Shown: piece by piece, positions 1-64,000 of the stretch
Position numbering within the stretch: position 1 is the first letter of the stretch
Layout of the letters: the number at the start of each line of letters is the position of its first letter
Origin: Mimachlamys varia
Taxonomy: Eukaryota > Mollusca > Bivalvia > Pectinida > Pectinidae
Assembly: GCA_947623455.1 (NCBI GenBank)
Contig: OX392530.1
Span: 35,743,405 to 35,807,404, forward strand
Reading direction: 5' to 3'
Length of the DNA: 64,000 bases
The notes under the pieces: model-generated
What the model saw: the letters and a program-made list of their open reading frames with translations, nothing else
Database searches by the model: none
Told to the model about the DNA's origin: nothing
Translations under genes and position numbers: made by a program

Positions 1-460
1 TGGGCCTAAAAACAACACATATTGTCTAACCATCAGTGTTTTCAAGTTTATGGACATTTCCGATTGGGATAAGGACAAGATCAATTATAACTTTTTTTGG
101 ACTACGGTGTTCTTAACAACTTGCATATGAGTGAACAGGAATAGAATAAATTGATTATCGAACTTTGAAATGATTTCCAGATTATGTTCATTAACTTTGC
201 ATCAAAGTGGGAGATGAATGAATTTGACTTATTAACACAAGGCCATTTGGATGAAATCCGTCCATCTCTTAGCTTTAACTATATCTCAAATGTTCCCCTT
301 GGAAGAATGCTTCTCTCCTTCAACTGCGAACTTGTTATCATCCTGATAACTAGATTTATATTACATATCAGAAAAGTTAATTTGGGCAGGATATGATTCG
401 TAGACTTGACATATATACATGTACAGCCTACTAGACAGATCCATACATTGTAATACTTAC
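1..460 (-). other. Gene A intron sequence at the left edge
   Basis: No phosphatase motif (HFTxWPD, HCSAGxGR) is visible in any minus frame here. The stretch is AT-rich and is taken as intron following the donor at 455-460. Confidence 0.5.
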
Positions 461-589
461 ACGTCTATGTTTAAGCGTGATGACCCTCACGACGTAGAAG
501 GCGTAATGTTTTTCGGAGTTCAGGGTGATGTTGAATGTCGCAGTGTTGATCGGGTCGTCCATGTTGGGCCAATACTTGTAGCATTTGTT
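461..589 (-). CDS. Gene A phosphatase exon, motif M7
   Basis: A 129-bp exon, phase 0-0, acceptor TTAAATCAG and donor GTAAGT. It begins NKCYKYWPNMDDPIN (KCxxYWP, M7) and ends VVRVITLKHRR, the strand leading towards the WPD-loop exon, which lies left of the window. Confidence 0.82.
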
Positions 590-872
590 CTGATTTAACA
601 GTAAGAGGAATGAAAACTCGGTTATAAACACTGTTTTATTGTTTCAGAATTACTTATTTAACACATCAAACAAGTTCTTTTATGTGATAACGATTTAAAT
701 TTTAACAAAATAGCAAATGAACTTATATTTTAATAAAATCATCGTGTGAGCTGATATTACTTTTAAGATATATTTTTGTTAAATCTATAGAAAAAACATA
801 TAGCTTTACTTTTCCGAGGGTTTCGTTTAGTTTGATTATAATCATGCAATATTTGCTGCATACAAGTCTTAC

Positions 873-970
873 TTTTCCATTTTCGTATAAATTAGCCAAC
901 ATCGCTATTGTTTGACATTTCTGTTGCCAAATCATCAGCCAAAACGTCTCAGAAGTCTTTGTCTTTGGTC
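873..970 (-). CDS. Gene A phosphatase exon, motifs M5-M6
   Basis: A 98-bp exon, phase 1 to 0, acceptor AATGTAG and donor GTAAGA. It reads GPKTKTSETFWLMIWQQK then CQTIAMLANLYENGK, matching DFWxMIW (M5) and IVMLTxxxE (M6). The usual DFWRM is ETFWLM here. Confidence 0.82.
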
Positions 971-1251
971 CTACATTAAAAAATTGCATAGTTTTAAATT
1001 ATCCTTTCATTAACTCGTATGGTTTTCATTAAATATCTACTCTGAGTAAGTTGATTAATTTATGATCGCCCCAGGCCAATATAGCAGGCCGAAAATCAAT
1101 AACTCGGCCAATACAGAAATAAGACTTTATTATACCTTTGATAAAATGATATTGCTAAATGCAAAGGTATTAAACATAATTATAAATAAAATTCGTATGA
1201 CCTATTCAATCAATGTACTTGATTAAGAATGATTAAGAGTAATTAAGTTAC

Positions 1252-1288
1252 CTTGAACTGCAATGTAGACTTTTGATCTGGATGTGCT
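1252..1288 (-). CDS. Gene A phosphatase micro-exon, motif M4
   Basis: A 37-bp micro-exon, phase 0 to 1, acceptor CTTTTGTAG and donor GTAACT. It reads STSRSKVYIAVQ, matching the YIAxQGP motif once joined to the next exon. Such a short exon at this position is usual in receptor phosphatase genes. It was found from the phase and motif gap between its neighbours. Confidence 0.78.
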
Positions 1289-1635
1289 CTACAAAAGTAA
1301 AATTATAATATAGTAAAAAGGTCTTTTCACCCTAATTTATTACATATAAATATTTTACAAATATCCAAAACGGCACAGATTATATCAACATACGAGAGAA
1401 ACGTTTCGAACTGTGCATTTGAAATCACCTCACGGAATGTGGTCCTCAGTGGAATAACCTTAACAAATCTGGTCAAATTACAAATATAAATTATACAGTT
1501 TATCATTTTATTGGAAAATATGCTATTAATTTTGTCCATATGACGTTGTTTTATCAAATTGCTGTCTGATTTATTTTAGCCATTACCGACCATTACACGA
1601 TTATTGTCTATCAATGCAGTTGAATAAGTTCTTAC

Positions 1636-1715
1636 GTCGTCGATAAAGTTTGCGTTGATATAATCTGATCCCGGTTTCGAACCCTGATCCTTGATAATCA
1701 CCCTGGAGTGGTCAT
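1636..1715 (-). CDS. Gene A phosphatase exon, motifs M2-M3
   Basis: An 80-bp exon with acceptor TTCTGTAG and donor GTAAGA. It reads DHSRVIIKDQGSKPG then SDYINANFIDD, matching DHSRVxL (M2) and DYINAxFI (M3) of classical tyrosine phosphatases. Confidence 0.85.
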
Positions 1716-2170
1716 CTACAGAAAAGCAATGGAATTACGGTAAACTGTTGGTACCATACGTATGGATATCAGGCATGGTCGGATGTATAGCAAATTGAAA
1801 TTTCTTTAATTCCAATATCAGTCTCACCGCGTTATCTCAAAATTGATGGCAGGGCAATAAAAAAAAATAGAGTCCTCGATTATTCCAGTAATGTGAGTTT
1901 TAATGTTAAGTCTGAAGCTTTGCTGAACCCGAGGAAATATTTCGAGTATTTGAGTTATTGATGAGTTCAATAATAAAATATTGGGCTCTATCATTCATTC
2001 AATCATTACACAATTGACTTACTACAGTTTGTTGTAAGCTTTTCTTTTTACAGTGTATTGCTACATATTCAAAGCAGGTATACTATTCTGAATTACAACT
2101 TACAGCCACATAAATAAGTATGTTAATTAACTTTTCTTTTATGTAAAGTTGAAAAATAACACATATTTAC

Positions 2171-2258
2171 ACGGAAATGTCGTAGTAAATCTATTTTTGG
2201 GGATGTTGTACTCCTTTTTCCCTTCATCGTGAGGGTGAACGGCACCAAATAGTAAAGT
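2171..2258 (-). CDS. Gene A phosphatase exon, motif M1 (KNRF)
   Basis: An 88-bp exon, phase 0 to 1, acceptor TTTTTCAG and donor GTAAAT. It reads TLLFGAVHPHDEGKKEYN and then IPKNRFTTTFP. This is motif M1 of the PTP fold, usually NxxKNRY, where the Tyr packs against substrate phosphotyrosine. Here Phe replaces that Tyr. The split codon rebuilds the Y of PYDHSRV with the next exon. Confidence 0.8.
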
Positions 2259-2639
2259 CTGAAAAATAAACACATAGCAATTTACTGCGATCAGCAACCT
2301 GGAATTGCTCAGTCATCGAATCGAACAGTATTGTATATGTGTAGGTGTTTGACATAAATACTTCAGGTCTTCACTTGATACAAGAAATGTTATAAACTCT
2401 ATTTCAATTTGATTTTGTTTGTACAGGTTATTTGAATAGAAAAAAATAAACAGCGTAGATAACTATCTCCAATAAAGCTTTTTATGAAAAATATTTTCTC
2501 ACAAAAACAGATCTTTTACAGTAATGCCCATATCAACACGATTAGTAAAGTTGGTTTTGCTCTTTAAATTAAAACATATAATAATGCATTGACAGTTTGT
2601 TGGTCTACTTTTGATATTCATGTATATATAGTTAATTAC

Positions 2640-2869
2640 CTGGTATTCCTTGTCCAGAAGTTTATCAGCCTCTTTTTGCTCTAATATAGACCCAAAATTC
2701 TTCACGGGTATCGGAGTAGACATGTCACAATCACTTAAATCTACACCAGCGTTGGCATATACATTGTCTTCGTCGTCTACATCAATGTCATCAAATCTCA
2801 TATTTCTGTTAGTTAATATGTTTGGCTTCTGTACAGATTCAATGCGTTCCTCTTCGGGTAAGATTTCGT
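2640..2869 (-). CDS. Gene A exon before the phosphatase domain
   Basis: A 230-bp exon with acceptor GTGAATAG and donor GTAATT, phase 1 to 0. It is acidic (ILPEEERIES, FDDIDVDDEDNVYANAG) and ends in the wedge segment typical of receptor phosphatases: TPIPVKNFGSILEQK, then LLDKEYQ. Tyr in NVYANAG is a possible phosphorylation site. The segment leads straight into phosphatase motif 1 in the next exon. Confidence 0.75.
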
Positions 2870-3159
2870 CTATTCACAGAAATAAAGTTGCAGTATTTAA
2901 TCCGTTTAACATATAATATGTACTTTAAATAATAACGAAAGTGCAACCAGATAATGATAGAATTTCAGGGCGAATTGTCCCTTAATCAGGACATGGATTT
3001 TAAATATTACATATTATAATATTGAAAAGAGATAGACAATCAGTAAACGACAAAAATGAAGAAAAAATATGTAAACAAAAAGATGGGTCTGCCATCAATT
3101 ACGCAATTCTGCTTCCACATTATTTGAGATATTTTGGATTCGAACCTTTTGGCCCCTAG

Positions 3160-6100
3160 AATAATAATAAAATAATAATATACACCATTTATATAGCGCT
3201 CTATATAATTTGTAAAATTACTCTAAAGCGCTTCACAACATGTAGATAATAATTTGATACTTACACTGCAAACATAAAGAAGTTATTACAATCTTAGCTA
3301 ATGTCATAATATAAAAAATTGCAAATAAATACGAACTACATCTACTGTACAAACAAATGTCAGTATATACATGACGTCTAAGTTGTCACTAATATGCAGA
3401 CGTGAAAAGGTACGTCTTCAGAAGTTCCTTGAATTTTGACAGAGTATTTGTTTTTCGGATAGCGGATGGTTATCTATTCCACAACGTGGCCGAAACTTTC
3501 CCAAAACACCGGTTTCCATAGGTCTCAGTACGAGATTTTGGGACACACAACAATGATTCTGTCTTCGACCTCAGTGATCGTGACGGCTGATACAGGGTAA
3601 CTAGCTCCCGTATGTACTGGGGAGCTGTTCCATCAAGTGCCTTGTATGTGTATACCAAGATTTTGTATTGTGACCTGTATTGCACAGGTAGCCAGTGCAA
3701 TGAATACAGAACAGGAGTGATGTGTTCTCTCTTTCTAACCCGAGAAACGAGACGTACTGCCGTGTTCTGGACCTTCTGTAGGCGACTTGTCAATTTGTCA
3801 GATATACCACAGAGTAGGGCATTTCCATAGTCCAGCCGTGAGGTAACAAGTGAATGAACCAAAATCGTGCATGCATCGGCAGTTATAAACTGCCGTATAC
3901 AGCCGATGTTCCTGATCTGGTAGTAACAGGATTTGGCGGTAGCATTCACTTGTTTCTCCATGTTCAGTGAACTATCAAGGTACACCCCTAGATTTTTAAC
4001 AGTTGGGACAACCTCTACAGTACTTGTTCCGATCTTGAGCTGGAGAGCCGTTGATTGCTTACACTTTGGAGAAAAGACGATCAGTTCCGTCTTTTCCTGA
4101 TTTAGTTTTAGCATGTTGGCATTCATCCAGCTTCTGATGTCTGTCAGACAAGCTTCCAGATTTTCTGATACGGTGTCCCAGCTGTCCTGTGGTCTGATGA
4201 CCATGTAAATCTGTGTGTCATCAGCATAACAATGATAGCAAAGGTTATGTCTATGACAAATCTCACCGATTGGTTTTGAATACATGCAGTATTTACGGGG
4301 TCCTAACACCGACCCTTGAGGAACCCCATAATCCAGCATGCTGTCACGTGAAACAGAAGATCCGATAGCAATACACTGCCGTCGATCACCTAGATAGGAC
4401 TGTATCCAGCATAATGCGTCGTCAGTCACTCCATACGAATACTCCAGACGTTTATGGAGTATGCTATGGTCAATGACGTCGAATGCAGCTGACAAGTCAA
4501 GCATGACGAGCACCGCTCTGCACTTGTTATCCAATGCAGAAGCTATGTCGTTATGCACACGTAGGAGGGCCGTCTCTGTTGAGTGTCCCATGCGATAGGC
4601 CGATTGCAGGTTGTCATGGAGACTGTTTGCATGGAGATGGGCCTCTAAACGCCGGGACACAACCTTCTCAAAGATCTTAGACAGAAAAGGCAAATTTGAC
4701 ACTTGACGGTAGTTCTTCAACTCCTCCTTATCAAATCCAGGCTTCTTCAGCAATGGTCTTACATGTGCTTTCTTGAAACACAATGGAACCTTTGACTCAA
4801 CCAATGATTTGTTCATGATTGAGGTAATCAAAGGAAGCAGTGCTTCAAGACATTTTTTCAGAAGGTCTGTTGGAAGCGGGTCAAGCTCACAGGATTTTGA
4901 TTGCGATGTCTGAATGATTCTGCGTAGTTCATCCGGAGTAGTTGGAGTGAGCTTTGACAATGGTTCCCCGTCAAATTGATTGTCAGCCCTCATGACAGAT
5001 ACATCGTTGTCAGTTGTCGAATTCACTTCGTCAATGTTTCTCCTGATCGTGTTGATCTTATTCAGAAAGAAATCGCTGAACTTGTTTGACAAGTCTTTGT
5101 CAGTTGTACAGCTTGGCAGGATGATTTCACCTTTTTGACCCATTAGCGCTTTTGTGAGTCTAAAAAGCTGCCTGGTGTCCTTACCACATTCTTCGATCTT
5201 TTCTGAATAATAAGTCTTCTTCGATTGAACGAGAAGTGAACCAACTAACCGACATTGGTCCCTATAAATCTGATGGTGAACGGCCAATTTGGTCCTTCGC
5301 CAACGTCTTTCTGCTTTTCTGCGATTCTGTTTTTCCTCGCGTAGATTTTCATTGTACCACGGGGATTTAGGTCTCATGGTGATCACCTTTGTTTGTAGAG
5401 GTGCATGCTTTTCAATAAGGGCTTCTATACCAGACTTGTATGCTTCAACAAAGTTCATCAACGCCACCTTCGTTAGATTGAAGGGCAGAAGAAGACTGGA
5501 TATCGTTGTTGAAATCTGGTATCGAAATTTCGCGGAATTTCCGGAAGATCACCTTTTTCCTGATACGAGCTGGCCTTCTACAATTCAGTGGTGCTCGGAT
5601 AGCAAAATGATCACCAGAGGGGTTTCCCTTTACATCACTTAGACATGGATCAATAACTGAAATCGCTCCATGAATGACAAAGTTTTCTTCCCTTGTTATG
5701 ACCACATCAAGTGTGTGGCCGCGGGTGTGTGTAGCTTCTGTCACATGCTGAATCAGACCTCTGGACTCAAGTAGCCCTGAGAACTGACGAGCATCAGCAT
5801 TAGAAAGATTGTCCAAGTGAAAATTAAGGTCCCCCGTGATAATTATTTCTTGTGGCACAACAACCTGGTGGTCTATAAAGGTAGGCCACTCGTCAAAAAA
5901 CACAGTATTTCTGAGTTCGTTCTGTTTAAATAGAGGAGGCCTGTAAATGATGCACAACCTGAATTGTTCATCCTCGGCAATGACAGAGCAAGTCAAGTGC
6001 TCAAAGTGTGTGAATACCTCATCATGGCTAGGAGAGAGATTTGTCACACTCAGGCCTTTCTTAAACAGAACAGCCACACCACCACCACGTCTGCCGTCTC

Positions 6101-6402
6101 GAGCATTGTGGATGAATCCATAACCAGTTGGTATCAGCTCAGCAAGAACTTGGTCATCGATATCTGAACCTAACCAGGTTTCTGTCAGGGCAAGAATGTC
6201 AATGTCCTGAGATATTATAAAATCTCTCATGGACGATGACTTTTTCTTCACCGAGCGGCAGTTTAAGGATACTAAATACAGTGGATTGATCGACTTCGGG
6301 TAACCGGTTGTTGTTGGCTTTACGACGTGTAAATTCTCGTACGATACTGATGGTATTGGAATCCGTGTGGAATTATCGTATCGAGAACGCACAATAGTGT
6401 CG
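3160..6402 (-). mobile_element. LINE copy 1 (CR1/L2-type), 5'-truncated and inactivated
   Basis: Leftmost of three head-to-tail copies. Its 3' end (left) is an AAT-rich tail with the AGCGCTATATAAATG-like signature seen in many invertebrate L2-type elements. It starts (right) at TCGACACTATTGTG, the same internal point as copy 2. It is more diverged from copies 2 and 3 over most of its length, but matches copy 2 in the first part of the endonuclease. Confidence 0.85.
3430..6402 (-). pseudogene. LINE copy 1 endonuclease-reverse transcriptase, broken
   Basis: It encodes the same protein as copy 2, with two breaks. A one-base insertion near 5450 (CAACAAAGTTC against CAACGAGTTC in the others, plus strand) shifts the frame after the endonuclease domain. 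A TTA to TAA change near 3470 stops translation after SATLWNR, cutting the C-terminal end. The YADD, GVPQGSVLGP and GDLNFHLD motifs are still present in the two open parts (5445-6428 and 3470-5467). Confidence 0.85.
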
Positions 6403-6403
6403 A

Positions 6404-9400
6404 TAATAATAATAATAATATACAACATTTATATAGCGCTCTATATAATTTGTAAAATTACTCTAAAGCGCTTCACAACATGTAGGTAATAATTTGATAC
6501 TTACACTGCATAAATAAAGAAGTTATTACAATCTAAGCTAATGTGATAATATAAAAGTTTGCAAATAAATACGAACTACATCTACTGTAGATAAACAAAT
6601 GTCAGTATATACATGACGTCTAAGTTGTCACTAATATGCAGACGTGAAAAGGTACGTCTTCAGAAGTTTCTTGAATTTGGCCAGAGTATTTGTTTTTCGG
6701 ATAGCAGATGGTAATCTATTCCACAACGTGGCCGACACTTTCCCAAAACACCGGTTTCCATAGGTCACAGTACGAGATTTTGGGACACACAACAATGATT
6801 CTGTCTTCGACCTCAGTGATCGTGACGGCTGATACAGGGTAACTAGCTCCCGTATGTACTGGGGAGCTGTTCCATCAAGTGCCTTGTATGTGTATACCAA
6901 GATTTTGTATTGTGACCTGTATTGCACAGGTAGCCAGTGCAATGAATACAGAACAGGAGTGATGTGTTCTCTCTTTCTAACCCGAGAAACGAGACGTACT
7001 GCCGTGTTCTGGACCTTCTGTAGGCGACTTGTCAATTTGTCAGATATACCACAGAGTAGGGCATTTCCATAGTCCAGCCGTGAGGTAACAAGTGAATGAA
7101 CCAAAATCTTGCATGCATCGGCAGTTATAAAATGCCGTATACAGCCGATGTTCCTGATCTGGTAGTAACAGGATTTGGCGATAGCATTCACTTGTTTCTC
7201 CATGTTCAGTGAACTATCAAAGTACACCCCTAGATTTTTAACAGTTGGGACAGCCTCTACAGTACTTGTTCCGACCTTGAGCTGGAGAGCCGTTGATTGC
7301 TTACACTTTGGAGAAAAGACGATCAGTTCCGTCTTTTCCTGATTTAGTTTTAGCATGTTGGCATTCATCCAGCTTCTGATGTCTGTCAGACAAGCTTCCA
7401 GATTTTCTGATACGGTGTCCCAGCTGTCCTGTGGTCTGATGACCATGTAAATCTGTGTGTCATCAGCATAACAATGATAGCAAAGGTTATGTCTATGACA
7501 AATCTCACCGATTGGTTTTGAATACATGCAGTATTTACGGGGTCCTAACACCGACCCTTGAGGAACCCCATAATCCAGCATGCTGTCACGTGAAACAGAA
7601 GATCCGATAGCAATACACTGCCGTCGATCACCTAGATAGGACTGTATCCAGCATAATGCGTCGTCAGTCACTCCATACGAATACTCCAGACGTTTATGGA
7701 GTATGCTATGGTCAATGACGTCGAATGCAGCTGACAAGTCTAGCATGACGAGCACCGCTCTGCACTTGTTATCCAATGCAGAAGCTATGTCGTTATGCAC
7801 ACGTAGGAGGGCCGTCTCTGTTGAGTGTCCCATGCGATAGGCCGATTGCAGGTTGTCATGGAGACTGTTTGCATGGAGATGGGCCTCTAAACGCCGGGAC
7901 ACAACCTTCTCAAAGATCTTAGACAGAAAAGGCAAATTTGACACTTGACGGTAGTTCTTCAACTCCTCCCTATCCAATCCAGGCTTCTTCAGCAATGGTC
8001 TTACATGTGCTTTCTTGAAACACAATGGAACCTTTGACTCAACCAATGATTTGTTCATGATTGAGGTAATCAAAGGAAGCAGTGCTTCAAGACATTTTTT
8101 CAGAAGGTCTGTTGGAAGCGGGTCAAGCTCACAGGATTTTGATTGCGATGTCTGAATGATTCTGCGTAGTTCATCCGGAGTTGTTGGAGTGAGCTTTGAC
8201 AATGGTTCCCCGTCAAATTGAATGTCAGCACTCATGACAGATACATCGTTGTCAGTTGTCGAATTCACTTCGTCAATGTTTCTCCTGATCGTGTTCATCT
8301 TATTCAGAAAGAAATCGCTGAACTTGTTTGACAAGTCTTTGTCAGTTGTACAGCTTGGCAGGATGATTTCACCTTTTTGACCCATTAGCGCTTTTGTGAG
8401 TCTAAAAAGCTGCCTGGTGTCCTTACCACATTCTTCGATCTTTTCTGAATAATAAGTCTCCTTCGATTGAACGAGAAGTGAACCAACTAACCGACATTGG
8501 TCCCTATAAATCTGATGGTGAACGGCCAATTTGGTCCTTCGCCAACGTCTTTCTGCTTTTCTGCGATTCTGTTTTTCCTCGCGTAGATTTTCATTGTACC
8601 ACGGGGATTTAGGTCTCATGGTGATCACCTTTGTTTGTAGAGGTGCATGCTTTTCAATAAGGGCTTCTATACCAGACGTGTATGCTTCAACGAGTTCATC
8701 AACGCCACCTTCGGTAGATTGAAGGGCAGAAGAAGACTGGATATCGTTGTTGAAATCTGGTATCGAAATTTCGCGGAATTTCCGGAAGCTCACCTTTTTC
8801 CTGATACGAGCTGGCCTTCTACAATTCAGTGGTGCTCGGATAGCAAAATGATCACCAGAGGGGTTTCCCTTTACATCACTTAGACATGGATCAATAACTG
8901 AAATCGCTCCATGAATGACAAAGTTTTCTTCCCTTGTTATGACCACATCAAGTGTGTGGCCGCGGGTGTGTGTAGCTTCTGTCACATGCTGAATCAGACC
9001 TCTGGACTCAAGTAGCCCTGAGAACTGACGAGCATCAGCATTAGAAAGATTGTCCAAGTGAAAATTAAGGTCCCCCGTGATAATTATTTCTTGTGGCACA
9101 ACAACCTGGTGGTCTATAAAGGTAGGCCACTCGTCAAAAAACACAGTATTTCTGAGTTCGTTCTGTTTAAATAGAGGAGGCCTGTAAATGATGCACAACC
9201 TGAATTGTTCATCCTCGGCAATGACAGAGCAAGTCAAGTGCTCAAAGTGTGTGAATACCTCATCATGGCTAGGAGAGAGATTTGTCACACTCAGGCCTTT
9301 CTTAAACAGAACAGCCACACCACCACCACGTCTGCCGTCTCGAGCATTGTGGATGAATCCATAACCAGTTGGTATCAGCTCAGCAAGAACTTGGTCATCG

Positions 9401-9643
9401 ATATCTGAACCTAACCAGGTTTCTGTCAGGGCAAGAATGTCAATGTCCTGAGATATTATAAAATCTCTCATGGACGATGACTTTTTCTTCACCGAGCGGC
9501 AGTTTAAGGATACTAAATACAGTGGATTGATCGACTTCGGGTAACCGGTTGTTGTTGGCTTTACGACGTGTAAATTCTCGTACGATACTGATGGTATTGG
9601 AATCCGTGTGGAATTATCGTATCGAGAACGCACAATAGTGTCG
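6404..9643 (-). mobile_element. LINE copy 2, middle unit, mosaic
   Basis: A 3241-bp period separates copy 2 from copy 3. From the 3' tail up to about 8790, copy 2 matches copy 3 and differs from copy 1; beyond about 9061 it matches copy 1 and differs from copy 3. It begins at the same truncated 5' point as copy 1. Confidence 0.87.
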
Positions 9644-9669
9644 ATAATAATAATAATAATATACAACAT
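6631..9669 (-). CDS. LINE copy 2 endonuclease-reverse transcriptase ORF (N-terminally truncated)
   Basis: An open frame of 1012 codons. The first dozen residues (MLYIIIIIIDTIV) come from the AAT tail of copy 3 upstream, read through into the truncated ORF, so the natural start is missing. The apurinic-type endonuclease follows (SLNCRS, LTETWL, RPP, GDLNFHLD, SGDHFAI), then reverse transcriptase (YRQVSNLPFLSKIFEKV, LDLSAAFDVIDH, GVPQGSVLGP, YADD) and the C-terminal region ending LLKTYLFTSAY. All catalytic residues I can name are present. About 100 residues of N-terminal sequence found in copy 3 are absent. Confidence 0.85.
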   Translation of the reverse strand: MLYIIIIIIDTIVRSRYDNSTRIPIPSVSYENLHVVKPTTTGYPKSINPLYLVSLNCRSVKKKSSSMRDFIISQDIDILALTETWLGSDIDDQVLAELIPTGYGFIHNARDGRRGGGVAVLFKKGLSVTNLSPSHDEVFTHFEHLTCSVIAEDEQFRLCIIYRPPLFKQNELRNTVFFDEWPTFIDHQVVVPQEIIITGDLNFHLDNLSNADARQFSGLLESRGLIQHVTEATHTRGHTLDVVITREENFVIHGAISVIDPCLSDVKGNPSGDHFAIRAPLNCRRPARIRKKVSFRKFREISIPDFNNDIQSSSALQSTEGGVDELVEAYTSGIEALIEKHAPLQTKVITMRPKSPWYNENLREEKQNRRKAERRWRRTKLAVHHQIYRDQCRLVGSLLVQSKETYYSEKIEECGKDTRQLFRLTKALMGQKGEIILPSCTTDKDLSNKFSDFFLNKMNTIRRNIDEVNSTTDNDVSVMSADIQFDGEPLSKLTPTTPDELRRIIQTSQSKSCELDPLPTDLLKKCLEALLPLITSIMNKSLVESKVPLCFKKAHVRPLLKKPGLDREELKNYRQVSNLPFLSKIFEKVVSRRLEAHLHANSLHDNLQSAYRMGHSTETALLRVHNDIASALDNKCRAVLVMLDLSAAFDVIDHSILHKRLEYSYGVTDDALCWIQSYLGDRRQCIAIGSSVSRDSMLDYGVPQGSVLGPRKYCMYSKPIGEICHRHNLCYHCYADDTQIYMVIRPQDSWDTVSENLEACLTDIRSWMNANMLKLNQEKTELIVFSPKCKQSTALQLKVGTSTVEAVPTVKNLGVYFDSSLNMEKQVNAIAKSCYYQIRNIGCIRHFITADACKILVHSLVTSRLDYGNALLCGISDKLTSRLQKVQNTAVRLVSRVRKREHITPVLYSLHWLPVQYRSQYKILVYTYKALDGTAPQYIRELVTLYQPSRSLRSKTESLLCVPKSRTVTYGNRCFGKVSATLWNRLPSAIRKTNTLAKFKKLLKTYLFTSAY

Positions 9670-12600
9670 TTATATAGCGCTCTATATAATTTGTAAAATT
9701 ACTCTAAAGCGCTTCACAACATGTAGGTAATAATTTGATACTTACACTGCATAAATAAAGAAGTTATTACAATCTAAGCTAATGTGATAATATAAAAGTT
9801 TGCAAATAAATACGAACTACATCTACTGTAGATAAACAAATGTCAGTATATACATGACGTCTAAGTTGTCACTAATATGCAGACGTGAAAAGGTACGTCT
9901 TCAGAAGTTTCTTGAATTTGGCCAGAGTATTTGTTTTTCGGATAGCAGATGGTAATCTATTCCACAACGTGGCCGACACTTTCCCAAAACACCGGTTTCC
10001 ATAGGTCACAGTACGAGATTTTGGGACACACAACAATGATTCTGTCTTCGACCTCAGTGATCGTGACGGCTGATACAGGGTAACTAGCTCCCGTATGTAC
10101 TGGGGAGCTGTTCCATCAAGTGCCTTGTATGTGTATACCAAGATTTTGTATTGTGACCTGTATTGCACAGGTAGCCAGTGCAATGAATACAGAACAGGAG
10201 TGATGTGTTCTCTCTTTCTAACCCGAGAAACGAGACGTACTGCCGTGTTCTGGACCTTCTGTAGGCGACTTGTCAATTTGTCAGATATACCACAGAGTAG
10301 GGCATTTCCATAGTCCAGCCGTGAGGTAACAAGTGAATGAACCAAAATCTTGCATGCATCGGCAGTTATAAAATGCCGTATACAGCCGATGTTCCTGATC
10401 TGGTAGTAACAGGATTTGGCGATAGCATTCACTTGTTTCTCCATGTTCAGTGAACTATCAAAGTACACCCCTAGATTTTTAACAGTTGGGACAGCCTCTA
10501 CAGTACTTGTTCCGACCTTGAGCTGGAGAGCCGTTGATTGCTTACACTTTGGAGAAAAGACGATCAGTTCCGTCTTTTCCTGATTTAGTTTTAGCATGTT
10601 GGCATTCATCCAGCTTCTGATGTCTGTCAGACAAGCTTCCAGATTTTCTGATACGGTGTCCCAGCTGTCCTGTGGTCTGATGACCATGTAAATCTGTGTG
10701 TCATCAGCATAACAATGATAGCAAAGGTTATGTCTATGACAAATCTCACCGATTGGTTTTGAATACATGCAGTATTTACGGGGTCCTAACACCGACCCTT
10801 GAGGAACCCCATAATCCAGCATGCTGTCACGTGAAACAGAAGATCCGATAGCAATACACTGCCGTCGATCACCTAGATAGGACTGTATCCAGCATAATGC
10901 GTCGTCAGTCACTCCATACGAATACTCCAGACGTTTATGGAGTATGCTATGGTCAATGACGTCGAATGCAGCTGACAAGTCTAGCATGACGAGCACCGCT
11001 CTGCACTTGTTATCCAATGCAGAAGCTATGTCGTTATGCACACGTAGGAGGGCCGTCTCTGTTGAGTGTCCCATGCGATAGGCCGATTGCAGGTTGTCAT
11101 GGAGACTGTTTGCATGGAGATGGGCCTCTAAACGCCGGGACACAACCTTCTCAAAGATCTTAGACAGAAAAGGCAAATTTGACACTTGACGGTAGTTCTT
11201 CAACTCCTCCCTATCCAATCCAGGCTTCTTCAGCAATGGTCTTACATGTGCTTTCTTGAAACACAATGGAACCTTTGACTCAACCAATGATTTGTTCATG
11301 ATTGAGGTAATCAAAGGAAGCAGTGCTTCAAGACATTTTTTCAGAAGGTCTGTTGGAAGCGGGTCAAGCTCACAGGATTTTGATTGCGATGTCTGAATGA
11401 TTCTGCGTAGTTCATCCGGAGTTGTTGGAGTGAGCTTTGACAATGGTTCCCCGTCAAATTGAATGTCAGCACTCATGACAGATACATCGTTGTCAGTTGT
11501 CGAATTCACTTCGTCAATGTTTCTCCTGATCGTGTTCATCTTATTCAGAAAGAAATCGCTGAACTTGTTTGACAAGTCTTTGTCAGTTGTACAGCTTGGC
11601 AGGATGATTTCACCTTTTTGACCCATTAGCGCTTTTGTGAGTCTAAAAAGCTGCCTGGTGTCCTTACCACATTCTTCGATCTTTTCTGAATAATAAGTCT
11701 CCTTCGATTGAACGAGAAGTGAACCAACTAACCGACATTGGTCCCTATAAATCTGATGGTGAACGGCCAATTTGGTCCTTCGCCAACGTCTTTCTGCTTT
11801 TCTGCGATTCTGTTTTTCCTCGCGTAGATTTTCATTGTACCACGGGGATTTAGGTCTCATGGTGATCACCTTTGTTTGTAGAGGTGCATGCTTTTCAATA
11901 AGGGCTTCTATACCAGACGTGTATGCTTCAACGAGTTCATCAACGCCACCTTCGGTAGATTGAAGGGCAGAAGAAGACTGGATATCGTTGTTGAAATCTG
12001 GTATCGAAATTTCGCGGAATTTCCGGAAGCTCACCTTTTTCCTGATACGAGCTGGCCTTCTACAATTCAGTGGTGCTCGGATAGCAAAATGATCACCAGA
12101 GGGGTTTCCCTTTACATCACTTAGACATGGATCAATAACTGAAATCGCTCCATGAATGACAAAGTTTTCTTCCCTTGTTATGACCACATCAAGTGTGTGG
12201 CCGCGGGTGTGTGTAGCTTCTGTCACATGCTGAATCAGACCTCTGGACTCAAGTAGCCCTGAGAACTGACGAGCATCAGCATTAGAAAGATTGTCCAAGT
12301 GAAAGTTAAGGTCCCCCGTGATAATTATTTCTTGTGGCACAACAACCTGGTGGTCTATAAAGGTAGACCACTCGTCAAAAAACACAGTATTTCTGAGTTC
12401 GTTCTGTTTAGATGGAGGAGGCCTGTAAATGATGCACAACCTGAATTGTTTATCCTCGGCAATGACAGAGCAAGTCAAGTGCTCAAAGTGTGTGAATACC
12501 TCATCATGGCTAGGAGAGAGATTTGTCACACTCAGGCCTTTCTTAAATAGAACAGCCACACCACCACCACGTCTGCCGTCTCGAGCATTGTGGATGAATC

Positions 12601-13300
12601 CATAACCAGTTGGTATCAGCTCAGCAAGAACTTGGTCATCGATATCTGAACCTAACCAGGTTTCTGTCAGGGCAAAAATGTCAATGTCCTGAGATATTAT
12701 AAAATCTCTGATGGACGATGACTTATTCTTCACCGAGCGGTAGTTTAAGGATACTAAATACAGTGGATTGATCGACTTCGGGTAACCGGTTGTTGTTGGC
12801 TTTACGACGTGTAAATTCTCGTACGATACTGATGGTATTGGAATCCGTGTGGAATTATCGTATCGAGAATGAACAATAGTGTCGATGCACGATACCTCTG
12901 TAGGTGCAATGTATTCCTGCAAGAAAGTGTGCGAGGCGGATAGACCATTTGATGTGACTACATTGACGATATTGTCAGTGTTTATGCACGAGTTGGTACA
13001 AACACTGGTTCCACGTGATGTAGCACCTATAATCACTGGTATTTGCCTAGCAACACCCTTTCCTGCCCGTGTTCCACGCCTAGTACGCAAGTTTTTCCCC
13101 AAATTCGATTTCTGACAATCTACCAAACACGGTTTAGTGATATCATGACTCACTGGTCTAAGTGCCAGGAGAACAGATCTGCTGTACCTAAACATGACTG
13201 GATATTAGCTTGCCATGACGGGGGGAAAACTACTTGGGACGTTTTCACGTATCTGCTGATGGTGTCCACTTTTATATTGGTCGCCTCTTTGGTGACACTA
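9644..13300 (-). mobile_element. LINE copy 3, longest unit
   Basis: The most upstream copy in its own orientation. It extends past the truncation point of copies 1 and 2 (12884) through an N-terminal ORF region to at least 13195; the exact 5' end is unknown and 13300 is an estimate. I see no clear target-site duplication. It lies in the same orientation as gene A, in the intron between exons 15707 and 2869. Confidence 0.82.
9872..13195 (-). CDS. LINE copy 3 endonuclease-reverse transcriptase, apparently intact
   Basis: An open frame of 1107 codons. Residues 1-105 are a basic N-terminal part (TRRGTRAGKGVARQ). The endonuclease spans about 145-385: SLNYRS near 149, TETW near 177, YRPP near 257, GDLNFHLD near 294 and SGDHFAI near 366. 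Reverse transcriptase covers about 600-880: LDLSAAFDVIDH near 739, GVPQGSVLGP near 796 and YADD near 829. The C-terminal part ends LLKTYLFTSAY. The palm motifs fit the CR1/L2 group. The residues after the GVPQGSVLGP motif (RKYCMYSK) differ from the usual LLF, which may affect activity. It could supply enzyme for copies 1 and 2. Confidence 0.88.
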   Translation of the reverse strand: MFRYSRSVLLALRPVSHDITKPCLVDCQKSNLGKNLRTRRGTRAGKGVARQIPVIIGATSRGTSVCTNSCINTDNIVNVVTSNGLSASHTFLQEYIAPTEVSCIDTIVHSRYDNSTRIPIPSVSYENLHVVKPTTTGYPKSINPLYLVSLNYRSVKNKSSSIRDFIISQDIDIFALTETWLGSDIDDQVLAELIPTGYGFIHNARDGRRGGGVAVLFKKGLSVTNLSPSHDEVFTHFEHLTCSVIAEDKQFRLCIIYRPPPSKQNELRNTVFFDEWSTFIDHQVVVPQEIIITGDLNFHLDNLSNADARQFSGLLESRGLIQHVTEATHTRGHTLDVVITREENFVIHGAISVIDPCLSDVKGNPSGDHFAIRAPLNCRRPARIRKKVSFRKFREISIPDFNNDIQSSSALQSTEGGVDELVEAYTSGIEALIEKHAPLQTKVITMRPKSPWYNENLREEKQNRRKAERRWRRTKLAVHHQIYRDQCRLVGSLLVQSKETYYSEKIEECGKDTRQLFRLTKALMGQKGEIILPSCTTDKDLSNKFSDFFLNKMNTIRRNIDEVNSTTDNDVSVMSADIQFDGEPLSKLTPTTPDELRRIIQTSQSKSCELDPLPTDLLKKCLEALLPLITSIMNKSLVESKVPLCFKKAHVRPLLKKPGLDREELKNYRQVSNLPFLSKIFEKVVSRRLEAHLHANSLHDNLQSAYRMGHSTETALLRVHNDIASALDNKCRAVLVMLDLSAAFDVIDHSILHKRLEYSYGVTDDALCWIQSYLGDRRQCIAIGSSVSRDSMLDYGVPQGSVLGPRKYCMYSKPIGEICHRHNLCYHCYADDTQIYMVIRPQDSWDTVSENLEACLTDIRSWMNANMLKLNQEKTELIVFSPKCKQSTALQLKVGTSTVEAVPTVKNLGVYFDSSLNMEKQVNAIAKSCYYQIRNIGCIRHFITADACKILVHSLVTSRLDYGNALLCGISDKLTSRLQKVQNTAVRLVSRVRKREHITPVLYSLHWLPVQYRSQYKILVYTYKALDGTAPQYIRELVTLYQPSRSLRSKTESLLCVPKSRTVTYGNRCFGKVSATLWNRLPSAIRKTNTLAKFKKLLKTYLFTSAY

Positions 13301-13469
13301 AGACGACATGCATGAACTGAAAATGTCTATTTACGAATAACTGATACTGCAATTGGACTTTTACTGTATTTACAACCTAATCAGCAGAGCAGCTGAACCA
13401 AAAAAAAAAACGCTTAAAGTTCTGGTGGTTAACACAATATCGCAAATATGTGACGAAATATTTGGCAAA

Positions 13470-13806
13470 ATTGGGACGAGATATTAAGACAAAATTTGGG
13501 ACGAGATGTCTAGTTACGTACATACAGATCGAAAATTTGACATAGCTCAAAAAATTGGGACGAGACATTAAGACAAAATTTGGGACGAGATGTCTAGTTA
13601 CGTACATACAGATCGAAAATTTGACATAGCTCAAAAATTGGGACGAGATATTAAGACAAAATTTGGGACGAGATGTCTATTTACGTACATACAGATCGAA
13701 AATTTGACATAGCTCAAAAATTGGGACGAGATATTAAGACAAAATTTGGGACGAGATGTCTAGTTACGTACATACAGATCGAAAATTTGACATAGCTCAA
13801 AAATTG
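13470..13806. repeat. 83-84-bp tandem repeat
   Basis: About four units, each with GGGACGAGATGTCTAGTTAC and ACATACAGATCGAAAATTTG; the ACGAGATGTC string recurs at 13501, 13585, 13668 and 13751. The units are nearly identical. The array lies just upstream of LINE copy 3, so it may belong to that element's 5' region or to the flanking intron. Confidence 0.85.
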
Positions 13807-15229
13807 CTAAAAATTCTCAGCGCTGATGCTGAAATAATAAAAATACTGTGGACGGGCTCTTATATAATCAATTCACAAATAAACACCGGGACGAGACTAC
13901 AATGTAAGTTAAACCGAAATGGCGTATACCCAAGCCAGATGAAAAAGAGTTAGGCCTACTGCGTATACATGTACGCATGATACTGCAAACTTATATCACT
14001 ATAAATGTGAATATTATAAGCCAGATTTTAAAGAAGGTTTTAATTTAAAGTCAGTGAAAAAATTAAGCAAGCAATTAAAGTTTAAATTAACTAATTACAA
14101 TGGGGACGGGTTTGCTCGAGACGGGATTAGACAACTCGCACAATAGTCAAAGTCTGTTTTTCCAAATATACAGAATTAAAACAAGAATAACGACAATTAA
14201 CAGTGGCTATTAAGAAGCAAATGCCATAAACAAAATTGATACAATACAATTACTAGTGAGAAAAATCCGAAAAATCCGAAAATATATGGACGAGTTAGCT
14301 TTTCGAGTAACGCGAATCTCGCCCAGCGGTCAAATTCAGTCTTCCGATATATACAAAAAATCCAAACCTAAATAACCACAAATTTCAAACTCTTACAACT
14401 ACAGTTTTTTCAAAATAAATAATCAGAAACTACAAAAATGATGCAATGGTAAACGACAGCCTTGTAAAAAAGGTATGTTCGTGAGAAATACGAAATTTGT
14501 CAGGAGCTAACGGGAGCAAGCCTTGTCAGGCGCTAACCGGAAGTACTATCAAACTACTTCCGGAATAACTGAAGAGTCCTAGGAAGAGTTTAATTCCCTT
14601 TTTCGGCATACTTTAACTATTACTAAATTAAAAAGGTGCAGCATATATGTGTGTTACGTCATTTTGCATATTCCATCGGTTAGTTTGTAACATATAAATT
14701 GATGCATTCACCTTAAAAACATATACCTTAGTACTTCTTAATGTAAAGACACTATTATCATACAATATACATCGTGTTATATGATTTATAAAACGTCAGA
14801 TGTGAAGACAATATACTTCGTTGAAGATCATGGATATAACAAAATTCTTAATGCCGAAAAAATATATACATGATGTAAATGTATATGAAAAGCATGTGTG
14901 CATTGTTACATGTACATGGATTAATAACTAATAAAACTCTATTTCAGAGGAAGCAAATCGTATTTAAACAGGAATTTTATTGATAAAATATATTGAGTAC
15001 TGCATTTGTTCTATTACTGTTTTTCTATTGAAACTGGAACAATGATTGAAACTGAAAATATTCCGAGCATTTATTCTGAACTCTACCTTTGCTAAACTCT
15101 TTATTTGATTTATACATTTTTTATTTATATCAGATCTAATATGCATACCATATTTATTTTTTTGTAAACTATAAAATCGATAATAAATAGGGGAAATAGA
15201 AGTGTTATATTGCCCAATCTAAAATAGAA
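13807..15229. other. Gene A intron, nothing recognised
   Basis: AT-rich sequence with a few more GGGACGAG-like strings (for example near 13890 and 14100). No exon with good splice borders or protein similarity was found on either strand. Confidence 0.5.
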
Positions 15230-15653
15230 TATTTAACCCTGGACTGCTGACAAACAAACTAACAACACAAGGATTTGAGAGATGCAGGTTGATAAGATCT
15301 ATGGGCAAGTTTTATGGTCGCCATCTTTGTCTCATTGAGAAATATTCTGTATCTTTAAGTGATATGAAAATGGGACGTTTTTGAGTATGATCATTAGTGT
15401 GTTTACTTATTGTGATTGACAATGATACTTGGTTCTCATTTTGAGAACTTAATGTTTACTTTGATGTGACAAACATTTACATGGTGGGTGTCGTCGATCA
15501 CGCAGAAGACGCTTACTCTTCCGGGACACCTGGTCTTATTCTCTTGTACTTTTACAAGGGTCTCCATGTAAATCTTTCCTGTTCATATTTTGCCGTTTGT
15601 TTAACCGATTTTGGGTTCGGATTACGATTTTGTTGACGCTTTGGTATTCTCTA
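15230..15653 (+). mobile_element. 3' fragment of an RT-element (GTNCAPLLAD family), plus strand
   Basis: It matches the reverse complement of 24180-24540 over nearly its whole length, ending AGACGCTTACTCTTCCGG...CTTTGGTATTCTC. It is a 5'-truncated copy keeping the last codons of the ORF and the non-coding tail. Its right end abuts gene A juxtamembrane exon 2. Confidence 0.75.
15243..15381 (+). pseudogene. Reverse transcriptase C-terminal fragment
   Basis: An open stretch reading LLTNKLTTQGFERCRLIRSM, then GKFYGRHLCLIEKYSVSLSD, then a stop. This is the C-terminal signature (KFYGRHxxLIxKY) that follows the palm domain in the GTNCAPLLAD class of reverse transcriptases. The matching piece downstream of the RT at 24541 contains an in-frame stop, so this fragment shows the better-preserved C terminus. 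It is too short to be functional. Confidence 0.7.
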
Positions 15654-15707
15654 ACTTAATTTCCGCAATATCTACATAATCATGAACAATTTTCTTGCAC
15701 CCGTTAT
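15654..15707 (-). CDS. Gene A juxtamembrane exon 2 (3' end uncertain)
   Basis: The acceptor TTTTTATTGCAG is followed, in the phase set by the previous exon, by HNGCKKIVHDYVDIAEIK. No convincing donor in the needed phase follows. The open frame instead runs into the tail of the reverse-transcriptase repeat (ENTKASTKS, then stop). Either a weak donor is used near 15654, or the repeat insertion removed the original exon end, or the repeat has been exonised. The acceptor and frame are visible; the end is a guess. Confidence 0.4.
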
Positions 15708-15984
15708 CTGCAATAAAAACAGCGCTTATATTGCAGATGAAGAAGGAGGTAGTCGGATAGAATAACATACCGCTATTTAAATCAATCAGTTTGATGACTC
15801 GACTTGTCATTTTGTGAATTTTGTTAAACAATCTTTAACCTAGAATCTGAAAACAGACGGACGAAAAGAACGAGACAACAGAAGAACAGGTGTTGACCCA
15901 TTGAAAAGGAGCATTCATCACTTTCATACATATTTGTGATTTTAAAGTATTCTCGTATGCTAACGTTAATCAATGACAACTCAC

Positions 15985-16061
15985 GCAGTCCAGTATCTTT
16001 GTTGAAGTGTATCGTGCTTTGTTTGTATTTAGTTTGGGCTTCTCTTCCAGATTGTCGTCGT
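15985..16061 (-). CDS. Gene A juxtamembrane exon 1
   Basis: A 77-bp exon with acceptor TTTTCTCAG and donor GTGAGT, phase 2 to 1. It reads RRRQSGREAQTKYKQSTIHF and ends KDTGL, a basic juxtamembrane stretch right after the helix. The phase joins the membrane exon correctly. Confidence 0.65.
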
Positions 16062-16295
16062 CTGAGAAAACAAAATTGTGTTAAATATTTACAATTAAAG
16101 AAGTAATAATTTGTTTTAATAGTTAACGATATTTCCATTTTTGAAGTTGGCAGTTATACCTTTTAATTTGCTTTGGGACAAATTCACAGGTTAATAAAAC
16201 AACCTCTGTCATTTGTCCTGTGTATAAATATCTGGTAGAGCTTCTAATGAAGCTTCTTTGAAATAACGACATTGCTTAATGTTATGTAAACTTAC

Positions 16296-16419
16296 CTTTT
16301 CAGGAGAATAACTATTACAATGGCTACCACGGCGACCAAACAAGCCCCGATTACTCCTCCTACTATGCCCCCAGCACCACTACCGGTGTCGTCTGTATAG
16401 GGATCCGGTATTGGATGAG
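16296..16419 (-). CDS. Gene A transmembrane exon
   Basis: A 124-bp exon starting in phase 1 and ending in phase 2 with donor GTAAGT. The peptide begins HPIPDPYTDDTGSGAGG, continues as a long hydrophobic helix starting GIVGGVIGACLVAVV, and ends LLKR, the stop-transfer basic residues. This sets the topology: EGF modules outside, phosphatase inside. It does not resemble the gene B membrane exon. Confidence 0.8.
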
Positions 16420-16700
16420 CTATGACGCATAAGCATGTGTACAATTGTTGGGTTGTTCTTCATTATATTTAGTTTTTATATACATGTATCTATGCATTAT
16501 AAGATATATATATATGTATGTGGATGGGAATTTTATAAACAAGCAACCTACAATATACCTGGTTATATATTTCGTGAACAATCAACCATAAGTATATATA
16601 TGTCATGAGAACAGTACCTGAATGTTCGCTTTAATCCACCTGATAATAATTTAAATAACATACATAATTTACTTTACATAGAACATTATAATGAATTAAC

Positions 16701-18052
16701 AAGAGGCCCATGGGCCTTAACGGTCACCTGATGTTTGACATGAAAGAGAAATATGGGAATGTTGAGATGAATATTTATAACAATACCTTGTAGCATATCT
16801 GGGAGTGGAAAAAATTAATTTTTGAAATTATGTCAATTTGACCCTTTTAGGCCCAGCCCCTCAGGCATCTGGGGGTCAGTCAGTGTCAATATGTGCGTAC
16901 TACTCAAAAGTCATGTCATATTGATAATTTCAACCAAATTTGCATCTTTTCTTATGGCAATTAAAAAATAATGCAAAAAAATGTTTTTTTCTGCCGATAT
17001 ACTATAGTAAAATTAACCCCCTCCAAAGGGGGAGATGCAAGACCCCAGAGTCATAAAATTCACAATTTTGGTAAAGAACCTGAAAACCAATCCATCTATG
17101 AAGAGTATTTGATTCAGCATATTTGGGAGAAGAGAAGAAGATTTTTGAAATTTTTGTCAATTTGACCCTTTTTGGCCCGCCCACCAGCCCCTGGGGGTCA
17201 ACTAGGGCCAACATGTACATACCATCAAAGTGTCATCCCATGCTGATAATTTTATAAAAGTTAGAACGAATTCCAATACAAATCCAACAAATAATAGTCA
17301 AAAATGTGATTTCCCTATATACACTATAGTAAATTTTACCCCCTCCCCAGGGGAAAACGTGAGACCCCAGGGTCATGAAATTCACAATTTTGGTAAAGCC
17401 CCTTAAGATCCTTCCATCTATGAAGAGTATATGATTCTACCATATCTAAGAGTAGAGATGAAGATTTTTGAAATTTTGTAAATTTTACCCTTTTTGGCCC
17501 CGCCCCGCAGGCCCCTGGGGGTCAACTAGGGCCAACATGTACATACCATCAAAGTGTCATCCCATGCTGATAATTTGATACAAATTAGAATGAATTCCAA
17601 TACAAATCCAACAAATAATAGTCAAGAATGTGATTTCCCTATAGAAACTAGAGTAAAGTTTACCCGCTCCTTAGGGGCAAACATGAGACCCCAGGGTCAT
17701 GAAATTCACAATTTTGGTAAAGCATTTTAAGACCCTTTTATCTATGAAGAGTATTTGATTCTACCATATCTGAGAGTAGAGGAGAAGATTTTTGAAGTTT
17801 TAGTCAATTTGACCCTTTTTGGCCCCGCCCCGCAGGCCCCTGTGGGGTGGGGACCATATAATTCACAATTTTAGTTGAACTTTAGCCATAGAAGCTCCTT
17901 GCCAAATTTCATTGAATTTGGTTCTGTGGTTTTGGAGAAGAAGTCGAAAATGTAAAAAGTTTACGGACGCACGACACACGACGCACGACGGACGACGACG
18001 GACAAAAGGCGATTAGAATAGGTCACTTGAGACTTCGTCTCAGGTGACCTAA
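16701..18052. mobile_element. Non-autonomous repeat element with about 325-bp internal repeats
   Basis: It starts GAGGCCCATGGGCC..CGGTCACCTGA and ends TCAGGTGACCTAAAA, so the ends are inverted around GGTCACCTGA. The core repeats about every 325 bp (the block beginning TTGACCC at 16838, 17163, 17488 and 17812, followed by a cytosine-rich stretch and a CTGGGGGTCA string). The right end, 18022-18050, folds as a hairpin (GGTCACTTGAGAC / GTCTCAGGTGACC). No coding capacity is seen. I associate this GGCCCATGGGCC repeat type with scallop genomes. It lies in the intron between EGF10 and the membrane exon of gene A. Confidence 0.65.
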
Positions 18053-18150
18053 AAAGGTAATTAACTAAGCATTATATTAACAATCTTACTAATCATGTGT
18101 TTGATGAACAAAACTTTTAGCTACGTATTTCACGAACACACTACATGTAC

Positions 18151-18288
18151 CTGAATGACACGAACTGCCATAGTAACCATCCCTACATCCCGTTTTACAT
18201 TCCCCATTTACGTGATGGCACTCCGTCATGTTGAGACACTGTCCACACGTAAAGTTACAATCTTGTCCATAAGATAAGTTTCGGCATG
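18151..18288 (-). CDS. Gene A EGF10 exon, last exon shared with gene B
   Basis: A 138-bp phase 1-1 exon with acceptor ACACAG and donor GTACAT. The module is CRNLSYGQDCNFTCGQCLNM to GCRDGYYGSSCHS. The gene B partner 53820-53957 is nearly identical. Sequence similarity between the genes stops 12 bases beyond the donor, where the separate membrane and cytoplasmic modules begin. Confidence 0.82.
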
Positions 18289-18891
18289 CTGTGTTAAATA
18301 TCAATAGAATACCATTAACAGTTTTAAATCATATTCCTGTTTATGTAACTGTTTTTCAAATATGCAGAAATGCATTTGCAAATATCAACAATTTTAAGCA
18401 CAAGTTATGGCTAGAAGACAATTGTTATTTTCTAAAGCCCCTTCTAGTGGTTCTGGTTACGCTTTGCACATTGCAAATAGTGTTATATAATTCAATACCA
18501 GGCTTTGTTTATATCTAATTAATGTAACTACACAAACAAACATACCGAATAGGAGATTGGAAAAAGACAATTGAGAGACTGAAGCGAACCAAAGCATGTA
18601 AACCAGATTTCAAATTACATGTATTTCAAATGAAACTTCTATTTTGTTTTGTTAATTGGTAGAAATATAAGAAAAAAAAAGATTTACAGGCGGTGGAATT
18701 AACGATAAAATGAGAATGAAATTGCAGTCTTAAAACTCTTGGCAAAACAAGTTTTTTTTCGCTCGTTCCGGGCACTATTTCACGTCATTTTTGTCACATT
18801 GTACATATCACCTGCATGCCTAGGTCAGTTTTTCATTTTCACTAAGGGGTGGGAGAAACATATCACGATAATTCAATAGAGATATACCCAC

Positions 18892-19026
18892 GTTCACTAC
18901 ATGTGTCACCCATCCAGCCTGGCAGACACCCGGACGTGGGGCAGATCCCTGTCACATGATCACATCTACCATCCTCACAATGGCACTGCTTCGTGCAGTT
19001 ATCCCCGAAATGGCCTGCTCTGCATT
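18892..19026 (-). CDS. Gene A EGF9 exon
   Basis: A 135-bp phase 1-1 exon with acceptor TCATCAG and donor GTGGGT. The module is CRAGHFGDNCTKQCHCEDGR to GCLPGWMGDTCSE. It pairs with 54532-54666 in gene B; the introns on both sides are also closely similar. Confidence 0.8.
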
Positions 19027-19458
19027 CTGATGAAATAAATGTAAGCGTGTTGCATATGTGGTATCATTTTAATTTCAATAAAACCTGTTTGTATAATAAA
19101 ATTATGAGACTATCTCTTTATCAAAATTAGCATCTTTATAAACAGATATGATGACGATGGAATGACTTATGTAGCCAGTTTTTGGTAATTGGTTGCTTGT
19201 TTTTTGTCATTGAAAAGCTTTCGTTGTACACTGTTACTGTTAACATACAAAATGTTAATATGGATACTAATATAATAGTTTCATTGAAATTGTTTCGTTT
19301 ATTAAATAGTAAATATATTACGACTACCTTCCGATTCATAGAAACATTAGAATTATAATTTCGAAAATCTATCATGACCTCTCAGAAGCCTGCACATTCA
19401 TGTTTAAGTTAGTATTGGGTTTGCTGGTGTTTTAAAAGTATTTGATAGTTATTCTTAC

Positions 19459-19596
19459 TTGTACTGCACGAGCTTCCAATATATCCAGGACTACAACCAT
19501 CTGATGAGATACAGGTCCCATTGAAACGGTTACATCCGAGTGACTTACAATGGCAAGTGGAGAGACAGTCTTCTCCAAACAGGTTTTCGGGGCATT
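19459..19596 (-). CDS. Gene A EGF8 exon
   Basis: A 138-bp phase 1-1 exon with acceptor TTACAG and donor GTAAGA. The module is CPENLFGEDCLSTCHCKSLG to GCSPGYIGSSCST. It pairs with 55101-55238 in gene B. Confidence 0.8.
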
Positions 19597-19900
19597 CTGT
19601 AAGTAAGTATTTTATAATTGCAAATAGTGAGGATTTTTAGCATGATGTAAAGCAAAGAAAAGAGACTACATGATATAAAAAGGAAATCTTTCATGAATGT
19701 CAATGTAAAATGGAATTTAATAGACGAGAGTTCAATAATTTAATTTTCTTTGTAATAAATGCAAACTAGTAAGACAATCATATCACATCATAAAGAGTCA
19801 ATATATGTGATAAATACAGTGTGGACGAATGCAACGTCATACCAATGAAGTTCATATCAATAAAAGGCAACAAGTAATTATTTGGTTTATCTGTATTTAC

Positions 19901-20035
19901 GTGTTGAGCATGACGTTCCCATCCATCCAGATTTACATCCGGGTTTTGCACATGTCCCATTAACATGATTGCATTCAACTCTTCTGCAACTGCATTGTGA
20001 TGAGCAATTCTTTCCAAAATACGGAGCAACACATG
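19901..20035 (-). CDS. Gene A EGF7 exon
   Basis: A 135-bp phase 1-1 exon with donor GTAAAT. The module is CVAPYFGKNCSSQCSCRRVE to GCKSGWMGTSCST. It pairs with 55635-55769 in gene B. Confidence 0.8.
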
Positions 20036-20189
20036 CTAGAGAGAAAAAATATACACTAAACATAAACGTTTTAAAATGTCTTTTTGATTTATTGAAGACA
20101 AAAACAACATAAGTGAACATTTGTACTTAAGATAGGGTCGGATTAATTCAGTTGTAAAAGTTGTATAATATAATTATGATCATATTTAC

Positions 20190-20330
20190 CCTGACTACAG
20201 GATGTACCATTCCAGCCATCCAAACACCCTGCATTTGTGTTATAACAGGTACCAGTTGCCTTATCACATCCGGGCACGGCGCAGTGACATCGAGTGTTAC
20301 ACCCCTTACCGAACATTCCGTCAGAACACG
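20190..20330 (-). CDS. Gene A EGF6 exon
   Basis: A 141-bp phase 1-1 exon with acceptor GTATTAG and donor GTAAAT. The module is CSDGMFGKGCNTRCHCAVPG to GCLDGWNGTSCSQ, two residues longer than the usual module between its fifth and seventh Cys. The same length is kept in the gene B partner 55955-56095. Confidence 0.8.
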
Positions 20331-21070
20331 CTAATACATAAAACACAAAATTAATTTAAAAGACATAGTCATGGTTTTTCAGATGTCTTTTCACACCCAA
20401 GAGATGTTTATTCTATGAATGACGAAAGTCTGTAAATGATAAACACGAGCATGGATTATACCTAGTTACTCGTTTACATCATTCAACATGACTAACAAAG
20501 CAGTGTTGATATTTCATCTTGATCTTCGCTTGTAGACATTCAGATTCTTAGGGAATTAACAATATGTTTTGCAATACTTTAACCTTTCATAGGTACATGT
20601 ATTTTGCAGCAATGTAACAAATATCAAATTTAGTATGATTACAATGTTTTCAATATAATACGACGGTTTGCAGGAAAATGATATTAGATTAACTTATTTT
20701 ACATGTAAGGCAATACTTTTAGATATCTTCATTTATTATTTAAACCCCGATGCGACAGAAAAGAGATGACAGTGTGTATTCATTTAAAACTGAAAAAAAG
20801 CTAATAGCAATATACTATTGTCACCTAAGTTAATGAGGTATCCATTCAAAGGGTTTCCTATACGTCTCAGAGGAAAAGAGAACATATATAGATAATTTAA
20901 TTTCTTTGATTCATTTCAGTTCTAGAATTGTCTTTCTATCTCTCTGATCTTGTTTATGTTATACTAGTCTGGTAAAAGCTTCCTAAATCATCATTATTTG
21001 ACTAATGAACACTTAAGTAAGGCCCTTTTTAAAGCAAATAAAAAAGAAACTGTCGCATTCGTTAACTTAC

Positions 21071-21205
21071 GTATGTCACATGACATCCCCACCCAGCCGG
21101 CCTCACATCCGGGTACGTTACACTGCCCTGTTACTGGGTGACAACCAGGGGTAGAACAGTGACACGTGATTGCACAGTTTTCTCCAAATGTTGTGTGGGA
21201 ACAAT
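21071..21205 (-). CDS. Gene A EGF5 exon
   Basis: A 135-bp phase 1-1 exon with acceptor CTTTTAG and donor GTAAGT. The module is CSHTTFGENCAITCHCSTPG to GCEAGWVGMSCDI, with eight Cys. It pairs with 56816-56950 in gene B. Confidence 0.8.
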
Positions 21206-21774
21206 CTAAAAGTAAGGAAGCGCAATAACTGATACTAACTCAAAATAAAGACTATCCACTGACCTCAAACACAATGTTTATAATTTCTGAGGTTCTTCGC
21301 CTGAAAAAGTTTAACGTGTAACCGATTCATAACGAATGACGTTGTGTCTTAGAACCTTTAGGACCTTTATAACGTACTGATTTTTTTTGATATAGCAGAC
21401 AAAAATAAAGTCCATGTAAGTAATACCATGCAAGCTATGTAATAATGTAATTGCAGTGCAAAAGATATTTTCTCTGAAATTCATTTTGATATGTAAATAT
21501 TTATATTTTCATATTTATATTGTTCGTAGTATACTGACTCTGAGCTTAGGTATGTCTTTAAATCAAAATAATGATCTATTAAATATAATGAAAACATACT
21601 CTTGGAATACACTTTCTTTCATGTGTGGTGTATTCAATATTTATTTCTCAGTGAAAAATATCTGGATAAATCAAATATTCATAAAGATATCGATGATAAA
21701 TGCAGTTGAATTGTAATTCCATCGAGGAAAGAATTCAATAATACAACACTACTGTTACAAAAGCCTAGACCAAC

Positions 21775-21909
21775 CTTCATTACAGCTATTCCCATGGTAA
21801 CCAGCCTGGCACCCTGTTATGTTACAAACTCCGGTCACTCTGTTACATCCGGGCGTCTTACAACGACATTCCTCAACACAGTTCTCTCCAAATGTAACAG
21901 ATAAACAAG
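21775..21909 (-). CDS. Gene A EGF4 exon
   Basis: A 135-bp phase 1-1 exon with acceptor ATTTCAG and a weak donor GTTGGT. The module is CLSVTFGENCVEECRCKTPG to GCQAGYHGNSCNE. It pairs with 57902-58036 in gene B, which is almost identical in its second half. Confidence 0.75.
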
Positions 21910-22194
21910 CTGAAATGGTGATATATGTAAAACACATTGTTGCAAGTCTAATTCATAACTAAAGGTATATATATCGATTGTTTATGCTTTTTCCGTCGCC
22001 GATTATGCCTCTAGCATACATCTGGTATATTTAATAAATAAGATAATGACGATTAAAGATGTTTTATTTAGTATTGCAGGGTCCAAAATTGTCAGGATCA
22101 TTTTAATTATTCCTAAGATTCAATGAAGACACCTTTAGAGAAAGGAAAAATATACCTTTACAGAGAACAAAAACATGTCCTAATGTTTGGCTTA

Positions 22195-22250
22195 ATAGTA
22201 TAACTCGGTTGGTTAGTTGATTGAGTTTACGTCCTATTAACAGCATCATT
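22195..22250. repeat. Short dispersed-repeat fragment
   Basis: The string TTGATTGAGTTTACGTCCTA followed by TTAACAGC resembles a very common bivalve interspersed repeat, as I remember it. It is only a fragment, in the intron between EGF4 and EGF3 of gene A. Confidence 0.35.
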
Positions 22251-22930
22251 TTAGAGATAACTTTTGATAACCTCTACAAATTACAGGTGTTTCGCTATTC
22301 GCTCAAATCATTTAACATGACTACTATTGAATATTAACATATCTTCGTTTACAATATATCATCATTAGCGATAAGCATTATCGATACACGTTTTGCCCAA
22401 CAAATATTTTAGTTCCATACTTGACAATAAAGTAATATAAATATATAGTCTTTTGGCCAAAGCTCTAACCTTTCATAGGTATTTTGGGGCAATCTTAAAC
22501 ACCTATTGACAGAAAAAAATGATATTAGATTTAATCTAGTTTACATGTATGACAAGATTATCAAATAACTGCATTTATAATTTTACTCAGATGCTATTAA
22601 GGAATTCTTCTGTAACCGATTGAAATGTCTTGGCATGGTAAGATAACCGCAGTAAACATTGTTTCTTACATGGTAGTATAGCATAATATCCTTACTATGT
22701 TTTCCCACGTCAAGAACTTAAAAGAGATCATAGGAATGTGCTGGTGTCAAATTAGAACTACGATAGAAATAGAAGTATTTCGTTCGAACGTTTTCTTTAC
22801 CTCTATGGAGAAAAGAACAGTTTTACTTGCCATGTGAAAGCTTATTGAATGATTATGAAATAAATACGAAAGTAGGACCTTAGTTAAAGTTTAAAAAGTA
22901 AGCTGTCTAAGCTTGAATTCGTAAACTTAC

Positions 22931-23065
22931 GTGTATTACATGACTCCCCCATCCAGCCGGCCGAACATCCGAGTACTTTACAATGACCTGTTACTGAGTT
23001 ACAACCAGGTGTATCACAGTGACACATGGATAAGCAGTTTTCTCCAAATGTTGTGTTGGAACAAA
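22931..23065 (-). CDS. Gene A EGF3 exon
   Basis: A 135-bp phase 1-1 exon with acceptor CTTTAAG and donor GTAAGT. The module reads CSNTTFGENCLSMCHCDTPG to GCSAGWMGESCNT, with eight Cys. It pairs with the gene B exon 60171-60305. The acceptor is less pyrimidine-rich than its neighbours because AAG replaces the usual TAG. Confidence 0.75.
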
Positions 23066-24179
23066 CTTAAAGTAAGGAAGCACAAGAGTTGATACTGACT
23101 CAAAATAATAAATATGCATTGACCTTATTTATATACAAAATATATGTGACTGAAATACTTGCTTAAAACCGTTTAACGTGAAATATATTCAAAAAGGTCA
23201 AATCGTACCTACTATGTTGTGACAAAATGGTGTTTTGTCTATTAAAATGAATATTAATCTCCATGTAATGAATAGGAAACCTTTTCTAGTTGGAATTAAA
23301 TATAATTGACTAAATAATTACATCTTACTCAGAGGTTTACTTGTGAAAACGTCACAGCATTTACAGAAGCACATGTTACTAGGGGCAGTCATATTGTTAG
23401 TAAATGGCAGGAAATGGAGCTCTTCAATTGAAGGTTAGTTTCGTACCTTTATTAGAGAGTACTTCTTGTTGTAAATTCAAATAGGGAAAAAGAATACATC
23501 GTTCTTAGTAAAGGTAGCTATGTGAGTTGTCAGAGTTATGTTTAATGTTTTCTTGAGGATTATTACGATTATTTAGAGCTGGGGATTATTTGAACACTGG
23601 TTGGAGAGTATTCCCGGTGTTACCAGCGAATACCAGCCATTTTCAGCAGTTACCAGCAAATACCAGCAGTTTTCAGCAGTAGCTATGGTAGCACGTGAAG
23701 AAACTCCAAGTTGCTAGGTTTTGACAAACAGTTGCTGAGACAGTCAACCCGCGCCTGTCTGTCTATGTATGTAGCTGTGTTGTCTAAGGTTTGTGTTTGA
23801 AGGATGGACAAAGAGGTGTTTCCTCAGTTCCAGAACTTGTTTGTGTTTAATGTTATGTAGTTCAGGAGGAAATCTATGCTTGTTTATAATTATATGTACA
23901 AATTATGGGGATTTTAGGGATATGTCATGAGGTCAGAGATCCAAAGCTGTTGAGGAAAGGGATAGCAGTTATGTATTATAACTTATGTCCATGGCTGTAG
24001 CTTTATCAAGGATTCTATTTGAGAAGTTTGTTCATTTACTAAGTCACAGTTATCTCCCAAAAATATTTTACTAGAGGAGTATAGGTGGATATTGGGTGAC
24101 CTTATGGACTTATAATAATAAATAAGAGAATACCGAAGCGTCATCATAATCATAATCCAATCTCAAAATCGATTAAACC

Positions 24180-24540
24180 AGGGGCAAAATTTGAAAAAAG
24201 GAAAGATTTACATGGAGACCCTTGCAAAAGTACAAGAGAATAAGACCAGGTGTTCCGGAAGAGTAAGCGTCTTCTTCTTCATCGACGGCACCCGCCATGT
24301 AAATCCTTGTCACATCCAAGTAAACATAAAATTCTCAAAATGAGAACCGAGTATCATTGTCATTCACTACAAGTAAACACACTAATGAGCATACTCAAAA
24401 ACGTCCATCTTCATATCACTTAAAGATACAGAATATTTCTCAATGAGACAAAGATGGCGACCATGAAACTTCCCCATAGTTCTGATCAACCTGCATCTCT
24501 CGATTCCTTATGTTGTTAGTTTGTTTGTCAGCAGTCGACA
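24180..24540 (-). mobile_element. Tail of the GTNCAPLLAD-type RT element
   Basis: Read on the minus strand it continues directly from the RT fragment: a decayed C terminus (KFHGRHLCLIEKYSVSLSD) followed by non-coding tail. The tail is shared with 15380-15653, with 51015-51117 plus 52418-52600, and with 61735-61950. Confidence 0.75.
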
Positions 24541-25115
24541 TCAATCACGAAAATCCCGATATTTAGAGCAAGTCCTGGAATACCGAATCAACTGCGACAT
24601 GTCAACACCATAGGTTGGAGAAGCAGGGATGTTACTATCAAGAAATGGAAAGTTAACGATCGGAAAATTGAAATCATTACGTTTATCGTATAGCTTAGTT
24701 GTAAGCTGTCCATGTTGGTCGTAGTTTAAGTAGAGATCGAGGTAAGCAGCTGATGTAGACGAGTCTGTTGTGTCCTTTATTTCAAGTTCAGAAGGGTATA
24801 TACGATCGACGTGGTCAGCAAACTTCTTGTTGTTTATAGACAACACATCGGTGATATATCTGAAAGTGAAATTAAAAGATTTGGCAAGGTTTTTGTTACC
24901 TGTCCTGATTAGCTCCTCCACAAATTCAGCCTCGTATGAAAACAAAAACAAGTCAGCTAAGAGTGGGGCACAGTTTGTCCCCATGGGAATGCCAACAGTC
25001 TGCTGGAAAATCTTTCCTCCGAACTTAACAAAAATGTTGTCGATCAGGAATTCAATCATCCGTACTACATCTTCTTCAGTATATTTCCTCTTAGCTTTTT
25101 TTGTCGTGTTTTTGA
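24541..25115 (-). pseudogene. Reverse transcriptase fragment with a mutated catalytic motif
   Basis: The open frame includes KRKYTEEDVVRMIEFLIDN, then the palm motif QTVGIPMGTNCAPLLADLFL, FRYITDVLSINN, then AAYLDLYLNY, TTKLYDKRNDFNFPIVNFPF and LIRYSRTCSKYRDF. Homologues have FRYIDDVLS; here the first catalytic Asp is Thr (YITD), so the enzyme should be dead. The class looks closest to Penelope-like elements, which is from memory and uncertain. The N-terminal part ends near 25115. Confidence 0.8.
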
Positions 25116-25569
25116 CAAAGTATGCTCCGAGATACTATAAATACTATAATTTTGTATCGTCGTCCGCCTTTCTTAGAAAAGAAAGCTCTAATAACAAGAG
25201 ATCGGAGACTTATGCTATTTGTAAGAGATGGATGATTGAGAAGAAAACATTTATGTAATAATTTGATGCAAGCATAGTCTTAGAGCTCAAATATTGTTTA
25301 AGATTACATGTATCGTTGATTCACTTTGCAAGATATTTCAGACCTTAAGAGATATTAGTTGGTGTTTGAATTAAGAGTTAACAGTTATTAAAGGAAAGTA
25401 AATCTAGCAGGATTTTATCAAGAGTTTTAAGTTCATTCTGAGTTAGTGAGCGAAGAGTTCATGTATTTCACATTTTTTGTACTATTTCGATTGTTGTGTA
25501 TTAAAAAGATGTCTTGAGTTTGTACCTGTATTTCTGGATTATAGTTGTCTCTTTTTAAGTTATAAATTT

Positions 25570-25735
25570 TAAACTCAAGATCTAGCCAGGCGCAATTAAG
25601 TCGTCGGTATCCGGGTAGTAGGCATCTGCTACAGACCCACCCATTCTACTGTGACGGTAACCACGCTACCATAGGTTATGTTCAAGTTGAATTTGGACGC
25701 AGGGTTTGGACGCAGGGTTTTAACCACTTGGCCGT
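25570..25735 (-). repeat. Possible degenerate tRNA-derived repeat
   Basis: On the minus strand GACGGCCAAGTGGTTAAAAC resembles an RNA polymerase III A box, but no clear B box follows. A short direct repeat (GGACGCAGGGTTT, twice) is present at 25694-25720. Weak. Confidence 0.25.
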
Positions 25736-26199
25736 CACAATGCTATAAAGGGTTTTTTTTTATAATGTAGTGTTTTTTATAAGGCAAACAAAACTATTTT
25801 AGTAATGCCGCACAAACATATTATTATAACGTATTATGTTACAAGGTAATTGTATTACACATGCTTTTTAATGTATTAAAGTCGGATATGGACAAAAAAT
25901 ACAATATATACTGTTCTTGGACAGTAGTGACGTTGATTTTGGTTACTGACTTTTAATGAAAAAAAGATCGATATATAAAATATATTGAAAGTATACACTT
26001 GGAATGTTCTTTAAATTGTACGATACACTTTGCTTTTGCAATTTGCATTATGGCTTCCCATTAATTCAGTGGATTGTATGCACAGAGGGATATATGTAAT
26101 CAAGAACACATGGCAATAGCATGACGCCATTTTGACCTACGTTACGTCAACCCTTGCACGTCGCCTCAAAAAACACGCTTTATATGTTTAGGTTAATCA

Positions 26200-26226
26200 G
26201 TCAGTCAGTCAGACAGACAGACAGTC

Positions 26227-26288
<62 letters not shown>
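26200..26288. repeat. (CAGT/CAGA)n microsatellite
   Basis: A run of CAGT units grading into CAGACAGA units, continuous to about 26286. It marks the left border of the second block that is extra in gene A compared with the gene B intron. Confidence 0.92.
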
Positions 26289-26289
<1 letters not shown>

Positions 26290-27399
26290 TATTCTGATTT
26301 TCCTCTGTTATCATATGACTACCTTTATATGCGGTGTAATAAAGCCATTACATAGATTTTCTATATTACACACGTGTAATAACACCTTCCGCTTCGCTGA
26401 TTGGCTGGTCCCTTGTGAACTGTATTAATACACACGAGAACGGTCTACTTCTTTTTACTACAAGGGGTACAACTTGCGACTGCTAGTAGAATGATAAAGT
26501 TCGGAATTGCAGATACAGTTGAGGTGGACAACAAAGACAAGGGTCGTTATAAAGAGTAAATAAGTACAGGCATGTAAACAATACTGATCTACACAAAATG
26601 TATCGATCCCAGGATCCTTTCCCAACAACGGTACAACAGGTTAAGCTGACTTCAACAAACATGCTTTGCAAAATCAACAACACTGCTTACAAATCGACCT
26701 CAAACGGCGTCTGTTAAAGATGTTTGAACAAAATGTTCACTTGAAACATTATCGGTGCACAATCAACATCACTGTTATCCAACTGTAGGAAAACGCCGCA
26801 CATCCGTTGTGTACGACAGTTAGAGCTAAGCGGCAACGAACCAGTCATTGTCGCGCCAAGTGACGTCACGATATCGTCACTTCCGGCCGGATTCATGAAT
26901 AGATTTCCAGAGGATATTTGCCCGACACAGTCAAGCGTAATGTTTTTTGTTTATTGTTTCTAATCCCTATAGACAATTTATCAATCATAATATTATTTGA
27001 AACTGTCCGAAATTTTGCAGTAAGGTGTCTTTATTTTATCAAATTAATCAATTTCAAGAGTCATTTGTGTTGGACTACTTCTTCGCTCGCCGGTACATTT
27101 GAATGGTTGAGTTATTTGGTTCGACATATTGAAATCAGTTGGCTAGAACGGCAAAGACCAAATCTGTTTGGCACGGGAAAAGTCGATAAAACGTCATATG
27201 ATAAAAAGAAACTGTTACTCTTTTCTCTTCATATTAAATTGATGATACTCATTTAGAATTTTTCGTTTTTACTCGCCAGAGGATCGTAAAAAAGAAAAAT
27301 TCAAAACTCATAAATTCAATATGAAGAGAAACTCATGATAGATCCTCTATGTATAAGAAGAGATTATGAACATTTTACAACATTCTGGGAGAGTTGATA

Positions 27400-28441
27400 T
27401 TTATAGAGCAGAATTCATAATTTTCAAGAGCATATGGATATTTTTGGCAACTGTAACCATTAGTTCTTCCTATTCGTCAACCTGTAAATTAACTTTAGTT
27501 CGATCTCCAAGAAGAAATTGGGTTTGATCAGTCTCTTCCAAGAATGAAAAGTTAACATATGAACGCACATCGATACAGTTATTTATTTTCTCTAAAAAGA
27601 CATCTATACTTTCATATAGTGTTGGACACTCAATAATAAAGTGAGTTACGATATCAGTACTTGCTAAGCGCAGACTAAACAGAAAACTTCATTGTCCTCT
27701 CAAGTAATTGATAACTTCAGCAGATTACCAAGGTCCCATGTGAGGTGTCCTTATTTTGAACTCAAAACTAGCAATGGGCTAGGACCATTTGTTTATATCT
27801 TTGAAGAGACTTTTTTTGTATTCAGCTTCTCTCTCCACCGGTTAAAATACCAGTCGGACATGAATTGTTCTACACATCTTTTCAATGTTTGCTTCGCTAC
27901 TTGCACTGCATTAATAATAAAATCCCGGAAGAGATATTCTAGTTTGAACTTCATGAAGGTTTTGTATACATCTTGGATGAATCATCGCTCATTTGTTGAC
28001 GGATTTCTATATAGAAAACTGCAAATTCTAACAATGAACAAGAGTTTCCACATAAATGTCATGGCTCCATTACAAATTTTGTTCCAGAACATCATCTTCT
28101 TGCTTTCGATTTCTCTTGAAATATCGTCAACCCCAAGAAACCGAGTTGTTACGACTGTAGTCTTTCCATAACTCGCTTCCATATGTCATGCTAGGTATGA
28201 TTATTCGCTTTGTGAAAGTGACACTTGTGAGCAGATTGAGTCCGCCTGGATGCAAGCTGATACTCAGTAACGAGTTAAACAACTTTCTACATGTACCTTT
28301 CGAACATGATTTAGTAATCCCGGAATTGGATTGTAGATTTCTAGTGAGGTACAAAAGTGTATATGTTATCGAATTTATTAAAAGTTGCCCAAGGCAGATT
28401 GTTGTCCCTAAACTTGCACGGCAGTAGACTCCTACACACAA
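27400..28441 (-). pseudogene. Degenerate LINE 3' end (C-terminal region of a reverse transcriptase)
   Basis: On the minus strand, joined over frameshifts, are segments typical of the region after the RT palm: GGLNLLTSVTFTKRIIIPSM, MTYGSELWKD (usual LYGCELW), REIESKKMMFWNKICN, NERFIQDVYKTFMKFKLEY, and lower down DIVTHFIIECPTLYESIDVF. The order agrees with molluscan non-LTR elements. Stops and frameshifts are frequent. The plus-strand open frame 27692-28171 is its shadow. Confidence 0.6.
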
Positions 28442-28984
28442 CCGATCTGCTCTGACTTATTGTGATTTCCATCACCGAGCTTTTCGGATGGTTTTAGTTA
28501 AGTCTCCATTTGCAAGCGAACATGTAATCATATACAATATCAAATTAAGTTTTGCACCAACGTTTAAGACGCTGCAAGCAACAATGTGTCGAGTAAAACG
28601 TGATAATACGCGCTATAACTTTGAGTTAATCGTTAAGGTAGTTATAATTAAAAAAAAAAAAAATATCCCAGTATGTTCACATACATTTACAGCAACAATA
28701 ACCTTCATAAATTAAACAAAAATGACGTGTTTGTAATCATTTTCTTCAGGTTGGAAGGTATGATTCATGCAAAAATTATTTTACACAATCAATTAATGCT
28801 TTTAGGTGACGTTTCGATGAATAATACGATATGTATCCTGTCACCTTCATCAGAATAATGGCCTGCAAAGCTTATTCACATATAGGTGTAAATTATTGTC
28901 GAGTTGGTAACGACAAATCAGTCATTTCGTCTACGCTACTAGGCGCATGTACGATAGTAAAGCGATTGAACCAAAATGACTTGA

Positions 28985-29075
28985 TACAGCTACTCTTTGT
29001 TTAAAACTTGGGCATAGATGACATGACTTGGTCAAAGATGACATGACTTGGTCATAGATGACATGACTTGGTCAT
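28985..29075. repeat. 20-bp minisatellite
   Basis: About four copies of CATAGATGACATGACTTGGT, lying just left of the point where similarity to the gene B intron resumes (about 29070). Confidence 0.8.
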
Positions 29076-29381
29076 AGATGACAAAAATGACATTATTACG
29101 TAAATCAAAATCTCTGAAAGGTAAATATAACCATTGAACGTCTATCAGATTGAACATTTTATCAATGTGAACGCAATCTGGGTGTTAGATAAATATTCAT
29201 GACGTCCGTTTTCAATGGTAAGTTGTCTTTCATAGGGTATTCAAGGTTTAATTGTCAACGATAAACTTCATGATAGATCATGTATTGATAAAGATGTTGA
29301 TGATGAATGCATTTTAATAGTAACTTCAGTAAAGAAAGAAATAAATAATACAATACTACTGTTACAAAATTCGTGACAAAC

Positions 29382-29516
29382 CTTGACTACAGCTACTTCC
29401 ACGGTAACCAGCCTGGCATCCTGGTGTGTCACAGAGTCCCTTTACTGCGTTACATCCGGGCGTCTTACAACGACATTCCTCAGCACAGTTTTCTCCAAAC
29501 GTAACTGTTGAACAAG
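29382..29516 (-). CDS. Gene A EGF2 exon
   Basis: A 135-bp phase 1-1 exon with acceptor ATTTCAG and donor GTTTGT. One eight-Cys module, CSTVTFGENCAEECRCKTPG to GCQAGYRGSSCSQ. Its closest relative in the window is the gene B exon at 61281-61415. The upstream intron contains the 67-bp array and a palindromic element; the downstream intron is enlarged by two insertions. Confidence 0.8.
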
Positions 29517-29972
29517 CTGAAATTGTGATATATATATATATAAATTTATTACATAATGCGTTTGAACCATTTACTAGTGAAATGAACTATTGCACGGCTA
29601 AAAAGACTATTGCACGGTCACGTGCGAACTATTGAACACCGCGTGAGGTTTCCTACCCTTTCATGCGCCAAAGTCAATCAGACGCCAATGCTGCCAGACA
29701 ACAGGCATGGCGACTGCTACAGGATAGTTGAAATTTGGAGACGCCAATCAATACTGATATTTATATTTCGCGGTTATTACGAAGATAAGCAAATATTTAT
29801 CTTTTTTATTTTTTTTACATACAAGAAAACACACGATACATTATAAAATTGATCTATAATTGTTCAAAAACAAGTTAATAAAATAAAAAAAATTCAAAAT
29901 ACGTCTAAGTGATTATGTAATAAAACAAGTATATCATGCATATCATATCATATTGGTGTGCTTATATATTAT

Positions 29973-30107
29973 TAAAATATATCATGGGTGTCTGTGCAAT
30001 AGTCCAGAATATTTGACACGAGGTACTGGTAATCGATCGATGTTCTATTTCACTCGGACTTTGGCCTCGTGCACTATTCTGGAATATTGCACATGATATA
30101 TTTTTTG
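29973..30107. repeat. Inverted repeat / palindromic element
   Basis: The left arm AAAATATATCATG...GCAATAGTCCAGAATAT...CACGAGG is mirrored by CCTCGTGCACTATTCTGGAA...GCACATGATATATTTT on the right. The arms are about 40-50 bp with a loop of about 45 bp. It fits a small foldback element in the gene A intron EGF1-EGF2. Confidence 0.6.
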
Positions 30108-30249
30108 TTTCATTCCTCTCTCAACATCAAAAACAACGAAAAAAAAAAACATTTTCTCTTATTAAACACTAAAATTACTTTTGATATTATGACTGAATTT
30201 TTAGGGTATTATTGTTGCATAAATTTGTAATATCGTGAAACATAACAAC

Positions 30250-30939
30250 TCTCTTTGTCACAGACTGTACTTACACTGGTTACACTGGTCCAGTCCACCC
30301 CGCACTACGCTGTGTAGAATCACAGACTATACTTACACTGGTTACAATACACTGGTCCAATCCAGCCCGCACTACAGTGTGTAGAATCTAAGACTGTACT
30401 TACACTGGTTACAATACATGGGTCCAGTCCACCCCGCACTACACTGTGTAGAATCACAGATTGTACTTACACTGGTTACAATACACTGGTCCAGTCCAGC
30501 CCGCACTACCGTGTGTAGAATCACAGACTGTACTTACATTGGTTACAATACACTGGTCCAGTCCAGCCCGCACTACAGTGTGTAGAATCACAGACTGTAC
30601 TTACATTGGTTACAATACACTGGTCCAGTCCACCCCGCATTACAGTGTGTAGAATCACAGACTATACTTACACTGGTTACAATACACTGGTCCAGTCCAC
30701 CCCGCACTACAGTGTGTAGAATCTCAGACTGTACTTACACTGGTTACAATACATGGGTCCAGTCCACCCCGCACTACACTGTGTAGAATCACAGATTGTA
30801 CTTACACTGGTTACAATACACTGGTCCAGTCCAGCCCGCACTACCGTGTGTAGAATCACAGACTGTACTTACACTGGTTACAATACACTGGTCCAGTCCA
30901 CCCCGCACTACGCTGTGTAGAATCACAGACTGTACTTAC
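30250..30939 (-). repeat. 67-bp tandem array of EGF1 exon end plus splice donor (gene A)
   Basis: About ten extra units follow the EGF1 donor with a 67-base spacing; donor-like sites start near 30328, 30395, 30462, 30529, 30596, 30663, 30730, 30797 and 30864, and the first, shorter unit lies near 30265. Each unit holds 57 bases copied from the exon end (CDSTHCSAGWTG...CNQ) and 10 bases of intron start. Most keep a perfect GTAAGT. Because 67 is not a multiple of three and a TGA directly follows each donor, using a downstream donor would give a premature stop. Confidence 0.9.
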
Positions 30940-31077
30940 ACTGGTTACAATACTCTGGTCCAGTCCACCCCGCACTACAGTGTGTAGAATCACAGACTCC
31001 GTTGTCAGGGTTACAGCCATGTTTACAGTTGGTACAATTGTGTTGACACTGGTCACCATACTTATATGTAAAGCAAC
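30940..31077 (-). CDS. Gene A EGF1 exon
   Basis: A 138-bp symmetrical exon. It has an eight-Cys EGF-like module beginning CFTYKYGDQC and ending CSAGWTGPEYCNQ. The acceptor is CTTGCCAG and the donor CAGT|GTAAGT. The last 57 coding bases plus the first 10 intron bases are the unit of the 67-bp tandem array that follows in the intron. Reading through the donor gives CKYSL and then TGA, so failure to splice here would end the protein after the lectin domain and EGF1. Confidence 0.8.
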
Positions 31078-31415
31078 CTGGCAAGCAAGTTAATTGTTGG
31101 AACATATTTTATATTATTCAGAAACATTATAAGAAAAAAAAATGTACACATTTGTTGTCCAAACTATCATTTTGATATATATTGATACTTTGAATCTCTC
31201 CTTTGGATATATACTGATACTTACTTTGAATTTGTATCTTTGAACTTGCGTAGTATATCTACTTAACGAAATATATGCATTACAAATGTAAACAGGTGTA
31301 CCATTTTCCGAACAAATCGCACTCAAAGCGAGAATTATGGAATTGATAATCCAATTCTTATTCTGTGAATCAATCATATCTAGCCTTGTCAGTAACGCAT
31401 CAAATAATCTATTAC

Positions 31416-31622
31416 CATACACGTCCACCTCACACACGTCCATATACGCTCGGTCTGGTGCCGTCCTGGTGATGATGATCATCACACTCTGACCGGTTGT
31501 GTTACACGAGGTGATGTTTTGAGTGACGTCAGGGTAGCCGGCGTCCACATCCTCGTAACACTTGTTACCAGACGGTATACCGGTATCGTTTGATATCCAC
31601 AAGGCAAAGCCATCGGCACGAT
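31416..31622 (-). CDS. Gene A exon 3: lectin-like domain, C-terminal half
   Basis: A 69-codon exon, phase 1-1, acceptor CTTTTCAG and donor GTAATA. It reads RADGFALWISNDTGIPSG, then NKCYEDVDAGYP, two more Cys around the QSVMIII strand, and CEVDVYG at the end. Family members end in the same way (C-E-V-x-V-Y-G), so the domain closes exactly at the exon border. It joins in phase to exon 2 and to the first EGF exon. Confidence 0.75.
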
Positions 31623-31699
31623 CTGAAAAGAAAAGAAAAACGTCAGATAAAAATACAAGAGTCAAAACGAAACGCCAGACTTGAATAAACATGCTGTGT

Positions 31700-32900
31700 T
31701 CGCCGAAATATCATTGAATATTTCCATTCACAACTAACACATTATTCGTTATTGCCGTTATTGATTTAAATCATGCATTTTGTAATATGGATTATGTTGT
31801 ATAATAGTTTGACATGTTATGCATCGCAGACAAAAGATTGAAAGTAATAGCAAGACATTTGTCTTATCCTATGAATGGACTTGTAAAGATACAATGTAAA
31901 AACATATGATAATGAACAGATATTATACAAAAGCAGTTGATTCATTTCAAAGGAATGAGCCTTTGAAGGACTTGGTAGTTTTTGCACCTGATTCAACAGC
32001 ATGACGTCTTGTACATGTACAATGATGTGATGTCATGTTTAAATGTATGCTGTTTAACTAATGTGTTTCCAATCCACATAATAAAATTCATTTGCATGTT
32101 TATTGTTCATTTGCTATATCTTTTTTTGTCGCAGTCTTATATTGCACGACAGGAGAGATGTTTAATAGTTTTATATCATAATACATAATAGTATGAAATT
32201 GAAAAATTAACAACCATGTGTAAAGGGGGGAGGTGAGGATATAGTTGAAAATATGAACCGTAGGCATATGACAATAAGACGCAGGCCAGAGCTTGTGTAA
32301 AAGTATGAAAGCGGACATGAAGTAGGGATGGTGAAATGATACCACAATTGGAGATGGAAGTAATTTTTAATTGGTTATAGTGTATAATTATAATCAATGG
32401 ATTGGGCATACTATTATGGTCTTATTGGATGAACTTCTTGAGCATACTATTACTCTCAATGTGGTCTAGTATTACTGTAATTACTAAAATAAAACAGCTG
32501 ATGAGCAATATCCATATAATAAACACTATCCCTACATATTACACATTTGTCAATGATTTTTGGTCAGTAGTTGTAAAATACATATTCTTATAAATAAAAC
32601 GTTGAATATGATAACACACAACTGTTGATATACAATTGTAGATGCTTGAGCAGTTTATTATTAAATTTTAATGTGAAAGTGTTAAAATAATATAACAGAT
32701 TTTATATCAATACACTGATGATGTAACACTTCCTAATGAATAAAGAAGTGGGGATAGATCAGGTGAAACTGTAACCAAGTAGATATTTCCCATGTGCATG
32801 AACATTGCTTCATTTCATGTTTTTGAAGACAAGTATATGATAAAAAGCAGAAGTTGTCAAGATTATATTCAGCCTTTAATAATAACTGAAAGGTGTATCA
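31700..32900. other. Gene A intron (lectin exons 2-3), left part
   Basis: AT-rich intron sequence with only small chance ORFs on both strands. No exon, RNA gene or known repeat is recognised. Confidence 0.5.
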
Positions 32901-32904
32901 TGAA

Positions 32905-34150
32905 ACTAGAGACCCATGTGCGTTAACGGTCATCTGACAATCTATATATATATTTCTGTGGGTAATTGCGAAATTGTTTAAAGATATTACCGTATTTGAC
33001 CCCTGTGACCTTAGAAAGTGAACATACTTGGTATACCTTCATCTCCGTATACACTGTACTATTAGGGAAATAACAGTATCCTTGGACCTTTGGTTACTGA
33101 GAAGCAGTGTTTGAAACATTTATGACATTGGATCACTGTGACCTTGAAAGTACTTCAACCTCAATCATTTGAACAAACGTGGTGGTCCCTCATCCAAGCA
33201 TGCTACAGGTACCCTAAGCCTTTCAGTTATTGAGAAAAAAATCTTTGAACACATTAGACCCCTGTGACCGTGAACATGAGTAAAGGTTATTGATTTGAAC
33301 AAACTTAGTAGCTCTTCATCCCAGCATGCTACATGCAAAATATTATTTTCCTAGGCCTTCCGATTTTTGAGAAGTTGATTAAAGATTTTGAGACATTTGA
33401 CCCCAGTGACCTTGAAAGTAGGTCCAAGTCATTCATTTTAACAAACTTGGTAGTCCTTCATCCCAGCATGCAACATGCAAAACATTAGTTCCATGAGCCT
33501 TTCGGTGATTCAGAAGAAGTTCTTTTTTAGATTTGTAACGCATTTGACCTTGAACAGGTCAAGGTCATTCATTTGAACAAACTTGCTATCCCTTCGTTCA
33601 AACATGCTACAGGCAAAGTATCATTACATTGGGTATTTTGGTTAATGAAAAGACGTTTTTTGGAATGCTGTTAACATATTTGACCCCTGTGACTTTGAAA
33701 CTTGGTCAAGGTTATTTGTTTGAACAAATTTGGTAGCCCTTCATCCATCCCAGCATGCTACAGGTCAAATATAAGTTTTCTGGGTCTTTATGTTATTAAG
33801 AAAAAATGCTTAAAGATTTTAAGACATTTGACACATGTCACCTTGAAAGTAGGTCAATGTCATTCATTTGAACAAACTTGGTAGCCCTTCATCCCAGCAT
33901 GCTACAGGCCAAATATCAACTCACTAGGCATTTCGTTTATTGAAAATACTTTAAGACTCCTGTGACCTTGAAAAGTGGTAAAGGTAACTAATTTTAGCAA
34001 ACTAAGTAGCCCTTCAGACCCGCATGTTATATGCTTGTTATCAGCACCCTAGGCCTTTCGATTCATAAGTGGTTGGAAAGAAAAGTTTACGCATGGCGGA
34101 CGCTGCATGATAGGTATAAGTCATCCTGATCCTTTAGGTCAGATAACTTA
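32905..34150. mobile_element. Repeat element with about 140-bp internal periodicity
   Basis: It begins AGAGACCCATGTGCGTTAAC, a diverged form of the start of the 16701 element, followed by GGTCATCTGA, and ends near GGTCAGATAACTT. In between, the block CATTTGAACAAACTTGGTAG + CCCTTCATCCCAGCATGCTA recurs about seven times (near 33165, 33290, 33433, 33570, 33713, 33860 and 33990). No coding potential. The ends suggest kinship with the 16701-18052 element, but the cores differ. Confidence 0.65.
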
Positions 34151-34759
34151 AAAACAGTTGGTTCCAAACGATTCCAAGTCAAGATGCAATTGTGACAATA
34201 TTGAAGCAATTCATTTCAAATATTTTCACTTTGGTCGCAAGCAAATCAAAACAAAACAAGGCGCACTTTTGTTTTGAAATTCTATTTTCAAACGAATATT
34301 TATACAAAGAAAATTTTCTGTGAAGCGCATATACATGTATATTACACTGCATACAGTATTTCAGTGTTCCAGATACAACTTCAAATTCAATCAAGTGATG
34401 TTTAATGCTACCAGTCATTGATTATATCCAAACAGTAGATCTAGAGTTGTAACAATCACCGATTACATGTAGCACAGTTGATCATGACCACCATACTTAA
34501 ATGCAGGGGTTTTGATGATCAAATGACTCATGAAAAAAGAAACTACCAATACACAGTTACTTGAATAGATACATATACTAAGGTAAGCTGATTGAATACA
34601 TTTTTAGAAAACTATACAAGATCACAAAATGACGGAGCAATAGCACTGCTTTCAGATTGAATATCTACACTGATTTGGGAAATATCTTTATGTTTCAGAT
34701 CATTCAGCTGTACTTTGTTGTGAAATTTGGTAATCAGTTACAGCTACTGTTTGATTAAA

Positions 34760-35500
34760 AGGACTATTGTTGTATATTTTATGGCAATGAAACAGGAATT
34801 AGTGTAATAATTGCTTAAATCGACCATAAATAAAGAGATTTGCGTAGCCATACTGTCAACGTCGATATTTTTGGACACATTATACTGGATTGAAATTTCA
34901 TGTTTCTCTGCTACTGTTTGGTCGAATTGGTCAAATGATCCGTCACGGGAAATTCTGTCCAGCCCAGTTAAACCGAGCTATTTGTAAACATAGAAACGTG
35001 TATCTAGATTACGCATTGTTGTTCATTTCTTACATATATTACACCTTGTCACTTTTCCTAAGCACATCTAGTTAACGGATGATATCATTTTTACATAAAA
35101 ATAAGCTTACAATGTTCAAAGCTGAAAAAGACGATCATCGCATTTTCAGGCGCGTAGTACTATTTTGTTTGATAGCAAAGAAGAACCATGATACGTTATG
35201 CCAACTATATAAATATAGATGCATTCAGTGTTACTCTACTGGCTGGCCTCGTATATGGTATTGCAAACAAGGTCGCTTCGTATGGCTTCAACACCTTATT
35301 TTGTTCACGAACAGCGCGTGCGTGACGTCAATTTATTTATGTATAAACAACGGGTCGACAAATTAAAAAAAAATGACAATTTCAGGTATTTAAAGCAAAA
35401 ACAATATCCTTGCTGTCGCTTTAAAGTTTTGTGACATGCTTTATAAAAATGGTACTTTTTAGGTTATTTTTATACAGCGATTTTTATCCATATATTCCCT
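34760..35500. repeat. Dispersed repeat, copy 1
   Basis: Shares AATAATTGCTTAAATCGACC near its start and TACTGGCTGGCCTCG...GCTTCA...GCGTGCGTGACG near the middle with 46240-46660, in the same orientation. A third partial copy may lie at 47700-47850. Family unknown, no ORF. Confidence 0.6.
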
Positions 35501-35569
35501 TTAATATTATAAAGCATAAGTATTAGTTAATGGACCATGGAAGCATGTCAAAAGGTGGATTTCAGAGAA

Positions 35570-35670
35570 ATATGTCTGCGTGGTCAACCTCGGTATTAAG
35601 ACCATCCCGCTATCAAGACCACTTTCGTTCGGTCCCTAAGGTGTCTTAATAGAGGGGTTTCACTGTATAT
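35570..35670. repeat. Dispersed repeat (GGTCAACCTCGGTATTAAGA type)
   Basis: It reads GGTCAACCTCGGTATTAAGA, CTATCAAGACCACTTTCGTT, GGGGTTTCACTGTA. I recall similar strings as a widespread interspersed repeat in marine invertebrates. Single copy here. Confidence 0.35.
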
Positions 35671-37200
35671 TTTAATTTCCGAATGAAATATATATCTGCT
35701 GTTTACGTTCAATAGATAGTGCATAAATTAAAGGCACTTCTGTTATGCTTTAATCTAACTCTTATGGCCATGTCATGTATACAGTACTATGAATGTAATC
35801 AGAAATAAATAGTTGTTTTCTGTTGTTGTTTGTTTAACTTAACCATGCCCGATATTGTAAATGAGATATATTGTTCAGTCAAGATTCAAGCAATCACAAT
35901 CACAATTCAAGTTCTATGAAGGCTGATAAATAGTATCTAGCAATATTCAAAATATCAAATTGTATGAGGAATGATAAATATTATCTAGCAATGTTCAAAA
36001 GACTGCTTCTCAGTTATGAAACATGTTAAAGAAAACAATCTTAAATGGCGCTCCTACATACTCATTATACTGTAAATCTCAATTAAGTTGTTTAAACAGT
36101 TGTTTTTAAATCTCTCTAACTTGCAAGCTAATATCTCAGATATTGTTCTCAACCATTATATAACTCCAACAGAATAGTCAAACATGTACATATCAGGCAT
36201 TATTCTCACACGTGTGTATCGCAGGTAATGATCTCAAAAGTTTTTTCTCCGTTACATGCTAGGCTAATCTTAATCATGCGTTAATATCAAGAATTATTCT
36301 TATAGTATTCGGGTACTAGCCAAGTGAACGTAATGCACACTCATACAACAAAATGGGATGTTAGTATCCGAGTCTGACAATGTTCGTAAACTTTAAATCA
36401 AATGAATTGATTCGTACGACCAAGGATAATTTGTTTATAGACATCTGCGAATAAAGCGTTACATTTAAAGTTGTTAAGCATAAACGAAAACTTCTTTACA
36501 TATATTATCTCGCAACAAAAAAAGATTTATAAATGTGTTATCTGAGAAGAAGAGAAGGTTTAAAAAAATAATCATTTGAATTTATCCCTCGAACAATATT
36601 TCATCTGTACTCTGTTACTGTAAAAGTTGTCTCCCTTATTTACTGTAATTACCGCTAGGTGTCTCAAACTCTGTATATCCGGTTTTAGCTAATCGCGATA
36701 TGCACGGTGTTACTATAACGCCTCCATAAAAATCACGCAACCAATTTTATTGGAACTTACTCCGTAAACATTGTATGGGCCATCGCTATATATATATCCA
36801 TTCGATGTTATGTCCCTTATTATATAGTCACGGATTCTTGAGATTCACATTTGTAAAAGAACGGACAATATATAAAGTGTCTGATCTGTTTGTTGACTTG
36901 GGTATTGACACAGTTTGAAAAACGTCAAAACAAGTGATATACCAATATTTAAGCGGATTATAGAGTCAAAACCATTCGGACTACCGAAAACCATTCACCA
37001 AATACAACAGAAGTGAATTATGGTCATGTATACTTAGATCTAAATGTATCATCATCTATAATTCTTGAAATGATTTTGAGAGTGTATTGAATACTTTCTC
37101 ATCTCAATATATATGTTCTATCGTTATAGTATGTATCGGACAATGCCTATTTTTATTGTACAAAAGACTGTAGTAGTAGTAGTGGTAAAACAGCAACTCA
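35670..37200. other. Gene A intron (lectin exons 2-3), right part
   Basis: Mostly unremarkable AT-rich sequence. The stretch 36610-36760 (with GTAATTACCGCTAGG and ACGCCTCCATAAAA) resembles 45290-45440 in direct orientation and is probably another dispersed repeat. Confidence 0.45.
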
Positions 37201-37201
37201 C

Positions 37202-37402
37202 GTTGACCTCTAAACACGATGTCTATTCTCTGTATCCTTGCCCTCGAAGGTAAAGTTCCTCTCCACCAGACCAAAGCTGCACCACTAGAGGCCATACAAA
37301 CACCTCTAGCAAAAGGGCCGTAAACTCCGTCTGTTGTACCGGACACTGGGTAATGTGGAGGCGAAGACGTTCCCTCGGGTGTCAACTGATTCTTTAGGTT
37401 AA
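37202..37402 (-). CDS. Gene A exon 2: lectin-like domain, N-terminal half
   Basis: A 67-codon exon, phase 1 to phase 1, with acceptor TTTAAAG and donor GTGAGT. The peptide has the fucolectin/tachylectin (F5/8-like) layout: an NLKNQLTPEG start where the family has NLALNKPT, then TTDGVYG, one Cys (GVCMAS), a WW pair (LVWWRG) and an IQRIDIVFRG strand. The second half of the domain is 5.6 kb downstream in exon 3. The fold binds sugars with metal in known members, but I cannot verify a sugar-binding triad here. Confidence 0.7.
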
Positions 37403-37936
37403 CTTTAAATGTGAAAATAAACCAATACATCAATCCAACCGAGACAGCACACATGACTGTATTCATTGAACATAACGACATGGTATGTGTTTTAGGAAAT
37501 GTAAATTAAATCAGTCATATTTTCTGAGTATTGTTGTTATGGTAAAAAATAAAAGTTGTTACTTTGTGTGTAAAGTGTACATAGTAGCTAGCGAAGGTAT
37601 TCGTCTCAGAAGTAGCCTCAACACCGCTATACAGGGATAAAATATTAGACATTTTAGAGTATTGTGCTCTTCAATAACAAACTATAATATTGGTAATATG
37701 TAACTTTAAGCAAGAGCACCTAAGATATGTGTGATATATTGCAGTTGATTATGATTAAATCACAGACTTATTTAACTACATCCTGTTATCACAATGACAG
37801 ACAAAACGGATGTCAATATTTCAGATAAATTGTGTTCTGTTTTTCTATGATCAGATATACAAAAATAAAGTTCACCTCACCTTATGGAGTAACGATTTAC
37901 AATAAACATCTCAAACAATAAACAATGTAGACTTAC

Positions 37937-38033
37937 TACTCGTTCGAATCCCTGGAAACAAACCCAACAAAATTATCCCAAACACAATGGGCCTCTCCAT
38001 TCCTGACTGGTATATGTCATTGATAATGGTCAT
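37937..38033 (-). CDS. Gene A exon 1: start codon and signal peptide
   Basis: Two in-frame ATGs are present, at 38033 and 38000. From the second one the peptide reads MERPIVFGIILLGLFPGIRT, a good secretion signal: one basic residue, a hydrophobic core, then a Pro/Gly turn. The exon ends at a GTAAGT donor (plus-strand ACTTAC, 37931-37936) in phase 1, which matches the next exon. The second ATG is preferred because it puts the hydrophobic core nearer the N terminus; using the first would add 11 residues. Confidence 0.65.
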
Positions 38034-38116
38034 AATTGAAAACAAAACTCCAGTCCCGTTCGTATACACTAACAACACTACACCTAGTGTAGTAGATTCA
38101 GACCAGGAAGTAGTCT

Positions 38117-38125
38117 AAATATATA
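38117..38125 (-). promoter_or_regulatory. Candidate TATA box of gene A
   Basis: Read on the minus strand this is TATATATTT, about 84-92 bases upstream of the first in-frame ATG at 38033. That spacing allows a transcription start near 38090 and a short 5' leader. TATA-like strings are common in AT-rich DNA, so this is only a candidate. Confidence 0.3.
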
Positions 38126-38129
38126 ACGG

Positions 38130-39240
38130 ACAACACAGTGGGTAGTTTGTACACTTAAAAAGGTTAATTACAGCTTATTAGTATTATGACAGTTTATAGA
38201 CGCATTCCAAAGGTTTTCTTTTGATTTGAAATATTCACCTCATATTTTAACAATATCAAAGCAATCTATCGTTTAAGTTATTACGTTATACACGGAAAAG
38301 CTGCAAGACCGATTGTTAAGAAGATTCGTTTCATGTGTACTACGTATGCACACCACAGTACAAGTTGAGAACAAAACAAGCTAGACGCTACCATTCATCG
38401 ACCTGGGGTCTCATAACTTAATCTGTGTGATTGTTAATGTAAAGAGTGACCTAACTCTTTGTTAAATGTCAGCGATTCAATAGGACATTTCGTGGCAGTT
38501 TTAATACCCTTTATGCGTCATTATTTTTACAAGTCATACGCAGTTGGTTTTTAACAATAATGAAGCTCGATACGTCTTCTTTAACCATTAACTACATGTA
38601 AAACATTACAGGCATCGGATTGATTATAACTAATAAGGTGTAATATTTGATCAATTAATTAATTTAATTAATTATTTTCTTACATTAGGCATTCCACTGT
38701 ATTGTCTTTCTGTTACAACATACATTATGTTTTCAACATGGTAGTGGAACAAATATAAGTCTACAACTGACAGCCGTACTGTAAATACAATCCGTACAGA
38801 GTTCATAACTTGTACATGTATAATACATACAATACATTTAGTACCAGGGTTACCCCAGCATTATTCAACTACCTACATTTTAGCTCACACAAACACATAC
38901 ATTCCACGGACTTGTATGTGTGAGTGATCAGGTTTTGGATTGTCCATTGTGCTTAATTGGTCGACCGGTATTGGACAGTCACGCAACAATTTGTATTAAT
39001 AACCTTTCACATTACGGCCCGCCCGACTCTTTAACCTCCTTGACCTTAAATGCACAATTACCATTGATACACCATATCATGTCCTTAGTAATAAAATACA
39101 TATCTCGAGGGTGCACATGTATAGATGGTACACAGAAAACAACGTTTTACTAATGCTGCAAGGGTTGTTTACCTCGATCGTACTGTGCATGAAAACATAA
39201 ATATGTCTCCACAACTTGGCAGCGTGTGTTTTCTTTTAGT
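38130..39240. other. Intergenic, upstream of gene A
   Basis: Region 5' of the candidate promoter. No exon or known repeat is recognised. The small open frame 38920-39153 has no recognisable domain or splice context. Confidence 0.5.
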
Positions 39241-39244
39241 CTAC

Positions 39245-39730
39245 ATATTTTGATGTCTACCGTACACATTCTGATGTCTACTGTACACGTTATGATGTCT
39301 ACTGTACACATTCTGATGTCTACTGTACATTTTCTGATGTCTACTGTACATACTTTGATATCTACTGTGCATGTTCTGATGTCTACTGTACATGTTCCGA
39401 TGTCTACTGCACACATTCCGATGTCTACTGTACACGTTCTGATGTCTACTGTACATGTTCTGATGTCTACTATACACGTTCTGATGGCTACTGTACACGT
39501 TATGATGTCTACTGTACACATTCTGATGGTTACTGTACACGTTCTGATGTCTACTGTACATTTTCTGATGTCTACTGTTCATGTTCTGATGTATACTGTG
39601 CATGTTCTGATGTCTAATGTACACATTCCGAGGAATACTGTACACGTTCTGATGTCTACTGTACACGTTCTGATGTCTACTGTAAATGTTCTGATTTCTG
39701 TATAAGTTATAATATGTAATTTACACGTTC
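39245..39730. repeat. 21-bp minisatellite
   Basis: About 22 imperfect units of TGATGTCTACTGTACACGTTC. Because 21 is a multiple of three, several frames stay open on both strands (the longest 159 codons). These frames encode only a repeated heptapeptide and are not taken as genes. Confidence 0.92.
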
Positions 39731-40069
39731 TGAAGTATTGTTTGTACTATCTAATGCTTAGTGAACTTAACTTTAATTTGTCGAGTTATTTCATTTTCAT
39801 TTCATGATATTTTATTGTATGGATGTTATATACAATCGGAATTGGGCAACAGGCATAGCCTAAATTAGCCCTCTCCTTAAAAAAGATAACAGATCATACA
39901 CATCATAAATTTCGATAACATATTCTTCTTAAGATAATGAAAATAAGAAAGTTTTGTAGTTTCGATTATGCTTGAACAATCCACACTGTAAACTAACTTA
40001 TATAGGCATTCTCAAATAATAGCGTATAACACAGTATATCAATTGTTTTAATAGTTACTCTTATAGAAA

Positions 40070-41320
40070 ATGTTATTTGATAGTACTATTAAAGAACCTA
40101 ATAAAACGTCCAGTGTCTCTAATGAATATTTGAACCATTTCCATAATATATTTATCCAAATGTAAATCTTGTGTTTGAGAACCATACATAAAAGTTTCAA
40201 TATTTAGCGGAAAAGTATCAATCGCCGCCAACAGAGAATTAAGAAATATTTGTCTTTGGTTAGTATAGAGAGGACAATGCAGAAAAAGTTATCTCTATCT
40301 TCAGAAGGGGAACCACATATGCAGGAGGGATTATCATTTAAATATGAATTAAATAGATCTGAATTAAGATTACTCTTAAAATTTCTTAAATGGCAAAATA
40401 TTATGTTAAATCTTCTAACACTCTGATATTTAAAAATATTACTACATAATGGATGAACGTCCGTATCAGATGAACGTAAACATTCTTTTTCAGGGCTCTA
40501 AGAGACGTCATAGTGGGAAACAGACAGTCTGGGTTGTTTCATTTTGACATAAGTTTTGGGGAAAAACTAGACTTATAAAGGTGTGTTCTTGATAAGGGAA
40601 CATTAAATAATCTATTGTGTCGAAAGGTATAGTGTTCAATATTATTAAAATAGGGCATAATTAAATCAGAGACATGATATGGGCAAGTGTTGCTAAAAAA
40701 ATAAAAAAATGCAATATTTGGATGCAAATGCCTTCTTTTGTTAAGTGTATCAAATCCAGTCTCTTTATATCATATGGAATTACTCTTTTCCCGCCTTAAA
40801 CCGGTAACAATACCTGCTGCTTCAAGTTGGATAGACTCCAAGACGTTGCACTCTCTCTCAGAACAGTTGGCCTATACAATATTCGCATATTCTAAGATCG
40901 GACGAATAAATGAAATGTATATAGTCTCAAGGCATTTTTGATCAATCTTAAATTTTAACATTCTAAGTATATAAAGTCTTTTATATGCTTTATCATAAAT
41001 ATAATTTATATGAGTAGACCAGTTGGCATTGCTATTGAAGAATAGACCAAGATGTTGATGCTGATCAAAATTATCTATAGCTTTATTATTGTACATGTAA
41101 TATAAATTAGGATGCAACGTCTTAGAGTCGTCCCGCCTTGAGAAAAGAAGAGCCTGCGTTTTATCCGGATTGAAAGTGATGCCCCATTCATCTGCCCAAA
41201 TCGAAATGTTTCGCAGATCGTTATTTAATATGTCAGCGGCTTCCTGTCTATTTCCCTCTATAAGTACATATAAGGATGTGTCGTCAGCCAAGAGCTTGTC
41301 GAGATATTGCCTACATGTAC
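40070..41320 (-). pseudogene. Degenerate LINE 3' half (second type of non-LTR RT)
   Basis: The minus strand shows QYLDKLLADDTSLYVLIEG (palm motif C as ADD), ISIWADEWGITFNPDKTQ, HLGLFFNSNANWSTHI, KAYKRLYILRMLKF and SFIRPILEYANIV. After frameshifts come LESIQLEAAGIVTGLRR, then SNLNSDLFNSYL and a Cys-His-like end (NPSCICGSPSEDRDNFFC). The order is that of the RT palm, thumb and C-terminal region of a non-LTR retrotransposon. It is interrupted by several stops. Clade not assigned. Confidence 0.7.
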
Positions 41321-44300
41321 ACTCTATTAAATCTACAACATTTAAATAGAGTCCTACTTTAATGCGTACTTATACCACTCTTACACGTTTTCTAGGGTAT
41401 TGATCACTAGCTCATGTCAATTCCCGACATAACGTTCATTACCAAGGTTACTATATAACTATCGGGTCAATCTGTGTACAATGGTATACATTGGCTGGCT
41501 TGCAACAGTAAAAGAGAAACATAAGATACAATACTATGTCGATTAGTTTAGTCAAACACCATTTTATTTCGAGGATGTATTTTGGTTTGGAAACCTCAGA
41601 TATTCAATATCCAACAATTCGAGTATTTCAATAACTCACAATTAATTCAACGAACACATGTGTACGTAACTGGGGCATTGTATCAATGGTAAAATGTACA
41701 TGTAGTGGTGCCAGTTGTTAACGTTCATGGGTTTGTTCAAACAAATGATAGGTGAACGTTTTCAATTGTTGAAAAGAAGAAGCAAGAGTTCACAGAGCAA
41801 AATAAATCTTCGGAATAAATCAATAACATTCTCTCAACCAAATTTTTTTACCCCAAATTAAATGTACCTATATACCATTGTTCTAGTTTACCTGATACAT
41901 AATTTATATGATATTTGTATAATGACATTAAAGCTTTCCTCTGTATTCTCTGCCCTAAGATCATGAACTAATAAAAAAGCTATTTTCTTGACGTCTTCTG
42001 TGATTGGCTACATACATGTCAAAACGTTAGCCAATTTTAGACCTAAAATCGAGATCGATATTTGTAAATATGCATCCATTTTGAATTGTTGTCTAACTTC
42101 GGCTTGCAGTTTTAGTGGGCCACACCTAAATTATCTTGAAATCTTTGGAATTTTCTGTCAAGGGTTTCTTGGTAGGTACCGCTCAGGTATACGTGGTTTA
42201 GCCTTTTTTCCCCTTGGTTACATGTATCAACTGGAATTTTTTCAGAAGTTTTTAGAATCACAAAAATTTTCCCTGAAGATGCGTATATTGACCATTTAAC
42301 AATAGATCATTTGGTTTTACGTAGCAGAGAGATTAATTGGTGGTCGTACTTAAACATGGACACTTGTATTTGAATCTTCGTGTAAAAATAAGGTGTCCGT
42401 TTTAGTATCACGATCAAAAGAAATGGAAAGTACTGAAGTTTGAAAGATACATTGTTTTAAAAACAATTATAGATGCATACATACAAATGTTGATATACAT
42501 GTATGCATGATCAATTATATCACATTAACTATATAGTTGCCCACTTATGAATCAACCAAGATAATATTCACCCAAAACTGTTTTCAGATGACTGGCTTTA
42601 ACAACACTCAGCTCTCTAATTAAATATTGTTTTCATTCTGCTCTAAACACTTCTTTATGACTATACAATTGGGGAAAGCGTAGGTGAAAACCAATCAAAA
42701 TGTGTTTCCCATGTACATGTAAGCCGATCGAGTGCAGATTTGATCTACTAGTAGATATCCGGGCAAATACAGACACAAAGCAAATAATGACTGCTGATCA
42801 CAGGCACTAGAATTAATCAACAGTCATGGTGTTGGCGAGGGCCGACTATGTAACAGACCTGGGTTACTGATTGTTACAAGTGCATGTGCTGCTGATACGT
42901 GCTAATTGGCACAATTCATCAACGTGGTGTGTGCGATCTTTCATAAATTTTCAGTAAGAAGGTCACTTTACTTTTTGTTGCTCTTCTAAGTAATTATTTT
43001 TCATTGGTCGGTCATATATACATTTAAATATTTACTGAAAAATGGAATATAAATTAATCAAATTACGAAAGTGTTGCCGGAAGACGGACACGTTGATCAT
43101 ATCGCGAGGCACTTGATATCTTAACGGTCCTCTGTCATTCATGCGTCTCATAATGAGCACTAGGACGCCGCTGCTTTTTTGTAATATTGATACTGGGCAT
43201 TGTTTGCTAATTAAAGATGGTTATTGATGTCACGGTATGACAGTTTGGTTATAAATATTTATGGGGTTTATTATGGTAAAAGGGTTTTTGTTATCATTAT
43301 GGTAAAAATAAGTGTTTGAATTTACCGCGCAAGCTTTTCCCGCGGTTTCTAATTCTACATACGGGTTCCCGTGTGACGTAGTCACCTGCACGGAGAACAC
43401 ATTAGCGAGGTAGCCAGGTAGGCAGCCATCTAGGCAGCGCCGGGAAAACATTAATATTTTTGGGATAATGTGCACCGCAAGGGTTAGTGTTTATATTTTT
43501 GAGACACTGAACAATTGTGTAATACATGTATTTAACTGTCAAGTAGTGTAAATGCATATTTTGTGCAATATAATGTAATATTTCATGCGTGAGCTACGGC
43601 AATGATATGTACAGTGTAACAGGTGCTCTGTAGAGAAAAGCTATTGATAGGCATTTAATTGAATTATTAGCGGTTGAGATAGGTTTTTATAGGTAAATAA
43701 TGATGAAAGTATGTACCAGCTAGGTATGAATATGCATGTTAGTGTTGAAATATTCGACATAATCTCGTAGTGCTATAATTGTAAACCGGAAGTCGACTTA
43801 CGATACCGGAAGCAGGTTATCGCTGTTTGTTTACATTGGAGACTGTGATAGACAATTATAGTTATAGGGTGTTTGTTTGGTTTGATAGGCACTCTCGGTC
43901 ATGGGCTAGGCCTCCAGTGGGACGCCTGACCAGGATATAGTGGACATGTACAGCTGGTAGATTTGGAACTAGGGATGGGTTGGATTTAACTCATCACACG
44001 TGAGACGACCTTGACCTTCGTCAGGCTGATCAGCGGTTCACCAGTACTCGTCGCAGTTAGACACACGGAACTTCACACAACCGCCCGTTGCAGCATATGT
44101 TGTCGTCGTACCTCCTGTGCAACACTATTATGTCAGTGCTTTAAGGTGACTGTGTTAACCCAGTAAAGTCAGGGACTTGGAACTCTTACGGTGAGGTGTT
44201 TCTACTATTATGGAACTCTAGTTATTTCAGTAGCCTACTGTATTATAAATAGAACTGTGTGGCCTAATTTCTTCATAGGGACATATATGCGTATGGCCTT

Positions 44301-46240
44301 GAACTTTATATGTTTGCCTTATCATCTCGAGGAAACTGAAGGAAGAACTTTAAGCTACAGTGGTTACAGTTATTATATACAGTAATTGCAGTCGAGTATT
44401 ATAGAAACTTGAAGTTATTATTGAAACTTGAACTTTATTTTGAAACTGGAACTTTATATTATAGTATTCAAGTCACATTAAGCTGTATGGTGGAAACCGA
44501 AACTTGTGATTTAAGGAATGTCTATTTTTGACAATGGGTATTAACTGATACAGGCCTTGTGTGCTGTAGCGTACAGTAATTATATAAACAGGCTGTATTA
44601 TTTGGATATTTTGTTATCTTAATACCGGCAACCTATTGTGATAATGGTTGGGTTTTTTCCGGTTCACCAAGGTAGTTTATGTGAAAGTACTTAAACTTTA
44701 TTTGTTGATTTATTAAATTGTTGTTAATTTTACATTCACTTGTTGAGTATTCTGTTTCCGAGTATTTCCATACACAAGACCGTGAGGGCATCGCGACAAT
44801 TGATATGTGAAGTATCTTTAAAAAGGGTTGCATTCGCTTGTTTCATAAAATACAGTCGCATTTAAGGATAAGGCAAACAGTACCAGGGCAAATGATAAAA
44901 CAGTTAAATGTTATACAACTGCCTGTATTTTTGGAGGAAATTACGGACGACTCCAACACAACATTTCTTCATCAAACTCTGAACCATGAACTACATGTAC
45001 CTAGATCTATACAAAATATATGAAATAACATTAATTGCACTGAATAATGTTTGTGTATTTGGTATCTCTGAAGAGAAGTAAAGTATAACTGGTGCTTAGT
45101 TGTCGGACATCGTTGCTGGATGTTTAAGACTCTGTGTTATTCGAGTTTTTGTCCGCCAACGACAACAAACAGTTAACATTAGCGGTGTTTGGATTAATCG
45201 TATGTAAAGTTAATGTATGTTAATAAAGTAAGAAGTGTGGTCAGTATTTATCCAAATGTCAGATAGAACTCTGAAAAAAGCACAAGAAACTGTAAAAAAT
45301 ATCCCGCTTATTTATAGTAATTACGGAGATTGAAGCTAGGTATCTCATACTCAAACTCCGTGCTTCCGCTTTTACCCAATTCATATATGAACAGCGTACA
45401 GCGCCTCCATAAAATGTTAGTTAAATATCCTCGGTATGACGCTACTTATTCTTAATATGAATAGCGTCATTTAATAAGTGAAGCTCAATAGGAACATTTC
45501 TACTTCATTTCATAATTCGTGTACTCTTCTATGTGAACTACGACTCTGTTGGATTGATAAGGATATAATCATTATGAAATATTGAGATCGTAACGGGATC
45601 ATAAATGTACAGATGATTTTTTAAATAAAAAACAACCCATTATAATATGTGTGTAAACATTGCATTTTACAGTTGTTTATACACTGTATACAATTAATGC
45701 AATATATGTAACTTGTATAAAACAATATAATAAGCCTTCGTTAGATATGATATCTCTCTCGATATGACATTTAACATCCGTATATATTAGAATGTATGCA
45801 TGAATGACTTCTTGCTTAAGTCATCATTTTGCACTTTATAATCACAAAGAATGACTTTTTTTCAAAATATGTTAATTTTGCATTTTATAATAATATATTT
45901 TTTTTAAAAATCAACTAAAAAATACCCGATACACAGGTACGATGCTGTAAGGTTACAGAATTTTGGTTTTGTTACACATTTATTAATGCATCACTTTAAT
46001 CATGTTTCCTTTGTTAGTCAAATTTATATCTTTCCATCTGAATCAAACGTGTACCAACGGGAAAAAACTGCATGAAAAGATCAGTACACTCATTTCGAAA
46101 GTAATATCAGAATTGAAATTACAGCACAACAAAATACAGTAGATGACAAACTGAAACAAATCTCCGGGACAATTAAAAAACATGTCACAGCAAACGAGTC
46201 AACTGTCCGATTTATTATCCCGAAGGTGAATGGACTATTG
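41320..46240. other. Intergenic between genes A and B, no genes recognised
   Basis: Nearly 5 kb with only short chance ORFs. A GC-richer stretch at 43780-44180 (CCGGAAGTCGACTTAC, repeated CCGGAAG) might be a promoter, first exon or decayed repeat. The small minus ORF 43230-43475 has several Cys but no family I know. The block 45290-45440 resembles 36610-36760. Confidence 0.4.
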
Positions 46241-46660
46241 CCGTACAGTATAGTTCATAGCAAGGGAACAAGAAATCAATGCAATAATTGCTTAAATCGA
46301 CCAAAACTAAAGAAATTTGCGCTATATAATCACAAGCCCGTTAGATAGTACATTTCAGTGTTACCTCACTGGCTGGCCTCGTTTATGGTCTTGCAACGAA
46401 GCTCGCCTTGCATGGCTTCACCGCGTTATTTGTATTCATGTACAGCGTGTGCGTGACGCAATGCATCAGTTAATGTGTGTATTAGCTACGGATCGTAAAA
46501 TTAAAAAATAAAAACTTAATTGTTTTTAATCTGCTAGCTGTCGCTTTGAATTAGTGGTATGAAGGAAAAGTATACGTTTTGTGATATGTTTTCGATAAAT
46601 GAGACTTTAAGGTTATTTTTAACATTGCTTTTTTACCATACAGTCCCTTTAAGGGACAGG
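46240..46660. repeat. Dispersed repeat, copy 2
   Basis: Direct-orientation relative of 34760-35500. It shares CAATAATTGCTTAAATCGACC-like sequence and CACTGGCTGGCCTCG...ATGGCTTCA...GTGCGTGACG. Confidence 0.6.
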
Positions 46661-46738
46661 AACAAATAACGCCATACACCAGCTAGCAAATAGTATTGTA
46701 CATGATGTGTAACATACATAAAGGGACTATTTATCTAT

Positions 46739-46872
46739 CATGGCCCTGTTGAAAGGGCAATGTTGCCTCATAGTATTGTCGAGGGATGGAATAGTGTTTG
46801 AGCCGAAGGCGAGGGCAATATCCTATCACGAGACAATACTATGAGGCAATAGTGCCCTCTCAACGGGGCTAT
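46739..46872. repeat. Inverted repeat with about 50-bp arms
   Basis: The left arm ATGGCCCTGTTGAAAGGGCA...GCCTCATAGTATTGTC and the right arm GACAATACTATGAGGC...TGCCCTCTCAACGGGGCTAT are reverse complements with few mismatches. The loop is about 40 bp. Probably a foldback element or the core of a small inverted-repeat transposon. Confidence 0.75.
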
Positions 46873-46879
46873 AATGGGC

Positions 46880-47868
46880 TTTATACATCGCCCTTCCATT
46901 TAATACATAATTAAGTATGCAACAAAACTCGTTTTATTGTGCTAGACCATGGCCAGCTTTGGGTCATTTGAGTCATCCATTTTCTAGCAGAACAGTAGCG
47001 CGACGTAATAGTGACGTAACTTTACAGTGACGTCATAATAGATTCACGCTGAAGATCGCGCCAAATTCGATAGTGCCCGGGTGAGCGAGCACTATTGCTT
47101 CATAGAACCCATGTATATAGCCAATGGAAAGGCAGCATTCAGTCTCGTGATGTACTTATACTGTATATTTCATATCAAGCAATTTGGAAATCTTTGTTAT
47201 AAGATTCGTGCACTCATATCGCCAGTTTTGTTGTATCCATATATAGATTTATTCTGACTATTGTAAAACTGTTGTAAACTATTGTATTACAAGTCTTAGT
47301 ATTGTCAAAAAAAAGGCCCGAAACTTGCTGATAAGGTCATACTGTCCGCGACGTGATCATTTTCGCACCCAACTTCCATCATAACAAACATGACTGAAAC
47401 ATGTGTGAACAACTGTCCGATGTATGTGTGTGTGAATATGATTTCACTGATCGTATCGCCTTTATTATGGATGTAGGCATGCAAGAAAATGAATGCTTTT
47501 TGTTAAAATCAACATGTTTTTATTGTAAAACGTACTATCATTGGTCATGATATCGTTTAAATATAGTGTTCCTCTGTATCCCTGTAAGGAGGACTTCGGC
47601 CTTCGTCTTTTGCGTGTATCGGTATCGTCCGCCATGTTCGGGTAGCATTTGCTCGGATCACGCACTTGTGCAGGGTGAGATAAGGGCGTGGTAACGAAAT
47701 TACAATAGGTCGAAGAGCTAGCAGCGTTCGTTGAAACTTTTAATTTGTGTAATTAAGTGTAAGTGTAAATTTTATGATATATATTTAGGAAATGTTGCGT
47801 TTAATAAGACCTTTAACAGTGATTTTTATCCATTTAGCCCCTTTAATGATCCCTTGCTACAAATAGGA
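46880..47868. other. Region downstream of gene B
   Basis: It should contain the gene B 3' UTR (minus strand), with ATTAAA-type candidates near 47840 and 47805 and an AATAAA near 47460. A short minus-strand frame starting ADDTDTRKRRRPKSS (47465-47665) has no recognisable family. Confidence 0.35.
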
Positions 47869-48014
47869 TCATGTGTCCACAGTTACCCCTACAGTGTCAT
47901 ACACGTTAGTGACACACCTCGTCTGGGAGTTCAGTTTCTCATAATTATTGTCTGCTGCTACTCTCCCGGAAATTGACTGCCCATTTTCAGTGTCTACGAC
48001 TTCGTAAGGCCAGT
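47869..48014 (-). CDS. Gene B last exon: tyrosine-motif tail
   Basis: A 146-bp exon, acceptor TTATATTTCAG. It starts in phase 1 and ends with TGA after 48 residues. The tail has three tyrosine motifs: DWPYEVV, then NNYEKL and NVYDTV. The last two stand as YEKL-(10 residues)-YDTV, close to the ITAM pattern YxxL/I-x(6-12)-YxxL/I, with V in the last position. Draper/MEGF10-family receptors use ITAM-like tyrosines to recruit Syk-type kinases; the same use here is inference. The phase matches the membrane exon. Confidence 0.8.
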
Positions 48015-49179
48015 CTGAAATATAACACGGAAAAAAATAATTAAAACGAAAACAATGAAATGTCGATAACAAATGTCACGCTTGTTATGGAAAAAACAAA
48101 TTAGGGTATGAATTCTTAACGTAATCCATAGCCATACAATTGAACAAGATACATGTATTATATCCCTAATGACGGTGACATTTAAATTGACCAAAAACAT
48201 TTCGTCAGTAATTAAGGCATTTTTGGAACAAAGTGATTTTGACTCATCAGAACGCAGTTCATTGCTTGCACTATGCTATCTAAGCTAATATTCGTATCTA
48301 CTGACAGACATGTCTTAAAAAGAGTGATTTAACAAATATACAGTCATGTATATGTCTAGTCCTGGCTGCACAGAGAGGTCAACCGTTACATTTGACATTT
48401 GACCCTCATTGATGGCCACTTAAATATATACTATGGTGTAAATATGAACGCAAAACTACTACGGGGCTTATTAAATATCTTGTACACAATGTTTTTTTTT
48501 ATCTTCAAAATGGTCAAGAATGACCTTTGACCTTTGACCTTGACTGATGACCGTATTGTTATTGTTATGCTATGGTGTATATATAAACTATATCTCTCTG
48601 GGGTTCATGAGCTATCTTGTTCGTAAAAGACAGATATACCTCCTATTCCGGTGGAAACTAAAGAATTTCAAATAATTGAAATTTGCTTTTCAGAAGTCTT
48701 TCCTTTTTTTCAAAATCACAAGAACCAATATCAATCCTCCATTCGTCAATTGATTCTACATATGAGCGTTATTAGATGAAACTGCTTTGAAGTAAATGTG
48801 TGTACTTAGATCCAGAAACAAACGATGCTTTGACAATGTTTAAAATAGTAACGATACCTTCAAAAAGAAATTTGTACATTTGCATGGGAAGGCACTTGTA
48901 TTAATTAACAAATGAGACGTACAATTTAAGAGACAATAAATGACACCCAGCAGGTGACGATTATGGCGTACAACTTGCTTTTATTATAGCATGAAAATGG
49001 CAACAGTTTGCTGTCAAAATGGCTGTTCTATTGTAGTGTCAATACAAAAATCAAAATCAGTATGAGTCAGCAACATGGAAGTGTAAATACAAATCTCTTG
49101 ATTCGGTCCGATTGGTCGCTATAAATGTCATACGGATAGCTTTGCAGGTAACATCATATTTATATTCGATACTCATTAC
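48015..49179. other. Gene B last intron
   Basis: AT-rich intron with no recognised element. Short GACCTTTGACCT runs occur near 48520-48545. Confidence 0.45.
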
Positions 49180-49368
49180 CTGAATCTGCCTGTAACTCGT
49201 GTCCTTTGGCTTGCTGTGAGATGTCTGTCATTTGAATAGGTTCCGTAGTGTCTTTGCTCTTCATCGAGAGGCGCCTGGTCTGTACAATAACTAGGATTAC
49301 CAGCACTGTTATGACCACTCCCAATCCAGCACCTATCCCGACTGCAGCAGTATAAATTGTGTCCGTGT
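49180..49368 (-). CDS. Gene B transmembrane exon
   Basis: A 189-bp exon, phase 1-1, acceptor TCTCACAG and donor GTAATG. It reads TDTIYTAAVGIGAGLG, a helix VVITVLVILVIV, then QTRRLSMKSKDTTEP and a polar juxtamembrane stretch. RR and K after the helix are the stop-transfer signal. It has no similarity to the gene A membrane exon beyond the general pattern. Confidence 0.8.
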
Positions 49369-49424
49369 CTGTGAGACATTTAATAAGGTTATCAAAGTCA
49401 GTATTTTACTAAAAGTGTTCTTAA

Positions 49425-50935
49425 GGACTAGGTACAGCCATATTGGTTGTTACCTTGGAAATATTGAAATTTAATGTTTCCTTCCAATACATGGCATAAG
49501 CTTTATCCCATTATGTTAAATATTGATAAAAAATGCAGTTCAGCCCCCAAAATTAAAAAAATCTGTACTGAGGAAAAAAAAAAAAAAAAAATCGAAATGG
49601 GAGTGCGCAAATATTTTTCATATAGTCATTTGAATCATTTAAAAAAAAAATAATACATAGTTACTGAAATGTTCATAGAATGATAACCCAGTGGTAAAAT
49701 TTCGATATAAGTCTGTAAATCAGAGTATCAGGGAGAAATACACAGGTACTCCCTCTAAAAATGTCGTCCATTGCATGCTGTTTTCAGTTCAGGTAAAAGT
49801 AGTTACTTGTATCTCGTGGAGGCAATATAGGGGCATTATTTTATATTAAATAGGTCATTTGTCATGTAAATGTAAGTTTCGTGTCAAATAAATGTATAAA
49901 ATTAAAATAATAACACCGACATAACGTAATTTACATTTACTATACGGTTACCTAATTACTAATTAAGTCTGAGAAATGAATATTGATACCCATGTGCCTC
50001 AACTGCCACACATGTTTACGATGGCAACAATTTACGCTAGCGATGTTTGACAGGTGCGAGGCCGAGAACGAATCGGTATAATCAGTGAGTTAATACTGCC
50101 CGATCCACGCGGAAGTGTATTATATATACGAATTCCATCAGAATTTATACAACACAAATTAAACTTTGTTGACAATTCTTTCAAAATCATTAAATTACCT
50201 CAAAAAACACTGCCGGAAGTGCCGAAGAACATCTTTTCACGTGCTATACATTCACCCAAAAAAGCAAAACTGGCAATCGCTAAAAACAATTTATCGTGAT
50301 AGGAATGGGATAGTTTTTGCTTTGTGACGATATACCAAGTAACATTCACATTTACTGCATGCTTGAATCCAAATTAATTGTTAATTTCGTCGATGTTTCA
50401 CATTGCCTCTAAGTCAGGCGTATGGATATCTAAAATAATGGATGGCAGAGTGGTATGTCATAACTCGTCATACCGCAGACGGTAAGATTTTTGTTTTGGC
50501 TTTGTGGCGTGCCACATAAATTTGTCGATCGGCGATAGAAATTTTAAAAATTTGATCCAGATGTGATCGGTGTTCAGAATGTACGTAAATTCATGTGACG
50601 AGTACGTTCTCCTATTTTGCGGTTTTCAATTGAAAGAGGTATTTATTAAAAAAACGAAGACTCGTCTATCATTCTGTGTATATAAAAGTAACGAAAAATG
50701 ATATTCATTGTTTTTATTATCTTTCGCAGTATTCTGCAAACGTGCACGCGTTTTTAGACATATAACACAAAATATCAGAAAAACAAACAAACATACCAAA
50801 ATATGGTTGAAATTATCGATTCTCCACAAAATGGACTTTGTGGTCTATTTTGGTCATGTATTTTGCAGTATTTAATAAAATAACAAGTTTTGGTAAAAAC
50901 ACCTCCGCCATATTGAATTGTCCTGTACCTAGTCC
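49425..50935. mobile_element. TTAA-flanked non-autonomous DNA transposon
   Basis: The left end GGACTAGGTACAG... and the right end ...CTGTACCTAGTCC are perfect 13-bp inverted repeats. Each is directly flanked by TTAA (49421-49424 and 50936-50939). A TTAA duplication is the hallmark of piggyBac-type insertion. The 1.5-kb interior has no transposase ORF; the 81-codon frame at 50054 has no recognisable domain. It lies in the gene B intron before the membrane exon. Confidence 0.72.
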
Positions 50936-51014
50936 TTAAAGCGTTCATTTCAGTGGTCGAAATATATGTCTCATTAAGAAGCGTTCTTTATCCTTGTATG
51001 ATAAAATTATGTGC

Positions 51015-51117
51015 ATGAACGTTTTTTAATATGCTTATTAGTGCTCCAAGTTTTGTGATTGAGAATGTCGTATAAGGACGTGGTATTTACTTGGATGTAT
51101 ACAAGATTTACATGGCG
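51015..51117 (+). mobile_element. Left part of an interrupted RT-tail repeat
   Basis: It matches the tail repeat seen at 15390-15490 (ACGTTTTTTAATATGCTTAT...TATTTACTTGG...TTTACATGGCGGG) and then breaks off where the RTE element begins. The other half is at 52418-52600. Confidence 0.65.
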
Positions 51118-52417
51118 GGCGTTTATGGACCTTGAGAAAGCGTTTGATCGTGTTCCCAGGAAGGTGATCTGGTGGGCACTACGGAAACTTGGTGTCGAAG
51201 AGCGGATTATGCTCCTGGTGCAGGGGATGTATGCTAATACTCGCAGTCGCGTCCGCGTTGGTAACAGCCACAGTGATGAGTTTGCTGTGAAGGTTGGTGT
51301 CCATCAGGGATCGGTACTCAGTCCCCTCCTCTTCATTATCGTGCTTGAAACTCACGCGAATTTTGCACCGGTGTTCCCTGGGAGGATCTCTATGCTGACG
51401 ACCTGGTTATCATCGCTGACTCTCGGGATGAATGCATCAAGAGGTTCCTGACATGGAAAGGAGCTATGGAAAGGAAAGGGTTGAGGGTAAATGCTGCCAA
51501 AACAAAGGTCATGATCTGCGGTACTGGCCTCGACCAACTTCAGGATTCAGGCAACTTCCCATGTGCTGTTTGTCGCACAGTTGTGGGCAGCAACAGTATT
51601 TTATGCAGTGGCAAGCACTGGGTGCACAAGAAGTACGGTGGACTCAAGCGCCTGGCCGAGGACCCTAGTTTAAAGTGCTCTATATGCCGGGAAACTGCTC
51701 GCCCACTTGACGGTCGTCCGCAAAGCGAGGTTCAAGTTGGTCATGACAAGTTGGAGGTAGTTGGTTCTTTCTGCTACCTGGCAAATATGCTTTCAGCAGG
51801 TGGCGGCTGCGACCTTGTAACCATGACGCGCGTGAAGACTGCTTGGAAGAAGTTAAAGGAGTTGCTACCAGTTCTCACGTCACGCCATCTATCACAAAGG
51901 ACCCGTGGTCAAGTGTATAGCACTATGTTATGAGCGTTATGTTCCATGCTAGTGAAACCTGGGCACTGACAAAGCCAAACCTCCAACGTCTACAGCGCAA
52001 TGACAGGGCAATGATCAGACGGATTTGTAACATCAAGCCAAAAGATACTTCCACCGTACGGACAAGTTAGTTGCTGGGGAAACTTGGTCTTGCAGACCTC
52101 GATCCCATCTTGAAGAAGAGAAGACTCCTTTGGTATGGCAACGTACACCGATTCAGCAGTGCAATCAATTGTATACTAAACCTACAAGTTTCAGGTGGGC
52201 GCGGAGTTGGCCGTCCAAAGTTGTCTTGGAAAGAACTGACAGAAAGAGACCGCAGACACTGGAAGCTCTTAAAAGCCGACCCTCAGATCGACAAAAGTGG
52301 AGATCTGGGGTGAACACTACCATGCGTGCAGCTAGCCAGCTGTCTGGAAGGGGGACCCCTGGTGTGGACATTGCCCCCAATCCTGCAGGATAATCAAAAG
52401 AGACCTAATGAAGAATG
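51116..52417 (+). pseudogene. RTE-type retrotransposon 3' half, frameshifted
   Basis: Joined over three frames it follows an RTE-type polyprotein: FMDLEKAFDRVPRKVIWWAL, VGVHQGSVLSPLLFIIV, then (new frame) VPWEDLYADDLVIIADS, KGLRVNAAKTKVMICGT, a Cys-rich finger CAVCRTVVGSNSILCSGKHW, ARPLDGRPQSEVQVG, SFCYLANMLSAGGGCDL, and (third frame) LGLADLDPILKKRRLLWYG, VGRPKLSWKELTERDR and MRAASQLSGRGTP to the end. Frameshifts lie near 51365, 51930 and 52290. The finger has lost residues (CSG-KHWVHKKY), so the copy is dead. Assignment to RTE is by recall of conserved strings. Confidence 0.82.
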
Positions 52418-52600
52418 GTGTCGTCGATAAAAACAGAAGACTGTTGCTCTTCCGGAACTACTGGTAATATTCTCTTGTGCACGTTCTCAGGAGTCTCCTG
52501 GTAAATATTTTCTTTGTTCATTGTTTGCTTTAGTTTAAGCAATTTTGAATTCGGATATGGTGTAGTTGGCGATTCAGTATTCTCTGCATTTTTGTCAATC
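52418..52600 (+). mobile_element. Right part of the interrupted RT-tail repeat
   Basis: It resumes the tail repeat (GTGTCGTCGATAAAAACAGA...CTCTTCCGGAA...ATTCTCTTGTGC...AGTATTCTCT) exactly where 51117 stopped, so the RTE element sits inside an older tail copy. Confidence 0.65.
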
Positions 52601-52764
52601 ACTTAAAACGCATATGTACATTTGTTCATGCTTTTAAAATTATACTTAATGCTGATGTTCTTCAAAATATGTACAACGTACTTAAACGAGTTGAAAAAGA
52701 AATGCCGCGGGGTTAAAGATAAGGTAAAAAATCAAGGATAATATGTTTTCCATGAGATACTAAC

Positions 52765-52860
52765 CTGAACAATAACCATTAGTCTGGATACAAAAGTTAT
52801 GACTACAATCGTGTGGGCAAATGTTGTCACAATACACGCCATAGTATCCATCTTGGCATT
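52765..52860 (-). CDS. Gene B short Cys-rich exon 2 (next to membrane)
   Basis: A 96-bp phase 1-1 exon, acceptor CGTTTCAG and donor GTTAGT. It reads CQDGYYGVYCDNICPHDC then SHNFCIQTNGYCS, a six-Cys half-module of MEGF type. No counterpart was found in gene A. Confidence 0.72.
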
Positions 52861-53297
52861 CTGAAACGTGACCAGAACGCTTATATTAAGATTCGTATTG
52901 CATTGAAATGTTTCAAAATTTCCTATTCATGCATACCATGATTATCTGTAAAATATGTTTGACAACTGTGTCCGGAAATGTTATTGTCGTAATGGCACAT
53001 GTTGATATAATGTGGTTGTATGTAAGTACCGTTAGGCACTAAGCCTCTCATCTATCTATTGTCATACAAAACAGTACCAAACAATAATAAACGAATAACA
53101 GAAAGCAAGACGATCAAACTGGTGCCTACTTGCTTAACGTAGATATAAAGGCGTTCTTAAACATTTTGATTATTCCATTCGATTTTTGAATGGGTTCAAC
53201 ATTAATTTACATAACTCATCTTAAACATAGCATAATATAAATAATACATTATAGATCAAGAAGTACGGTGATGTTTTTTTTACAAAAATAAAGTTAC

Positions 53298-53393
53298 CTT
53301 TACAATTGCCGTTTGTCTGGTTACAGATACCTTGTTTACAGTTTTGCGGGCAACTTTTATCACAAAAAGCATAATATAGTCCAGTTTTGCACC
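53298..53393 (-). CDS. Gene B short Cys-rich exon 1
   Basis: A 96-bp phase 1-1 exon, acceptor TTTTTTTCAG and donor GTAACT. It reads CKTGLYYAFCDKSCPQNC then KQGICNQTNGNCK, six Cys. It is the same size as its neighbour, so the two probably arose by exon duplication. No gene A counterpart. Confidence 0.72.
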
Positions 53394-53819
53394 CTGAAAA
53401 AAACATCAAAGTATTACTGCGCTTGCTTTCAATTTAATTAATAAATCGTTAAGTTATCAAATTGTATATCGTTCTTTGATACATGTGACAGCTTATATAT
53501 GGGTGACAATATACAGCACCTTATGTTACATTTCTTCTTATAAACATTGTGAATAAGTGACGATAAAACTATCTTTCCAGAGACGATTATGTCTTTAAGA
53601 ATATTCACCTCTGAAAAGTCAACATTTTCCTGCATAGATGTTTTTTTCTCAAACGCATTTTCGGGAAAGGTACCTGTGCTTCTTTTATTGTCCTATTACT
53701 ATGTGTGTTATTTTCTAACAACTTGGGGGGGTCAAAAATAAAAAGTGTTCCAGTTACAATAAATATGTGAGACAAATACCAAAATTGTTTATTATCAACT
53801 TGTTTATCACTACATGTAC

Positions 53820-53957
53820 CTGAATGACATGAACTGCCATAGTAACCATTCATACATCCGGTTTTACATTCCCCATTTACGTGATGGCACTCCGTCATGT
53901 TGAGACACTGTCCACACGTAAAGTTACAATCTTGTCCATAAGATAAGTTTCGGCATG
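53820..53957 (-). CDS. Gene B EGF10 exon
   Basis: A 138-bp phase 1-1 exon, nearly identical to gene A 18151-18288; differences include MN for RD in GCMNGYYGSSCHS. The following intron is also about 96 percent identical over the first 200 bases by my count by eye. Confidence 0.82.
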
Positions 53958-54531
53958 CTGTGTTAAATATCAATAGAATACCATTAACAGTTTTAAATCA
54001 TATTCCCGTTTATGTAACTGTTTTTCAAATATGCAGAAATGCATTTGTAAATATCAACAATTTTAAGCACAAGTTATGGCTAGAAGACAATTGTTATTTT
54101 CTATAGCCCCTTCTAGTGGTTCTGATTACGCTTTGCACATTGCGAATAGTGATATACAATTCAATACCAGGCTTTGTTTATATCTAATTAATGTAACTAC
54201 ACAAACAAACATACCGAATAGGAGATTGGACAAAGACAATTGAGAGACTGAAGCGAACCAAAGCATGTAAACCAGATTTCAAATTACATGTATTTCAAAT
54301 GAAACTTCTATTTTGTTTTGTTAATTGGTAGAAATATAAGAAAAAAATGATTTACAGGAGGTGGAATCAACGATAAAATGAGAATGAAATTGCAGTCCTG
54401 AAACTCTCGGGCACTATTTCACGACATTTTTGTCACATTGTACATATCACCTGCATGTTAAGGTTAACTTTGTCATTTTCACAAAGAGAATGGAGAAACA
54501 TATCACGATAATCCTATAGAGAGATACCCAC

Positions 54532-54666
54532 GTTCACTGCATGTGTCACTCATCCAGCCTGGCAGACACCCGGGTGTGGAGCAGATCCCTGTCACATGAT
54601 CACATCCACCATCCTCACAATGACATTGCTTCGTGCAGTTAGCCCCGAAACGACCTGATCTGCATT
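54532..54666 (-). CDS. Gene B EGF9 exon
   Basis: A 135-bp phase 1-1 exon. CRSGRFGANCTKQCHCEDGG to GCLPGWMSDTCSE. Partner of 18892-19026 with the same acceptor and donor. Confidence 0.8.
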
Positions 54667-55100
54667 CTGATGAAATGAATGTAAGCGTGTTGCATGTGTT
54701 GTATCGTTTTAAATGCAATAAAATCTTTTTGTATAATAAAATTATGAGACTATCTCTCAATCAAAATTAGCATCTTTATAAACAGATATGATGACTGTGG
54801 AATGACTTATGTAGACGGTTTTTGGTTATTGGTTGCTTGTTTTTTGTCATTGAAAAGGTTTCGTTGTACACTGTTACTGTTAACATACAAAATGTAAACA
54901 TGGATATTGATATCATAGTTTCATTGAAATTGTTTCGTTTATTAAATAGCTAATATATCACGGAAGCTCACAGATTCATAGAAACATTAGAATTATACTT
55001 TCAAAAAGCTATCATGACCTCTCAGAAGCTTGAATATTCCTGTTAAAGTTATTATTGGTTTTGCTGGTGTTTTAAAAAAATGTTTAATAGTTATTCCTAC

Positions 55101-55238
55101 TTGTACTGCACGAGCTTTCAATATATCCAGCACTACAGCCATCTGATGAAATGCAGATTCCATTGAAACGGTTACATCCGGGTGTCTTACAATGGCAAGT
55201 GGAGAGACAATCTTCTCCAAACAGGTTTTCGGGGCATG
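55101..55238 (-). CDS. Gene B EGF8 exon
   Basis: A 138-bp phase 1-1 exon. CPENLFGEDCLSTCHCKTPG to GCSAGYIESSCST. Partner of 19459-19596. The donor is GTAGGA, weaker than GTAAGA in gene A. Confidence 0.78.
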
Positions 55239-55634
55239 CTGTAGGTAAGTGTTTTATTATAGCAAATAGTGATGATTTTGTAGCATGATGTAGCAAAAGA
55301 GACTTCCCTGATATAAATAGAAAATCTTTCATGAATGTCAATGTAAAATGGAATTTTATAGACGAGGTCAATCATTTTATTTTAACTAACAAAAAATCAT
55401 AAAACATCATAAATAGTCATTTATTAAAGACGTTACAGTATCTTTATGAAACGTGTTAATACTATAATTTAAAAAAAAAACAACATATATATATATATAT
55501 AACTTGGCTGTATGACATGACTTAACGAGTCAATTGTATGTGATCTATACAGTGTAGACGAAATTCAATGTTTAACCAATGAAGTTCATATCAATAAAAG
55601 TCAACAAGTAATTATTTGGTGTATCTGTATTTAC

Positions 55635-55769
55635 GTATAGAGCATGACGTTCCCATCCATCCAGATATACATTCGGGTATCGCGCATGTTCCATTGACAT
55701 GGTTACATTCAACTCTTCTGCATCTGCATTGTGATGAGCAATTCATTCCAAAATAAGGAGCAACACATG
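55635..55769 (-). CDS. Gene B EGF7 exon
   Basis: A 135-bp phase 1-1 exon. CVAPYFGMNCSSQCRCRRVE to ECISGWMGTSCSI. Partner of 19901-20035. The usual GC before the GW pair is EC here, so the Cys pattern is kept but a Gly is lost. Confidence 0.78.
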
Positions 55770-55954
55770 CTAGGGAGAAAAATATACAATAAACATAAAC
55801 GTGTTGAAATGTCTATTTGATCACATTGATTAATTGAAAAAAACCAACATAAGTGAACATTTGTAATTAAGATGGGATCGGATTATTTTAGTTATAACAT
55901 TTGTAAAATATAGTTATGATAATTCAGATTTTCAGTTGAATGGCTCATATTTAC

Positions 55955-56095
55955 CTTGACTACAGGACGAACCATTCCAGCCATCTAAACATCCCGCATT
56001 CGTGTTTGTACAGGTACCAGTTGTCTTATCACATCCGGGCACGGCGCAGTGACATCGAGAGTTACACCCCTTACCGAACATTCCGTCAGAACACG
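55955..56095 (-). CDS. Gene B EGF6 exon
   Basis: A 141-bp phase 1-1 exon, the long-loop module matching 20190-20330: CSDGMFGKGCNSRCHCAVPG, CTNTNAGCLDGWNGSSCSQ. Confidence 0.8.
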
Positions 56096-56815
56096 CTGAT
56101 ACAAAGAACATGCCCGTGGTTAAGAATACACATGGTTTTCAGATGTCGTTTTCATTCCCAAGTGATGTATATTCTATGAATGAAGATCTGAGTCTGTATA
56201 CGTTAAACAAAAGCATGGATTGTGTCTTGTTACTTGCTAAAATCATTCAACATGGTCAATGTTAACATCTTTTCATTTACAATCGTGCGGTATAAACGTT
56301 ATCCGTTGTATTTTGCATACAAAATGTACCACATACTTTCTCTTAGGGAATTAATGATATGTTCCGCAATATCTTAACCTTTAAAAGGTATTTTGTAGCA
56401 ACATACCATTCTCAAATATCTTATTTAGTGAATTGTCAGTTTTCTTAATCTAAATAAAAATCGTTTGCAGGAAAAATGATATTAGATTAACATATTTTAC
56501 ATGTATGGCAAGGCTATTAGATATATGCATTTATAATTTCAACCCCTGATGCGGCAGAAAAGAAATGACAATGTGCATTCACCTGGAACTAAAAAACTCA
56601 TAACAATATACTAGTGACACATCAAAAAATTTCCCATGCGTCTCAGTGGAATAAAGAACAAATATATAATTTAACTTATTTTATTCATTTTAGTTCTAGA
56701 GTTGTCTTCTTTTCCCTTTGACATTGTTTTTGTTATAATAGTCATGTAAAAGATTATTGAATAATAAGCACCAGTCTAAAAGCAAATAAAAAGAAAAATG
56801 AATTTGTTAACTTAC

Positions 56816-56950
56816 GTGTATTACATGACTCCCCCATCCAGCCGGCCTCACATCCGGGTACGTTACAATGCCCTGTTACTGCGTTACAACCAGGGGTATC
56901 ACAGTGACACGTGGATAAACAGTTTTCTCCAAATATTGTGTGGGAACAAA
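56816..56950 (-). CDS. Gene B EGF5 exon
   Basis: A 135-bp phase 1-1 exon, acceptor CTTTTAG and donor GTAAGT. CSHTIFGENCLSTCHCDTPG to GCEAGWMGESCNT. Partner of 21071-21205. Confidence 0.8.
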
Positions 56951-57539
56951 CTAAAAGTAAGGAAACACAATATCTGATACTGGGTCAAAATAAAGACTAT
57001 TCACTGACCTCATACACAATGTATTTTGTGACTATGACATGATTGCCCGAGGTTTTTCATCTAAATAAGTTTAAAGTGTAACCTATTCATAAAGGCTAAC
57101 GTTGTGTCTTTGAGACGGAGGATCTTTATAAGGTAGTGGACAAAATATTACTCTATGTAATTAATATTGTGCATACTATGTAATAATGTAATTGCAGTAC
57201 ACATTTTCTTTTCACTGAAATTCTTTCGAATTTGTACAAATTCTTATTTTTATAATTCTACTGTTCTTGTAGAATACTGATTTTAGCTTTGGTTATTGCA
57301 TGTTAATCAACAAAACAATCAAAACAATTATTTATAAAAAAACTGATGAAAACGTTCACCTTAAATGCTCGTTTAATTGTACATTGCCTTCATTTGTGTT
57401 GTACTCGAAATTTATTTTCCAGTGTTAAATTTCTTGATACATCATATATTGATCAATAGTTTGATGATAAAAGCAATGGAATTGTAATTTCATCGAGATA
57501 AGAATTAGATAAAATAATAATACTGTTTTTTTTTGCTGT

Positions 57540-57760
57540 GTTGCCGTGTGCCCAACTGGTGCACCTGATGGTGTTTTGTATGTTGGTGTGTATATATGGA
57601 TACATGCAACTCATGTAGTAAGTGTGCATTTGTACATGCATGTGTATGTATGTGGCTGTGTGCATGCACATAATCTGGATGTATGTATCCACTTACGTGT
57701 TGGTGCATGGATACATGCACACATGCTTGCTTGTATGTGTATGTAGGCATGTGTGTATAC
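57540..57760. repeat. TG/CA-rich low-complexity stretch
   Basis: Irregular TGTGTATG, GTGCATGG and ATACATGC words. Open frames here on both strands are composition artefacts. It sits in the gene B intron EGF4-EGF5. Confidence 0.7.
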
Positions 57761-57901
57761 GTGTTATTTTTTTTCATGTAAAGTGCTCATGTTGTTATTG
57801 TTGTATATCACTTTATGTGAACACGTCTTGATGCTTTGTGCAAAATGTTTTGTGATATGTTGTGATTTCAAGAAATGTGAAACAAAAAACAAATAAAACA
57901 C

Positions 57902-58036
57902 CTTGATTACAGCTGTTCCCATGGTAACCAGCCTGGCACCCTGTTATGTTACAAACTCCGGTCACTCTGTTACATCCGGGTGTCTTACAATGACATTCCT
58001 CAATACAGTTCTCTCCAAACGTAGCAGGTGAACAAG
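57902..58036 (-). CDS. Gene B EGF4 exon
   Basis: A 135-bp phase 1-1 exon. CSPATFGENCIEECHCKTPG to GCQAGYHGNSCNQ. Partner of 21775-21909. The donor GTGTTT is weak, as is the gene A donor here. Confidence 0.75.
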
Positions 58037-58140
58037 CTGAAATTGTGATATTTGTACTGTATTTAAACAAAATACAGCGTATTACCATGATATATGTATA
58101 TATCAATACAGTGATATATTAAGCACGGTACAATTACGAC

Positions 58141-58292
58141 AGGAAATTCAAGTAACACGGAAACACAAATGACGAAGGAAGACAACTTTTTGACTCGTGC
58201 CCTATCCGGGCCTCGAACTCACGATCTCCGACACCAAATCGCCTAGCCAGAAATACCTGCGGCCGTTACCACTGTGCCAACTCGACATCTCC
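58141..58292 (-). mobile_element. tRNA-derived SINE
   Basis: On the minus strand GAGTTGGCACAGTGGTAACG contains an A box (TGGCACAGTGG, plus 58269-58279) and GTGAGTTCGAGGCCC contains a B box (GTTCGAGGC, plus 58210-58218). The spacing is longer than in an ordinary tRNA, as in Leu/Ser-type tRNAs with a variable arm. The acceptor stem does not pair, so it is a SINE, not a tRNA gene. The corresponding gene A intron lacks it. Confidence 0.7.
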
Positions 58293-58299
58293 AATAAAA

Positions 58300-60170
58300 A
58301 TGATATATGTATATAAACACCATATAGGGTTGTGTACCCCGCTGTTTCTCTTCAAGTGGGTATTTGACAAGCTGATATTGTCCTACTGCCTTATACACTA
58401 ACTGCTACTTGCCAGGTTAAGAGTTTGACAGATGTTGTCAGATTTAGTTGTCGAAATGTCTATATCTTCAAATGACATATTGAGTGTCGTTTCGTCAATC
58501 GAGATACGAAGTTTTGCGATCTTGCTAAATTCTAGTATAATATTTCCCATCAAAAACCTAGGTTTGTGGGCATTTCCGTGGAAAATTTGGAAAGATTTCC
58601 AGATTTCTGCTCTTTGTCTCCATGTTTGTTCCCTAGACGAAAACGTCTAGATTTCGAAGTCATTTTTTTATTTAAAACAAAACTTTACCATATATTTACT
58701 GTTCTACCATATATTTCGGGATTTACCACGCTTCATACCAACTATCATCTTGGGACGAATCGCCATGCTGTTATTTCAGCATCTTCACGCGTCTGTTGTC
58801 CCTGGAAATTGAATCTCTCTGTCGTTGTTCGCACATAGAGTGTACTCGATGGACGATGGCACGAACATTCAAAATTCTAACTTCGGCTAACACTAGCCGA
58901 GGGGCTTATTGATTTAAAATTTATTCTTATACTTTCAATATTGTTTTTATGCAATGTAGTTATTCTATGTGTCTTTCTGTCTTGATAAAGGAGTGAATTG
59001 CTCCGATTGACAGCACCAGTTTGTCTACACTGTTGCAATTACTTCCTTTCCTTTCGTATAAACACAATGATACATGTCTGACCCATAACTGAAGGTATAT
59101 AGATAGACTGTTTGTCCTTATCCGTCGGCTGATTATGCCTCAAGCATACATCTTGTATAATATTTGATTAAAAGGACGATTAAAGATTGTGTTTTAGTAT
59201 TGCAGATTCCAAAATGGTCAGGATAATTCTGATTTTTTTCAGAGGATTTCATGAAAACACCTTTACGGGAAAGAACAATATTACTTTATAAAGAGGAAGA
59301 AAAAACGTCAAAATACAAATTACAGGTCAGCACAAGGTGTATTTTTCGTTGTATCTCAAGTGAATCATATTCTATGAATAATGACTATATGAGTCTGTAT
59401 ACGTTAAACACGAGCATGAATTATGTTAAATAACATTATTTAAATGACTTATAAGTTAATGTTTACATCTCTTCATTTACAATCTCGAATCATTAGCGAT
59501 AAGCATTATCGATGAACTTTTGGCCACCAGATATTTAAGTTCCATACTTTATAGTAATATAAATCCAGAGTCATTTTGGCAAACCTTTAACCTTTCATTG
59601 GTATTTTTGAGCTATCTTAATACTCCTTTTCATAGAAAAATATTAGATTTAATATATTTAACATGTACGGCAAAACTATTCGATATCTGCATTTATGAGT
59701 TTACCTTGATGCGAAAAAACTAGATAACAGTGGTGGAATACCTTTATTTAGAGATTATCCGTTAACCATTATAACCGATTGAAATATTATGACTTCATGA
59801 CATGGAAGGTAACATCTAAATACAGTTTCCTACACGGTGATATAGCATATGGCCTTACCATGTGTTCACTCATCTTGAACTGAAAAGAGTTCATAACAAG
59901 ATGATGGTGTAACCTTAGAACTACGTTTGAAAAGAACGTATGACATCAAAACGTGTCCTATATGTTTCGGTGGAAAATAGAACAAATACATATTTTAATT
60001 TCTATTATTCATTTTAGTTCTAGAGTTGTCTTCCTTTCTCTCTGACAAGGTTTGTGGCATACTAGTCATGTAAAAGTTTATTGAATAAGCATAATTTGAC
60101 TAATGAATACTGAAGCAGGACCCTTCTAAAAGCAAATAAAAAAGAAACTGTATCGACTTTGTTAGCTTAC
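58300..60170. other. Gene B intron EGF3-EGF4
   Basis: From about 59075 it aligns with the gene A intron (from about 21945, with CATAACT(A/G)AAGGTATAT). The portion about 58110-59075, including the SINE and a TTCGGCTAACACTAGCCGA palindrome near 58881, is extra in gene B. No exon seen. Confidence 0.5.
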
Positions 60171-60305
60171 GTATGTTACATGTTTCCGCCATCCAGCCGG
60201 CCGTACATCCGGGTACGTAACAATGCCCTGTTATTGAGTCACAACCAGGGGTAAAACAGTGACACGTTAGGGAGCAATCTTCGCCAAATGTGGTGTTGGA
60301 ACAAA
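60171..60305 (-). CDS. Gene B EGF3 exon
   Basis: A 135-bp phase 1-1 exon, acceptor CTTTTAG and donor GTAAGC. CSNTTFGEDCSLTCHCFTPG to GCTAGWMAETCNI. Partner of 22931-23065. WMA replaces the usual WMG. Confidence 0.77.
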
Positions 60306-61280
60306 CTAAAAGTAAGGAAGCATACTAACTGATACTGACTAAAAATAAAGAACATCCACTAACCTCAAACACAATGTGACTACGAAATATTTACTGAGGT
60401 TTTTCATCTAAAACAGGCCAACTTGTAAGTGCGTAATACGCTATAATAGGGGAATCTTTATATCATAGCGGTTTTAGGGAAAAAAACCTCTTTTTCAAAT
60501 AATACCGTACATAAATATTATTATAGGTATTATGTAACAATGTAATGATATGAAACGTTTCTTTCTGTAATTCAGTCGGATATGGAAACATTTGAAATAT
60601 TCGTTTTGGACAGTACTGACTTTGATTTTAGTCATTGCCTTCCAATCAGAAAATAAAAGAATAAATTGATCTATAAGAAACTAATTAAATCATCCACTTA
60701 GAATGTCCCTTTAACTGTACATTTACATTTTGCATGTTAGCTTCCCATAAATCGATGTAAATCTGGACTGTATTCACAGTAGTACTAGTGTAGATGCAGT
60801 AAAGACGACTGTACAGTTATATTCCGTCATTTTAGGACCATGTTGAACTACGTTACGTCAACGCTTTACCCGTCGCTTCAGATAACATGTTTTATAGTTT
60901 TACGTTAATAATTAAGGTGATTGTGATATTCAAATTGACTCTTCCATTATGTTAACATAAAAGAACAACAACCTTTATGAATTTACGAAAAATGACATGA
61001 TTACGTAGTCTTTGAAATATAAATATAACCATTGAAAATGACTTAACACACAAATGCTGTACTCATTTTGTATTTATTGTCAATATGAATCAGATAAAAA
61101 GTCATGACGACCTTTTTAATGGTTAATGGCGTAATGTATTCAAGACATATTTTTCAGCAATAAATATCAGGATTGGTCATATATTGATAAAGACGTTGAT
61201 GATTAATATATTTGCATTGTAATTTCAGTGAAGAAAGAAGTTATGAATACGATACTACTGCTACAATAGCCGTGACCGAC

Positions 61281-61415
61281 CTTTACTACAGCTATCCCCA
61301 TGGTAACCAGCCTGACATCCTGGTGTGCCACAGAGTCCCGTCACTCCGTTACATCCGGGCGTCTTACAGCGACATTCCTCAACACACTTCTCTCCAAATG
61401 TACCAGATGAACAAG
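61281..61415 (-). CDS. Gene B EGF2 exon
   Basis: A 135-bp phase 1-1 exon with weak donor GTCGGT. CSSGTFGEKCVEECRCKTPG to GCQAGYHGDSCSK. Partner of 29382-29516. It is the most 5' gene B exon inside the window. Confidence 0.78.
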
Positions 61416-61734
61416 CTGAAAGTTTGATATATATATATCGTAAATATTATGACGTCTTAAAACATGTTTAAATAAACAGTATGAAGAGCTCCCGCTGAAG
61501 TAGTGAAAGCGCTGGCAATGTGTCCGTGTTATTTTTTACAATTTACATATAATATTATTATATACATATATATACATAAATTGAATAAACACAATGTTAC
61601 ATTACATGTCTAACCCATAACTGGACATATTCATATGTATCGACTGTTCATATTTTTTTACCTTTCCGATAATGCAAAGCATCAGTCTTGTAATATTTTT
61701 AATATTACAAGATAATAACAATTAAAGACATGGT

Positions 61735-61950
61735 GACTCGGTTATCATTTTGAGGACTTGATATTTACTTGGATGTGACCAAGATTTACATGGCGGGTGT
61801 CGTCGATGAAGCAAAAGACGCTTACTTTTCTCTTGTATTTTTGCATGGTTTTCAAAGTAAATAGTTTTGTTGATATTTTACCTCTATTGTAATTGATTTT
61901 GAGTTCAGATTATGGTTTTGTTGACGCTTTGGTATTCTCTGATTTATTAG
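61735..61950 (+). mobile_element. RT-tail repeat, fourth copy
   Basis: It matches the tail repeat of 15390-15650 (TTTACTTGGATGTGACCAAG, TTTACATGGCGGGTGTCGTC, ACGCTTTGGTATTCTC) with an internal deletion of the CTTCCGGGACACCTGG part. No coding sequence remains. Confidence 0.65.
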
Positions 61951-62063
61951 TATTACAGAGGCAGAAATAGTTAGGATTATTCTGATTATTCCTAGGAATC
62001 AATGCAATTTGACGCTTTGACGTTTTGTTACTATTAACAATCTCATAATAAATACCTTTCACT

Positions 62064-62670
62064 TCACGCTACCACAATTGGTACAATTTTGACAGTTTTT
62101 CAGTGATATTTACAAATAACGATATCATACTTGGAACGTTTCTTGGTTTTGGACAAAGACTACATATGTTGGTTCTTTTTCAGAAAAAAATATCATCCTA
62201 GGTGATTTGATTTTGAAAACACAACGCAGAGCGGGAACGGATATTAGTAACCAAATTGGTACACCATACCATAGGCTGTGGTAGTTGTTTTTATTTTGAC
62301 TGATAGATGTTCCTTTTGCAACAGAATATACCTATTTTATAAATACCATACTGGACTACAGTTGTTCATACCCACTTTGATATGATATGATCATAAGGAC
62401 CAGAATTCAAAATTAAAACATGCTTAAAACTACCTCCTTCAAAATTCTCCATAATTTCGTCGACGCACGTTTTTTTTGTAATTTTACTTTGATGTCATCG
62501 TGAAGTTGTAAATTGTTACGGAAAACAAAACATATTTGTTGATAATGCCAACAAATATCTGTTTTGTTATAATGTCAAAGAAAAATGCTGAAATATTTTG
62601 TTCAAAAACGTTTCCAATCATTTTCTGACCGTGTACCAAATGGTTTAGCTTACCAATTGTGGTAGCGTGA
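62064..62670. mobile_element. 607-bp inverted-repeat element (MITE-like)
   Basis: The left end TCACGCTACCACAATTGGTA and the right end TACCAATTGTGGTAGCGTGA are perfect 20-bp inverted repeats. The interior has no ORF. The target-site duplication is unclear. It lies in the gene B intron EGF1-EGF2. Confidence 0.75.
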
Positions 62671-62694
62671 CGTTACAGAGAGGAAAACAATTCT

Positions 62695-62880
62695 TTTAGA
62701 GCGAGAAAGTATACATTTACCGAGAGAAAAAATGCGTTTACAAAGAGAGAGAAATACCTTTACAGAGAGAGAGAGAGAGAGAGCTTGAAGAAAAAATACC
62801 TTTACAGAAAGAGTAAGAAACCTTTACAGAGAGGGGAAAAATACCATTACAGATTGGAAAAATACCTTTACAGAAAGAAA
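62695..62880. repeat. Purine-rich short tandem repeats
   Basis: Irregular 18-25-bp repeats around CCTTTACAGAGAGA(G)AAAAATA, including a (GA)n run at 62767-62781. A single similar string occurs at 22150-22165 in the gene A region. Confidence 0.7.
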
Positions 62881-63306
62881 ATTGAAATGGTTAAATATTC
62901 GGCGCCATGGTATGAAACCTTTCGCTCTACATGGTCATTTAACAGGTTACTGGTGATAATGTTTAAATTACAGGTGTGCACAGGAATTTTGTTTCATTTT
63001 CCTCCCCCACCCCCTCACAAAGCTAAAACCTTTTTTCTCTTATAAAATTTGTTATTATGACTTATTATTGTGGTATTATTGTTGCATACATTTGTAATAT
63101 CGTGTTTTTTTTGCTGGATCAAAGTCAAAGTTGTTTGTGTCGAGGAAATTCCACCTTGTGCTCCAATTTTAGGCTTCTCTGAAATTTTAGATTGTGGTCA
63201 ATACCCGCTTATCTAAACAATTATTTTTTATGCTGCGTTTGGTGGTCTGAGAGTCTGAGAGGTCCAGTTTAATCAGTACTTACAAAAAACCTGTTTCTAT
63301 TATTAC

Positions 63307-64000
63307 GTACATTGGTTACAATACGCTGGTCCAGTCCAACCCGCACTACAATGTGTATAATCACAGACTGTACTTACATTGGTTACCATACACTTGTCCA
63401 GTACAACCCGCACTACAGTGTGTAGAATCACAGACTGTATTTACATTGGTTACAATACACGGGTCCAGTCCACCCCGCACCACAGTGTGTAGAATCACAG
63501 ACTATACTTACACTGGTTACCATACACTGGTCCAGTCCAGCCCACACTACAGTGTGTAGAATCACAGACTGTACTTACACTGGTTACAATACACTGGTCC
63601 ATTTAAGCCCGCACTACAGTGTGTAGAATCACAGACTGTATTTACATTGGTTACCATACACTTGTCCAGTCCACCCCACACTACAGTATGTAGAATCACA
63701 GACTGTACTTACATTGGTTACCATACACTGGTCCAGTTCACCCCGCACTACAGTGTGTAGAATCACAGACTGTACTTACATTGGTTACAATACACTTGTG
63801 TAGTCCAACCCGCACTAGAGTGTGTAGAATCACAGACTGTACTTACATTGGTTACAATACACGGGTCCAGTCCAACCCGAACGACAGTGTGTAGAATCAC
63901 AGACTGTACTTACATTGGTTACCATACACTTGTCCAGTCCACCCCGCACTACAGTGTGTAGAATCCCAGACTGTACTTACATTGGTTACCATACACTTGT
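63307..64000 (-). repeat. 67-bp tandem array (gene B), continues past the window
   Basis: About 11 units of the same 67-bp sequence as at 30250-30939, donors near 63367, 63434, 63502, 63568, 63635, 63702, 63769, 63836, 63903 and 63970. Most carry GTAAGT; one or two are GTAAAT or GTACGT. By analogy the gene B EGF1 exon should lie just right of the window. Confidence 0.88.

Follow-up and report, generated by a model that had tools for sequence, protein, structure and literature searches.

Do two neighbouring receptor genes of the scallop Mimachlamys varia, A and B, form a pair in which one member counteracts the other? The genes lie head-to-tail, with B upstream of A, in a window of 64,000 nucleotides (the whole stretch of DNA that was analysed, Table 1), which also contains repeats and three near-identical LINE copies. 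They are linked paralogues whose ectodomains closely resemble each other and whose cytoplasmic ends differ. We consider it rather probable that they are paired receptors, which would share a ligand and in which the phosphatase end of A would oppose the tyrosine tail of B.

Table 1. Features of genes A and B in the window
Feature	Positions	Strand	Remarks
Gene A signal-peptide exon	37937..38033	-	start codon 38033; open frame, GT donor, phase 1; aligns with start of P0107
Gene A F-lectin-fold domain, exon 1	37208..37402	-	in frame, phase 1-1; P0107 match
Gene A F-lectin-fold domain, exon 2	31416..31622	-	
Gene A EGF1	30940..31077	-	3' end is the unit of a 67-bp repeat
Gene A EGF2-EGF10	18151..29516	-	nine exons common with gene B
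Gene A E2-E6	29516-29382, 23065-22931, 21909-21775, 21205-21071, 20330-20190	-	
Gene A E7-E10	20035-19901, 19596-19459, 19026-18892, 18288-18151	-	
Most alike A/B tract, gene A side	18139..18800	-	95-100% in 100-bp windows including intron (one window with 29% gaps); gene B side ends at 53808
Gene A transmembrane exon	16296..16419	-	
Gene A juxtamembrane exon 1	15985..16061	-	
Gene A juxtamembrane exon 2	2640..2869	-	with DNVYANA (YxN) motif
Gene A PTP D1, first five exons	461..2258	-	Pfam Y_phosphatase and PDB RPTP matches
Gene A D1 exons	2258-2171, 1715-1636, 1288-1252, 970-873, 589-461	-	window edge reached before catalytic loop
Gene B EGF2-EGF10	53820..61415	-	nine exons
Gene B E2-E6	61415-61281, 60305-60171, 58036-57902, 56950-56816, 56095-55955	-	
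Gene B E7-E10	55769-55635, 55238-55101, 54666-54532, 53957-53820	-	
Gene B EGF11	53298..53393	-	96-bp exon, other EGF type; no gene A counterpart
Gene B EGF12	52765..52860	-	96-bp exon, other EGF type
Gene B transmembrane exon	49180..49368	-	conserved in P0001 and P0007
Gene B cytoplasmic tail exon	47869..48014	-	YEVV, YEKL, YDTV, then stop at 47869

Gene A begins with its start codon and continues through an F-lectin-fold domain, ten EGFs and a transmembrane (TM) segment into a receptor PTP domain, as the first-pass annotation had claimed for its phosphatase end. The fragment of 811 aa matched Pfam PF00102 (Y_phosphatase) with an E value of 3.8e-36 (residues 685-809, profile positions 1-124 of 234), and RPTP structures led the matches in a PDB sequence search. 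One TM and, behind it, a classical PTP domain, part of which is inside the window, make gene A a receptor-type PTP. The catalytic HCX5R and WPD loops lie beyond the window edge; in P0107, the Mizuhopecten counterpart that is 70% identical to gene A, D1 carries HCSAGIGRT and WPDHD. The WPD loop of P0107 reads WPDHDIP and misses the usual glycine, so that a search pattern requiring this glycine gave no match. An EGF part split from the phosphatase, or a dead phosphatase together with unphosphorylated tail tyrosines of gene B, had been named as grounds for abandoning the idea of a pair. In Mizuhopecten these grounds do not hold so far: EGFs, TM and two PTP domains are all predicted within the single protein P0107, and its D1 has the loop given above. 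As for the 'lectin' pair that was also claimed, the F-type jellyroll fold is present in the N-terminal domain. The fucose-binding motif of F-type lectins, HX24RXDX4(R/K) (PMC5712786), was absent, with a spacing of 22-30 allowed, from the five scallop relatives tested (P0001, P0002, P0017, P0107 and P0108), and 'lectin' thus describes the fold only.

The first exons and the N terminus of gene B lie outside the window. EGF11 and EGF12 sit between the shared EGF part and the TM, and the tail is short, as annotated. All three tail tyrosines (YEVV, YEKL and YDTV) are kept in P0001, the B-type receptor of Mizuhopecten, and in P0007, which represents another scallop receptor type. Judged by these motifs, the tail is ITAM-like, but it is not a canonical ITAM: YEKL-x10-YDTV (i.e. 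YxxL-x10-YxxV) fails the YxxL/I-x6-8-YxxL/I test on its x10 spacing and final V. Orthology of gene B with MEGF10/Draper was rejected, as Draper-type features were not found: there was no EMI domain in P0001 or in the part of gene B inside the window (Pfam, E 0.001), and no NPxY in the P0001 tail. An ORF at 52602-52408 (ENIYQ...) was rejected as an exon of gene B, since sequence resembling it is also present elsewhere in the window, at 15487-15652 and 24125-24292 (blastn, 74-75%). The TM and tail of gene B are 67.6% identical to those of P0001 over 111 columns, while against P0007 gene B reached 58.4% and P0001 about 62-63.1%; the ectodomains of P0001 and P0007 are merely 26-38% alike. Since the P0007 type is similar to it in the last EGFs, the TM and the tyrosine tail, gene B looks like a chimera.

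EGF2 to EGF10 of the two genes are collinear, exactly at the coordinates previously annotated, and exon lengths match in 9/9 cases (135, 135, 135, 135, 141, 135, 138, 135 and 138 bp), including the odd 141-bp and 138-bp exons. Each of these exons is in phase 1 at both ends. Coding identity is 90% (NG86 dN 0.083, dS 0.204; dN/dS about 0.4). The similarity of the introns held as well, 8/8 being 70-95% identical where they align. They are not of equal length, and the largest difference is found between E2 and E3 (6316 vs 975 bp in A and B, respectively). Before the boundary, identity per 100-bp window is graded, with values from 66 to 100%; the 3' part of the E9-E10 intron, together with E10, reaches 95-100%, and identity falls off steeply after that. 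In blastn, the similarity has a sharp edge at 18139/53808, 12 bp after the E10 donor, and no A/B match at E 1e-6 runs past this point; homology of the two gene ends was rejected on this ground. The segment scored 38.9, whereas 1000 shuffles gave no more than 9.5; this control is blind to exon/intron differences.

A search of other bivalves, which the first-pass annotation had proposed, found similar pairs. Mizuhopecten possesses counterparts of both types (P0107 and P0002 of A-type, P0001 of B-type), and same-species pairs of phosphatase and ITAM or ITAM-like receptors were present in 8 bivalve species including Mimachlamys varia. Together with the shared exons, these pairs bear out the anatomy of paired receptors, i.e. 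one ectodomain with two signalling ends. In oysters and a clam, the ectodomains of such pairs are 62-81% alike and the ends unrelated, many of them with a canonical ITAM. The 11/11 pairs that were compared had ectodomains 64-77% alike and TM plus tail segments 18-29% alike. Among the phosphatase receptors listed as best partners of receptors with an ITAM or ITAM-like tail, 25 of 30 were same-species by label, a listing biased toward same-species pairs by taking the 30 highest identities. The searches with genes A and B yielded 61 non-PTP tails with a length of 20-170 aa, of which 16 carry a canonical ITAM (in shuffles, 0.2 on average and at most 3); this set includes non-molluscan matches and excludes P0107 and P0201 by length. 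In the wider receptor set the count was 48/125, enriched by choice because the ITAM-bearing P0031 was used as a query; the gene A-type and P0031 searches contributed the best 120 each of 889 and 524 matches, respectively. This wider set started from 325 proteins, from which 14 non-molluscan ones were removed (11 by label; P0101, P0105 and P0191 by judgement), 56 had no TM found by the hydropathy rule used for calling TMs, 251 were classed and 4 were lost. Motif-based phosphatase classing (97 PTP) misfiled P0107 and P0201 in the totals and the pair list, and later sets used phmmer. The rows of relatives include isoforms and paralogues and are therefore not independent events. P0031 and P0214, which represent both receptor types, are each placed on a contig of 77,126,126 bases, which may be the same contig. 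In a Crassostrea virginica study (PMC13070813), 41 transcripts with PTP activity (many of them RPTPs), a draper-like and 29 MEGF-like transcripts are higher in circulating agranulocytes than in granulocytes, whereas granulocytes are higher in other draper-like and EGF-like receptors; this co-enrichment concerns gene categories, not pairs.

From the sequences we infer that A and B would share a ligand, that their functions would be opposed and in which direction the phosphatase would act; both receptors would sit on one cell, probably a haemocyte, and see the ligand there. The ligand would cluster B-type receptors, whose paired YxxL/V tyrosines would be phosphorylated by a Src-family kinase; engulfment signalling would then be started by a Syk/Shark-like kinase with tandem SH2 domains, as in Draper/MEGF10. 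Phosphatases with long ectodomains are squeezed out of cell contacts. A-type receptors, unlike these, would bind the same target and so be carried into the B-type patch, where the D1 phosphatase would strip the tyrosine marks; the ratio of A-type to B-type receptors would set the threshold. The phosphatase arm would thus represent a covalent form of ITIM plus SHP in vertebrates, or of Draper-II plus Corkscrew in flies.

The phosphatase arm might also help rather than oppose, as Src kinases can be switched on by receptor phosphatases, CD45 and RPTP-alpha among them. A and B could then be duplicates with swapped tails and no opposed roles, for example scavenger or adhesion receptors, whose ends cooperate through Src-family kinases activated by the phosphatase arm or act in different cells. 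An acidic YxN motif, which we take to be a Grb2-type site by consensus, occurs within the first 170 residues after the TM in 92/97 A-type relatives (shuffle mean 29, max 44), and this suggests a role beyond simple dephosphorylation. Against such duplicates, selection for a shared ligand would lead one to expect ectodomains that stay alike, ends that differ and phosphatase/ITAM pairs that recur, although neutral conversion could also produce them. We regard this alternative as unlikely.

The history of the ectodomains was followed in a tree of six proteins, built from five hand-picked EGF units (E2, E6-E9); for P0001, in which E8-E9 is duplicated, the first E8 and the second E9 were taken. The ectodomains of A and B form a clade (support 99/97), A being nearer to B than either is to its same-tail counterpart in the other scallop. 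Over the five units, A and B are 85.7% identical and P0001 is 86.1-86.5% identical to P0107/P0002; within species the identities are 86-88%, vs 75-79% between the window and Mizuhopecten. As the Mizuhopecten group has weak support (64/71, and 50/56 inside it), the species-wise pattern is firm on the window side only. Ectodomains that are alike while the ends are distinct fit repeated gene conversion, which may have caused the likeness of A and B. Among 170 ectodomains, the best neighbour of the 28 ITAM-type rows was a PTP receptor in 10, an ITAM receptor in 16 and another one in 2 cases, and a FastTree tree required 19 PTP/ITAM changes (mean 25.6 and minimum 21 with shuffled labels). The labels thus seem to cluster beyond random yet change often, a reading of which we are unsure in a tree of unequal EGF-repeat numbers.

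The same ectodomain tree would arise if there had been no gene conversion and each scallop lineage had recently, and on its own, joined the phosphatase ectodomain to a P0007-type tail. P0001 has no recognisable E10/E11, so its junction is unlike that of gene B and two separate fusions are possible: gene B is joined after E10 plus two extra EGFs, P0001 after the E8-E9 repeat plus one such EGF. However, a single recent duplication would leave uniform identity between A and B, which is instead graded and highest across the 3' intron too, and in TM and tail B and P0001 are closer to each other than either is to P0007. Independent fusions are therefore doubtful in our opinion.

It is conceivable that A and B are one modular gene, with read-through or trans-splicing joining the EGFs of gene B to the TM and PTP of gene A, because every ectodomain junction, including that into the TM exon, is in phase 1 in both genes and the stop of gene B lies about 9.8 kb before the start codon of gene A. 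Each gene nevertheless has its own TM and end, gene A has a signal exon, and P0001 and P0107 are separate database proteins, which makes swapped ends very improbable. An artefact of assembly or annotation (haplotype copies or a pseudogene), for which the repeats and LINE copies might speak, is hardly credible given 0 in-frame stops in 909 + 583 codons, 32/32 internal introns with GT-AG borders and in frame, the dN/dS value, the different ends and the existence of both forms in Mizuhopecten.

Returning to A and B as paired receptors, matched ectodomains with different signalling ends are likewise found in Siglec-11/Siglec-16, KIR, SIRP and CEACAM1/3. Vertebrate paired receptors inhibit via ITIMs and recruited SHP phosphatases. 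This applies to Siglec-type inhibition, whereas A-type receptors contain the phosphatase themselves; and Siglec-11/Siglec-16 consist of Ig domains, A and B of an F-lectin fold plus EGFs. The converted region of Siglec-11/Siglec-16 groups by species in each primate examined, not with orthologues, and the two genes cease to be similar close to the 3' border of exon 8 (PMC5701461). Draper, like MEGF10/CED-1, is an EGF-type engulfment receptor with tyrosine motifs that signals through Src and then Syk/Shark, and an inhibitory form sharing its ectodomain uses the Corkscrew phosphatase (PMC8092387). Draper-I and Draper-II arise by splicing from a single gene, with EMI and NPxY, whereas the bivalve pairs appear to be separate genes and the inhibitory candidate has its own PTP domains. 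The co-receptors of Botryllus fester carry ITIM/hemITAM motifs, some swapped by splicing (PMC12065747). Unlike A and B, these tunicate proteins have Ig/sushi ectodomains and no receptor-phosphatase end. By sequence, gene A itself belongs among molluscan RPTPs with F5/8 or F-lectin-type and EGF domains ('mu-like', 'alpha-like', 'epsilon-like'). These are named after vertebrate RPTPs with other ectodomains. In the literature searched (titles, abstract starts and some passages, with most subscription journals outside its scope), we found neither a description of this pairing, nor molluscan paired activating/inhibitory receptors, nor a shared-ectodomain partner for these RPTPs. The proteins as such are already present in databases, where they bear names like MEGF10 and RPTP mu-like.

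Vertebrate natural killer cells and myeloid cells rely on paired activating and inhibitory receptors as a core device. The similar pairs of oysters and clam suggest a home-grown on/off receptor system. Tentatively, bivalves might possess a large paired-receptor immune system that evolved independently of that of vertebrates, in which F-lectin/EGF ectodomains were repeatedly joined to ITAM tails or PTP domains, conversion matches the ligand-binding parts of each pair but leaves the ends opposite, and the inhibitory partner is a receptor phosphatase carried by the ligand to the ITAM that it would dephosphorylate. The pairing of A and B gives meaning to two large sets of oyster genes that carry unrelated vertebrate names. 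If true, it would offer a natural test of a receptor phosphatase meeting an ITAM where size exclusion cannot separate them, and a candidate switch for the expanded receptor repertoires of filter feeders. A bivalve version with a built-in phosphatase would also suggest that the paired design arises repeatedly.

Genes A (phosphatase-ended receptor) and B (its tyrosine-tailed neighbour) are arranged head to tail on the minus strand, gene B first and gene A second. Exon models were assembled from splice sites and reading frames: gene A comprises 21 exons and 909 stop-free codons up to the window edge, gene B 13 exons and 583 codons to its own stop, none premature. The common EGF exons have identical lengths in nine of nine cases and are all phase 1; the common coding sequence is 90% identical (dN 0.083, dS 0.204), and the eight common introns 70-95% over aligned columns. 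The collinearity proposed in the first-pass annotation thus holds to the base. In both genes, EGF exons E2/E4 and E3/E5 are similar in DNA (76-84%), from which a two-EGF duplication would either be older than the paralogues or have been passed between them.

Genes, repeats and open frames in the window (TM, transmembrane)
Feature	Position	Strand	Remarks
Gene B	from beyond 64000 to 47869	minus	start outside window; EGF2-10, 2 further 96-bp EGF exons (different type), TM, tail
Gene A	38033 to beyond 461	minus	runs past window edge; signal exon, 2 F-lectin-fold exons, EGF1-10, TM, 2 juxtamembrane, 5 PTP
LINE, three tandem copies	3164-12886	as gene A	~3.24 kb each, 98-99% identical
LINE open frame	13204-9875	minus	1110 aa
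67-bp minisatellite	30258-30998		11.1 copies
67-bp minisatellite	63304-63997		10.4 copies, reaching window end
Reverse-transcriptase remnant	51059-51930	plus	inside gene B E12-TM intron
197-aa open frame	24544-25134		resembles Penelope-like reverse transcriptase by eye; no Pfam match
21-bp tandem repeat	39251-39699		~21 copies, open in several frames

The LINE triplet, encoding endonuclease and reverse transcriptase, is located in the intron between the two juxtamembrane exons of gene A. In both paralogues, the unit of the 67-bp minisatellite consists of the last part (3') of the EGF1 exon plus its splice donor, so that many units offer donor-like CAGTGTAAG or CAATGTAAG again.

The two ends were also as first described. 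The cytoplasmic part of gene A matches Pfam Y_phosphatase (E 3.8e-36, profile 1-124 of 234) and PDB receptor phosphatases (RPTP-sigma 2fh7, E 5.2e-53); the active-site loop of its PTP domain lies beyond the window edge. The best database match, Mizuhopecten P0107 (1241 aa; 70% identity, 658 columns), contains two PTP domains, the first with HCSAGIGRT and a WPDHD that lacks the usual glycine. The tail of gene B (...WPYEVVDTENG...NNYEKLNSQTRCVTNVYDTVGVTVDT) has tyrosines spaced YxxL-x10-YxxV and is, judged by this spacing, ITAM-like rather than an ITAM. Over 111 columns of TM and tail, gene B is 67.6% identical to Mizuhopecten P0001, which databases name MEGF10; a related TM and tail occur in P0007, named scavenger receptor class F member 1-like. 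All three tyrosines, each with a hydrophobic +3 residue, are conserved in gene B, P0001 and P0007 alike.

The P0007 ectodomain is unlike that of P0001 (26-38%), while TM and tail are 62-63% identical, and short EGFs of the E11/E12 kind precede its TM. A/B similarity ends 12 bp past the E10 donor. Gene B looks chimeric; on the simplest reading, a fusion inside an intron of phase 1 gave the phosphatase's ectodomain the end of a P0007-type receptor.

On five EGF units, from which tree and identities were drawn, A and B are 85.7% identical (clade support 99/97), and in Mizuhopecten the B-type P0001 and the A-type P0107/P0002 86-88% (grouping weak, 64/71), against 75-79% between species. In 100-bp windows, A/B DNA identity is 66-90% upstream and then about 90%, reaches 95-100% across E10 and the 3' portion of the preceding E9-E10 intron, and drops to 33-42%. 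The maximal-segment score was 38.9 versus at most 9.5 in 1000 shuffles, which ignore exon/intron differences. By such a pattern Siglec-11 and Siglec-16 were recognised as paired receptors whose likeness gene conversion maintains (PMC5701461), and A/B resemble them in this. Separate fusions in each scallop lineage are a live rival, since the junction of P0001 differs.

Searches with gene B, gene A and the ITAM-bearing P0031 returned 106, 889 and 524 proteins (best 120 listed for each of the latter two). Among the matches listed, most were molluscan by label, many receptor phosphatases had F5/8-type and EGF ectodomains, and many non-phosphatase relatives terminated in YQELGxx...YDxL/I. Canonical ITAMs (YxxL/I-x6-8-YxxL/I) occurred in 16 of 61 non-PTP tails from the matches listed in the gene A and gene B searches (shuffle mean 0.2, maximum 3) and, once the listed matches of the third, ITAM-biased search were added, in 48 of 125 (mean 0.5, maximum 4), with spacing 8 in 47 of the 48. 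Of the best phosphatase partners listed for ITAM or ITAM-like receptors, 25 of 30 were same-species by label, in eight species (Mimachlamys varia, Mizuhopecten yessoensis, Ruditapes philippinarum, Crassostrea virginica, Magallana gigas, Ostrea edulis, Saccostrea cucullata and S. echinata). Ectodomains of 11 compared pairs were 64-77% alike, whereas TM plus tail reached only 18-29%. The pairs of C. virginica fall into four distinct groups, between which ITAM-side ectodomains are only 47-59% alike. An ectodomain tree of 139 rows, 28 of them ITAM-type, requires 19 or more switches of end (25.6 on average with shuffled labels); EGF repeats of unequal number make this tree unsure. P0030 of Pomacea canaliculata, an ectodomain relative from the gene B search, bears tyrosine-kinase Pfam domains; gastropods may thus hold a third kind of end.

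Src kinases phosphorylate Draper and MEGF10, to which Shark or Syk is then recruited, and an ITIM in Draper-II serves to bind the phosphatase Corkscrew (PMC8092387). By analogy, B-type receptors would initiate engulfment signalling, and a matched ectodomain would bring A-type receptors to the same target, where they would erase the B-type signal. From ectodomain similarity we infer that both may be carried to one patch and, a step further, that they may oppose each other. The two ends may instead cooperate, since 92 of 97 A-type juxtamembranes contain an acidic YxN motif and receptor phosphatases can activate Src kinases. According to PMC13070813, circulating agranulocytes of C. virginica exceed granulocytes in PTP-activity transcripts (41, many RPTPs) and in draper-like and 29 MEGF-like transcripts, other draper-like and EGF-like receptors being higher in granulocytes; the main text of that paper contains neither "ITAM" nor "ectodomain".

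The observation of the first-pass annotation is correct. Its paired-receptor reading is well supported as anatomy and fairly well as evolution; as function it is unproven. It extends beyond one locus.
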